This document shows positions 1-64,000 of a stretch of DNA of 64,000 nt, one piece after another. The position numbers were made by a program, and so were the translations under genes. The notes beneath the pieces are model-generated. The model was not told the DNA's origin. It saw only the letters and a list, made by a program, of their open reading frames with translations, and did not search any database. This stretch comes from Dysidea avara (lineage: Eukaryota > Porifera > Demospongiae > Dictyoceratida > Dysideidae), in NCBI RefSeq assembly GCF_963678975.1, contig NC_089272.1:62446574-62510573 (forward strand), read 5' to 3'. How positions within the stretch are numbered: the first letter of the stretch is position 1; the number at the start of each line of letters is the position of its first letter.

Positions 1-1210
1 TAAGGGGGCGCTTATAATCTCTAATCGATAAGCGCCACCCCTGAGAATGGGTCTGCGAGGACGAGACTAAGTATCCATTACGCTTCGCTGTCGGCTATGT
101 TCAACCCATTACACAGCAACACGAATCAAGAACTGTTTGAAAAGCACCTTTGCAATCAAAATAGCCACTATGAAAAATACGGACGATTTCCGTTTCGAAG
201 GGAAGCCATCACGTGCTCGCAGTAAATCGACCTGTAGTTTGTAGTTAAGGTAGCTAGTTTTGCCTTTCCCTGTCAGCAAAGATGAATGGGACACAAAGGA
301 GGACACTGGTAAGTCCATGACGAATGCATTGTACGTACTGCGGTATGCCAAAAGGCACCTGTCGGGCCTCACATTTGTTTGTTCGCCACAATGCTTTGCG
401 AAACATCACTGCAGAGTGGCTTTCCAAGACATGTCATGGTGTGGCCCTTGAGCCACCTTTACAGACACTTACTGGGGAGATCATTGCACCTAAGACTGCC
501 AACCGTCAGGATGAGGCTAGGGCAGACATACATGCTAGGGGATTCTGGGGGCAGCAGCAAAGTGCCTTTTTTGACGTAAGGGTGTTTCATCCTAATGCAC
601 CGAGCTACTGCAACACCAGTGTCCCCTCTTTGTATTGACGTCACGAGGCACAGAAGAAACGTGAGTATGGTGACCGTGTCAGAGAGGTTGAGCAGGCCTC
701 CTTCACTCCCCTTGTGTTTGCGACCACTGGAGGTATGGGAAGGGAGGCAATAGTTTTCTACCGTCGTTTGGCTGACCATCTATCTCGCCGCGGCTCTACT
801 AGTTACAGTCAGACTCTGGCTTTTATCCGATGCACATTGTCTTTTTCTCTACTTCGGTCAGCTACAATGTGCATACGTGGAAGTAGGTCCATCTCGCATC
901 GCTCCTCTGATGCCTCTCCTGAGATGGGCCCGCATTGATGAGCACAGGGACTTTTAAACTTTTAGCAATCTGGTCCTTTTTATTCAGTTGTCCAGCACGT
1001 GCTTTCTTTGTGCTGGGGGTGGTAGGCAAGGGCAGTCCATCCAGCCCGGGGAAAAAAAATGTAGGTCATACAGCCTTATTCTTTTTTTTTTTATCATTTC
1101 ATATTTCCTTTTTATAAAAAAAAACAAAAACCTGTCGGGCCAAAGCGGCAATGTCGAACAGTGAAAAAATCAAGCCCGTAGCCTTAGCCGTTATCGAGTT
1201 ATGCTTGTCT
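1..1210 (+). repeat. Arm copy of the 10.8-13.1 kb foldback family, split by an insertion
   Basis: Bases about 77-368 and 1142-1190 match the left arm of the foldback element at 10.97-11.55 kb (shared words such as TACGTACTGCGGTATGCC and CCATTACGCTTCGCTGT). The match is broken by an inserted segment at 369-1130. A short hairpin (GGCGCTTAT...ATAAGCGCC) lies at 4-40. The six-frame ORFs over this repeat are not genes. Confidence 0.7.
369..1130 (+). mobile_element. 5'-truncated, polyA-tailed retroelement fragment
   Basis: The segment is flanked by an 11-bp direct repeat, CCTGTCGGGCC, at 358-368 and 1131-1141, and ends in an A-rich tail, the signature of target-primed retrotransposition. One frame runs from the insertion start to 938 with a single TGA at 636-638. 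It encodes GFWGQQQSAFFDVRVFHPN, then VEQASFTPLVFATTGGMG and RLADHL, then SLLRSATMCIRGSRS. From memory this resembles the C-terminal region of animal non-LTR retroelement polyproteins, possibly a nuclease-like domain; that family call is tentative. The copy is not functional. Confidence 0.6.
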
Positions 1211-2177
1211 ATTACTTTCAATATCAGTGCAGTTATAACTGTAGCGTAAGCAACCAATAAACGGAACGTTTATTCCTGTCGTACGTCCCTTCTCGTATGA
1301 ACATCCCTGGAGCACGATTTTTGGCAGAGGTATTCCACTTAACTTCGCCTTCCTGCGTATCAAGTTTGGTGTCAAAAGGTGCTTCCCCAGACCAGTAACA
1401 GCTGAAAATGAGAAAAGTCAAAGTAACCATTTATCGGAACCATGGCTCAATCACCGGAACTCCATAGGCTTGTGTGTATCAATTATCGGACATTAGTTCA
1501 ATGAATGGTCATGGCCTCGCGCTGGAACCTCACAAAAATCTGAAAAAATTCAGCATATTTATGAAGGTCTGACCAACATCCATGCAAAATTTCAGCACGT
1601 CAGATAGCATAATGTATGAGCTACGATTTTTTTTTTGTAAAAATGCACACTAATTAGACACACAATGGTTATTTAAGGGCCCTACAGTATTCAACAGTAC
1701 AACAACCAGCTCCCAACCAATTGTAATTCCTTCTCTTGGTTCTGTTCTTAATCTCTTGGTGGTTTCTAGCTAGAAGCTTTGTAGGGAAACCATGGTGCCA
1801 TACTTGAACTCCAGTCATGGCGATTAGGTTCCCAACGCTTCTCAATAGTTGGCTAGATGATAGTACACTGTTTTGGACTACATTCTCACTGATCTTTAGC
1901 CGCCATGTCGTCTTACCTAGGTTACGCCTGTTTAACTCCCAAGTTCGACACCAGCTGTACCGTGTTTTTTTCTGTGGAAGTTTCAGTGACTGCTGGCCTT
2001 GATCATAGCTTCGCTTGTTTCCTTTACTGTTTGGTGACTAACACTGAAGTAGAAATTAACAATAGACTGTCATGGGCATTCAAAGTGACGAAGAGAATGC
2101 GCCATTGATGATACAGGATGAACTCCTTTCTAAAAACAGCCCCCAAATCTACAGTACAGAAGTAACACGAACTGTTA
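1211..2177. other. No gene seen
   Basis: AT-rich sequence with a T run near 1627. The short ORFs here show no recognisable domain. Confidence 0.4.
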
Positions 2178-2187
2178 ACCTTTGTCC

Positions 2188-2968
2188 GGCGTTCGTTAAA
2201 ACCCGGAACGGACCGGACCAGACCAGAATTTTATTGTTGAGGAGTGCGTATCCAACTAAAATAAATTTAGGTGTGCTTGAAAGGGCTACAGGACGTGGAG
2301 CCTTCTCTTCATTTGTAAGTTTGTACTGAGGGCACGATTCTCCACTGATCGCCAGAGTGACTGTTGGTGATTTCGAAGCAAATATAGTCATATATAATAT
2401 GCACGTAAATGTAGTGTATTACACGGACTCGATACTCTCACCGTAGCTAACAATGGCGGTGAGATACAAGCTAGCTAAGACTGGTCATAGACAATATACC
2501 TGGACTGATCTACATACTGTACGCAAGGAAATCAAGACGCAAGTAAAATTTGACTAATCAAACCCGGCGATTCGTCAAAATATTTTTTTATTTCGTAATT
2601 TTTTTTCTTACGTCTAAATTTCCTTGTGTACGGTAGCTATGTAGATCAGTCCAGGTATATTAACTGTGACCAGTCTTAGCTAGCTTGTATCTCGCTGCCA
2701 TTGTTAGCTACGGTGAGAGTATCGAGTCCGTGTAATACACTACATTTACACTTCACAAACGTGTAGACTATAAAATTATTATACGACTATATTTGCTTCG
2801 AAATCACCATCAGTCACTCTGGTGACCAGTGGAGAATTGTGCCCTCAGTGCAAATGAAGAACAGAGTCCACGTCCTGTATCCCTTGCAAGCGCACCTAAA
2901 TTTATTTTAGTTGGATACGTGCTCCTCAACAATAAAATTCCGGGTCGTTCCGGGTTTTAACAAACGCC
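2188..2968. mobile_element. Foldback TIR element with 10-bp target duplication
   Basis: Two inverted arms of roughly 350 bp face each other around 2560-2600; for example AAATAAATTTAGGTGTGC near 2260 pairs with its diverged complement near 2890. The ends are GGCGTTCGTTAAAACCCGG and its diverged complement. ACCTTTGTCC is repeated directly at 2178-2187 and 2969-2978. The long TIRs and 9-10 bp duplication would fit a Mutator-like non-autonomous element; the superfamily is inference. No transposase is present. Confidence 0.8.
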
Positions 2969-2978
2969 ACCTTTGTCC

Positions 2979-4417
2979 AGTCCTTTATCAGTAGAATCAC
3001 AATCTTTAACAAACATAAAACACTCTTTGTGTACCACGCCACTTCTTTGTACCATGGAATTTTACCATGTTTATTAGTATAACACCTGTCCGATAATTGA
3101 AACATGCATTTCCGGTAATTGAGCCCATCCGATAAATGGTTGCTTACGCTAAATCCCCAAAAAGTGGTCACATGGCCAACAATCCCATTACAGCTATAAA
3201 GGATGTGCTATAACACTACAAGATGTAGAAGTCTTCATTAAAATACACTAACTGTGACTTCGGTCACCCTAAAATACAATGATTTTCTAATAAGCTGTCC
3301 GATTCAACTATTATTACATTTTTGGTCACGTGACCACTTTATGTATGTTTTTGTGTGTTAAACTTATGCTGATACCCAATGCCACAAGCAATCCAATAAT
3401 AAATTAGCACTTGATCTTAAAGGTTAGTCTGTATGAAACTCACCAGAAACAACAAAAGGAAGCACCTTGAGCTGGAAATCCTACTATACAATACAAAGCA
3501 AACACAAAGTTAACTACAACTATATGCAATGCGAACTAGCTACTCTACAACTACAAGCACAGTGGTTTGGCCGGGGAAAGCAAAATCAGTGTCCTCACAC
3601 TGCAAAGCCCAGTACCGTAAAATCATACGGACATTGGCAGTAGCTGTTCGTCCATAACGAAACTGAACGTTGTTGTAATAAATGCTTACTAGCCTGTTTG
3701 GTTGACGCCCCACTGGCTGTGGTGCGGTCAGCGAATTTACGAAGGGTTCGAAGTGCAAATGGTGACCAAACACCAAAAATTTCTCTTTTCGGAAATCCGA
3801 AGCCATAGATTTACCAAAACGTCTATATATACATAGTTCACGTTCACAGAACTTACGTGCATATGCATGGTAACGTCAGCAAGTACTCCAGCTCACGAAG
3901 CCACTTGAACAAACAAAAGTTTAAAGGGCAGGATGTTATTCCTTATACGGAATAAAATAACTTCATTAGCAGTTTTGCGTCATCGCGACGCCCGCATGCT
4001 TCTCATTTAGCTAGCAGTCAAATGTATTTTATCCCCGATTTTTTTCGATGTGTCTAAGAGTTCCGGCAGCCGGAGGTGGTTGGGTAGGTCTATTCGTCGG
4101 AGATCTGATGCACTCATGTGAGTTGTTGCGCGAAACATTAAGATGTGCGTCCTACCTCGCGTCCCGTACCTACGTCCTTGAGTTACGGCCCCAAGGATGA
4201 ACAATGAAGATTTCCAACACGTGTAAGTGTGATATGCTATGTACCTAGCTTAGGCTAGTCTTGTATGTGGGAAACTTCAAGACTGGGTTTACCCTTTGCA
4301 GAGAGGATCGATCCCTTTGAATTATACACAGAATCATTTATCTCATTTGTAGAGACTTTGTTATATACACCCTTAGTTCTGTATACCCTGTACTCAAGAC
4401 ACTGCTACCTATACGTG
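2979..4417. other. No gene seen
   Basis: No ORF with a recognisable domain and no exon chain. Short pieces around 3060-3150 (CCGATAAATGGTTGC) resemble words at 1420-1490, suggesting old repeats. Confidence 0.4.
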
Positions 4418-4422
4418 TTAAT

Positions 4423-5543
4423 CAGGGGCGGATCCAGACTTTTTAAAAGGGGGGTTCCACTCAGTCTAGATCTGTAATTGCAGCTTCAGGTTAAAGACCA
4501 AAAAAACATATCAAGAAGTTTGCGGAGATTTGGTCCAGCTGCACCGATTTGTTCACTATAAGTTGCACAGTTTCTATTGTACTGACACTTTGTACTCACA
4601 TATCTTTTCACTCAAAAGACGAATTTCAGATTCGCAAGTACCATGAGAAAGAGCAACTCTTTACGAACAGGATGGTACCAAGTGAAGCTCAGTACACGAA
4701 AACTCCGCTCGTCATTTTCACAATAAAAGAACACAATCATCTGCAATACATTTCCAATGGGCATTTTGATTATTCTAATAAATTCATTCATATCTCGTGA
4801 CATGCTTGGATTATCCCGGATTCGCTGCTAGATTCTTTTAGCTTATTCTTGAGCGATTCTAACAAGCCATAGTGAGCACATATAGTGTAAAGTATCACTC
4901 GTCAAAACAATGGCAAAGTCGGAGGTTAAATATGTGCGTGATTCTGAGCGAGATTATTGCTTCGATTTGACATGGACTCCGTCTGGCTAGGTCTGAGTAG
5001 TAACGCACAGCAAGTCTTTAACTATAAATAACTCCTTAGAATTAATACAGAGCTTTAAAACGATTTTATTAAAGAAGTTCTGTATGCGTACTAAAGTTCT
5101 AATGTTCCAGTACACCTGTCATGAATACACTATATGCAACATAGACAGTCTGTGATGACTCCTTTAAGTAGAAATCTCTCAAAACCTACAAAAGTGGAAA
5201 AATAGCAACAGTAAAGTCTTTAATCAATGAAATATAACAAGTAAAAATAATTGCAGCTGCTAAATTGCTTTGATTTTAATTAGACTTATCACCAGCAGCT
5301 GGCCTCAAACTTCCGTTTTTGAGCCAAACTTCCTGATATGAAAGAAAAAGGTCATCACCTAGATGGCTACCCCTCACCATAGATTATATAAGTAGGGAAT
5401 ATATAATCTATGCCCTCACCAACTTATTTATAACTGACTAGCTTGCTACACTGCTCCTCTTAGGAACAGTGTGACTGCTCTATTAGAGTATCTCAAGTAA
5501 GTTCAAAAGGGGGTTCCATGGAACCCCCCTGGATCCGCCCCTG
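4423..5543. mobile_element. TIR element beginning CAGGGGCGGATCC, 5-bp duplication
   Basis: The termini CAGGGGCGGATCCAG and CTGGATCCGCCCCTG are inverted copies, followed inward by runs reading GGGGGGTTCCA and TGGAACCCCCC. TTAAT is repeated at 4418-4422 and 5544-5548. It carries a CTCTATTAGAG palindrome near 5479 and no transposase. The 5-bp duplication would fit the hAT5-like class; superfamily assignment is inference. Confidence 0.82.
5385..5413. repeat. Short palindrome
   Basis: ATAGATTATATA and TATATAATCTAT flank a spacer of a few bases within the TIR element at 4.4-5.5 kb. It may be an inserted mini-hairpin. Confidence 0.6.
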
Positions 5544-6149
5544 TTAATAGTGTGTCTAGACATTGGATCACCCTAACAGTTTGTCTAATTGTCAGTGTAA
5601 CTAGTTAATCCTTGATGTCCTGTAAGACTGCAATTCTATTTTCCAAACGAAGTTGCTTTGTTCCAACAGCTGGAAATATTTTGCCAAGGCTATGTTCCGA
5701 CAGTCCACTAGATTTCTCTCACTATCAAACACATACACGAGCTAGGGGTTCACACGCGTCTAGTAGTATACCCCGAGTATTTGACTTTAGGTCATGTGAC
5801 CAGTAGTTTTCCTTGGGTTTTCTACTTTAGGGCATGCAACCAGTGGTTTGCCTCGGGTCTTACACATATATTAGGTAGAAACTAAGGAAGAGCATTTGAG
5901 GACTTTTGTTTTTTTATTCACATGACTGCCGGAACAATAGCAACAGCCATTTCCAAATACTGTATGCACAATGAGCCTATGGGAAGGAAATAGCCAATGT
6001 ACATATCCTGTGCCCAACAAATAGTTAAACTGGTAGTACTGTAGAGTTTGGCTGTTAGGCACATAATTATACTTAACAAAACTATCCAAATGGTTTTTTT
6101 ATAACATGTATTTTTAAGTGCATGCGCCTAATAATAAGACCACATTGTG

Positions 6150-6637
6150 TAGTGGCAGATCTAGATGGGTTTCTGGGGTTTCGACAGAAACCCCCTTTTA
6201 AATTTAGCTTAGTGGTAGTATAGATACATAAACATTGTTGACTGACAATTTGTCATATCAAACAACTATATACCACTGTATTTCAGTAGCATGCATGCAG
6301 TTGCACTTAACTGACATCAGTTGTAGCTATTATACCCTCAGCAACACTTCACTTTTCATCTTCCACTGCATTAAATATAATCGAGATACTCTAATATAGC
6401 AGTCAAGTAACTACTCTAATAGAGCAATCAAAGCCACAACTTGTAGTCACTATATTTGCCCTATAGTATTTACAGTTTAAAGTATTGTGTTTATTGTAAC
6501 TAAAAATAGCCCGAGATCCAATCTCAGAGCTTCTAAAACCTCAAAAATTTCCAGAGAATTGTCATCAGATGCATGCCTTATTCAACTATATACCAGCTTT
6601 CAGAAACCCCCTTTTTAAAATCCTAGATCCGCCACTA
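6150..6637. mobile_element. TIR element beginning TAGTGGCAGATC, 5-bp duplication
   Basis: Ends TAGTGGCAGATCTAG and CTAGATCCGCCACTA are inverted, with inner GAAACCCCC runs. TTGTG flanks both sides (6145-6149 and 6638-6642). It contains two CTCTAATA-type motifs near 6386 and 6417. It is non-coding and probably related to the CAGGGGCGGATCC family. Confidence 0.78.
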
Positions 6638-6642
6638 TTGTG

Positions 6643-7943
6643 GGTGTTCATAGATTAACATTAACTCTCTTGGAGCGATGTGATCCGTAGTCACCACATG
6701 TACCAATATTTGGAGTCCAGTTCTTGTGTAAATCCTTCATGTGGATGATTTCCATGGTACAGAAGACCATTGTGCTTGGTAAGCATAATAAATAAATTCC
6801 ACATTATCATTATTGGATATGTACCACATGAAATTCAAACACAGCATAGTTTACTAGTTCTTCTCTTGTATAGCTGCACCTTGTGGTGTTCATACATGCA
6901 CTTGAACCTTGAATTAACATGTTGGTTGCTCTTCTTATAGTTCTACATCTGCAGCATGCATGTTAACTTCAATTTATTGTAATGCAATAATTTACATTAA
7001 GTATGATAAACGAGTACACGCTTAATAATATACTTGTACTTGTATATAGCAACCAAACTCTATGGTATTTATAAACATGGCAGTCATAGATGGGCTGGTT
7101 CAAATTTTGTCATTCAAGGATATATATATATATATATATATATGTATAGTATGGCCAAAATAATGTGGAAAATGACTTTGTCTATATTTCTATTGACACG
7201 ATAAAGATTTATATAACAATACTGCAAAGAAATATTGCATTAACATCTACCTGTTATAATAACATACTGACCTTTATTAAGTTTTTATTGGTCTTTCCCA
7301 TTCTTACTTTCTTTCCTGGTTTCCTAGAATTCTAATTACCCCTTACAACATAGCGTTGCATGTGCATGGGAAAATCAAACTTTGACTTTGAAATATGGTA
7401 GCTCACTCTATTATCCAAACACCATTGTGCCCGTTCATATGTGAAGCTCATTCATTTATTATAGAGACATACTTTAATAAACATCAGCATACACTACTCT
7501 AACAGAACATACAACAGATGTCAAATACTCTAATAGAACAGTCATCCATATACTGTTCAGATAACTAAAGTTGGACCTGGATAATTGAGGACCTATTGTA
7601 TAGCATGTAAGAATTTCTCACATGACTATATTCCATCATTCGTATAGTTATGTACTTTATTTCACTATATTTATATTCACTGGGACCTACCTGGCTACTT
7701 CATTTTAAATTATTAAAATTTACTAGTAGTTATGTGAACCAATCAATTATTTGGCTGTTGTCTGCACAAATAATCCTTAGTAAAAACTGATTAGGTATCT
7801 GATTTATTACACTTAATTAATAGCTCTATTGAATCACTAGAAATGCCTGTACTCTAAAAGGTGAATAAACAGTTAAACATACTAAAAAAGCATGCATACA
7901 AAAAGCACCAAATAAATGGTGGCAATACACATTATTATACATT
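6643..7943. other. No gene seen
   Basis: AT-rich intergenic sequence with an AT dinucleotide tract near 7122-7142 and degenerate CTCTAATAGAA motifs near 7495 and 7535. No exon-like ORF. Confidence 0.4.
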
Positions 7944-8637
7944 TGTGACTCGGTCTGCGGAAAAGGGTCTTATAGCCTTTCTGAATTGTCAAGTTTAACT
8001 AATCATACCTCCTCATGTTTTCAACGTATCACCTTCATATTACACCAAGCCATAGTGCTATGGTAGGGGTATAAGGAGACTACGTTTCAGGTAGGGATGC
8101 GGCGATTATGCTGGCATAATTTCGGGCATAATAGGTATGTGTGGAAATCAGGAATTATGCTAGCATTTTGAGGTGATTATAAAGCTTTAACAGTAGGAAA
8201 ATCTGCAGATTGCACAATTCCGTTAAAAAAGATCGAGATACTCTAATAGAGCAGTCAGAAACTCTAATAGAACAGTCATTGAATATTATTTACTCTAATA
8301 AAGCAGTCATATTGAAATGAAATTCTCTAATACAGTAACCAGCTAAAGAATTCAAGACTATTTGAAGCCTAAACATCAATGAAAATGGTCTGATACAGCA
8401 ATAAACTGGCATTATTAGCCAATTATGGTGGCATAATTTTGGGAATAATGGGCAATTCTCAAAAGCATAATAGGTGATTTTTTGAGCACTGCTCAAAAGC
8501 ATAATGCTCAATTTTTGGAGCATAATAGCCTCATGCCTAGTTTCAGGGTGATACCACATTCACAAGTCAAATTACAGGTTGCCAAGTACATGCAATTGAA
8601 AAGGCTATAAGACTTCTTTTTGCAGACCGGGTCACAT
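7944..8637. mobile_element. MITE family 2 copy (GTGACTCGGTCTGCGG ends), interrupted by another MITE
   Basis: The ends read GTGACTCGGTCTGCGGAAAA and TTTTTGCAGACCGGGTCAC. Inside them come GTCTTATAGCCTTTC on the left and GGCTATAAGACTTC on the right. Shorter uninterrupted copies are at 39.5, 48.4 and 58.4 kb. This copy is lengthened by the element at 8092-8539. Confidence 0.75.
8092..8539. mobile_element. Nested MITE with 8-bp duplication GTTTCAGG
   Basis: It begins TAGGGATGC and ends TCATGCCTA. GTTTCAGG lies directly at 8084-8091 and 8540-8547, splitting the host MITE, so it arrived later. It carries the GATCGAGATACTCTAATAGA motif near 8229 and many GCATAAT words. An 8-bp duplication suggests a hAT-type element (inference). 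A diverged relative lies at about 42.27-42.63 kb. Confidence 0.8.
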
Positions 8638-9140
8638 TTAATGATTTCTCTAAGCACTATAATTCAGATATTCATTTGCATTGGTTTTGTCTTTGCATGT
8701 GTGGATTAAGATTAAAAGTCATTCGCTATTCAGTGTTCCTAGTAACAGAAAAGGTGTTTCAGCATCAGCCTACAATGCTTTGATGTTAGTAGAGCAGTGA
8801 TAGCTAGTAAAAATGACCAAATTGTATGCTTTGTAAACAAAGCATGAAACTTTGCACATAGCTACCATGGTATGAAATGTGTTTGAAATAATTATAGTGC
8901 CATCACAGTTTGACCTTTGATGCATCCTTACAGCTCATTTTATGCCCAAAATAGTGACCTTTGTCAATATATAAACACTCAAATTGTTCAAACTGGGTGT
9001 TAAATGGAAGATCTTTATCCAAAAAAACAAGTTGATACTTGTTGTAAATATAATCTACCCAAACTCATACTATAGAACCTCTGCATGTATTATGCACAAT
9101 GAAGTTGCACACACCTCACTAGATGTTACATGATTTATAG

Positions 9141-9400
9141 GTCATTCACCAATTCCACCCAACATTAAGAATATTACAGAACTGGTGATTCCAAACATGG
9201 CCCCTAAATGGTTTGAAATGGGTCTCCAATTTGGCATTGATGAAAATGAACTGGAAACAATAAAGCATGATAATAGTGACAGTAAGACAGCTGCTAGGAT
9301 AATGCTTACAGAATGGCTAATGAACACTCAGAAAGTGAAGTCTTGGGACTCACTTTTGAGCTTTACAAAGTCAGTCTGTGGGTTAGAGCTGTTTAGCTAG
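9141..9400 (+). pseudogene. Locus A: orphan Death-domain terminal exon, frameshifted at its end
   Basis: After an acceptor ending TTATAG the exon enters with the same phase as the last exons of genes B and E. It encodes NITELVIPNMAPKWFEMG, LQFGIDENELETIKHD and WDSLLSF, a clear Death domain closely related to the other copies. Compared with gene B, two nucleotides are missing in the TTGAGCTTTACA stretch, so the last residues (KSVCGLELFS) leave the family frame and end early. The ancestral frame also holds a stop soon after. No PH, PTB or CARD exon was found upstream on this strand, where the sequence is repeats. It is most likely a duplicated fragment. It could still be the last exon of a gene whose other exons I cannot see. 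Confidence 0.7.
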
Positions 9401-9905
9401 CACTTTGATCAAAAAACTAAGGTAGCTTTAGAATACATGAACACAAAATGTACGAACAGTATTTTAATACAGTACAGTTGATCATATTGATTGCACATAT
9501 TCTGTGAATAACTACATATGTATATTTATATAATATCCTTTATTCCATATACTGTACTTATATTTACAGTATTTTTGTACACATGTTTGTTTGCAGTATG
9601 TAATGTGGGGTTATTTTAATATATTATATAATCAATAAGCAGATGCCTCATGGTATAGAGTAACTGAGGAATTCCCTTTATAGTTCATGAACTTTGCTAT
9701 TATGTCACCACTGGATTAATTTACTTGGCATTATGTAACTACAAAGTACAGTCATTAAAAGACCCAAGATATTGAATTGTAAATCCTTCGTACAAAAAGT
9801 TATCCTAAGGTTTCACCTGTAAATAGTTACCTTATTTGGAAGGTTTTGTGAACCCTTTGGTCATTGTACTAGTTGATCACATGAGAATGATATCATTAAT
9901 TATAA
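9401..9905. other. No gene seen
   Basis: AT-rich sequence downstream of the orphan Death exon. No further exon of that family was found. Confidence 0.4.
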
Positions 9906-10744
9906 CAAGTACACAAAAAAATTTGGAATTTTCTACTAGAGTAGAGACCATAGCACATCAATAAAAAGTACTGAAACAAGTTGGAGTAGTTTATTTTATT
10001 TTTATTAAAGCTTTACAGCACAAGGTCTGTAGGATACCTGGTTCTACAGCCTGCTCAAAGACATTAGACACAAAGACATTAGCTACATAAGGTGTGTTTG
10101 AAAAGTTGCAGGAAGGAGAAAAAATCCATGACTGGACCTAGTCTCGTGCCCAGACCGCTTTTTTTCTTTTTGTGTGGGGGCGGAGAAAAAAAGTTTCTCC
10201 GCCCCCACACAAAAAGAAAAAAAGCGGTCTGGCGGCACGAGACTAGACTGGACCTAGGTAGCCTCGAACCTGCAGCCATCCGATTTACTCTCGAAGTCCA
10301 TGATATTAAATCACAGTAAAAATCGGATGGCTGCAGGTTCGAGGCTACCTAGGTCCAGTCATGGATTTTTTTTCCCAACTTTTCAAACACACCTTAAGTA
10401 GTTAAAGTCTAAGTAGCTAAAGTCTTTGAGCAGGCTGTAGGACCAGGTGTCCTACAGACCTTCAGCACTTGTGCTGTAAAGCATTAATAAATAATAAATA
10501 AAATAAAAAAAACAATAAGAAGTGTTATATCCCTACTGTGCTCATGCAAGATACCATAACGGAAATGCACAGTAGGGATATAACACTTCTTATTGTTTTA
10601 CCAAGAGTATACTCCTCCCTCTTCTATTATTATGTACTCTTGTGATTTAATATCATGGACTACTCCAACTTGTTTCAGTACTTTTTATCAATGTGCTATG
10701 GTCCCTACTCTAGTTGATAATTCCAAATTTTTTCGTGTACTTGT
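9906..10744. mobile_element. Palindromic MITE with a nested palindromic insertion
   Basis: The outer arms (AAGTACACAAAAAAATTTGG near 9907 and its complement ending near 10743) match the compact copy at 13.15-13.48 kb. The left arm is interrupted at about 9990-10505 by a second inverted repeat. That second repeat has ends related to the ACAGCACAAGGTCTGTAGGA tail repeat and GTGTGTTTGAAAAGTTG arms. Its centre at 10137-10250 is a third palindrome built on GACCTAGTCTCGTG and AGACCGCTTTTT. Confidence 0.75.
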
Positions 10745-10768
10745 TTGTTAACTTTTTTTGTAAATAAT

Positions 10769-13119
10769 TAACCCCCACATACCGCATCTGAAATGGCGCC
10801 ACGCGCCCCAGCTATATCAATTATCGTCTGAAAAGTGAAGTATCCATTATGCTTGGTTGTCAGCTATGTTCACAGCAACACTAATCAAGAACTTTTCCGG
10901 AAGCACCTCTACAATCTACGCATACCAAAAGAAATGGTGCCACGCCGCTTTTTATTAATTATCCGGCGTCTGAAAAGTGAAGGATCCATTACGCTTCGCT
11001 GTTGGCTATGTTCAACCCATTACACAGCAATACGAATCAAGAATTGTCACCTTTGCAATCAAAATAGCCACTATGAAAAATACGGACGATTTCCGTTACG
11101 AAGGGAAGCCTTCACGTACTTGCACCAAATCGACACCTTTCCTTGTCAGCAAAGATGAATCACAAAGTTTGACACTGGTAAGCCCATGAATAATGCATTG
11201 TACGTACTGCGGTATGCCAAAATAAGGGGGTGTCACGTAGGTACGCGCTGTAGGTAGATCTGCGACCGCGGTCAGCAAAGACTTGACTGGCCGAAATTTC
11301 GCTTTGACCTGTGACTAAGAGCCTTTTTCGACCTTTGACCGGTGACTTGACGATATTTCAGCACTTTTCGATTGTGGGTTGGAAGCTTTTACCCTTGACC
11401 GTTGAATTGGCACGATTTTGGTGGCCTTGACCTTTGACTTAGACTTTGACCGTGGTCGCAGATCTACCTACAGTGAGTGCCTGTGTGTCACCCCCTTGCC
11501 AAAAGGCACCTGTCGGGCCAAAGTGACGTAGAACAGTGAAAAAATCAAGCCTGTAGCCATCAGTCGGTTACTTCCTTAGTCAGTCAGTAGAAAATTCCGT
11601 TGAATAAAAAAATTGTAAAATTCCGGTGCAACTTGTTGAAAGCGTTTCAGGTCGATCTGAAAGCTTGTTTGGGCTTAGTTTTACCTCACCAATACTGCCT
11701 CATCGTCGTCAGGGAAAATTGAGGCTGGTTTTTGGGTGATTTTATTTTGTAGGCCACGCCTACTCCTTTGTCGTCCCTACTATACAGTTACTATCGTATT
11801 GTATGATAGTAATGTAGGGTTTGTGTTTTTCTACTGAAAAATCCCAACCAGAAACCAGTGTTTATTCTTGGATTTCTCTTTCGGTGCGGGAAATCAGGAA
11901 TTTGTAGGGACAAATCACCTGAAGTGTAAATGCTACAAGTTCAGAACCATATAAACAGTTGATAGAGTTACCTGACTATAGTTATATGGATTAGCATATT
12001 TTGGTGGGTCAAGTTTCTGTAGGAGCTTGAGCTCAAGTTCATTATTATATCAGTGTACATAATTATGGTAAAAAAGTTCAAGGACTCGTGTACTTTTTAA
12101 TATAATTATGTGTAGATATATATGGATAAAATCTTTTGATCACTGGTATAAGTACAATACGAATACTGAAATATGCAATACACACAGGATTACCTCAGCT
12201 ACGTGTTTGGGTTTATCTGAATGTTCTATGAATAGTAGAGTGCTCAATAAGTAAAATGTGTACTGTATTGTTTTCCTCAGTGTCATCAGCACTGTATATG
12301 TAGCCTTTTAATTATATACCCCAGAAATTTTAGAAAACTAGTTGTACAGTATGATAGTAACTGTATAGTAGGGACCACAAAGGAGTAGGCGTGGCCCACG
12401 GAATAATATCACCCAAAAACAACCTCAATTTTCCCTGACAACGATGAGGCACTGATTGGTTAGGTAAAACTAAGCCCAAAAAAGCTTTCAGATCAACCCG
12501 AAACAGCTGCTACAGAATTTTTAAAATTATTTATTTAATGGAATTTTCTACCGAGTGACTGACTGACTGCCTGATGCCTTCAGACAAGCGTAACTCGATG
12601 ACGGCTAAGGCTATGGGCTTGATTTTTCACTGTTCGACGTCGCTTCAGCCCGACTGGTGCCTTTTGGCATACCGCAGTACATACAATGCAATCTTCATGG
12701 ATTTACCAATGTCCTTCTTTGTGTCCCATTCATCTTTGCTAACAGCGAAAAGTGTCAATTTGGTGGTAGCACATGATGGCTTCCCTTCGTAATGGAAATC
12801 ATCCGTATTTTTAGTAGTGGCTATTTTGATTGCAAAGAGGAGCTTTTCGAACAGTTCTTGATTCATACTGCTGTGTAATGGGTTGAACATAGCAGACAAC
12901 GAAGCATAATGGATACTACACTTTTCAGACGATAATTAATATAACTGGGGTGCGTGGCAATATTTCTTTCGGTGTGCATGGATTGCAGAGGTGCTCTTCT
13001 TGATCCGAAATGTTGTGTAACGGGTTGAACAACGAAGCGTGATGGATACTTTACTTTTCAGACGATAATTAACATAGCTGGGGCACGCGGCACCATTCAG
13101 ATGTGGTATGCATGGGTTC
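10769..13119. mobile_element. 2.3 kb foldback element with long inverted arms
   Basis: Left-arm sequence 10778-11820 is mirrored by 12340-13110: CATACCGCATCTGAAATGG pairs with the right end near 13100; TACGTACTGCGGTATGCC pairs near 12670; the AAGGAGTAGGCGTGGCC segments pair at about 11755 and 12380. Each arm also holds a short internal tandem duplication of the GTCTGAAAAGTGAAG segment. The unique centre is about 11820-12340 and encodes nothing recognisable. End positions are approximate. Confidence 0.75.
11223..11497. mobile_element. Small MITE inserted in the left arm of the foldback
   Basis: It is bounded by AAGGGGGTGTCAC and GTGTCACCCCCTT, with GCCAAAA repeated at 11216-11222 and 11498-11504. 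It is itself palindromic at its shoulders (GTAGGTAGATCTGCGACC against GGTCGCAGATCTACCTAC). The right arm at 12.66 kb has no such insertion, so it came after the foldback formed. Confidence 0.78.
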
Positions 13120-13149
13120 ACCAGTCATAATAATTATTTGCAGAAAAAA

Positions 13150-13480
13150 AGTTTACAGACAAGTACACAGAAAAATTTAGAATTTTCAACTAGAGTAGGG
13201 ACCATAGCACATCGATAAAAAGTACTGAAACAAGCTGGAGTTGTGCACGATACTAAATCACATTAAAACAATAAAAAGTGTTATATCCCTAATGTGCATA
13301 TCCCTACTGTGTATTTCCATTATGGTATCTTGAGCACATTAGGGATATAACACTTCTTATTGTTTTACTGTGATTTAATATCATGAACTACTCCAGCTTG
13401 TTTCAGTACTTTTTATCGATGTGCTATGGTCCCTACTTTAGTTGAAAATTCCAAATGTTTCTGTGTACTTGCGACTATAT
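13150..13480. mobile_element. Compact palindromic MITE, same family as 9.9-10.7 kb
   Basis: The arms ACCATAGCACATCGATAAAA and its complement, with inner AGTGTTATATCCCTAATGTG and complement, fold to a near-continuous hairpin of about 310 bp. Confidence 0.78.
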
Positions 13481-14100
13481 ACAAGTTCAGGGGTTTTTGG
13501 TTCTAGTGCATGATAATGAATGTTTCTTGAAGGTTCCATTAGTAACACTTTCACTTTAACTTGGGATATAAGTTGTAATTTATGCATCATAGTTGTGGAT
13601 GTTGTGTGCCTATATGTACCACTGCGTAAATCATGTATGATAAGTACATAAGTATTGTTGATACTCATTTCTGCTAAGAGGAAGTTTTATATGTTTGCAA
13701 AGGTTTTACTTACCTAATATGATATGATATGATGCACCCCACTAATCTGAGTATGCTAAATACATACATTAGGTATATAGATGTAAACCTTACCTGTATA
13801 TAGGACTTTATTATTAAAATTTTAAACTTACTTGCAATACCTACAGTAATTGTTACCCACAAATATCAAATACAGGCAGGAAGTGATTGCCACTAAATCA
13901 ATATCACATCAGTCAGTCACTATACCAGATACCAAAGTCGTAAAAGCATTGCATTGATATTGCAATACTGTAGTTAGAACATTTTCTTCACTGTAGGTAG
14001 ATAATACATTTTTGCAGTATCAAACTTCTATTGATTCAATTTGTGAGCATGTATCAATAATGAATTAGAAATCTGAGCTACGTTTTTGTAGCAGTGATGT
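13481..14100. other. No gene seen
   Basis: No recognisable domain or exon chain in the short ORFs. Confidence 0.4.
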
Positions 14101-14605
14101 GAAGGGGCTGGCCTTTACCTACTATAGGGATGGTTGATTTAGAGATAGATCTTCCATTGTGGCATGAGTTTAATTCTCATTTGTGTGTAGGTATGTATTT
14201 GTGTAGCATAGCATCAGCCTGGTAATCAAAAGGATCCAGGTTCAATGCCTGGTTATGCCAAATTGTTTTATTGTTTCCCCTAGCTTGAGAAAGAAACTTT
14301 AATTTCTCACATTGCTCCTGTCTGAGTGTCTACCCAGCTGTATAGGAATCATCCAATGGCCACTCAGCAGTAACATCAATGGGCACCTGGAGTTTACCTC
14401 AAGCATGCAAATGCCTTATTGTTCTTGTCTCATTTAGTGATGTTGGAACTTGCAACCTCTCTCTGTGAGACCTGGACAGTCCTCTGTGGGTTACTAGCCA
14501 TGCCCCAGGAATATTTTCCTGCATAAGTGCCTGGGTGGTGCACACTCATCCCAGTGCTGGTTCGCTGGACGGCAATAGCTGTGTTTCACATGGCTGCATG
14601 GACTT

Positions 14606-14609
<4 letters not shown>

Positions 14610-14689
<80 letters not shown>
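14610..14689. repeat. GT dinucleotide microsatellite
   Basis: About 40 uninterrupted GT units. ORFs reading Cys-Val or His-Thr repeats are artefacts of this tract. Confidence 0.97.
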
Positions 14690-14690
<1 letters not shown>

Positions 14691-14922
14691 ATGCCAACTG
14701 TCCATGTCTCACATAATGGGTGAAGGTCTAGGTGGGATTCAGGTGCGCACACCTACACCTGTTAGATATATGGTAGAACCTCCTGTGGGCTTCTACTCCT
14801 GCCCCAGCAGCAAGAGGATTTGCCTGCGCTGAATCTTAGTACTGGAGTAGCATGTCCGAGTACTGGTTCACAGGGTAGGTATGGCTGTTTAGCATGGTAG
14901 CCACAGGCTTGCTTTTGTGTGT

Positions 14923-15054
<132 letters not shown>

Positions 15055-15454
15055 ACACGATTATGATTGTCAAAAGGATAGCCATGTAACTGTATCTTCT
15101 ATACAACATAGATACTGTTCACACTTCAAGCATTATGAATCCTTAGTAAGAGCTTTGGCTGAAATCTAATAGTACAGCATGTTTTTGGCTTCATTCATTC
15201 AAAGCTACATATTACAAAGTCTTGTACACTTATATAGTCTGTAGTAGCTGAAGGGCTGAAAGCTTGACAATCTCACTGTGGAGTATACAGAACTGTACCA
15301 TTTAGTTAAGATAATGGTGAACTGAATGAATTCACTGGGATGCCTCTCTAAATGCTGATGTTATGTGTGTAGAAGTCAAGTCACAAATTTTATTATGATA
15401 ACTATGAAAGAGGTCCAAAACAAAGCCTAGCTATAGCTTGAATAAAGACCACAT

Positions 15455-15690
15455 TTGTAACCGGATTTGTGTCCATACACATCCAATTTACCAACTTTGA
15501 CAATTCATAATTTGAGATTGGAAAGAGGTATTGACATGACATTTGGTTAGTAGTGACTACCAATATAGCTGCACAAACATAGAAAATTTCAGGTTTGTAT
15601 GTTTCTTGGACATTACGTTATGGCCTAGCTTCCAAGTTCATAGAATTGGATGTGTGTGGAAGACCCCTATTCGCAAATCCAGTCACATTT
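15455..15690. mobile_element. MITE family 1 copy
   Basis: Ends AACCGGATTTGTG and TCGCAAATCCAGTCAC are inverted, with inner ACACATCCAATTT and AATTGGATGTGTGTGG. Sister copies lie at 17.73, 21.66, 23.03, 23.50 and, diverged, 39.76 kb. Confidence 0.7.
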
Positions 15691-17278
15691 ATTGTAATTA
15701 CTGGATCAGACATGCAACATTTACATACAGTTAGTCCAATTGGTCATGAAAAGTTAAATTACCCTATTACATAACAAAGTCAGTCACGAGTTGATGATAG
15801 CTAAGTATTTTGTAAATGAGTGTTTAGTTAGTCAAATGTTTGTTGAAATCCAATAGTACATCCTCTGTGTGGCTTCCTTACAATGTCATGTGCAGTCAGC
15901 AATACACTAGCTGTAAATCAACAAATTTCCTTAGGCATAAACAAACTGTTAGAATGTCTTATTGCTTAAGGTTAGACTGTATGTGGAAAGCATTGTTGAT
16001 ATCCTCCATCCTTTGGAGTTTATGGAGGTAAGAGATATAGTCAATATTCTTTTGTATCATATACATTGTCCTTTAAACATATCTATTTTAGTGATCCCTG
16101 TTTAAAGAAGACTTAAAGATCAGTGAGAAATGAGAGGGATGTATCCTTTCAAAAACGTCTTGAGGATTACCAATGTACACAAGCTATCTAAAGCTCAGCA
16201 CAGCATATTGTATGTTTTCTTGGAGAGTTAAATGAATGAATACTGAAGTACCTGGTTCTGTTGTTAAAATATTGGATATTTACAACCTCCATGTATTTTG
16301 GTGCATGGAGGTGATGCTTCCCATACTCTTAAAGTTTCAATCTAACTATAATATAGTTACAATTAGACAATCACAATGTAATAAGAAAAACTGATGTAGT
16401 TCTAAATGTCATATATAAGTTGATAGTATACCATTTTAAATTAATTACACTTGTACTGTTCCACTATATAGGGATGGTGTTGATCATGACACTACAAAAG
16501 TATTTATATGACAAACATATATAACTTAAAGTGCTGTCAAAACTATTGTGTAGTATTGTTTTGCTGCACACTTTTGTGAACTGCTCATCTTGACTTAATA
16601 ATTATGCTGTACTAGCTCATCTGGTATACATACATTCAGCATATGATATGTCACAATTGATTGTCCTTACATTATAATTAGTAACAACAATATGTATTAT
16701 TAGATACAGAAAGCCTTCCTATTAAGAATTCACAAGTGAAACCTGTTACAGCAAATGATATTCATATTAGATTAGCTATGTGTGTTAAGGAATTTATAAC
16801 TCAATACACAGGGTAATCACTGTACATAGTGTGAAGTAAATCAATCCAGTGATGGTCACGTATAGTGAAGTTCATGAAGGAGTGAGGGCAATTCCTCAGC
16901 CAGTTTATATCGGTAAGGTAATTTTATTTCTCTTGCTTAATATTAGAGTTGCATATAGCTATAAAGTTTGGGGTGAGGAAAGATGCCTGCGCATACAATC
17001 TTTTGCCAAATTTAAATCCACCATTTTTTCATCTCAAATATAATCTGTATTACCATATCCTTTTTTGCCAAACTCTATTGCAGTTCCCTCCAGCATTCCC
17101 TGCTACTGTATATGGTAGCAATACATAATGTATAAAGCCTGAAATGAACTTTAAGCATACAAACATAATGTACAATTGATAAGTCATAAATATACAATCA
17201 ATTAAACAAAAACATTTACAAAATTGAAATACAAACAAATTGTGTGCTCCGTGTGCAGTCTATAAACACATTGTCTTG
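15691..17278. other. No gene seen downstream of gene B
   Basis: AT-rich sequence with short ORFs lacking domains. It must hold the gene B 3' untranslated region; a TTTATT (minus-strand AATAAA) lies near 16922, but its use is unproven. Confidence 0.35.
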
Positions 17279-20200
17279 TCAAGCTACTTCAATTCTTTTG
17301 ATCAAATTATTGGCTAAACAGCTCTCACCCACAAACTGGCTTTGTAAAGCTTCTAAAAGTGTATTCCAAGATTTCTCTGTCTCAGTGTTATTAAACCATT
17401 CTGTAAACATCATCAAACAAGCTGTTTTGCTGTCATGATTGTCGTGTTTTATGTTGTTCAATTCGTTCTGGTCAACACCAAGTTGTACACCCATCAAATA
17501 CCACTTAGCAGCCATATTAGTGATCACCATTTCTGCAATGTTTTTAATGTCCAGTGGAATTGAAGAATGTCCTGCATGGTGATATATGTAGAGTGACGTA
17601 CATACATGCGTAGTATTGCGTACCAGCTGACAGTTAAAATTGAATTGTGTTGCTATTGTGTTGCTTGATATTTACCATTCATGTCCTGGATAATGGCACT
17701 CTTCCATTTTAAAATCTACCATAATTGTGACCTGATTTGCAAAAAGGGTCTTCCACACACATCCAATTCTATGAATTTCGAAGACCATAACTTAGTGTTC
17801 AAGTGCTAGATAAGTCTGAAAACTTCTCCATCTATTAAGCTATGTTGGTACTCACGGCTGATCAAATTTCAAGCCATTAGCTATTTCCAATCTGAAGTTA
17901 TGGATTGTCAAAGTTGGAAAATTGGATGTGTGTGGAAGACCCCTTTTCACAAATCCGGTCACAATTATACATTATAGGATCTGTACAATTAGATAATAGT
18001 ACATAATCCAGGCAGTTAGGTAAGGTATTGGAAGTATCACTTATTTTACATACATCATGCTAGCATACAAGTCTCAACACCTGTATACCTAAGAAACTAT
18101 ACATTACACACTGTGTCACATTTATTGCACATTCACCTACCAATTGAAAGCTGATGTGCTATTGTACTGGTGCTGGCTGTATCTGAGAATAGCTGACTGT
18201 CATGAGAGTGCTATATGTGCCATGTAGAAAAAAACAGTTAATTTTGACCATACATATATGCCATGAAATAACTATGACTTTATCATGAAGAGTTAATTTG
18301 TCCCCATGGAATGTACCATGTAAGTCATTTCATGGTATACCATGGATTGTTTCATAGGCCATGAAATGCTTATGCACATCAGAATTCATGACATTAATTT
18401 CATTGCAATGTAGAGATTTCATGGGTGTAGTAAACATGAAAAGTTAAAATTCATGGGAAAAACCAAGGGAATTTTCATAAGTATTCCAATGTTCACGGCA
18501 ATTTCATATTTTTGTATCTGGTAGTGAATTTTGCTGATCAGCAAATGTAACATTATTTTTCTATTTTCTGACAGAATAGGCATCACTAAAGATGTCACCA
18601 AATTTTGGAAAATCAGTCCTTGATGTCAAGTGTGAAATATAATTAGAACTTTACAAATCATTGTGTTACTAATTAAGACACTTAATGCATTTGTTGGATC
18701 ATTTCACAGATTCTTTTTGTAATTCAACATATGAATTAATGTTTTTAATCACTGACTGTAACACAAACCGATAGCATAAAGTACCATAATTGTTTAAGTT
18801 GACATTAATTAAGACTGATTGTCAAGTTGCATATTTGTAACCATGCATGCTTACACTGTATCCAGTAATTCAGTACACTTATTATGCCACTATATGCAAT
18901 ATAGGTAGCTAATAGATAGACTGACAGACACACAGACTGACAGATAGATAGATATGTATACAGTACATGCCATAGGACGTGGATTATAAAGGTTTCCACT
19001 TTCTCACTCAGGTAGTCTATAAATCAAACCACACTTTAAATTTCAAAAATATACACTTTAAAGCTATACCTGCGGGGGGTATTTTTTAATGTCTATCCTT
19101 AATTTGTCGAGTGTCACACTGCACTACATAGCTGCAACCAGGAGTGAATATTCACTCTTGCTGCAACTGATATGATAAAATATTATTACGTATTCATGTT
19201 ATAATTTGTCATAGATCTACATAGCTAGTTACCTCTTGAAATTCATTTTGTGCACTGGCCAACTTTTTATATGTGGAAATCAGTTCTGTGTAGATCACAT
19301 CATGTCCAGTGCCAAGGGTGGATTGTTGCAAGCAGGATAAGAAGGACTGGAACCATTGTTTATGTTTTCTAGGTAAAGTGTGCACCAAATAAACTGCTTT
19401 TTCATAATGTGTCTTGCTTTTATCAAGTAAAACCTGGCTATCAGCATTATTAAGTAGCTTTTCAGAGCACAATAGTGGGTGAAGAGCATAAGCATCCAGC
19501 TTTGCAATTATGATTGCACGGTTTTTTCTCAATGCCTTTTTCTTTATCTGTTCACCACCAGTAGTATCAGTCCTATAACATGTAATAGAGTTAATGATGT
19601 AATGTCATGATGTAATATGATGTAATTTATGCATACCTGTAATATAAATACTGCGTACTGTATAGTTTTAAGAGTTAGGTACTTTCAGTTATTAATTAAT
19701 GCAGTAGTCTGTGTGCTGCCTTTACTCGTGTTGCCCAATAGCCTATGCTTCTCTTAGATTATAGAACACTGGGAAATGAGGATGGGACATAATTCATACC
19801 AAATTTTGTTGTTTTACAATGCAATAATATGATTACTGTACATGTATACACATCTAATGATTCATTTTGCAAAATACAACATACGTACATTATTTTATTC
19901 TGTGAAATACGACATGTGTGCATACCCATTTTTATGTGATGCAGCTTGAATACTGGTGATTGAGCAGCTGTCTTGCGACTCTGCAGTAGATAGGTGGAGT
20001 GTGAAACTGTAACTTCCTGTAGTATTATTTAATGATGCTGAGATGGTTTCATGATCTTGTATGGTATTTGCGTCTCTACTAGATGACAAAATGTTATTGT
20101 GAGGTTCTCTTTCTGATGGCTGAGAAGTAGATTTGAGATACGTGATTTCTTCATTGCTGGTGTCATTTGTTTTTGGTATGTTTTCCTTTGAATGGAGAAG

Positions 20201-23200
20201 TTGTGTTGATGTATTTGATAGGGCAACTATATATTCTGTGCCTGCCTCAGGGGTTTGCATTGTTGATTGACATGTTAAAGGATTTTCATCAATGTCAGTG
20301 TTATTTGACCGGGAAACATGTACATGCAGTGCAGATTCAAGTCTGCTAACATTTGAAAATGTATTATTGGAGTGTGTCATACCAATACTGTGGTTGCATT
20401 GGGCTGGAAAAGAAGAGCTACTAAAGTTGTTGGTCATTGGTTTTGAGGTTGGAGAATAGACTTCATCACATGATCGATCGTCACCATCCAACTCATCTTC
20501 ACTGTCTATAGAGTCTGAAAGGATACCAGAATCACTGAAGCCACGGCTGCGATATTGAGAGTGATCAGTAACTTCAACTTTTTGTGGGATACAAGTTAAT
20601 CTGATCAAAAAATAAAACAGTATAAGTTCACTAATAAAATGCATGGATAATGTGATGTGTAATTGCATATAATTTCTGATTGAATGGTAGTCAAGTTTTA
20701 ATGAAACCAGCAAATAGATTGTTTATTGTGTGTGGCTTATCATGTTTACAAGTTAGACACTCCTACAAGAGCATAATGCATTAATTTAGGTACTATTTCC
20801 AAGACTGTTTGAATACCCGTGCTAACAATAGTAGCTATCATTATATCAAAGTTTGTGACATCATTTAACTAACTTGCCAAGACTTTCAAGACAGTCACAC
20901 ATCTTTGAAGATTCCTTACAGTTCATCCACAACAAGCTTAATCCTTCAGCACTCTCTCCTCTAACTGCTATGAAAACAAGAGACTCGGTATAACCAAACC
21001 ATTTAAGCATGTTTGAATTCCAGATGTGAACAAGTGTATTTTGATTTGAGCAATCATATAGGTTGAAAGTCGAGCCACAGTCAGCTGCAATGTATAAGCC
21101 TTCAGTAATGTTGAGCCCTGCACTTTTATGAGTGATATTGACAACCCATGAATAATCTAAAGTAGTCAAATGACACAATGAATATTTATTCATGTAACTA
21201 GCTAGAAACGTACCAGGATCAAACTCCGATGAATCATCATGTCTAGCTATGAAGTTCTGTGGAACAAGGCTATAGTTGGGTTGCTCAGGGATAAAAAAGT
21301 ATGGGAGATCACAAAACAGTGTGCAAAATTTAATCCATTCCTTTTCTTCAACATCTGATGTGGCACAAAATGAGAACAGTTCACTACCATCAAATGATCT
21401 CAAGATAACTTTTCTGTCTTCTTCTTCTTTACATACATGGCCAACATTAATGAACAGAATTTCTTGTGTCCATGACTTTCCTCTGGCTGCAGATTTAACA
21501 TCCTTGAATAGCTTTAGTGCAGCTGGTTGGTCTACTCCACATGTGGCCTTTAAGTATTTTACCTTGTTAGTCTGTAAAATATACATACATATTCAATCCC
21601 ACAGACTTTCATGACTTACAACTTCTTACACCATATATTGTACTATAATTTGCAGCCTATATTTTGACCAGATTTGCAAAAAGGCATCTTCCACACACAT
21701 CCAATTCTATAAACGTGGGAGACCATAACTCAGTGTTCAGTTAACATATATACCTGACCTTTTCTCCATCTGTCAAGCTATGTTGGTACTCACTACTGAT
21801 CAAATTTCAAGTCAATAGCTTTTTCCAGTCTTACGTTTTTAGTCGTCCAATTTGGTAAATTTAATGTGTGTGTGTGGAAGACCCCTTTCCGCAAATCCGG
21901 TCACATTTACAGAAAGCAAGTATTTCATTAAAGTAACTATATACTTTCAGCAAGTCTTTCCAAAACTTATGATTACTGACAGAAAATAATGGAGCACATG
22001 ACCACTAGCCCAGAGCACCCATGCTATTATAATATTGATTACAACAATTATTCTGTATATACCTGTGTGGAACACTGTAGAGTCATAATGGAATCAAACC
22101 ATTATAATTTAGTTACAAACTTCTGTTTAGTAGCAGAATAAACTAATTTCCTACATGCTTGATTTTTCATGCATAATGATGGTCTAAGGTTGTACTGTAC
22201 TATATTTACAACAGCACAATTTATACCTTAATTTGCTGTTAGATTTTGCCTGAATAGGAATCAATTAAATGCTCCCAATAATCAGCTTTCATTATTGATT
22301 CACAGTATCTACATGTATGACGTTTTAAAGGCCTCCAACAGCTATACAAGATTTCATTACATAATATGGGACTTATATGCAGCAACTATAGCAATTTATT
22401 TGTTTGCAGCCTTGCAAAATATGATATCTTCAGTGACATGAGGGGAAGTAATCACTAAAGTGGGACTGGCTTTACATTGTCTTTGACTTTGGTACTGTAT
22501 TACATGAGTGGGTTTGAAGCTGAGACAAGTATCCTTTAAAGATGAACCATTTTTGACACTATTATGTACGAGTATTGTTGGGCTAATGCAGGTTTGATAC
22601 ACTGAACGTAGAGTTAATGTTTTAGCAGATTGAGAATACACAAAAATACAGTATTCCCAACTGATAGCTAGCTACAATACAATGTTAATAATACTGTAAT
22701 TATAGCAGCATAATACCCATGAATTTTATTATTTGTATACCATATATAGGCAACCAACAATAGCCTGGAATTGTCAGTAACTTTGTATGAAAGCCACTTT
22801 AGTTGGGCTGTACATTCCACCTAACGCTACTATATATTAGATACACTGTAGATTGCGGTCACTGTTTTTAATTCACAAGTTAGTATCATATCCAGGGCTG
22901 CCAGAAGGCCCATTGTACCCACTGCAATTCAAGAACTGATTTGAAAGGTGGCTCAAGATTAAGGAGTATATAATCATCTCCTACTTGGTGGTATCAAATA
23001 CACAACTACGTGTATGGTTAGACAATAAAATGTGACCAGATTTGCGAAAAGGGGTCTTCCATACACATCCAACCTATGAACTTGGAAGACCATAACAGTG
23101 TTCAGGAAAGATACAAACCTGAATTTTTCTCCATCCATTACCCTATGTTGGTGCTCCCTTCCAAGTCAATAACTTTTTCCAATTTCAAGTTATGAATTGT

Positions 23201-24451
23201 CAAAGTTCACAAATTGGATGTGTGTGGAAGACACCTTTTTGCAAATCCAGACACAAACATGTTCCATTTTGATTAGTAGTAAAAATGTATACATTAATTC
23301 GGACAACATGCAAGCCAGAAAACTAGCAGCTGAAGATATTGGTAGAATGAGGACAACATTCCAATGTGACAAACTAACCCTAGCTATTCAACTCAGAAGA
23401 GTTAAGCATACCAAATGACTATTCAACATCATACTGACGATCTGTATTGCCTGGATACACTATATGCAGTACAGCTCACACAACTCACCTATGCAATACG
23501 TGACCAGATTTGTGAAAAGTGGTCTTCAACGCACATCCAATTCACCCACTTGACAGACCAAAAAATTAAATTGCATCAAAAGATGCATCCAAAACTGAAA
23601 CTCAATCTGCTTATCAGTATGGTGTAGCTTGCTTCAGACTAAATTCGTCACCTGCATTATAGTTAGGCAAACGTAATGTGTGTGAGGACCCCTTCTCACA
23701 GATCTGGTCACAAATGTTAGAATTAACATCTCCATCCTGGCCAGATTCTGTCCAAACAGTCAGCTACATAACCAAAGGCAATTCAAAGAGAAGAACCTAA
23801 TTTCAGTCATTGACAATCTGAAAGTCCTGTGGATTGGCTTGGACAACCATACTATAATGTGTGATTCTGCCCACTAAGGTACCAGTTTCACTTCTGAGAA
23901 AATAATTCTGGCAAGGCCATGTAAGGAGTGACTGGATCTGGCTAGCTTAAGAAGCTGGCTAGCTTAAGAAGCTGGCTAGCTTAAGAAACTGGCTAGCTTA
24001 AGAAGCTGGCTAGCTGCGTTTTGTTGTAAACATTTTATTGTTATAACTATAATTATAGCTATACAGCTTCCTTGTCATCCCCATGCACTTGAATCTTGTT
24101 CATGGGATTGGCCCTGCTAGTAGTCACATAGCTTGTGACAAGCACTATATTTGAACTAGCAGTGTAGCGGTAGCTTTTTTTGTGGTTGCATCGGTAGCTG
24201 TAAGATTACTGTAGGTATACTGCAGGGCAGTCAACTCACAGGCTGGTTTGCCCAGGGAATGAAATCCCCTAAATGATACAGTCACTATCAATTTCAAGTG
24301 CTAACTAATAATTAATCCGCCAAATAAAATAAACAAAGAATGAGAAACAACACAGCTTTGTATAACACGCACTTCACTGGCTAACCTTCCCAAACCCGCT
24401 TGATACTAAAATTTTTCCACTGTATACTACTCGTTCATTCGTATTCATCAT
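17279..24451 (-). CDS. Gene B: PH-PTB-linker-CARD-Death adaptor, complete
   Basis: Hand-assembled as seven exons: 24451-24386, 21571-21214, 21156-20874, 20600-19926, 19572-19233, 18210-18141 and 17571-17279 (2085 nt, 694 aa). All introns have GT-AG ends and the phases (0,1,2,2,0,1) join without a stop. Residues about 8-140 form a PH-like domain whose last helix carries the canonical Trp (EEKEWIKFC). Residues 142-236 resemble an IRS/DOK-type PTB (ESLVFIAVRG, then LSLLWMN). Residues 236-460 are a Ser/Thr/Asn-rich linker with an acidic patch followed by DEVYSPTS, a possible phosphotyrosine site. Residues about 472-560 are CARD-like (ALRKNRAIIIAKLD, HTLPRKHKQWF, STLGTGHD). A 70-nt exon leads to a Death domain at about 600-680 (AAKWYLMGVQLGVDQNEL, SWNTLLEAL). 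The start was chosen because MMNTNERVVYSGKILVSSG aligns with the first exons of genes C and E. The role as a membrane-proximal signalling adaptor is inferred. Exon 1 and the 70-nt exon are the least certain parts. Confidence 0.82.
17727..17964. mobile_element. MITE family 1 copy in gene B intron 6
   Basis: GTGACCTGATTTGCAAAAAG and CTTTTCACAAATCCGGTCAC are inverted ends around the shared ACACATCCAATT/AATTGGATGTGTG shoulders. Confidence 0.75.
21664..21906. mobile_element. MITE family 1 copy in gene B intron 1
   Basis: TTGACCAGATTTGCAAAAAG and CTTTCCGCAAATCCGGTCAC are inverted ends, with the same inner sequence as the other copies. It lies about 100 bp from the acceptor of exon 2. Confidence 0.75.
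23031..23256. mobile_element. MITE family 1 copy in gene B intron 1
   Basis: TGTGACCAGATTTGCGAAAA pairs with TTTTTGCAAATCCAGACACA, with conserved shoulders. Confidence 0.75.
23499..23712. mobile_element. Diverged MITE family 1 copy in gene B intron 1
   Basis: CGTGACCAGATTTGTGAAAA pairs with CTTCTCACAGATCTGGTCAC. The interior is shorter and more diverged. Confidence 0.65.
23936..24014. repeat. 17-bp tandem repeat
   Basis: About 4.5 copies of GCTGGCTAGCTTAAGAA, each containing the palindromes GCTAGC and CTTAAG, lie in intron 1 of gene B about 370 bp inside exon 1. Confidence 0.9.
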
Positions 24452-24734
24452 CGGACCAGCCGTAATTTTAGCGATATTTTGTGGCATGCCTGCAGCATGC
24501 AGTTTGCATGGACTGTGGCCAGCGATGAAGGACAGTCAACTTTAATAGGATTAGTCACATGACCGAAACACGTGACTTTTGTTTACATCATAAACCAAGA
24601 AATTTTGTTGCGGTTATGTATGTGGGCGTATCACCTAGGAAGGTCATGTGCTGACTGGTGCAACCTTTAAACGCAGAGAGTACAAAGATAGATCTTGAGG
24701 AGCCGAACATCAGTTGAGCTCACACTAGTGCCTG
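24452..24734. promoter_or_regulatory. Bidirectional intergenic region between genes B and C
   Basis: Only 283 bp separate the proposed start codons of gene B (24451, minus) and gene C (24735, plus), so 5' untranslated regions and promoters must share this space. It holds a CACGTG E-box near 24569 beside a related ACATGAC word about 10 bases upstream. No clear TATA box was seen. That these words drive expression is inference. Confidence 0.5.
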
Positions 24735-27700
24735 ATGTCTACACGTAGCCTACCATATTTCAAGAGCAATTTACTAGACTACTGCGAAACGGTTCGCCAT
24801 CACGGTGATTCGCTACCAGCGCAAAGAAGAGACCGCGGGAGAGAGATCATCTCGTCACAATCGAAGTTCACCAATAACTGTGAATCCAGTCGAGCAATTT
24901 TTGCTGGTCAAGTGCAGATCATTTGTAGTCAAAATGTAAGTAGCTACGTAGTCAGCTAACTATTAAATCCACACAATTAACTCATCACAAAATTTTGATA
25001 GCTAGCTATAGACATTACAGTGCTAGCTAATACATAAACAGTAGTACAGACTTAGCTGTAGCGAATTGTGCAGTTCAAAATAATTTTAAGCATGTAGCTA
25101 TATAATATATATACATAATGGAATTATCAATAAAGAGTTCCCCGGGGCATTGACTTTCAAACTTGTATTTAATTCAAACGTTTTTGCAAGCTGACATGTA
25201 TATTATGAATATTTTGTAGTACTAACAGATTGGGAACGTACACGTGTTTAATGATGGGGTTATTCACACTTTCATACTACCATTCGGTACACATAGCTAC
25301 AGCAGGAATTTTTTCTTTCAAGCCGGCTAACTCTTAAGATTTCCCTTTATTCAGTTTGTGCTTTTTAGATGATCCAGGGTCATGTGTTGCACCATTTATT
25401 ATATGCATGGTCCTCAGATGTCCAAAAGCAAATGACATGAGGAATCTACTACACCTTGTGCTTGTTTAGGATTTTATGCATCAAAAGTTCTGTGATTTGG
25501 ATGTCACTGTGTTTCACTGCTTACAATAGGAAATATTGCAGCATAGCTGGTAATGGTTAGCTATAAATATTAGAAAATATGGCACCATGATATATTTGTT
25601 CTATAGCCAATATCATTTTATAGTAACTGTACACGAGCTTCTGCAAATGAACACAATGATATTTTGTAGTAATTGTGTGTATAGAGTTAAGTCAATTTTC
25701 AAGCTACCAGCTGCAGTGTTGTACCCTCTGCATTGTACGGGTGTCAACTAACATTTGGCACTTTACCATGTTCATTGTGTTGGTGAGATGTGTAAACATA
25801 GTTCTTATGTTGCTTCATGGGAAATGACGTTAACAACAATAGGTCTGTAATTTTACTATATCACAATATCCTGAATTAACTCTTTCCGGTAGATATCCTC
25901 CAGATGGTGACATCATCAATTACACTATAAAATTTGTCATGAATGTACTTATTCTACTGACTCACAATTTAAATCATAACATGTTGATTAGGTTTATAGC
26001 AATGATTAGTGGGGAAGTTTTGTATAAGAATTGCTTTAAATTGATGTCCTGAATTACTATCTGCATGCCCAGATATCCAAATAATACAGAATGTCTGTTT
26101 CAGCTCTGTTAAACTAAACTGTTGCTTTATTTGCTTTGGTGGTCAATTTATAATCACAACAAATTGGAGTTTGCAGGTTGCACAATAAGATCTTAAGAAC
26201 TTGTGGATGACAAAATGTGCTTTGCTATTGATTATAATTTTACAGATACATGCATTATTATAGCTACATAGCCACCCTACAAATTTTTTCTGTATGTTCT
26301 CAGGATCACAAGAGCAAGTACTTGGAGGCTTTCTGTGGTGACAGTGAAGATGGACCGGCAAGATTAATAATTTCTGAGGTCACTACAAGCAATGACAAGG
26401 TTGTGATGCAGGATATTCTGTTTACAGATGTTAAGCACGTTAACTGTACTGATGACCGAATTAGAAAAATTGTTGAATTACAAACGCTTGAGGATGGTAA
26501 TTACTTCAAATTTTATGATGACTCCGAAACAGACACAATGAAATGGTTCAGATATTGTGGACTGCTCTCTGCAATTCCATTTTGTACCATCCCAAAAGTT
26601 CCGAAGGAGAATTTTGTCTTGCAAAGTTCCATTGATAAGTATACCAACCCAGAAAGATTTAATGCAAGTATGTGTATTGCTGTGTAATATTGTTCAGCAG
26701 TTGTGTAATGGCATTAATGCATTACGGATCTTAAACTTCACATAAATATAAACTTGCATGCTTCAATTATGGCAGTGTGGGAGAACACTGCCACTAAGTG
26801 ATGATTTAAACCCATTTCCTTTAATACCTTATGCAAGTTATATTCACAGTAGTACTATACCATGTGTAGTAAATGTGCACTAAAGTAAACAAACAGTCAT
26901 TATTGGCATAAACAGGTTTAATGAATGTGTGGTCAGTTACTATATGTGCTGATTAAATGCTATGTATTGTGTAGCTTGCATATGGGTGGTCCACATACTC
27001 CATGAAGGAATTGTTAAAGATGACACCAGCTTGACTGGACTCTGTGTTATCACCATTCGCAACAGTGACTCCACATTTAACATATATGACTATCATAATA
27101 GGAGGCAGTTGATTTCTTGGGATCGAGGGGAAATAATCCAATGTGGTGGGGTTGAGTCACTTGTATTCTTAGAAGTAGGAAGGCAGTGTAGTGGTGGTTC
27201 AGGATTATTATGGATGCAACATCCAATCCCACAGGCTATGACACTACGACAATGCCTTCAGAAGTAAGTCACGTGAAATCATCATCCTAACATGTTTTCA
27301 TATTGTGCACACATTGCAGGTTTATTTATTTTGGTCCTGAAAGTGTCAGTCAACCAAAGCCACCTGTATATTCTTTACCATTCCATAATGTGGAATCTGA
27401 GTCAGCAACAAGCAGGGTTCTTCTTACAAGCAGTAGTAGCTGTGAATCATTTCACTTAAATGAATATGTTAACCAACATAGACACCTCCCAACATCATAT
27501 TCCACAACTGTGCATCCATGCAATTTTGCCACATCCAAACACCAGCATGCAGTGAAAAGGTACACACCTGTGTTACTGCAAAACTCAATAAACTCACTCT
27601 GTTCAAGTGGGTATGTATCAGATGCCAATAGTTTATGTGATACGCTCAGTAACGATTTTCATACAAGCATTACTAGTACTCTAACATCTAATCCACGTGT

Positions 27701-29312
27701 ATCCTGCGAGTCTCTTGATAGTTTTATCAAGGACAAAATAAGTCATTCAAATAACAATACCACAAGTACCATGGACAGGATGCCTAATGATGCCTTAACT
27801 CCATCATTCCAACTAACACATCAATCATACGATCTTCATTTTGAGAACTGCTCCATTCACAATTCTTCAGTCAGTAGTGTTGAACGTATTTCAGAATTAA
27901 ATCCTCTCCAACTAAAAGGAATTACAAGAACTCCTTCCTATGACTCTTGCTGTCTCAATGGAGAGCAGTTTTCCAATTCCAACAGGCCATCAGCAATGAG
28001 CAGTCAGCAGTACTGTTCTGAACATTCACAAGTTTCTTGTGAGTCAATATCTCTTACAATGAGAAGTATGAATAGGTCAGTACATTATATTGTGAGTGTT
28101 CATAGTGTGTTGTAATGGAACAATTACATTAACAACTGATAGGTATATCCATGAAAACCACTGTTACAGTAAAAGTTACAAAATACTACTGATATGTGAC
28201 CTCGATCAAACCAACATAGTTCAAAATCATCTTAATATAGTTTCATTGAATGTACACTACAGATGAAAGAGTTTCTCCTTTGTATATAATCACTATTAGT
28301 ACGGATTTGATTGTGTAGCTCTACCATATTAGGGTTCATCCAGCTGGGTGGATGGTGGGAAATGTGTACAAAATGTAAATGTATCACTAGAATTGTACCG
28401 TATTGAAAGCCACATTCGAATAAGCACCTGGTCCTAAATGAAGGCCAGAGAGCGCTACCTTAATGCAAGGGGTAGTACGAGATTACAATATTTAATTTGT
28501 AGAGTAAGCCTTACTACCAACTGCTGAAACCCGTGACTTGTTAACAGTTGTCAATAGCAACTGCTACAAGGAGCAACCAGATTTTTCAGCTGGTTCACTA
28601 ATGAAATAAACACCCAGGATTTTATACGAGGAAATACAGTATTCAATTATATCGAGGAGAGAGATAATGGAATACACCAAGTCATCCTTCCAAGTTCTAC
28701 AAAAATAGTGAAGTGTTTAAAATGTGAACATTTATATTTAGTCAACAATTTTAAACCGCAAACACAACAACATACCAATAGAGATGGTTTCACTATATTA
28801 GCAATGTGACAGTTACCACGTGTTATTACACACTTCAAATTTTATTGTAGGTCATTACTTGACCCAAATATAAGTAATCTGTAATTATGTATTTGCATAT
28901 ATAAGCAGTTTTATATAGTAATGTATCCTACAGGTTATCCCATTCTGATGTAGAAGATAGTACCTCTCCTTTACCATCAATTGAAGTAACAGCACTTCAG
29001 AAATGTTCCCCAGTGATCATGCAGAAATTGAATTTACCAGCTATTCTACCACACTTAATAGCACAACAGATGGTTACCCAGAGAGAAATTGAAATGATGA
29101 CAAATCCATCTACACCTGATGTTGATAAAACTGCACATCTTATTTCCATGCTACCCAGTAAGGGTGATGGATTCTTTGGAAAGTTCGTACTTTGTCTTTG
29201 CCAGTCAAAACTGGCGACAGCTCATAATGATATTGTAAAGTCTCTCACAGTTACACTAAATGAGGTTAAAAGTGGGACACTGAGAGCTGCTAAAAAGGTA
29301 GTTAACAAATAA
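24735..29312 (+). CDS. Gene C: PH-PTB-linker-CARD adaptor without a Death domain
   Basis: Hand-assembled exons 24735-24935, 26304-26667, 26975-27263, 27320-28075 and 28934-29312 (1989 nt, 662 aa), with all junctions GT-AG and phases 0,1,2,2. Exon 1 encodes a 50-residue N-terminal extension and then the first PH strand (AIFAGQVQIICSQN). The PH domain ends near residue 165 with DTMKWFRYCGLL. Residues 189-285 are the clearest IRS/DOK-type PTB in the window (VESLVFLEVGRQCSGGSGLLW). Residues 286-537 are a low-complexity Ser/Asn-rich linker with several tyrosines (TPSYDSC). Residues about 553-640 are CARD-like (MLPSKGDGFFGKFVLCL). The frame stops at 29312, where its paralogues splice on towards the small linker exon and the Death exon. 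I found no Death exon in the next 3 kb. A possible donor, AAG|GTAGTT, lies just before the stop, so an unseen downstream exon cannot be ruled out. Confidence 0.83.
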
Positions 29313-29572
29313 GGAAGTTGATACACAATACATGCAGAGTACACATTAGTTGGTTCCTTATCATATAGCCATTTATCATGCAATCGCACAGAAACAAAAC
29401 TTGTTCACAAAGAACGGTTTGACAATTCGACCACACTTGTTTAGCAACATAGAGACTTTTGTGACAACAAGTATAACATATAATTTGAAGAGAAAGTTAG
29501 TGTAGGTTAAATGAGGCACTCTTGACACATAGCTAAGGTCAAGCATAACTATTCAATTACCATTTACAACAC

Positions 29573-29702
29573 ATAGTAAAAAATAAGTAGTGAATACAGT
29601 GGCAAATAGTGAATGTCACTGCACATTTTAGTGACCGTCACTAAGAATTTCCAGTGATGTTCACTATTTGTCACAGTATTTACTACTTATTTTTTACTGT
29701 GC
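29573..29702. repeat. Palindrome just downstream of gene C
   Basis: AGTAAAAAATAAGTAGTGAA and the complementary arm ending in TTATTTTTTACTGTG fold into a hairpin of about 130 bp with an inner GTGACCGTCAC core. It is probably a palindromic MITE remnant and might act in the 3' region of gene C (inference). Confidence 0.7.
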
Positions 29703-30796
29703 ATTATATGAACGCTCTTCATTCAAGCTTATAGTATACTTCTTTTGATAAAAGCAGTTACACTGTATCTCAGTGGTAGTAGCTACAGGTGCATGCTACC
29801 TAATTTACAGTATTCGCAAAGCTTCGAATTGTGTTACCACATTTGATTCTCTTGCCAAACCTTTTACAATGCTGACACGGTGCAGTTTACATGTAATGTG
29901 ATGCCAATGAAAACACTATTTGTAACTATAGCTTTAAAATATAGGAAAGCTTTGGTTGCTAGCTTTAATAACATGTGAATCAGTTAATTTGCTTATATTG
30001 TATGACGGTTGACTTAAAGGTGCTCATATTTAGACTTCAAAAGTATGATACTGAAAATAGACTCTATAAATTCTATAGTGTGCTTAGTATTATACTGTAG
30101 ACCATGCTCTGAGGCTAAACATAGTAAGTGTAAGCAATCGAAGAGATTAATAGCCATGCTATCAAGCAGAGGGCTGGGATGTACATATAGTTTATTTCTA
30201 CTAATTCCTGTGTTTAATTGTTACATTGTTATGAAGCTGTTTAGTTAAAAGTGATTTTTATTTGTATGCATGGTTTGTTCAAGAGGTTTTGTATTATTTT
30301 AATGTGTGTTTTTCAACAGGTTCCTCTAAATCACTGAACTGCTAATTATTGTGAATGCTTTGAATTTACTCTGCAAAATGATTTTGTACACACCACCAGA
30401 ATAATTATGTTGTATTTTTGTTTTGCATTGTACCTATATCTCATTCTTTTGTATATAGTCATACAGTGGGCTTGGTCATATTTGACATTCTGTTATGAAC
30501 ATTCACTTTTAATTTACTTATATGTACACAGACTTTATTTTATTTATTTATGATGTACACAACCCAGACAGTACAGCACATGTGCTGCTCAGCATGATAT
30601 TAAGAGAACAGTATTACAATTGATTTGTTTTTATTATTACTCTGAAGATATTGCACATTCTATTATTTTTAATCTAAAAGTTATAATGCTAATAATCTGT
30701 AGTATAATTAATGTTAGTATGGTGATCCTCAAAGTTATATATAAATACATATGCTGGTATGATAAATTAATTACATGCATGCATGTGGGGATACAA
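29703..30796. other. No gene seen downstream of gene C
   Basis: I searched this stretch for a Death-domain or small linker exon to complete gene C and found none. The short ORFs have no domain. Confidence 0.4.
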
Positions 30797-30798
30797 TA

Positions 30799-31206
30799 TG
30801 TGACCAGCCTGCGAAAACACCATATTTGCCTTTTTCATTGTATCATAATTTTCGTATGCAAAACTTGTATGAAAATTTCTTGCACAGAAATTTTTACAGA
30901 AGATCGAACTAGCTAGAGCGGTCATTTATGTAAATCATACAAAAATATTTTTACATGAAAATTTTTATCACAAAAAATGTTTGCATGAAAATAAAGTGAA
31001 TTACGGTAAAGCATGTGGGCACATAGAATTTGCCTAATTTTTCAAATTTTCATTGCTCATAATGTTTGATACAATTGTGCTATCACCATGAAATTTTCAT
31101 CATGCATTACCCATTGAATTGGCTATAGAATGCAGATATTTTACTGCAATCCTAAGATATGAGCTGCTGCGTGATGGGGTCCTATTTTCGCAGGCCTATT
31201 CACATA
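30799..31206. mobile_element. MITE family 3 copy with a second repeat inserted
   Basis: Ends GTGACCAGCCTGCGAAAAC and TTTTCGCAGGCCTATTCAC match the copies at 58.1 and 62.9 kb. Bases about 30855-31010 hold a different AT-rich repeat (GCAAAACTTGTATGAAAATT) also present at 40.9-41.05 kb. Confidence 0.65.
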
Positions 31207-32109
31207 TGCTATTTCAAATACCACACTTATTATTTCTGTATAACTATATTGTTGTGTGTCTACTAGCACCCTTCTCACCATACCACTATACTTATATCAG
31301 GAATATTTTTATAACTATTGTGTCAACTATACATTATTGCATTGTCATGCTAGCGAAAGCATATGCCGGTGTAACAGCCAATTGAATTACAGCATATATA
31401 CGTGCACTTACACCAAATGAAAGCTATTAGTGCACTGTGCAATGTCATCAAGATATGTGATAACTTTCGTAACTATAAATTTTAATTGCCTTCATACAAG
31501 ATACAGAATACGAATATTCTATTCCAGTACTGAAATATGACCTGTTGTGTGACAACATGTAGTTTGTTCCCACATACCCTATTTTGCAAGCCTGGTCGTA
31601 TATACAGTGAGTCAAATCATATCAAAGACCTACTGAATACGTGCCAACAAAACAAATCATCGCAGACCAGTAGCATGTAGTCTGTATAAATTGTACTTAA
31701 TGAGCCATAACAGCTGGTATAATACACACTTGACATCTTGCCAGCAGTCAGCAAAATATTTAGAGTAATTTGCAGAGATACTCTAATAGAGCAGTCATTT
31801 TCCTTGATATACCAGTCAGGAAATACTGTTACACTTCAGTAAGTTTTACTATTATGATAAAACTGATTTTTGAACATTGCTTCAAAACATAATTGGTTTT
31901 CTTTAAAACATTACTGGCTAAAGCCCAAATAATTTAGATCTGTTCTATCAGAAATGATTACAAAGTCATATTATTAACAAAATTAAGTGTTAGAATTGCT
32001 CATGATAATTTGCTTAATTACGGGCAAATAGAAGGAGACCTTGGAGGTGTCCATTCTTCATTGAAATATCTATATAGTAAGACCACTTTAATACTATGAT
32101 TGTGTTGTT

Positions 32110-32575
32110 TGACAACCTTACAACCTTCTTATATATCAGAGCACTGCAAGCTGTTCAAATACACTGTAAGAGTCCCTAGATCAGTGCCTAATCTTGCGCA
32201 TCTGATTTATTCTGAAAGACTGAAGTCCTTAAACTTGCCCACATTGTATTATAGAAGATTTAGAATGGACATGATTATTACACACAAAATACTGCACGGC
32301 CTAGCATGCGGACCTAGCATGTGGCTATACCTTTAGAAGGGTTTTTTTTTAATACAACATGTCTGTACTAGATCAAATGGACTGGCATTGTTGAAACCCC
32401 AAATTAAAACAAACGTGAAGAAATAATTATAGTTTTGCAGTAAGAGTGATAAATGATTGGAATTCTTTACCATCTGACAGTTATAAAACCACTGCTGTTT
32501 GTACATTGGAAAAATCGTAAATTTACTATATGTAATGTGCCTATAAGCTTTGCTATTTTTAGAACCACTAAAATA
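32110..32575 (+). mobile_element. Non-LTR retrotransposon reverse-transcriptase tail, degenerate
   Basis: One frame reads LAHLIYSERLKSLNLPTLYYRRFRMDMI and then ITHKILHG, the conserved segment after the reverse-transcriptase domain in many LINE proteins. Further on, in shifted frames, come TRSNGLALLKPQIKTNVKK and WNSLPSDSYKTTAV. Frameshifts and stops show it is dead. Confidence 0.65.
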
Positions 32576-32579
32576 ATCC

Positions 32580-33860
32580 CATCCCATAGCTAGAAAAATG
32601 GGTGAAGGAGCTCAAGGGTAAGATGGTCATATGGAATTATTTGCTTGTATTAGTGCTATGTAGCACGTTTTTGTAGTACATTCACTGTATAATAGTTGCT
32701 ACTGCTTTGTATAATTATAGAGTAGAAATATTTGTAGAAAGCTTAGATCGATCTCCATGCATATTTGGAGACATTGACTTGTCTATATAGCTTTGTTAGT
32801 AATGGCAAGGATACATTCATTCCTTCATCTTAGTCACTCTGTGAGCTATGTACTTGTTTTATGATGGAATTCCCAATAACAGTGGTAGAATACTTTTTAT
32901 CAGTAATTTATAAAAATTCACATGAAACAAGACTGAAGTTCTATAAGCCATGTGACAGACAATTGGTACAACAGGTTTATATAACTAGTCATATATATTC
33001 AGTCATATATTGTTGTCTATATACATATGTATATATATATATATATAGCTTGTTAACAAATAAGCTGAAATGGGCTTCTTAATGGCATTGTTTACCATTA
33101 CTAGTGTATACATAATAGCCATACCATGGCTGTAAAGATATACAGACACCCAAAGTCTGAGGGCTGCAGGTGTATATATTAGCAAATCCTAATAGGTGAA
33201 AGAACTACAATGCGTTCACCCTGCTTGTTTTATACACTGGCAACTGATGATCAGTTGTGGTATTAAAAGTGTGGGCTAATAACCCTAAGAATGTTATTCA
33301 TACCTCAGTACTACAGAAAGGCTACTAACTTTGTTATTGGGACAACTACAGAAAAATAGTAAAATTAATATATACTTAGTACTGTGAGTTACTAATCTAT
33401 TTTCAATAATCTTGTTCCATGAACTGCTCAATGGCTGACATGTGATATGTAGAAGTATGTAGTCATGCATCACTCACAATTATTTTATTCATCATAGAAA
33501 AAAATAGCTTGTTAACAATCTATAGCTACTCATCATAATTTTGCGACTACACTCATCCTGGCTAAGAAACTTATACTGAGTCCCATAATGAAATGCTACA
33601 TGTTGCCCAATATATTGAGTCAAAGCATATTGTATCTTTGAACTGGTTGAGCATCAAAATCATGAGCAAATTGATTGCCATGATATTGCTCAGGCAATAT
33701 GTGAGCTAAAACCCAAGTAATGAGATTGAAAGGGACAAAATCACTTTGTTGCTACTACAAATTTGACTATTAATAACATATTATACTTTGGATACTATAA
33801 ATAGATTCGTTGTGGGTTGAAAACATAACATCCTGATGCAGGGGTTTTAACATTTTAGAA
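32580..33860. other. No gene seen
   Basis: AT-rich sequence with an AT tract near 33026-33046. No exon-like ORF. Confidence 0.4.
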
Positions 33861-34700
33861 ACCTGTTAGCAGGTTAGTGATATCAAGACACACGGTAGTG
33901 TGTCGTGCGGCCCAAGTAGCCGGCGCGCCACACCATGAGTATATTTACAGGAAGAAAGTAAACGCGATTTTCACACCTTTGTAGCTCCGTGATTCCTTAT
34001 CCTATTAAAACCAAAGTTGCTACAGCAATGCCGGCGAGGTAGGGGAGTCCACATACCAAATTTGAAGAAAATCGCTCCAGCCATTTCCGAGATACGAACG
34101 GCCAAAGTTAGGGTTTTTTTTCTTCGTTTTTTTTTCTTCTTCTACTTCTTCTTTTCGCACACTTTGCAAAATCCGCAATAAAACACGAATGCGTGCTTGG
34201 ATCGGGCTGAAATTTGGCACACTTAAAGGGCTCATTAAGGCAAATCTCAGTACCAAGTTTGGTAGGGATCCGATGAACATTCACGGAGTTATGACCGATT
34301 ATCTGCGTAAAATAAGGTCGAAGGTCTGTCACGCCCACAGGGTAAACCGCTTGAAGGAATGAGCTGAAAATTGCTATGTAGATGGAGTAACTATCGTAGG
34401 AGTGCCTTTTTGTGGTTTGCAAGGAATCCAGTTAAAGGCCATCGAGATATGACACAAAACCCAACCTATGTCACAATTACGCGATCGACTTTTATGAATA
34501 AAAAAACTATTAGTTTTCACGCCTACCAGCCAAACCGCTTAGAACAGTGAGCTGAAAATCGGTGTGTAGCTGGAATAATTATCATAGAAAGTCCTTGCAG
34601 TAGTACAGAAGAATCGGATTACAAACCACTGAGTTATGATTCCAAAGCCAACTACGTGTAGCATATGCGAGATCGAGATACTCTAATAGAACAGTCACCC
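33860..34700. repeat. GC-richer repeat of unknown class
   Basis: Base composition differs from the flanks. The sequence alternates short CT-rich runs (TTCTTCTTCTACTTCTTC) with phrases such as GAGCTGAAAATTG that recur as GAGCTGAAAATCGG near 34550, so it has an internal diverged duplication. It ends in the GATCGAGATACTCTAATAGA motif near 34676. No coding capacity was recognised. Confidence 0.5.
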
Positions 34701-34744
34701 TAATAAAGCATTCAGCTACGTTTATAACTTACTCCATTATAGAA

Positions 34745-35935
34745 TTTCTTTGGCATTGCAAGTTATTCTGTAGGGAGTTCAGCTACAAACAGTTAATCTT
34801 ATAGACAATTCAGCTACAAGCAAGTCATCCTGTAGAGAGTTCAGCTACAAATATGTTGCTGTAGAGATTCAGAACATTATAAGTCACACTGAAGAGAATT
34901 CAACTATAAACAAGTCACCTTGTAGAGAGTTCAGCTACAACAAGTCACTCTGTAGAGAATTCAGCTACAAACAAGTCACTGCGTAAAGGGTTCAGCTACA
35001 AAAAAAGCTACCTAGTAGAGAGTTCATCTAGATCAGCTACAAACAAGTTACTTTATGCAATGTTCATCTACAAGTAAGTCACTCTGTAGAGAGTTCAGCT
35101 ACAAACAAATCACCCTGTAGAAAGATCAGCTAGAAGAAGTTACCTTGTAGAGAGTTCAGCTACAAAGAAACCATCATGTAGAGAGTTCAGCTGCAAATAA
35201 ATCTCTCTGTAGAGAGATCAACTAGAAGAAGTTACCTTGTAGAGAGTTCAGCTACAAAGAAACCATCATGTAGAGAGTTCAGCTGCAAACAAATCACCTG
35301 TGGAGAGTTCAGCTACAAACAAATCTCTCTGTAGAGAGATCAGCTAGAAGAAGTTACCTTGTAGAGAGTTCAGCTACAAAGAAACCATTCTGTAAAGAGC
35401 TCAGCTGCAAATAAATCACCTGTATAGAATTCAGCTACAAACAAATCACCCTGTAGAGAGATTAGCTAGAAGAAATTACCTTGTAGAGAGTTCAGCTACA
35501 GTAAAAAGAAACCACCATGTAGAGAGTTCAGCTGCAAAGAAATCACCGTGTAGAAAATTCTGCCACAAACAAATTGCCCTGTAGAAAGATCAGTTAGAAG
35601 AAGTTATCTTGTAGAGAGTTCAGCTACAAATAAACCACCATGTAGAGAGTTCAGCTAGAAGAAATTACCTTGTAGAGAGTTCAGCTACAAAGAAACCATC
35701 ATCTAGATAGTTCAGCTGCAAACAAATCACCTGTAGAGAGTTCAGCTACAAACAAATCTCCCTGTAGGGAGATCAGTTAGAAGAAGTTACCTTGTAGAGA
35801 GTTCAGCTACAAAGAAACCATTCTGTAAAGAGCTCAGCAGCAAAAAAATCACCTGTACAGAATCCAGCTACAAATAAATCACCCTGTAGAGAAAACAGCT
35901 AGAAGTTACCTTGAAGAGTGTTCAGTTACAAAGAA
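34745..35935. repeat. 30-bp minisatellite with higher-order structure
   Basis: Roughly 39 copies of a 30-bp unit with core GTAGAGAGTTCAGCTAC followed by AAACAAATCACC or a variant. Variant units (GATCAGCTAGAAGAAGTTAC, then a unit ending AAAGAAACCATCATG, then TCAGCTGCAAA units) recur in the same order about every 100-125 bp, giving a higher-order period. Confidence 0.9.
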
Positions 35936-36079
35936 ACCACCATGGACAGTTCTGTAATAAATATATGTATTATATATATAATTTGTACATTTACTGATAA
36001 AATCAGAAATATTGAAAGTACATCTGCTTCATCTTTTCTTCTTCCTGTTGAAAAGAAAAAAAGACAGGTTAAAAAAGTC

Positions 36080-36117
36080 CCAAAGCCGGCCTATGGCTGG
36101 ATAGGCCGGCTTTGGGG
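36080..36117. repeat. GC-rich hairpin
   Basis: CCAAAGCCGGCCTAT and its complement ATAGGCCGGCTTTGG flank a few bases just outside the foldback at 36.14 kb. Confidence 0.85.
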
Positions 36118-36142
36118 TATACAAATACAAAAAGAAGTGAAA

Positions 36143-36467
36143 TCTAATCCAAAACAGCTAGCTGTAAAAAAAGTGTGCGGCCCTCAAAAAGGCTATGGTG
36201 AAAAAAGATGTGAAATCCAAGGTGGCGGCCAAGAAATGGCTGTGATGGTAGGTTAATGGTAAAAATTTTAATAACGGCAATTTAGATGAATTTTTTGCCA
36301 AGACCAAGCGGCACAAAAATTCACCTGAATTGTTGTTATTAAAATTTTTACCATTAACCTACCATCACAGCCATTTCTTGGCCGCCACCTTGGATTTCAC
36401 ATCTTTTTTCACCATAGCCTTTTTGAGGGCCGCACACTTTTTTTACAGCTAGCTGTTTTGGATTAGA
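36143..36467. mobile_element. Foldback element with 138-bp near-perfect arms
   Basis: The arms at 36143-36280 and 36330-36467 are reverse complements around a loop of about 50 bp. The same peptide (AVKKVCGPQKGYGEKRC) is therefore read from both strands, which shows that neither ORF is a gene. The near identity of the arms suggests recent origin or gene conversion (inference). Confidence 0.88.
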
Positions 36468-37472
36468 TAATAGTAACCACATTAAATAATGGAATATCAA
36501 AGGAACCTCAAAAGTTGGTACATCATATAGCATAAAGATCACTTCCAAAGAAGATGCACTAAAGTAACCATAGTAAGGTATGAATGAATTGGTCTACAAA
36601 TTCCCAGCCATATGTGATCATAGATATTCTATGATGTGATTCTAAGAGAGGTGACATTGTTGATAATAATTGTAGCTAAATTTTTCAGCATTTTAAGCAT
36701 CACTAAACACATATGTTTCAGGTTTTTGGGGGATTGCACCATCAGACCCCTTCAGCTTTTATATGCTGGTGCTCCCTGTAGCTATGACAGCTTTAGTATA
36801 GACTACTTAATTTTCTTCCAACATATACTTCAGTTTCAAGTTTCTGACTTCCTGCTCCGCAGGCTGTAGCATCCTTGTAGGACCCTAGTGGGATGGTGTC
36901 TGATAAATAAATAAAAGAGACTAGTTCACAATACATGTTCTTACTTGGTAGAAAGTTCAGTCAAAATCATTACCAAATACAATCTCAGAAAGCTATCATT
37001 TCCAATCTTTTCTAATGAGGGCATGGCAGTGGCACCCAGACACCCCTAGATAGATGCAAATGGTACTATAGCCATTTATATACCAGTCCAGCCCTGTACC
37101 ACTCAGTCCCCCACCATACATTTTGCCACACTATAACATCCCCTATTGAAATTTTAGGTTCACCAATCCAAGCTAGATGAAATGTCCTGGACAACACCTG
37201 TAGTACGGATAGCATAATATATAATGTTGGACAGAAATATGCATGTGCAATAATTCTGCAATCCTTAGGACCTGAAGCCAAGCCCATCTCTGGAGAAGCA
37301 TCAGCAATGAGTGCATGGTTATACATTGCAAAGTCAGCAAAATTGTATAGTTATACTGACAGAATAAGAAGTAACCAGTCTATACCACATGCAGCTAAGT
37401 CCGAGGTATCAAGGTATCAGCAATCATATATGCACAACCAATATAATTCACACAACTCAAGGTGTATATGTA
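36468..37472. other. No gene seen
   Basis: It contains a diverged copy of the CTGTAGGAC tail repeat near 36860-36905 and otherwise nothing recognised. Confidence 0.35.
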
Positions 37473-38329
37473 CAGGGGCGGATTTAGGATTTATAAAGGG
37501 GGGGGGGCTAACTCAAGGTACTAATCTCTTGGGTAGAGGTGTGTGAAGCACACTTCCCAGCATGCAAAGCATACTGGAACTAGGGGGTCTGGGGGCATGC
37601 CCCCCCCCCCCCCCCCCCCCAGGAAAATTTTGAAAACTAGATGCTAAAATAATGCATAAAATGCATATTTCTGCCTGTAAATATTTTATATACTGCCTTT
37701 AGATTATAGGTATGACTCTCTGAAGCATTTTGTTAATGGAAAAGTTTGGGTAGGTATAGACAACCAAGTACATGATGCACCCCTCTCACAATTGCACAAC
37801 ACTGAATAGGTGCATGTCAGAATAATAACGTTGAAAGTGGAAAATTTTGAAATTTGAACAATACAAGATTGAATCTGAGAACATTTTCAATGGAAATTGT
37901 GTACCTGAATTAAGTATTGTCATACATATTAACTACACAAGTAGACGAATGAAGCCCTTTAAACAGACCAATTCACTTCATTGTGTATATAGGTGCAGGC
38001 AGATTTGGAAAAATTCCATAACAGAACCAACTACATGTTTCCAGTGAATGTTCTATTAGAGTAGTTAGCTGACTGCTCTATTAGAGTATCTCGATCTTGT
38101 ACACCTCCAATGCTGATCCGGGTCCTTGTTGCATAACCTTTAGCATAAATCCACTGATAATACCTTGGAAAGATGTTTATAAGGTGGTTTTATGAGTATT
38201 TGTATTATTAGTGATCATATAATTATGCTAAGACACAATTTCATTATAATACTCAGCATATTGATCAAGTAAAGCCTAAATATGAAGGGGAGGGGCTTCA
38301 GCCCCAAAGCCCCCCTGGATCTGCCCCTG
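37473..38329. mobile_element. TIR element beginning CAGGGGCGGATTTAG, 5-bp duplication
   Basis: Ends CAGGGGCGGATTTAG and CTGGATCTGCCCCTG are inverted. ATGTA is repeated at 37468-37472 and 38330-38334. The G- and C-runs inside (a C20 run at 37600-37620) are typical of this family. It carries two CTCTATTAGAG-type motifs near 38050-38090. It belongs with the element at 4423-5543. Confidence 0.83.
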
Positions 38330-39503
38330 ATGTATATATCTACTTTTCAAGTTTTTCGACTAGAGTACTAGCTAGAGAACTCTGCTCTACAGACTTACTT
38401 CACAAAGCTTCCAAAATTTTCTTCCAGTGTTTCTCTCTATCTGTCTGTTTTCCAACCATTCCTCAAACATTGTGCTGCAGGCATTCTTGCTGTCATGATG
38501 GTTGTGTCTTATGGTGACCAGCTCTTTGTGGTCTATGCCAAGTTGTACCCATCTCACACCATCTGGTTGCCATACGTATGTGGCATGAGCAGCTCTGAAA
38601 TGTTCTTCATGTCAAGTGGCAATTGGTAATCTTCTGCATGTAAGTAATGTAAGAGATGATTATGGCATACTTAAATTATTATGCTAAACATAACGATTCA
38701 TATATAATCATGCATGAAACAGAAGTTCCATTTATATAGTTATATATTACCATATTTCAGCAAGTCTACACTTTGCAGTTCTAGCTATACCACTCTCATA
38801 ATTACTTTGCTATGATAATGATCATAGTTATAAACTATATATGGTGGACATTTATATGAACATTTGCATATAACTGGGGGACAGTGGAGGTTGTAATTTT
38901 CTGCTAGCTAACATCACTGGCTGATTATATAGTGACACTCACTGGAACTTTGCCACAAAAAAAGTAGCTATTGACTACATTAGCAGAAATGTATGATATT
39001 ACTTACTTATCTCAGTGCTGCTTAGATGCAGCTTCATTTGAGAGTGACTGGTAACTATCATTGCTGCTCTACAGTGCACATAATTATATGATTACAGACA
39101 CGTAATAATTAATTACCGCTTTTACAGATATATTTTGTCTGTTGGGACCACTCGATCTCTTGCGCTCAGTTTCAAGCGCTTTTAAATTGAGTCATTCCCA
39201 GTTCCAGATCTGGACTGTTCTAAACATAGTTGTAAAATTGAAAACCATCCTATTCTCTTTCTGGACAAGTTAGTCACCAAATATTCTCATGTGACCTGCT
39301 TTCATGTAACAAATAGCAGCTGTCTTCTGCAGTTAACAGGTCTTGATCATGTCAAAAGACCGAATGCGTAATTTCTTAATTATCACATCATGACACTGCT
39401 TCAAAGCTATTGTGTGTATGTCATCAATGGTCATGTCATCATAAATATCATCAGATTAGCTAAAATTGTAGATTGAATTATGCATATTACAAAAATTAAT
39501 AAC

Positions 39504-39737
39504 TGTGACCCGGTCTGTGAAAAGGGGTCTTACTGTATATCCTTTCCAAATTGTCAAGTTTGACAAATACTAATGTTTTCAACCAATCACCTTCATGTTG
39601 CACCAAGCATAGTGCTATGTTGGGGGTAAAAAAAGGACTAAGTTTCAGGGTAATGCCACATTCACAAGCAAGTTACAGGTTGTCAAGTGCATGCAATCGA
39701 AAAGGCTATATGACACATTTTTGCAGACCGGGTCACA
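39504..39737. mobile_element. MITE family 2 copy inside locus D
   Basis: GTGACCCGGTCTGTGAAAAG and CACATTTTTGCAGACCGGGTCAC are inverted ends, with the AATTGTCAAGTTTG shoulder. It lies just upstream of the CARD remnant. Confidence 0.78.
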
Positions 39738-39757
39738 ATTATGAGGTAACACATAAT

Positions 39758-39948
39758 AATTATGTGACCGAATTTGACAAAACAAGATTTCCACATTAAC
39801 CTATTGTATAATTTTCACACAATGGCATTGTAAATTACCAGATCAAAATTTAAACTAATTACATATTCCTACAATGAGTCATGGTACTTCAAAGTTATAA
39901 AACTGGATGTGTGTGGAAGCCTTATTTTGTCAAACTCAGTTATATATG
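39758..39948. mobile_element. Diverged MITE family 1 copy inside locus D
   Basis: TGTGACCGAATTTGACAAAA faces TTTTGTCAAACTCAGTTATA with inner GGATGTGTGTGGAAG. Confidence 0.55.
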
Positions 39949-39999
39949 TACCAGATGCTGTGTTTATTATACTGTGATATGTACAACAAAACATATAGG

Positions 40000-42900
40000 G
40001 AATTTTAATGAATTATTGATCATGAAATACAGGAGGGAATTAAGTAGCATAGTTTTCTAGTCTCGTTGTTAGAATAAGCAATACAACACTAGAAGTAAGG
40101 CCATACAAACTTGATCAATTGTTTCTCATCCCCGCCCGCATTTTTTTTTATCCCACCATCTCTATAATTTCATTATTGCTGTTATCACAATCACCTACAC
40201 ATGTAGTTTGATACTAAGAAGGATGGCTATCATTTTACAGCACAAAAAATGTCACTTGCACCTCAGAAACAGCGGTAAAACATCAGTTTTAGTTCTTAAA
40301 AGGCTTTAGCTAACCTTTATAGTTACAGACAGCTTCATTTGCTATATTTTCTGTAATAATGAATACTGAAAAATGACCTCCTGCCCACATGGAAATCCAA
40401 TTTTTTGTGGATGAGAAACAAGTAATCAAGTTTGCCTGACCTAAAATAGAGCTCAAACAGAGCGGTAAAGAGATTAATTTTGATGTGGAAATTATGCCAG
40501 CATAAACTAATTTTGGGAATCATCTGGCTGAGCAAGTATTATAACTGTAAACTAAAATAATACCACAATAATGGTAGCTACATATCCATGTATTTCTACA
40601 GTACTATTTTCCTTGGCTGCTTTTCAGGCCTTAGTTTGTATTATAGCTGTGTGATTACTGTATCTATGATGGGCATTCAAAGGCTCCTCCTGAGGTTTAA
40701 CTCACATATCCCTGGAAGCATCTTGATATTGGGAATATCATGTGCAGTGCAGTTTGCTCATGGCTTTGATGCCCATTGCCCAACCAGTTCAAAGATATGA
40801 TACTCATTATAATTATTGAGCAACACAGAGTGTTTAATTATGCGTTTGGGTTTACAAGTTAGGCTAGGTTCAGTGTAGTTGCCAAGTTTCATATTTCATA
40901 TGCAAAACTTGTATGAAAATTTCTTACATGAAAATTTTTATGTAAGATCGAACTACTCTAATACAGTAGTCAGAGCAGTCATTCACATAAATCATATATT
41001 TTTATACAATTTTTTTTTTATCACGAAATTTAATAAAACGAATTACAATATTATTTTGTTTAATTATCCATTTGTTAGACAATCGAGATATGCATGCAAG
41101 TTCAAAAGGAAATATCAAGATACTGTATGTTATCACACACCTCTAATTTGTATGAGCCTCTAGTGACCTGTAATGACGATCTGGTCATTTGGCATGGTTG
41201 CTGACAAGCCCAGTGGGATGGGACGGGTACAAAACTGTCTGTGATCATGCCGAGTTGTATTTTACTTAAAATAACACACCCTGTGGGACTTGTGAGGCTG
41301 TTTTATTTGCCTCTGTTTCTAGCTTCCCATTGATATTCTCATCCTTCATTGTGTGCCATTAACTGCCCACTTTAAGGATGGCTCCAAAAATTTTGGTGAC
41401 GAGTTTCCAAATTTTCTGTTGCATAATATACAGTGTATGCACACTTAAATCTATGGAGGTCCGGGGGCATACTTTCCCATGAAGATTATGTATAATATTA
41501 TTCAGCAATTTTCACCAAAAAATCTTTAAAGCTGACATTTTAACATGTTGGAAATTGATGGACATAGGCTGCTATGCTGGCATAGTATCAAGAGCAGGCT
41601 AAAGAGTTAAGACTTAAAGTTAAGTGTAGTTTGAAGCATACAACAGACATGGATGCCATTCTGAGGGCATGCTCAAAGGAAATAAATACTTACACTCTGA
41701 GGTACAATTTTAGAGTGTTGGGGTAAAGGCAAATTAAACAATTTTAAATACAATTATGACTGTTCTATTAGGGTAGTTGACTGCCCTAATACATTATTTC
41801 AATGTGAAACTTTGACATCAATGCCAAATCAATTTGAATGTATACTTGATCAGTTTGTGGAAACCTCAGAAAACTCCCTGGATCCACCTCTGCACTTCCA
41901 CCTTCCACTCCTATATGAGTGCTTATATTATGGCAATTTCACTGTCAAGCTACCTTAATCTTGGGAACTACACTTTGCATACAGTATTTTTTTATTTATT
42001 CATTTAAGACTTTAAAGCTCAAGTGTTGAAGGTCTGTAGGACTCCTGGTACTACAACCTGTTTAATGTTGTTACAGAAAGTATGTTTGAAAAGGTGGAGA
42101 AAGGAAAAAAACATCCATGACTGTGCCTATAGTAGTTATTTATAGCTCTTTGTGAGGTGCAAATTTGTGCATGGTACAAGCCAATAATTATGAGCTACAG
42201 TTATAAAAACTTTAAATGGGTATTTCTACAAACTTTATGAATGAACACAGGTTTTTGCTCAGCAGATTACATGTGTATCATGTGTGGGAATTATACAAGA
42301 AATATGCTGGCATTTTGAAGCAATCATAAATTGTAAGCAGTAAAGTTTTTGTTTGCAAAGTTTGGTTAAAAATAGAGCATAAAAGTGACATTATGATAGA
42401 TTACTCTAATAAAGCTGTCATATGGAACTAAATAAATGAAAGAAATTTAACATAGCAACTAGTCGAAAATGACAACTTAAGGCTGAAGCATCAACTTGTC
42501 TTAAATGGACTAATAAACTGGTGTGGCATAATCTTGGAAATAATAGGCATTGCTAATTAGCCTAACGGGTGGTTTTGGGGAATTGCTGAAAAGAAGAATG
42601 CTGAGCAAAATAGTCTCATGCCTAACAAAAGATAATTACAAAGCCTGACAATAATTAAATGTCAGTTGATAGTTACATAGTGTTACAGTAACGTAAAATC
42701 ATTTCATAATAACAATTGGAAGAAGGAGGTTTTACGAGGTTGTGTGACAGTGTGTGGCCTAGTGAATGAACATAAATTATTTGATTTACCTCATCAGATA
42801 GGATTGGCCATCACGTTACTTCAATGGAATTAGTATATAGTCATTTTAGTTACAAGTGGAATAAAATTTTATGAATTGTTTGAACATCAACTGTTGCAAA

Positions 42901-43970
42901 CAGTGGAAATAATATACGTCTGTATGGTCAAATGTATTGAGATGACAGAAGAAATGCACTGAAATATTCTAACCTGTAATAGCATGACGTCTTCGATTCT
43001 ACACAGGATACTTAGATCAAAAAGTAATCAAATTCGGATATCGATCCTCTACATGCAGTGGTGTTCACAATCCAGTGATTTACCATTATCAACTGATCAT
43101 TAAGAGTGGCGCCATGCTATCCTGAGATATTGATTAGCCAGTACATAGTTAGTTGTTCACAACCATTTATCAGTTGGCCACTGATATTAAGTTCAGTCTG
43201 ACAAAATAATTTCATGTACATTTTTTTGCTTTTTTGCAAACTACATGTTCAAATCTTATAAAATCTTATATTTCAGAAACAACCACCAACTTTATTTCCA
43301 GCACTGGTGGTAGCTACTTCAAAATAAGATTTTTTAGTGATATATAATCTACAGTAAATACTGTAGTAGTCTGCCTCTAGTGTTGACAGATGGAGAGTGT
43401 TCATGTACTATAATATACAGTAACAGTAAGAAGATCAGAAATACATAGCAGTGGTGTTCACACACATGTACACTGTATAAGGTAAAACACATTAGATTCC
43501 ACTTACACCACCATAAAAAGAAATGCACTTATAACAGTTGGTTTCACTAAACTGCACTCCTAAATGATTGATCATGTTAGGAACTTCTGAATCAGCAGGG
43601 CTATTGACAACAGCCATGAAGATAAAGATACCCATAATAAATCAATCACCTAATACAATAGCCATGTATTGTACTGTATGTGAAATTCCACAGCCCTTTG
43701 ACAAACTGATGTTGAACCCATGCTAAAGTAGGCCACAACGTTACATATGCAGTACAATAATGTATCTTGTTTTACTACTTTTAGTTTACCCCTATTTCAT
43801 TAGTAGCCTAAATACATATTTATTGTACCTAGAAGATGAATTTCTACATGGAAATGCTTTGTTACTACTCTTGCTATTTGGAGAAGGGTCATCCACAACA
43901 GCATTACTAGAGCACCTGTGGCTGTTTGAGACACAGATCTAAACAAGAGGACAACCAGAGTTGATAAACA
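40000..43970. other. Repeat-rich stretch inside locus D, no intact gene
   Basis: It contains the AT-rich GCAAAACTTGTATGAAAATT repeat (about 40900-41050), a CTGTAGGAC tail repeat (41990-42052) and a diverged relative of the 8.09 kb MITE (about 42270-42630). An ORF at 40588-40800 (70 aa) has a hydrophobic start but no domain I recognise. Confidence 0.4.
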
Positions 43971-45425
43971 CTACTAGAGGTCTGCAACATACCTCCCTGT
44001 TACTAGGGTGTGTGTTCTATCAGGGGGTTTCCAGCCTGCAGGACTGTTAAAGTAGTTTTCACCTGTGTTATATGTCTGTGCTTCTGTTTCATTTTCTTTA
44101 ACACTAAGACACTTGTAGGACTCTTGTGAGTGTAATGCCATCATTTCACATAGTGTACTGTCACTGCAGGGACCAAACAGCGTACTTATGTCAGAAAAAT
44201 TCACCTGTCTGTACATGAGACTTGCATGCATTGAGAGGTTGCATCCAAACTGCTATTATCAATGAATGTTGGTGTTGTTATATTAGTACATGACTCATCC
44301 TCATATTAGTCTTCATCAGATGCTGAAAATGATTTATGACTGCCATCACTTTCAGTAGAAAAGTTTCTGGATCTTCTTGCTGAAACATGGACAGAGACTT
44401 GCTGCTGATCAGTGGTTTTAGGAATTAAAAAAACTAGAAAATGTAACCATTAATTTGTTTCATTACAACTGTGCCTAACATTTAGAGGTATTGTCCTAGT
44501 GATATTGGACTGTAGGTTGCATCCACAATAATCCAATTCCCTCATTACATGACTTGTCTTTAAAAAAACAGAGATTCAACACAGCCAGATCATCTGATGG
44601 CTCCTTGACGCCAAAAAAGCAACTTCTAACCACTATCAAAATTGTGAATATTAAAGGTGGAGTCACTATTGCAAATAATGATAGCACGGAGCCCAGTAAA
44701 AATTGTGTTGTTCTTAGTAATCCCTTCCTGGAGCACATTCACTACCCATATGCAACTGACTACAATAACAAAAAATTTAACAAGGACAGCATACTACATG
44801 CACTGTACTATGTACAGTAGGTTGTATGCTGATATTTAAAGTTGCATAACTTTATTATTTAACACTATTTAATTTTCTAGTAATAACAAAATCTCCCACT
44901 AATTGCCTAGTACTACTCCCTTGACCACCGCAGTGTTTAGATGGAAACATTGCATGTAATCATGCACATGCTTAATCCCAAACATTTAACACACTTAGTA
45001 CAATTGAAATTTTTTGCAAGGGAAGGTTACCAGTGTAATATGTGTTAAAAGGTATTTCAAATGCTATTGTATTTCTTTATTCAAGTGGTACATTATATTT
45101 ATATAATTCATTGCTTGTTTGTTTATTTTTTTGTTGTTGTTTTTTCATTCATTGCTCTAAGTTTTGTTCACCCAATAGCTATGTACATACTTGTATTAAA
45201 TTGAAGATCACCATTGTATTGATCAATGAGTTGTTGAGGAGCGGCTGCTGAACTCTCTGTTGGTCCCAAATATATTTTTGGTATTTTTGGAATGCTATAA
45301 CGTGGTATAGTCAATAGTATTGCACAATGCTTGTCGTGTTGTGGACAGTTTGGGTGACACTGCATAAAATGAAAATAAATATTGATCTCCATCCTTTCTT
45401 TCTATAGTATCGATTCTTCTGCCTT

Positions 45426-45480
45426 GATTCTTATTTATTTATTACTGTGTAGGACTCCATCAAGGAGTATAACACACAGA
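45426..45480. repeat. Tail-repeat insertion that breaks the PH exon of locus D
   Basis: TTATTTATTTATTACTGTGTAGGACTCC resembles the TTTATTAAGATTTTACAGTAC...CTGTAGGAC repeat seen at 10.0, 10.45, 42.0 and 57.15 kb. It sits between the two halves of the PH coding sequence. Confidence 0.55.
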
Positions 45481-46385
45481 TACAAAAACAAAATCAAAGT
45501 AAATTAAGATTCTTAGTATGAATGTGCCTTATATTAGTGAACCAAATTTCCTGTATTGCTACTTTTCTATCATTTACCAATGCCAAATCCTTGTAAATTA
45601 TCAGCCTTGCTGGTTCATCCTCACTAGCACCACAGATAGCCAGCATATACCGTTTCCTGTGGTCCTGTAACATAAAGAACACTATACAAATACTAAGGCT
45701 ACCACTGAAGTTAAGATGAACACAATTTTAATATGATGCATGAATGCAAATTACTATATACTGTATGTGAAGCATTGTGAACTAGCTTGTCCACACTTAC
45801 TGTATTTCATAACTACTATAGCTATCATGGAACACTTCTAAAATGTTGCTGATTGACAGTAAATGGTCAAGTTCATGTTTTTCCTTGATTACATCTGTTG
45901 TACTGACCACCTTCCCAACATTTGTCTATATCAAATGTCAGAATTGTAATGGTTTATTTGCATGTCAGTACATTGTCAACTGGGATATAACCACCATCAA
46001 GAGTTCATAATAATATAAATGAATGGAGCTCTTGCCACTATATACAGTCTGTGTGTGTATGTGTGTGTGCAGTGTGTGCACATGTGCATACGTCTGTGCA
46101 TGTGAGTGTGTATGTGTGCGTGCGTGTGTATGTGTGTGCTGAACTGGTTTCGTACTAAGAAGCTCATGAATGCATGCAGTAGTAAATACATGGACATGCA
46201 GTAGTGAAATACAGTACTAAAAATATGATTGCTTGCTTACATTTTCACTATGTATCAGATTCACATTCATTGGACCTTTAAATATTATCCAAATAAGCCC
46301 ACCACTAGCAGAGCACTTGGACATGATTTTACAATATCAAGTGCAGCATAGCCCAACAAAGAAGACACTAGAATAAAAGCACAAA

Positions 46386-46525
46386 ACATTTTCATTACAT
46401 CAGGTAACCTGGTGTAATGAAAATGTCTGGTAGCAGCCAAAAATTTAATTTTTTAATTTCTCTTCCCCAAGCTCCTGGTACTGTAATTATGTAACATATA
46501 GATACAATAATAGGAGCTTGGGGAG
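46386..46525. repeat. Two adjacent small hairpins upstream of locus D exon 1
   Basis: CATTTTCATTACATCAGGT faces its complement near 46420. CCCCAAGCTCCT faces AGGAGCTTGGGG across 46467-46520. Confidence 0.75.
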
Positions 46526-46988
46526 GGGAAATCAGAAATGTACTTGTAATTTAATTGTAGGTAGTAGCTAGGATAGTTTTTGTGGTTGTTGTGGCCTTGT
46601 CTTATTTTTCTTTGTTGTAGGTAATTAGTTTAAAGGGAGGGCATAAAGTACATACATCACATGTATCATTTTACAGAACTTGACCTGTAGTGAACACAAA
46701 AGACTCTGCCAATTGTGTCCAGAGTCTAATGCCTTCTGTGTTCACCTTCTCAGCTGATATGGCTGCTGCTAGAAAAGAATATAAGGATGCTCACTATGAT
46801 GAGCTTGCAATTGTACGAACCGCTTGGTGGTGTCTGTTCCTTATATAGTGGTTGAACCTTTAGTGTTGTGGCCAATTGCTAGTGGTTCTGTCTTGCAGAA
46901 GACATTGCTGCGTCAAGAATGGAATCTCTTGCAGTCTTGCCCTTTGTCATCTGCTGGAGCAACTCTCTGCTTGTACGTATGTGGTGCC

Positions 46989-46990
<2 letters not shown>

Positions 46991-47019
<29 letters not shown>

Positions 47020-47214
47020 TGTATGTATGTATGTATGTATGTATGTATGTATGTATGTATGTATGTATGTATGTATGTATGTATGTATGTATGTATGTAT
47101 GTATGTATGTATGTATGTATGTATGTATGTATGTATGTATGTATGTATGTATGTATGTATGTATGTATGTATGTATGTATGTATGTATGTATGTATGTAT
47201 GTATGTATGTATGT
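46991..47214. repeat. GTAT tetranucleotide microsatellite
   Basis: About 56 perfect copies. The long Tyr-Val-Cys-Met and His-Thr-Tyr-Ile ORFs across it are artefacts. Confidence 0.97.
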
Positions 47215-48039
47215 GTACGTATGTCTTAACTCTCATAGTAACATGGAGATTTTAAACATAACAAATTCTGCTAATAGCTAATTGTAAATACTGTATTCAA
47301 CTTCCTATTCCATGCTAATTGTAAATGATGGTAGAAATGTCAATTCCAGCATAGCAAATGATGGACTTGTGAATTGTATATATCATGACAACAATATCAG
47401 GCTAGGGAAATATGAAGTTACCCGACTCGATCAGAATGGATGTTGGAATGGTAGCTTGAGATGCTTCACCGGCCTGGTGGTTTTGTAAGTCAGCAAAAGA
47501 CATGAACAAATGGATAATCAGTAAAACCTTAATGAGCATAGTAGCTAGGATAGAGAGAGCACCTAATTATGATGATAAGTGTGGCGCTGCTGAGACAATG
47601 AAACAGGTCTGGTAGCACCTGCCCCTTTGCATAGACAGGAATTTTACAATCTGATCTCAACACCATTGCTTTTACCTACCAACTCAATGGCTGTGACCTA
47701 TCTAAGTATGCACGCCTACCTGGGAGTTACACTAACATCATTTTCAGTTCATATAAATAACATAAATATGTACCAAAGGATCTAAAATGTTAAACCTTAT
47801 TAAGTGCAATCTTCATGAGTGCTCTGAAGAATGTCAAACCCATGGCTTTTAGAAGCCTGCTGCACTATGCTGCTACACTTGTGCACATGCACACAAACAC
47901 AAACTGCACATACACACATATACACTCTCATTTACATCCTTATTACAGGTTGGTATATACATAATATTGGCAAAAACTTGCATGCAAATATTATAGCATA
48001 TTTATATTAAAGCAACTATTATACGTACTAGGTCTTGTT

Positions 48040-48965
48040 TATATACTAGCATTGGTGGATGAAGTATACAAATTTTGAATGTAGGTGCATCAAACATTCT
48101 GCATCTATGACAACAGTCATGACAACATTATTGCTATAGTATGCTATAGTATGTGTTTACTTTGAAGTTGATTGCAAACAAACAGAAGCCATTACACACA
48201 GACGTTTGTATGCAATGGCTTCTGTGTGTTTGCAATCAACTAGACAGTAGTCTAGTATATCCATGCATATACACAATAAATCTTAACCAATTTCCAGTCA
48301 CAACCAAAAAATTGGCCATTACTATTTTCAATTTCAGTATACAGAGCATGCATGTATTATATGAAATTAAAATGGTTGATGGTTGTAATTCACTTTAGCA
48401 TCATGTGTTCGTTTATTTCATGTTACTACTTGACACATTTGCGACTGAATCTGTGAAAAGGGGTCCTATAGCCTTTCCAAATTTCCAAATTTGATGAGTC
48501 ACAATTCATCATGTGTTTAAACTATTGTTTTAAACTTTCATCCAGGAATGGTGCTATGTTAGGAGTGTAAGGTGACCAAATTTCAGGCTGGTACCACACA
48601 CACAAGTCAACCTATGGCCATGGATTTCCAAGTACATGCAATCGTATCAGAAAGGCTATAGGACCCTCTTTTATAGACCCGGTCGCATTTAATAATGAGG
48701 TGTGGTCATTTTAGATTGCGATTGTATATCTGCACAGTGCACAATAAAGTTAATTTGTGTGCATTTTTTTTTGGAAATTAGTAAAAATTTAGTGTCATAC
48801 ATGCATGGATATACTATTGCAGACTTTTGTATGTAATGGCTTCTGTTTGTTTGCAATCAACTTCAACCAGTAAAATATATTATAGCAGTAATGTTTCTTT
48901 AATGTTTTTCATGACTGTTGTCATAGACACAGAACGTTTGGTAGAGAATCAAAAGGCTGAAGTAT
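48040..48965. mobile_element. Foldback element containing a MITE family 2 copy
   Basis: GAAGTTGATTGCAAACAAAC near 48171 is mirrored near 48858, and ATGACAACAGTCATGA near 48107 is mirrored near 48910. Part of the arm is copied again as a local hairpin at 48170-48240. The interior holds a MITE family 2 copy at 48438-48690 (GCGACTGAATCTGTGAAAAG to TATAGACCCGGTCGC). Outer ends are approximate. Confidence 0.65.
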
Positions 48966-49442
48966 GCTTTGATTTCCATAGAGCACAGTAACATGTGCCA
49001 GTGCTGTACATATAATGAACATGCAGTGTATTACTGTCAAATTTCAGAAAACTTGCAAAATCTGTTTATTAGGTGAACAGTTATGTGCAATATCTCCTTA
49101 ATACACAATAATGTATTATATAGTCTACACTGTAAATTATGGTGTCATGTAAATCAATCTGGTAATGAATAAAATGTGCTGTTCAAGAGTTAGTTTATAC
49201 CACATTTAATAACCATGCAGTACATTATATGACCACCCGAAAATAATTATCATGGATAATTCAATTGCACAAATTCATATTATCGTTCATTCATATACGT
49301 ACATGTGTAAAGCACTACAAAATAAGGGGATGAAATCTACAGTTTATATATACAGTGCCATGTATATGGTGTTTGTTCTTTAATGCCTGTGTATATGATT
49401 ATGCAGCTACAGTACATCATGCATGTGTAGTCATGTATAAAA

Positions 49443-52377
49443 CTACTGAGAGTCATTTGATAATTTTTTGATAAGATTATTAGCTACGGAACTTTGTCCC
49501 ACAGAGTGACTGTGTAATGATTTCAGAAGTGTATCCCAAGACTTCTCTGCCTGTGTGTCGTTTAACCACTCTGTAAACATCTTCAAACAAGCTTTTTTGC
49601 TATCTTGATAATCATGCTTTATGATATCCAGCTCATTCTGGTTGACACCAAGTTGGATACCCATTTCATACCAAGTAAAGGCCATATTGGGTATCACCAG
49701 TTCTGCAATGTTCTTAATGTCAAGTGGTTGAGAAGTATCTGTAATGATGCATATAAGGGTCATAATGAGATGCATCATACATGGAACATAGGCTCTTAGA
49801 TTATGTGTTATAAATTTAGTGGTGTACCGATTCCCATTTTTTAGGCAAAACCAATACCTGATATCTTTTATCGATACCTGATTGTAGGCCTCTACAAGTC
49901 ATACTTGTGCATACTCCACTAAAAGTACAGTAAAGCCAATGCTGTGAGGTTGTACACTTACGTACCTCAACTCAAGTTGCTAGTCAGACAAGTGGGGTAG
50001 GGTTCCAACCATCACTGTTTATTATTATGGTTACCACAATTAATAATTATACATGAACAAATTACCTATAAGTAAGTACATGCCAGAGCCTTTGACACCA
50101 GCCCTCCAGTTGTACTGCAGCTGCTGGACTTAATAGACTAATAATTTGTTGACCACAGTCCATTACAACCAATTTCCAACTATGGTAAAATTAGCTAATA
50201 TTATTATTGGCTTCTACTGATTACCGATTACCAATCCAATTATCAATACAACTCTATAATAAATTTACGATGTACACCTCAAATTCTCAATCATGATACA
50301 AATATGTAAGAAATAAAGCAAGTGCTATACATCAATAGCACGTAAAAGAGTACGTAAGAGACAAATTTAGCATGAGGTGAAGCCGAGTGCTATAATTTGT
50401 AGAGGTGTACCGATATGGGTTTTTGGCATGTACCAACATCCGATATTGATGTAACCAAAAGAAGCCGATAACTGATAATCGATCCGATATTTGCATTAAT
50501 ATTTTAAGCAAACAAAAGTGTACATTTACCTACCCTACAGCAACATGTGCATGTATTCTTTGCTATACTCTTCCTGTGGAGGTGTACAGCTTGGGTTTTT
50601 ATTGTGCAATCCAGACAATTAGGCACCCACAAACATTTTATGTAGATATACTCCCATGAAGCCTTAAACGGATATTTCTGCATTATTCCGCATTCTAATG
50701 ACTTGTGAGAAAGCTGGTAGCTACAGCAAGTTTCCGTTATCCTGTGATTCTTCTTTTATTACAAAGGTACTCTATAATTGCTTCATTTGTAAAGACTGTG
50801 ATAAGCTTTCCAGCAACAAACACTAGAATTGCGTGTATTTATATGGCTTCTCGTAGCGTAGCACTTGTTGCAGAGTAAACAATAAGCCAGAGCATACAGA
50901 ATCTATGGCCAGAGCCACATGGATAACGTAGAAAACCAATGCATAATCCGTTTATGTACAAACTATTGCTACTGTATAAATATCGGTAGCGATATCGGTC
51001 CTCCTGCTGTTCTGTACCGGTACCGATATTGGTAAAAAATGCCATATCGGTGGCCGATATTGTAGCCGATCCGATTATCGGTACACCTCTAATAATTTGT
51101 CCCAAGACCATTCTTTGAGTGTTATATTATAGCACAAGCCTAGGCAGTGCTTTAATTGTAATAGAGAACTGTCAACTTGAGATACACACAAGGCATACAA
51201 AATAATTAGAAACTTACAGAGTAGTCGTATTACACCTGTGCTGTGCCTGTATTAATGATTTTGTGGACCTGGATCATCTTCTTAATGACTAAACGTTTTC
51301 AACTATGGTACGCAATATTTTCGCTATAGGACTCATCCATTTAAGTGAACAAAATGTAGTGAGAATGTTCACTGCTGCTGACCACAAGCAACCATCATTA
51401 AAATCTTCAAGTATGGCTATAAATTAAATCCAGTAGTTCTCCTCTTACTGGTTGGGTTGACACGTCAGCCAGTGCGCACGGGTTATTAACCTAAGCTGGT
51501 TTGGTTGATTTACTGGTCAGAATGGGTGATTAATCACTCAAAGCATGTTATTAGCCTGCAAATAGACCCGGCAGTTCTATAACTACTTGATATATAACTG
51601 TGGGTCTATCAAAGTGTTCTATAACTAGACATTTACATTCTGCCTAGCTTTATTGTTTTTTGCTTTGATCCTCCCACACAAGTTTCTTTACCACTGCTAC
51701 TATACTTGCTTATACATGCATAGGCGTAGCAACCCGGGGGGTGGGGCAAGGGAGGCTGGAGCCCCCCTTGTGATTTTCTGATTATAGATTCAAAAAGATC
51801 GAGATACTCTAATAGAGCAGTCAGTTACTCTAATAAAACAGTCACAGTATTCAGAGAAGCAGTGTAGCAAACTATGAAGTTGTGAATAAAGATTTTTATG
51901 TGCTTTATCAGTGATACAATATTATTTAGTGGAGGGCAGCTATTCTTAGCAGATGTTTCCCTTTTTTTTTAACTCTTCAACACCAAACTAGCTAGAGTCC
52001 CCCTATCTAAAAATATCTTGCTACACCTATGTACATGGTCATGGCTAAAGAGACTATCACAGTATGCATCAAATTGTAGAAATGACCTGAACAGTAATAA
52101 AAGTCACCATTTTTCATGCCTGCAAATTTTAGTCAACATCATAGTATTACTATTGTTTAAAATATATATTACCTGCAAAACTTTGCCCATAAAATGTAGT
52201 TATATACATAGAAAATTGTGCAATAAATAAAATCACTTACACATCATAGTAGCAGATGAAGCTTCATCTGAGAGCACCTTACTGCTGCTCTACAGTGCAT
52301 AAGAAAATTCATTTAGATGATCACATGATTGTATAGTTTTCAGTGGATTCATGCACTCAAGTACATGCATTATACAT

Positions 52378-52465
<88 letters not shown>

Positions 52466-55400
52466 TATATATATATATATATATATACACATTACCAGTG
52501 TTGGGAGTAATGCGTTACTTATGTAACGCATTATATTACTTAGGTAACGGGTTACATTTGTATAAGTAACGCATTACGTAATATTATTACTTTTGTGGTA
52601 ATATAATGAAATATGCTATAAAAATATAACTCAAATTATTTTACTTACAAGTGTAACCCGTTACCTAAGTAATATAGTTACTGTAACAAATCTAATATTA
52701 CATAATATTATTACTATAAGTAACAAAGTTACTAATCTCATTCGTAATCTACTGAGTAACGCCTAGCCACAACGAAGTAATGAAGCCTACTGAATGAAGC
52801 TTATTCACCAGCTTCTTACTTATAACCAAGATTTGCACATTGTCCAACAACGCAATCATGTCACGTGATAAGATGGTAGTTTCACACGTGACAGCTTAAT
52901 GCTGTGGACACAAAGTAATATAATATGTAATATTATTATAGTTACTTTATTTTATGGGTAATATGTAACTGTAACTAAATAGTTCAGTTGCAAGTAATAT
53001 GTACTATGTAACTAGTTACCTTTAAAAGTAACTTGCCCAGCACTGCACATTACAGACACACACACACATTACACACACACATTACACACACACACGCACA
53101 CACACACACACACATACACACACACACGCACGCACGCACGCACGCACACACGCATGCACACATTACACATCACACACAGTGATCAAATACCTCTTCTAAC
53201 TCTGAAGTGTTCCTAGTATTTTTAGACGCATTTTGTCTGTTAGAATACTTTTGCAAACTCTTATACTCAGTCTTGAGTGTTCTAAAAATTAAATCGTGCC
53301 CAGTTCCACTAGTTGATTGCTCTAAAGATTTTATAAATAGCCCAAACCACCCCTCTTGCTTTCTTGGTAAGTTAGTCACTAAATAATCTGCTATTTCCTT
53401 GTGTGACCTGCTTTCATGTAACAAGTACAAAATATCTGCTGTAGTTAACAGGTTATGTTGATGGAGAAAAGGTTTTATTACTCCAATATCCAGTTTCTTA
53501 GATATGACACTGTGGCATTTCTTCAATGCCTCTATCTGTACTGCCTCAACAGCATCAATAGCATCAAAGTCTATATCATCACATAATTTGTCAGGTTGAA
53601 GGGATTTCCTAACAGAAATATACACATGGATCATTCAAAACATATGATAACCAGATGTTGTAAAGCATGACTATCATGAATGGTAGGATGATGTGTCAGG
53701 AATGTAATAATATTACAGTTATTCAGTTCTTATAACATTTATGCTACAGTGGTGATTAGTGTTCTGCTGACATTTAGATAGGGTGATGGAATAAAAACAC
53801 TATCTGCCATATTTTTGTGTGTTGGCCAAGCTTCTTTTCTATATTGTAGTGACAACATTGTCAGAAGCATACATGCTTGTCTTTCTACTTGAGTTTGTAC
53901 TGATCCAGTAATAAAGTTTGGGAAATATGCATGTTACTAGAATGATCTGTTGCTTACTAGAAAGCAGGCGCTGTTGTTATTTAAAACAGTAAACCATTGA
54001 CTGGGCCTGCAAAAGCTACAGTATACACTATCGTATCACAGGTAACATTTCCATACATAGAAATTAACACCGATGACATTCTCTTCCCCAGACCACCTAT
54101 TCATAACACAAGAGGGTACCATCTGAGATATTTACCACCTCCCACCAGAATCAACTCCTATCACTATACTCCTTATTCCCTTCAGCAATTCAGCAATGGA
54201 ACAATCTTCCAGGATCCTTAATTAATGCATCAAGTGTAGAACAAACTATTATAATATTGTGCTCTTTACACTCAATTTGAGGTCTTGCACAGTAAAAAAA
54301 TACAAAATATAGAATTAATCCTGTGACTTGTATAGTTTATATTTGTACAATGACAATTAAAAGTTTGACTATATAGCCGAACATTGCAGAAACACAGCAT
54401 TGTGGAGAACCATGAAAGCTTCAAAACTTTGGTAAGTTTGTATCCCAGTTTTTGTATGTCTGGTACATCAATAACTTATTGTAATACACACTAACAAGTT
54501 ACTCTCATTACAAAAACTTACTTTATGCTTGCTTTTTCTGAATTAACTCTAAATCTGCTGCAATCTGATGATTGCTGTGATCCAGCATCATGTGATGATG
54601 GAATCTTTGAATCAGATGAAGAGTGTTTGATGTGTACATCTTTAGGCCTTACAATAGATGAAATATTTATGCACTGTAAAAATAAGTATACTTAGTACCT
54701 AGATGTTGGGTGCTGACTTGGAGATGATGCTTTTCTACTCTTGTTGAAGAAAGGATTAACACTGGCATGATCCTGAGAGCAACTATCTATTGTTGAGGCT
54801 GTTTGAGTGACAAAACTAAACAAAATAGAAACAGATATTAATTTTTTTATTACGTATATACATGGAAAGTAAATATCAAGACTCCCTAACAGAGCAGTCA
54901 ATGTATAAGAAAATGCTCTATTTGAACTAACAGGATAACCATACCATATATGTAAGACTATAAATATTGTAACAAAGTAATTATGGATGACTCAATCAAA
55001 GTTTTGGGATTTAAATTTGATTATTTACTTACCACTAATATCTGATATACTGGGCCATGCTAAACAAAGGGCAGGCCATCTTTACTGCTGCCGTTTTCTA
55101 TTGACAAAGCAAGTTATGTACAAATGTATCCATGATCATCCAATATTATTTAGAGTATGGCAATGTTCTCTATATCAGTTGGGAGCTGTTAATTCTCATT
55201 TATGTCAACTAAATGATTTGCAGTCCTGCATCGAACGGACATGCTCATTTGTTTTTCAACCACTAGCTCTTTCAATATCGAAATTCCACCATTACAGGAT
55301 AAGCTTGCCATTTATTAGCTGGAGAAGGACATGGGAACTTACAAACTTACTACCTACAGTTGTGTGATAATCCAACTTGTCACAGATCTCATCGTCTTCA

Positions 55401-58400
55401 CTCCTGGGACCCAGCTGAACAATTAACCCTAGGGCATTGAATAGATTCAAGTGCAGTTAGCTGGCTACAGCTGTCAGCTATTGATATTTGGAATGGACTT
55501 CCAGCTGACATGCTTTTACAAGGAGAAGTTTCAGGCTGGCGCACTGTTTTAAAAGACGTATAGCATTTTATATGTACAGTACTTGACATTCTTTGTATGT
55601 ATATAAATGTTGTTTTTGAGATAATTAAAAAAATGAATTTAATTTAAAAATGTGGGTGTGTTTTTGGATGTAGGCAGCCACACATCTCTCATGAACACCT
55701 ACACTATACAAGCCATCAGCACCTGCAATCACCACCTGGGGCTGCACCTTAAACCCCCAGATTGTGACTCATTTAAACTCCCACATTGTGACTCATTGAT
55801 AAAACATTCCGACTACATATACGTCCCTGCTAGTGTATTAATTTACACTGCCTACATACCTCTCCAGTTTGTTGGAAGGTTCCACGGTAGCAGTATAGCT
55901 GTTGCTTTCTCCGCTACTGTGCTGCCTCAGTTTATTTTCATCATATAAGAAATGCTTGCAGTACCCTTGAGAGCATACCACTTCACACAGAGTGCTGTTG
56001 CTACACTGATCAACCAATGTGCTACTACCCGAAAAATACTCACTTGAAGTAAACGAATTTGAGACTTGTGATGATGGCATACATTGTGAGTTTAAATCAC
56101 TAGAGTTCTCTGTATCAACAAATGGTTGTGTACTTATATTTGAAACTGACAGTGTCTCAATGTCCACACGTTGGTCTAGATCTAGTGGTGAGAGTGAATC
56201 ATAACTGCTGTCACTTTCAGTTTCATTTGACCAAGTGCTCAGTGCTGCATCACATGAATTGTGAGTGAGTGGTTGCAATTGATTGATACTTTTAGATCCA
56301 AGTAAACTGTGATAAAATGCAATTGTCATCCATATTATACTTTCAACATGACTTACTGTTGAAGGCATTGTCGCAGTGCTGCAGCTTGTGAACTTTTAGG
56401 CTTCATCCACAGTAGCCCTGTACCCTCAATACATCCTTTATGTGTCTCTAAAAATACCATCGATCTAATACAGCCAGACTGTTTTATCTTCTCTGAATCC
56501 CAAGATAGCAGCAATTTCCCAGTAGGGCCATGCACAGTGAACATAGAATCTCTACTGCAAATGATGATAGTATAAACCCCAGAAGAGATGTTATTGATCT
56601 TGGCAATTCCTTCATGTGGTATATAGACACTCCACATGCAAGCTACACAAAAATAATACAAATTAGTATATAACACAAGGCAGGTACAGTAGGTAGAACC
56701 TATATATAGTGCAGTTATTGCTAAGGCATATTTTATTGTATGCTATTTGACACTTCTGAATCATCATTTGTAGTGATGTGGGATGACAATACTCCCTCAA
56801 GGCCATAACAACAGTAATAATTCCCTGCTACATGGTACTTTAACAACTGTTACATCATGTACATGTATATGATACATACTAAACATGAAAAAATTGAATG
56901 GGAGGACTGCTAGTGTCAAATTTTATTACAAAATCTCTAAAATACAGCACACTGCAAAAATCTAACAAGTACAGTAGGATTTGCCACAAATAGCCACAAT
57001 AAAAAGCATAATAACTATAGCTATATATGCTGTATTCAAAATGTCTGCAATAATATACAGAGCGTAATAACACACACTATATAAATTATGATCCAATATA
57101 TGGATGTATTGGAACTATTTTCAGCATGCATACATTTAGGTATTTTTATTTATTTATTTATTAAGATTTTACAGTACAAGTGCTGAAGGTCTGTAGGACA
57201 TCTGGTCCTACAGGTATGAAGTTAACGGTGATGGTTAGACATACTGTAAGGATATTTAAACGCATTATACATACTTGCATTAAATCTTTGAAGATCATTG
57301 GTATACTGACTGAAGATATGTTGAGAGATTGTGTTCTCTTTTGGTCCTAATTTTTCATTTGCTAATTTTGGAATGAAATAGCATGGTATTTTCAGTAGTA
57401 ATGCACAATACTTAAACCATCTTGTAGAATTTCCAACTGAATTTGCATAAAACAATAGTTGGTCTGCATCATTAAACATTTCTATAGCAATAACTCTTCT
57501 ATCGTGATCTTTAGGGCAATAAGCACGCTTGATATTTGTGAACAGAATCTCTTTTACCACAGTTTTGCCTTCAACTGTGGATGCAAATTCTGTGTAAATC
57601 TTTAGCTTTGCTGGTTCACCTTTACTGCTACCACACCAAGCTTCCATGTACATGTCCTTATGGCCCTGCAACATATACAGATAACCAATACTATTATGTA
57701 CACATATTGATTTTAACACTGTATATGTACTCAAGGTTGCATGGATTGTATTACTGTATATCAGTGTGGTATACACATGATGTTCGCATGAATGACATTA
57801 CTTGCTGAAATACCTGTTAATAACTTGTGTGACTATAAACATGAATTTAATATTGTAATATTCATCACAACCACAAATAACAGCTTATTTAATGTAGTCA
57901 TGTAGACCTTAGCAGCTTTGTGCTTGCAGTATGTAGTTCTAACGGAAATGAACTTTAAATACATGTATATAGTATATCCCTTTAGGCATACAAATGTACT
58001 TGTATTTATAGATGATTTTGCCTAATGGTTAAAATACAATCATTGATCTCAGATAAGCTATTCATTTCAAGTCTAAAAGAGTTAGACATAATAATTACAT
58101 TGATGTACCATATTTAATATGTGACTGAGCCTGCGAAAATAGGGCATGTGGGCACATGATTTTTACCTACTTTTTCAATTTTGCATCGCTCGTAACGTTT
58201 TGTACTATCAAGCTATGGCAATGCAATTTTCAGCTCTTAGTAAACATTTAATTGGCTTTATGGTGCAAGTTACAGAATGCAACTATTCTGTTCCAGTACT
58301 GAGATATGACCTCTGGAATGATGGGATGTAGTTTGTGCCCACATGCCCTGTTTTCGCAGGCCCGGTCACATATTTTAATTAGGACTGTGAGACTCTATGT

Positions 58401-59240
58401 GACCTGGTCTGTGAAAAGGGGTCTTATAGCCTTTTCGATTGCACGTACTTGGCAACCTGTAACTTGACCTGTGAATGTGGTATCACCCTGAACGTTTGTC
58501 CCCGTATACCCTTAACATAGCACTATGGCTTGGTGTAATATGAAGGTGATAGGTTGAAAACATGAGGAGTTATGATTACACAAACGTGACAATTTGGAAA
58601 GGCTATAAGACCCCTTTTCACAGACTGGGTCACCTATAACGTTTTAGTTACGTATATATCTATTATATTTTAGGAATTGTTGTTGGAGTATTACCATGCA
58701 CTCTTGTCACATTATAATTGCAATAATTATGTCCATTATCAAATTGTTAAGCAGGCAATTAAAAAATTGTTTTGTCCCATGAGCCTTACCCATGCACCTA
58801 TTACCTCTGCAGACAAACTACAATAACTGCAATATATAGCTAAACAAGGATAACGAATTATAGGGCTAGACATCCAGTTTGGTTCCATGCATGGCCACTG
58901 TGGAGCAATATAGCATACTGTGTAGTAAAGGTTGAAATAACCTGTTGTGGCTTTTTATCGTGCATGAACTATCCATGATAGCATCTTTCTGTTGTATAAT
59001 TATGGTGATTCATCATGACTACTTGGTATACAGCAATAAAAGTACATAAATTGTACACACCTTATCATGGTCATACAATCAAGTACAAGAAAAATCAATG
59101 TTATGCTATAAGCCAACCACAGACATGTGTATTAACACCATGCATGCATGTACACCTCCAAATACACTTACATTTTCACTTTGCACCAAATGTACAGGAC
59201 CTTTAAATACTATCCAACTGCTAGCAGAGCACCCAGACAT
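49443..59240 (-). CDS. Gene E: PH-PTB-linker-CARD-Death adaptor, complete
   Basis: Hand-assembled as eight exons: 59240-59172, 57665-57275, 56642-56357, 56306-55860, 54815-54699, 53608-53191, 52289-52241 and 49738-49443 (2073 nt, 690 aa; phases 0,1,2,2,2,0,1). The PH domain starts in exon 1 (WIVFKGPVHLVQSEN) and ends with NSTRWFKYCALL. The PTB is at residues 154-249 (IRSMVFLETHKGCIEGTGLLW). The linker, residues 249-437, is Ser-rich with SSYDSLSPLD and SSEYFSG and is split by an extra intron relative to gene B. CARD-like domain: residues about 453-545 (ALKKCHSVISKKLD, NLPRKQEGWFGLF, STSGTGHD). A 49-nt exon joins to the Death domain at about 596-675 (FTWYEMGIQLGVNQNELD, SWDTLLKSLHS). Introns 6 and 7 hold at least four TIR elements. 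Function as a signalling adaptor is inferred from the domains. The linker exon structure is the least certain part. Confidence 0.82.
49818..50258. mobile_element. MITE with ACCGAT-rich ends, 8-bp duplication, gene E intron 7
   Basis: It starts AGTGGTGTACCGATTCCC and ends with ATTACCGATTACCAATCC and ACTCTATA. ATAAATTT lies at 49810-49817 and 50259-50266. It looks like an older relative of the element at 50400. Confidence 0.6.
50400..51091. mobile_element. hAT-like MITE, 8-bp duplication ATAATTTG, gene E intron 7
   Basis: Ends TAGAGGTGTACCGATAT and ATCGGTACACCTCTA are inverted. ATAATTTG flanks both ends (50392-50399, 51092-51099). CGATAT-type words cluster near both ends. No transposase. Confidence 0.85.
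51719..52031. mobile_element. Small TIR element, 6-bp duplication TACATG, gene E intron 7
   Basis: CATAGGCGTAGCAA and TTGCTACACCTATG are inverted ends. TACATG is repeated at 51713-51718 and 52032-52037. It carries GATCGAGATACTCTAATAGA near 51797. Confidence 0.78.
52380..52487. repeat. CA then TA microsatellite
   Basis: About 42 CA units followed by about 12 TA units, directly beside the hAT-like MITE in gene E intron 6. Overlapping ORFs are artefacts. Confidence 0.96.
52496..53045. mobile_element. hAT-like MITE, 8-bp duplication CACATTAC, gene E intron 6
   Basis: Ends CAGTGTTGGGAGTAA and TTGCCCAGCACTG are imperfect inverted copies. CACATTAC is repeated exactly at 52488-52495 and 53046-53053. 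The interior is rich in GTTAC and GTAAC words in both orientations. Confidence 0.88.
53054..53180. repeat. CA/CG-rich microsatellite
   Basis: Impure CACA and GCAC repeats immediately 3' of the CARD exon of gene E. Confidence 0.9.
54075..54240 (+). mobile_element. Non-LTR retrotransposon tail remnant in gene E intron 5
   Basis: IHNTRGYHLRYLPPPTRIN, then in a shifted frame AIQQWNNLPGSLINASSVEQ, matches the C-terminal pattern of many LINE proteins (basic stretch, then WN-LP). It is a short dead copy. Confidence 0.6.
54522..54673 (-). other. Possible alternative or relic linker exon of gene E
   Basis: This block is open for 50 codons (CINISSIVRPKDVHIKHS...), sits between a strong acceptor (TTATTTTTACAG) and a strong donor (AAGTAAGT), and is Ser-rich like the other linkers. 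Its exit phase (2) fits the CARD exon at 53608, but its entry phase (0) does not fit the upstream exons. Only 25 nt separate it from the exon ending at 54699, too short for an intron. It may be a mutually exclusive exon or a relic. Confidence 0.35.
54987..55560 (+). mobile_element. Possible degenerate retroelement coding remnant in gene E intron 4
   Basis: An ORF of 126 aa reaches 55367. Beyond it, in another frame, SAIDIWNGLPADML resembles the WN-LP tail of LINE proteins. The N-terminal part (RAGHLYCCRFLLTKQVMYKC) is not recognised. Opposite strand to the host gene. Confidence 0.3.
57148..57216. repeat. CTGTAGGAC tail repeat in gene E intron 2
   Basis: TTTATTTATTTATTAAGATT followed by ACAGTACAAGTGCTGAAGG and CTGTAGGACATCTGG. 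The same module occurs near 10003, 10436, 41990 and, diverged, 36860 and 45426, and probably belongs to a LINE or SINE 3' end. Confidence 0.6.
58116..58373. mobile_element. MITE family 3 copy in gene E intron 1
   Basis: TGTGACTGAGCCTGCGAAAA and TTTTCGCAGGCCCGGTCACA are inverted ends, with GGGCATGTGGGCACA and TGTGCCCACATGCCC shoulders. Confidence 0.82.
58399..58633. mobile_element. MITE family 2 copy in gene E intron 1
   Basis: TGTGACCTGGTCTGTGAAAA and TTTTCACAGACTGGGTCACC are inverted ends, with GGCTATAAGACC shoulders. Confidence 0.82.
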
Positions 59241-59739
59241 GATCTTACATTATTAAGTGTCCTGCAGTCCACCAAGTAGATAGCACTAGTGTAGAATAGT
59301 TACCACAACATTATTTTTACTACTTCAATGAATCATATTATTTTTTCTTACATGTATGCTTGTTAAACTAAAACTACTGAACAAAATGTGTAAGACAATA
59401 GTCTACTGTATGGGAAGTGCAAACAGGGGAGTCTGAGGCAGTGTGTAGCTACAGTCTAGCCATACCTAATTATAGTATAGACTATATCACCATGTGCAAG
59501 GAAATCATGCACACAAAATAAGGCTCAATTTTGAGGGTCAAAACATGTGTGCTCTATGCTACGGAAAATTTTCAACTGAATTGTAAAAATAAGATGTGAA
59601 GGAATTGTACTGGAAGATAGAACATTGTTATAATAAGGATAATCAAACTTAATTAACACTTGTTTCTCATCCACAAAAGCAAATCGAATTTGCATGTGGG
59701 CAGGCGATTGTTAGCTATTCATTATTGAATAAAATACTC

Positions 59740-59880
59740 CTAACTAGAGGTGCACTGATTATTCGGCAAGAATAAGTAAATGGTTTTATCAGCTAAAATT
59801 TAGCAATATTGGTATGGGTATATAATTATTAGCCAATGAAGTAACTATTTAATTTACTAATTATATAACAGAGTCTTTGA
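59740..59880. repeat. Fragment related to the ACCGATA-type MITEs
   Basis: CTAGAGGTGCACTGATTAT resembles the TAGAGGTGTACCGATAT end of the element at 50400. Only one end is evident. Confidence 0.4.
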
Positions 59881-60410
59881 AGCCTAAGCAGTATGCGTTG
59901 TAGGATGATCCAAAACTTCTTATGCATGTAATAACTGAGCAGAGTAGTGAAAAACTCAGTTATAACTCTAGCCAGTAGTTATAGGGTCTTGTGGTAGGAC
60001 TGCCCAACAACAGAGTAGCTAGTAATTCTTTTGTACCAACTTCAAAGAGAGCATTTCTTTACATTTATCTTCTTCTCCAACTCTGCATGCATATAGCTAA
60101 CACTGAGGTAAAGCGGATATTGCACAGTGTGCAAGAGCAAAAGGATAAACACCTTGACATCAAAAGATGCTTACTATCCACATTCCAAAAACCTTTGGCA
60201 ACAACATTAACTAAGATGTGCCGACATGATACCCTGTATTAGATATTAGCTGATCTATACTAACATGATACTCCAACAGTGGTTGCACAGATGGTTCAAC
60301 TTCAAAATTCTGCAGTTACCAGTCCACCATCGATGTCCCCAAGCTCATTGGCATGACTGAAGAGTAGAAAGACCACCACATGGACAACAAAAGGCCATGT
60401 CTGTTCAACT

Positions 60411-60425
60411 GAGAACCCCCCCCCC

Positions 60426-60459
<34 letters not shown>
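60411..60459. repeat. C-run and CA microsatellite
   Basis: A run of about 11 C followed by about 15 CA units. Confidence 0.9.
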
Positions 60460-60460
<1 letters not shown>

Positions 60461-60545
60461 CGATGGAAAGCAACAGCGAATCTGATGGTAAAGTGCAAGA
60501 GCCCGGCCTTTTTGGAACTGGACCGACACAGTTATAACAAAGCAC

Positions 60546-60926
60546 CAGAGGAGGTTGGACGCGATTTAAGCGCCCCTAAAACAAATTAAGCGAAACTCGT
60601 TTTATAGAAGAGGTTTATACATCGATCTCAGTTTAATTCGATAAAGTATGATTATAGAATACGTACGTGACAATTCTGGAGAAGTTCTACACACCAAACC
60701 GCAACTTATTAATTTCACCCCAATCACCAAGCGCTTTTATAAAACAAAGTACATCACCTTGAAGCTTACGTGAAGCACCATCCGAATATCTAATCAACCC
60801 CAGTCAACCCCATCGTTTTTCAAATTTGTACTATGACTATTGAGGGTCACGTGAAATACCAAAGAAAAGAATGCAATTAAGGGCAATATATTTATGTGGC
60901 GCTTAGAGCGCGTCCAACCTCCTCTG
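60546..60926. mobile_element. TIR element CAGAGGAGGTTGGACGCG, 9-bp duplication
   Basis: Ends CAGAGGAGGTTGGACGCG and CGCGTCCAACCTCCTCTG are perfect inverted repeats. ACAAAGCAC is repeated at 60537-60545 and 60927-60935. An 8-9 bp duplication with CAG...CTG ends fits hAT or Mutator-like elements; which one is inference. No coding capacity. Confidence 0.88.
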
Positions 60927-62880
60927 ACAAAGCACCAGGTGAGTCACTTAAAAGACTGGCGATGAGCTCACGTATGGCGCCGCGTTTGAGGCCTCGCTTA
61001 TACAGCCCACGCACAAAGAAACAATCTGGCCACACGCGAGACTATACACAATGTTGGGGGTGTATATAGTATCTATGGTTAGATCTATAGCTACAGATTT
61101 ACAGTAACTCGTAAACTTCGCTTTCAAGTTGTCCCATATTATATTGATTTTCCCCTAGCTACCCCTGTGCAGGTCTTCGCTTGCAAAATTAAAGTACAAT
61201 AAAATAAATAAATATATAGATATATGTAGACCTATTAGAGCCGTATGGTTCCTGTCCCGAGACAATTGCGCACGCGCAAATAGTGTGTTCAATAAGTGAA
61301 ACTCACCCACTGGCACTGGCCGGGATATTTGCGAGCTAAGCAGTTGACTTGCAGTGAAAGAAGAACTCATGCGTCACGTACTTTTTAAAGCTGCTGCAGG
61401 TCTGTAGTCATACGTTGTCATCTACTCACGTGGCCAGGGAAACTTACTCTGGCAATAGGGGCCTGCGCATAATACACACCTCCTTGGATGATGATGAATG
61501 ATGACAACGCCGGCGGGCGCCGCCTAATCACGAAGCAAACGAACATATGACTAGCTATGTGATGTAGGGCTGCCCTCGAGCTCACTAACGTCGCTAACAG
61601 GAGGTAGTCCACATGGTTAATATTTTGTGGTAGACAGTACACGAAGCAACTCAAGCAAGGCTCTATATGCAACATCGGGCTACGCAGTATACAGTGAGGC
61701 GTGAGCTATACGCATAGCCAATGACTGCATGGTTAACTGGCTACACGCTTGGCTTTTAATGCAAATACATAGCTAGATCCTGATACCAACAAGACACTTT
61801 CATGGCTGAAATAACTTTATTTAGAGCCATAGCTGTTAAAGAATAATATACGTATAGTGACGTAGCTTTATAGCTCAGTAGCTATGCATCAATCAACTTA
61901 CTTGATTCATTTATCACTTCAATCCAATCACAAAGCGTCTATAGTAGGATTTTATGATAACTAGCTGCTATACATGAGCTGTTGATTTTAGCCAGTAGTT
62001 ATGACGCTTGTTACCCGCGTGTATCGGTAGCTATGCACCGGTTACTTAATAGCTGCTTCAGCAGATTATAGCTATATCACCCCTCAACATTTTTTATTCA
62101 TTGGCTTTGTTGACCCACGCAGAATCTAGTGGGAATATCTTACTGTATAGCTAATGGTTCACTTTAATATTATTGATGGCTGAGTTATGTATTTTTTATT
62201 ATTGCTTGAAGGACAGCACAGTTGCATGGTGTGCCCAAGAAGAAAATGACAGAATTATAACACCATTAATACACATACAAATATCTGTTAGGCTAATTAT
62301 TGATTAGTATATTTGTAAAGAATGTGTCATAGTAAGTGACATCCAGGAGGAATGTTGGTACATTGTAATGTTTAGATATACATTCCGAGAAAGTGTGTCA
62401 CAGTTATTTTTACGTAGCTATTGTGGGTATTTTTGCACTTTAAAGTTAAAACCATGCTGAAGAAACACAGACTCAAAACTGTGCATTTTCACTGAGCCAG
62501 ATTTCTACCAGCAAAGTTATCAATATACATGCCAACTAATGCAACTATACTGTAAGTACACTAAGCATCTACAAATAATTTATACAGTTGACAGTGGTTA
62601 CATTATTGTAGCTTAGTACTGAAGTAGCTATGTCACAGCCTATACTAAATGGATATAATTTATTACGCACCATGCACCCATGGCCAATATACTCGGAATC
62701 AATAGAAATGCTTAAAAAAGCATGTAACTATTATGCCACATGGTTATTACAAATAAACAGAAGCCATGGTATGCTAATAAGTGAATTCATTGACACAATT
62801 ACAGTTTCATCATAAATAAGTGATTGGACTTAATGGAGCAAAACTAAATAACTGTTAAATTTCTAGCTATAGGTCTGATT
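60927..62880. other. GC-richer stretch without a recognised gene
   Basis: Bases about 60930-61560 are richer in CG dinucleotides (ATGGCGCCGCG, GGCGGGCGCCGCC) than the rest of the window, as may be seen at an unmethylated promoter. No exon with a recognisable domain follows on either strand within the window. Confidence 0.35.
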
Positions 62881-62884
62881 ATAT

Positions 62885-63123
62885 ATGTGCCTAGGGCATG
62901 TTGGCACAAACAACACCCCACCGCATAACATCTTGTATCTCAATGCAGAGATACAACATTTTTATTCTGTAACTTTTATTTTAAAGCCACCTAAATTGTT
63001 AATAAATGCTGAAAATTTCATGGCCAAACAATAACGGAATAGCAAGTTATGACACATCAAAGTTTTAAAAATAGGCAATTTTTATGTGCCCACATGCCCT
63101 ATTTTCGTAGGCCTGATCACATA
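62885..63123. mobile_element. MITE family 3 copy
   Basis: It shares TGTGCCCACATGCCCTATTTTCG and GCCTGATCACAT with the copies at 30.8 and 58.1 kb. The left end (GTGCCTAGGGCATGTTGGCAC) is diverged. Confidence 0.6.
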
Positions 63124-64000
63124 GAAAATATTGTTGAAGACTACACCACTGCATGGATTTGAATAGCCGTATCATTCTCTGTAAATTTGCACATTAATAT
63201 GTAGCTAAACCTGCTTAAAACATAATATGATATGATTATAAAGTATATGCATATTACATTTTATAGTTGATGCAGGCCGTGGACCTCATTGTAGAAATAC
63301 ACTGAATTTAGTAGCTATAGTCCATGTCCATTGGATAAGCTAAAAATTAATGCTGAATCCTTACATAATGTGACAGTTGGTGTACCACTTAAATTCATAA
63401 TAAAAATTCTATCTAAACTGTCCACACCAAACTCTCACAGCTATAGTTACAAAAAATGTCAAGTGAAAAAATTAATAATGCATTTACATAATTTGGTGAA
63501 AATGTTATATTTATAGGCATGTACAGTAGTTACACGTACGTTTGGCATGGGCTAGCAAGATGAGTGATAGCTATATATTTCAAAATTACATGTATATACA
63601 ATGTTAAACAGCATTCTAAAATCCCGTCCGCATTGTGACAGCTTACAAAGCACGATGTTAATTAGGGTCAGGCCACATTGGTTTATGCTCTATAGCTAGA
63701 TTACTTGCATTGATGTTCAAGCAAGTTGTGGCATTTATAGTTAAATCTATCTATATACGCACAGAAATGGCATATTATTTAATGAGGCAATGCTGTATTG
63801 TAATTAGCTACTTTAATCATAGATATTACAGGGGCTACATGTCAAGTGACTATCCCACAGCTCAAGTTGACATCCAGACTGACATTCAATAAAGTAATTC
63901 TATCCATCTGAGCACTCCTTTTTTCGAAATTAATGTGCTGTGATATGTTGTCACAGTAATAAGAGTTAGTAGACTATGGCTTTTGGTTGTTACAAATAGA
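63124..64000. other. No gene seen at the window end
   Basis: AT-rich sequence. The short ORFs have no recognisable domain. Confidence 0.4.

Follow-up and report, generated by a model that had tools for sequence, protein, structure and literature searches.

A clustered gene family that appears to join IRS-like PH-PTB heads to CARD and CARD-Death tails in the sponge Dysidea avara, with apparent head-tail exchange

Gene organization of the locus

The window, a stretch of 64,000 nucleotides of Dysidea avara DNA (C1:62446574-62510573; genome size, 550.8 Mb), contains five homologous gene copies, A to E, at positions 9141..59240, as detected by a translated exon search of the window against itself. 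The outer limits are given by the Death exon of A, which begins just after its acceptor at 9141, and by the start codon of E at 59240. Cross-matches among the copies are far above chance (Death of B and E, 5e-39; CARD of B and E, 8e-23; PH of C and E, 8e-28), in agreement with a preliminary description that had placed five homologous copies here. The same description regarded B, C and E as near-intact genes with all four domains (PH, PTB, CARD and Death) and A and D as decayed copies. This holds for E, for B apart from an unlocated first exon and for D, which is a ruined four-domain copy, but C is Death-less and A is only a frame-shifted Death exon. Three intact four-domain genes are ruled out because gene C stops after CARD. 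Scans of the window for tRNA genes and Rfam families found nothing.

Gene E (minus strand, 59240-49443) consists of nine exons that encode 732 amino acids in frame from ATG to stop with matching splice phases, in the order PH (exons 1 and 2), PTB (exon 3), linkers (exons 4 to 6), CARD (exon 7), bridge (exon 8) and Death (exon 9). Exon 1 (59172..59240) is an ATG open frame with the start codon and the first PH strand; it ends at a GTAAGT donor in phase 0 and is the counterpart of the start, MSGCSW...QN, of P0001, a database entry named 'uncharacterized protein [Dysidea avara]'. The window self-search and the splicing model place the remainder of PH in exon 2 (57275..57665) and an IRS-type PTB domain, which also matches IRS-1, in exon 3 (56357..56642). 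Linker exon 4 (55860..56306) has consensus splice sites and runs from phase 2 to phase 2, and linker exons 5 (54699..54815) and 6 (54522..54647) are putative, being placed by splice sites and frame alone. The CARD of exon 7 (53191..53608) scores 18.6 bits with Pfam, below the cut-off of 23.9, and clusters with the other Death-linked CARDs. Exon 8, a bridge exon of 49 bases (52241..52289; SSSKVLSDEASSATMM), changes the phase from 0 to 1, and exon 9 (49443..49738) carries Death and the stop codon (Pfam Death, 32.2 bits, above cut-off).

Gene B (minus strand, 21571-17279) reads without interruption for 672 amino acids, beginning in the second PH exon and running to its stop codon, with phases as in E and one linker exon; its exon 1 was searched for and not found. 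The first PH exon found (21214..21571) and the PTB exon (20874..21156) come from the self-search and the splicing model, the latter also from alignment to IRS-1, and the linker exon (19926..20600) comes from the splicing model. The CARD exon (19233..19572; Pfam CARD, 36.6 bits, above cut-off) is followed by a bridge exon of 70 bases (18141..18210; HSHDSQLFSDTASTSTIAHQLSI), which runs from phase 0 to phase 1 and has a near-identical counterpart in the paralogue g62288, and by the Death exon with the stop codon (17279..17571; Pfam Death, 34.9 bits, above cut-off). A dispersed repeat of ~150-190 bases occurs at 17741-17934, 21679-21872 and 15472-15626, lying within gene B, immediately ahead of it and, in one inverted copy, close by.

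Gene C (plus strand) comprises PH, PTB, linker, CARD and a proposed short last exon, and is open over all modelled exons. Its exon 1 (24735..24935), in which the ATG position is tentative, matches exon 1 of P0001 (E 8e-5) and ends at a GTAAGT donor in phase 0. The PH exon (26304..26667) is placed by the self-search and the splicing model, and the linker exon (27320..28075) by the splicing model. The PTB exon (26975..27263) reaches 20.6 bits with Pfam IRS, under the cut-off of 22 bits, and the CARD exon (28934..29297) reaches 31 bits with Pfam CARD, above cut-off. In the 8.7 kb downstream of this CARD no Death exon was found, the best match having an E value of only 0.65. The proposed terminal exon (30320..30337), VPLNH and a stop, resembles the last exon of P0001, IPVQVSDI, in the same phase; P0001 likewise ends after CARD, past the same phase-0 boundary. 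Such a terminal exon was sought in C, P0001 and the paralogues F and G; it was found in C and P0001 but not in F and G.

Copy D (minus strand) is a ruin with stops and frame shifts that preserves traces of all four domains, the first exon and the bridge exon. Exon 1 (46241..46324) was found by an exon 1 search, and the PH remains (45174..45667) are two separated pieces in the self-search. The self-search also gives the remains of PTB (44514..44760), with stops and a frame shift, of CARD (39170..39452), in three frames, and of Death (38346..38667), in three frames, and the linker remains (44055..44198) match the E linker weakly (E 0.002). The bridge exon of D with its acceptor (39024..39078) is the best match in the window to the E bridge exon, E itself excepted; it scores 42, whereas 500 shuffles never exceeded 26. 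Copy A (plus strand, 9141..9419; Pfam Death, 26.1 bits, above cut-off) is a Death exon standing alone, with a frame shift close to its end, and is 88% identical to that of the paralogue g62277; no PH, PTB, CARD or bridge exon was detected beside it.

The window also contains several repeats. A minisatellite between C and D (34768-35941) has 31/61-base units, with 19 copies of the 61-base period. Long microsatellites at 46990-47214, 14606-14689, 14916-15043 and 52380-52463, which include 56 perfect TATG units and TG and AC arrays, produce spurious open frames. At 36142-36468, 2405-2749 and 13160-13471 lie inverted repeats that are nearly perfect (93-97%) and enclose loops of 19 to 121 bases, resembling small non-autonomous transposons.

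Connection of the Death exon to the CARD exon

Because CARD exons finish in phase 0 whereas Death exons open with a phase-1 acceptor, the two can be connected only through a bridge exon. A bridge exon that supplies the 0 to 1 phase change with good splice sites fits in E, B and g62277, a paralogue ~185 kb from B whose seven exons form an open frame of 632 codons between its ATG and its stop codon. When all open AG-to-GT stretches of the right phase in the CARD-Death gaps are taken as candidates (30 and 117 for B and E), the B and E bridge exons are mutual best matches with a score of 31, and the next unrelated candidate in E scores 20. The bridge exon of g62288 is nearly the same as that of B (score 100). 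That of g62277 shows modest similarity to E (23) and to B (16). In two of the seven CARD-Death pairs, u235 and u265, no bridge candidate rises above background, which reaches 24 and thus equals or exceeds the bridge scores of g62277.

Of the 18 regions examined, 7 have Death downstream of CARD in the same orientation, and the open frame ahead of the Death domain in B lacks a start codon. On this genomic evidence, E, and B minus its first exon, are predicted to encode PH, PTB, linker, CARD, bridge and Death in frame, and the earlier proposal that these exons belong to one gene is supported by the same order, strand and phases together with the bridge in E, B and g62277.

Identity of the domains

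CARD and Death belong to the types of domain that set off signalling in cell death and inflammation. Single-exon Pfam searches place Death above cut-off in A, B and E and CARD above cut-off in B and C, which supports both domains as originally assigned. The same profiles give no PH match in any copy in the window, and the sole IRS-PTB match is the one under cut-off in C. Across the genome, the Pfam IRS-PTB profile PF02174 has 13 matches, none of which falls in this cluster, so that routine annotation could miss these heads. The PH and PTB assignments therefore rest on homology to P0001 and to P0002, a D. avara protein named 'insulin receptor substrate 1-like', and on matches to IRS-1.

IRS-1 is the best match to the PTB part by sequence, and the PH part alone matches IRS-1 weakly (3.6 bits). 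By fold comparison, the PH-PTB module of IRS-1 is the best solved match to the P0001 head, covering both domains over 242 columns, and the CARD of P0001 matches that of caspase-9. These results agree with the proposed IRS/DOK-type head. However, confidence in the PH-PTB part of the P0001 model is low (mean pLDDT 51.9 overall) and its overall superposition on IRS-1 is poor (rmsd 15.7). In a second look at P0001 by VIA, the matches listed cover CARD only, and the absence of IRS-1 there does not count against the assignment. The Death model of E is poor (52.5) and too weak to use, and the Death assignment is made from its Pfam matches.

In a protein database of 5.8 billion proteins, the only relatives matched are P0001 and P0002, with no CARD-Death form and no other species named at the thresholds used. 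Because the model of gene C itself is likewise absent among these matches, the database coverage of the genes of this genome may be patchy.

Phosphotyrosine pocket and docking motifs

R212 and R227 of IRS-1 are taken as the two arginines that contact phosphotyrosine in the pocket. This numbering was not found in print in a literature search that included passages of PMC3938774. In alignments to IRS-1, both arginines survive in P0001, F, G, H, u136, u162, u214 and u131, which make up 8 of the 11 Death-less units, and in P0002, but in none of the five readable Death-bearing units (Fisher test, p 0.026, for related genes that are not independent of one another). One arginine is present in C, u158 and u201. 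Neither is present in B, E, u235, u265 and u279; E has two lysines, and the loss in B and u235 is alignment-dependent, with an arginine lying one residue off the second position. The decayed copy D keeps the first arginine, and its second position is unreadable.

A tail with SH2-docking tyrosine motifs is a trait of IRS and DOK proteins. P0002 has six YxN and two YxxM motifs, P0001 has two YxN, C and g62277 have one motif each, and B and E have none. The coupling to phosphotyrosine suggested in the preliminary description thus fits the CARD-only branch, as far as the residues can be read, but is unsupported for B and E.

The family across the genome

A search with P0001 gives 81 exon matches in the genome. 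Seventeen PH-PTB-CARD units are spread across ~415 kb within the stretches examined, which comprise 18 regions and leave out C1:62.295-62.447 Mb, where no P0001 matches are listed, and some gaps after the window. Death is carried by six of the seventeen: u235, u265, u279 (that is, g62277), B, D and E. Two CARDs are found in u136 and u162 (C1:62136579-62140576 and 62162625-62166328), with identical aligned parts of the second CARD, and u201 has several CARD pieces. The eighteenth region, u289 (g62288), is a broken CARD-Death pair, headless within the 5 kb upstream that was examined. Headless CARD matches (for example 62094399 and 62204536), a further Death match (62108141) and PTB fragments (62123374 and 62127909) lie nearby.

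Beyond the cluster, the P0001 exon search detects two more PH-PTB-CARD sets on C8; on C3 and C7 it lists PH-PTB matches but no CARD with them. The 18 Death exons closest to that of E, among 150 scored of 867 candidates, are all on C1 at 62.2-63.4 Mb. At C1:62595074-62596183 (minus strand), a CARD and an E-like Death exon occur in reverse order, Death first. Death matches on C2 (for example 53693762-53693968 and 32865542-32865763) lie in open frames of ~2,600 to 5,200 codons, which are possibly very large intronless genes.

Apparent exchange of heads and tails, and selection

The head tree was built from 16 heads and P0002, with D left out, and the CARD tree omits pieces of 60 or fewer aligned letters (that of D and two of the three of u201). 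In the head tree, Death-bearing genes occur in three places: B, u279 and u265 group together (100/99), u235 groups with u131 (98/95), and E lies within the group of C, F, G, P0001 and u214 (100/99). In the CARD tree, by contrast, the six Death-linked CARDs form one branch (95/99). Because the Death-linked CARDs form one clade and their heads belong to three lineages, heads and tails appear to have recombined. That the four-domain gene as a whole arose only once was rejected (Death-bearing heads as one clade, AU p 5e-48), as were the grouping of the E head with B, u279 and u265 (AU p 0.006) and the placement of the E CARD with the C type (AU p 0.024) and of the u235 CARD with u131 and u158 (AU p 6e-4); the choice of groups to test followed an initial FastTree tree, and these p values are post hoc. 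The trees are most simply read as showing at least two recombinations between heads and the CARD-Death tail, giving three pairings. Exchange or gene conversion within the linker introns may have been the route.

Positive selection was rejected: all pairwise dN/dS values that could be computed, 40 in number, lie below 1 (43 rows, of which 3 are not computable; several dS values are saturated, and the PH and PH-PTB rows overlap). The values show purifying selection; B against g62277 gives 0.40 for PH, 0.26 for PTB, 0.53 for CARD and 0.20 for Death, and between B and E Death is the best conserved domain, with 67% identity and a dN/dS of 0.14. The values range up to 0.77, in a comparison involving the broken g62288, and the PTB of g62136 against g62162 gives 0.06. 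The birth-and-death evolution proposed earlier from clustering, divergence and gene death is supported and now extends to 17 units and to head-tail exchange. The family may be of an immune type.

Proposed mechanism and alternative explanations

We favour, with a probability of about 0.55, the reading that the locus belongs to a clustered D. avara family of death-fold adaptors of IRS-like origin, in which the head recruits, the tail nucleates, and heads and tails have been exchanged. The family would derive from an IRS-like docking protein that retained the PH-PTB head while its phosphotyrosine-rich docking tail shrank. The tail would now exist in several versions, with CARD (C, P0001 and others), with two CARDs, or with CARD and Death (B, E and D). 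The head would bring the protein to a receptor complex at the membrane; the tail would nucleate CARD or Death assemblies, recruiting caspase- or kinase-type partners. CARD-only members, mostly with the pocket, would answer tyrosine-phosphorylated receptors. CARD-Death members, which have lost the canonical pocket, may be recruited via lipid, unphosphorylated peptide or head-head pairing, and may serve as bivalent CARD-Death bridges, much as RAIDD does. Exchange of heads and tails among the copies would yield new pairings, and the recruitment and assembly so envisaged may have a cell-death or immune output.

The Death exons could instead be separate small genes beside PH-PTB-CARD genes, the true product being PH-PTB-CARD only, as in P0001 and C. 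P0001 ends after CARD and C appears to do likewise, A is a Death exon alone, u289 has CARD and Death but no head within the 5 kb upstream that was examined, no CARD-Death form is among the protein database matches, and u235 and u265 have no clear bridge exon. However, the phase-1 acceptor makes the Death exons need an upstream exon, the B frame ahead of the domain has no start codon, and a bridge exon makes the phase change from 0 to 1 in B, E and g62277 and is still recognizable in the decayed D; we regard separate genes as quite unlikely. The idea that the cluster consists mainly of decaying or unexpressed duplicates, functionless at present, draws on the broken state of D, A and g62288 and on the matching of only P0001 and P0002 in the protein database. 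Against it, E, g62277 and C are open over all modelled exons and every computable dN/dS is below 1, that of the g62136/g62162 PTB for example; we consider it very unlikely.

Death-bearing members may also be dominant-negative forms or decoys, in which a phosphotyrosine-blind head and sequestering death folds limit the CARD-only members. The distribution of the arginine pair, missing in all five readable Death-bearing PTBs and kept in 8 of 11 others, and the lack of docking motifs in B and E speak for such a role. The strong conservation of Death between B and E equally fits an active interaction surface, and we regard the decoy role as unlikely. The favoured reading of head-recruited, tail-nucleated adaptors can be carried further, tentatively and at somewhat less than an even chance. 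The family would then be an expanded, recombining set in which interchangeable PH-PTB heads are combined with CARD, CARD-CARD and CARD-Death tails; some members would read phosphotyrosine and the Death-bearing ones would have shed this ability, and tyrosine-kinase or membrane signals would be wired straight to caspase or inflammasome-like assembly, with head-tail swaps as in self/non-self and immune families.

Comparison with known systems

In animal signalling, docking proteins of the growth type and death-fold adaptors usually work in distinct layers. This sponge appears to merge them in one gene family with several tail versions and head-tail recombination. A literature search found no described family with PH-PTB-CARD or PH-PTB-CARD-Death; the protein database gave no CARD-Death form either, in line with the preliminary description, which knew of no such four-domain family. 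As far as the literature was searched, the parts are known, and their combination and the head-tail exchange are undescribed.

The likeness to IRS and DOK proteins such as IRS-1 and P0002 is in the PH-PTB head, for which IRS-1 is the best solved match. The family differs from them in that the tyrosine-motif tail is reduced or lost, CARD or CARD-Death is added, and the phosphotyrosine arginine pair is missing from those Death-bearing members that can be read. RAIDD/CRADD is a small CARD-Death adaptor with no PH-PTB head and no long linker, with CARD as the binding site for a caspase and Death as that for a PIDD-type partner. The sponge proteins share with it CARD followed by Death in one protein, and the RAIDD CARD is among the weak PDB sequence matches (E 0.016). 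However, they have a PH-PTB head and a long linker, and the likeness is one of domain order.

The D. avara genome paper (PMC12909245) counts 39 CARD genes, 128 DEATH genes and NLRs, and the terms 'PTB' and 'phosphotyrosine' are absent from its main text. Its NLRC and NLRD genes are also sponge genes with expanded CARD or Death domains but, unlike the PH-PTB family, encode NACHT-LRR receptors. The present genes add a candidate immune-type family that is overlooked by a standard Pfam search. If expressed, they would offer a natural example, open to experiment, in which a receptor-docking module has been rewired to death-fold assembly, something previously built artificially. Engineered PTB- or SH2-DED chimeras divert tyrosine-kinase signals into apoptosis (Howard, Chia, Del Rizzo, Liu and Pawson 2003, as cited in PMC2575513). 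According to that account, they likewise place a phosphotyrosine-reading domain and a death-fold domain in one protein, but they are engineered and DED-based, whereas the sponge family is natural and CARD-based, includes PH as well, and has lost the pocket where Death is present. If the further reading, of phosphotyrosine signals wired to death-fold assembly, is true, the phosphotyrosine-reading members would be a natural form of such kinase-to-death adaptors, a wiring so far known from this sponge only.
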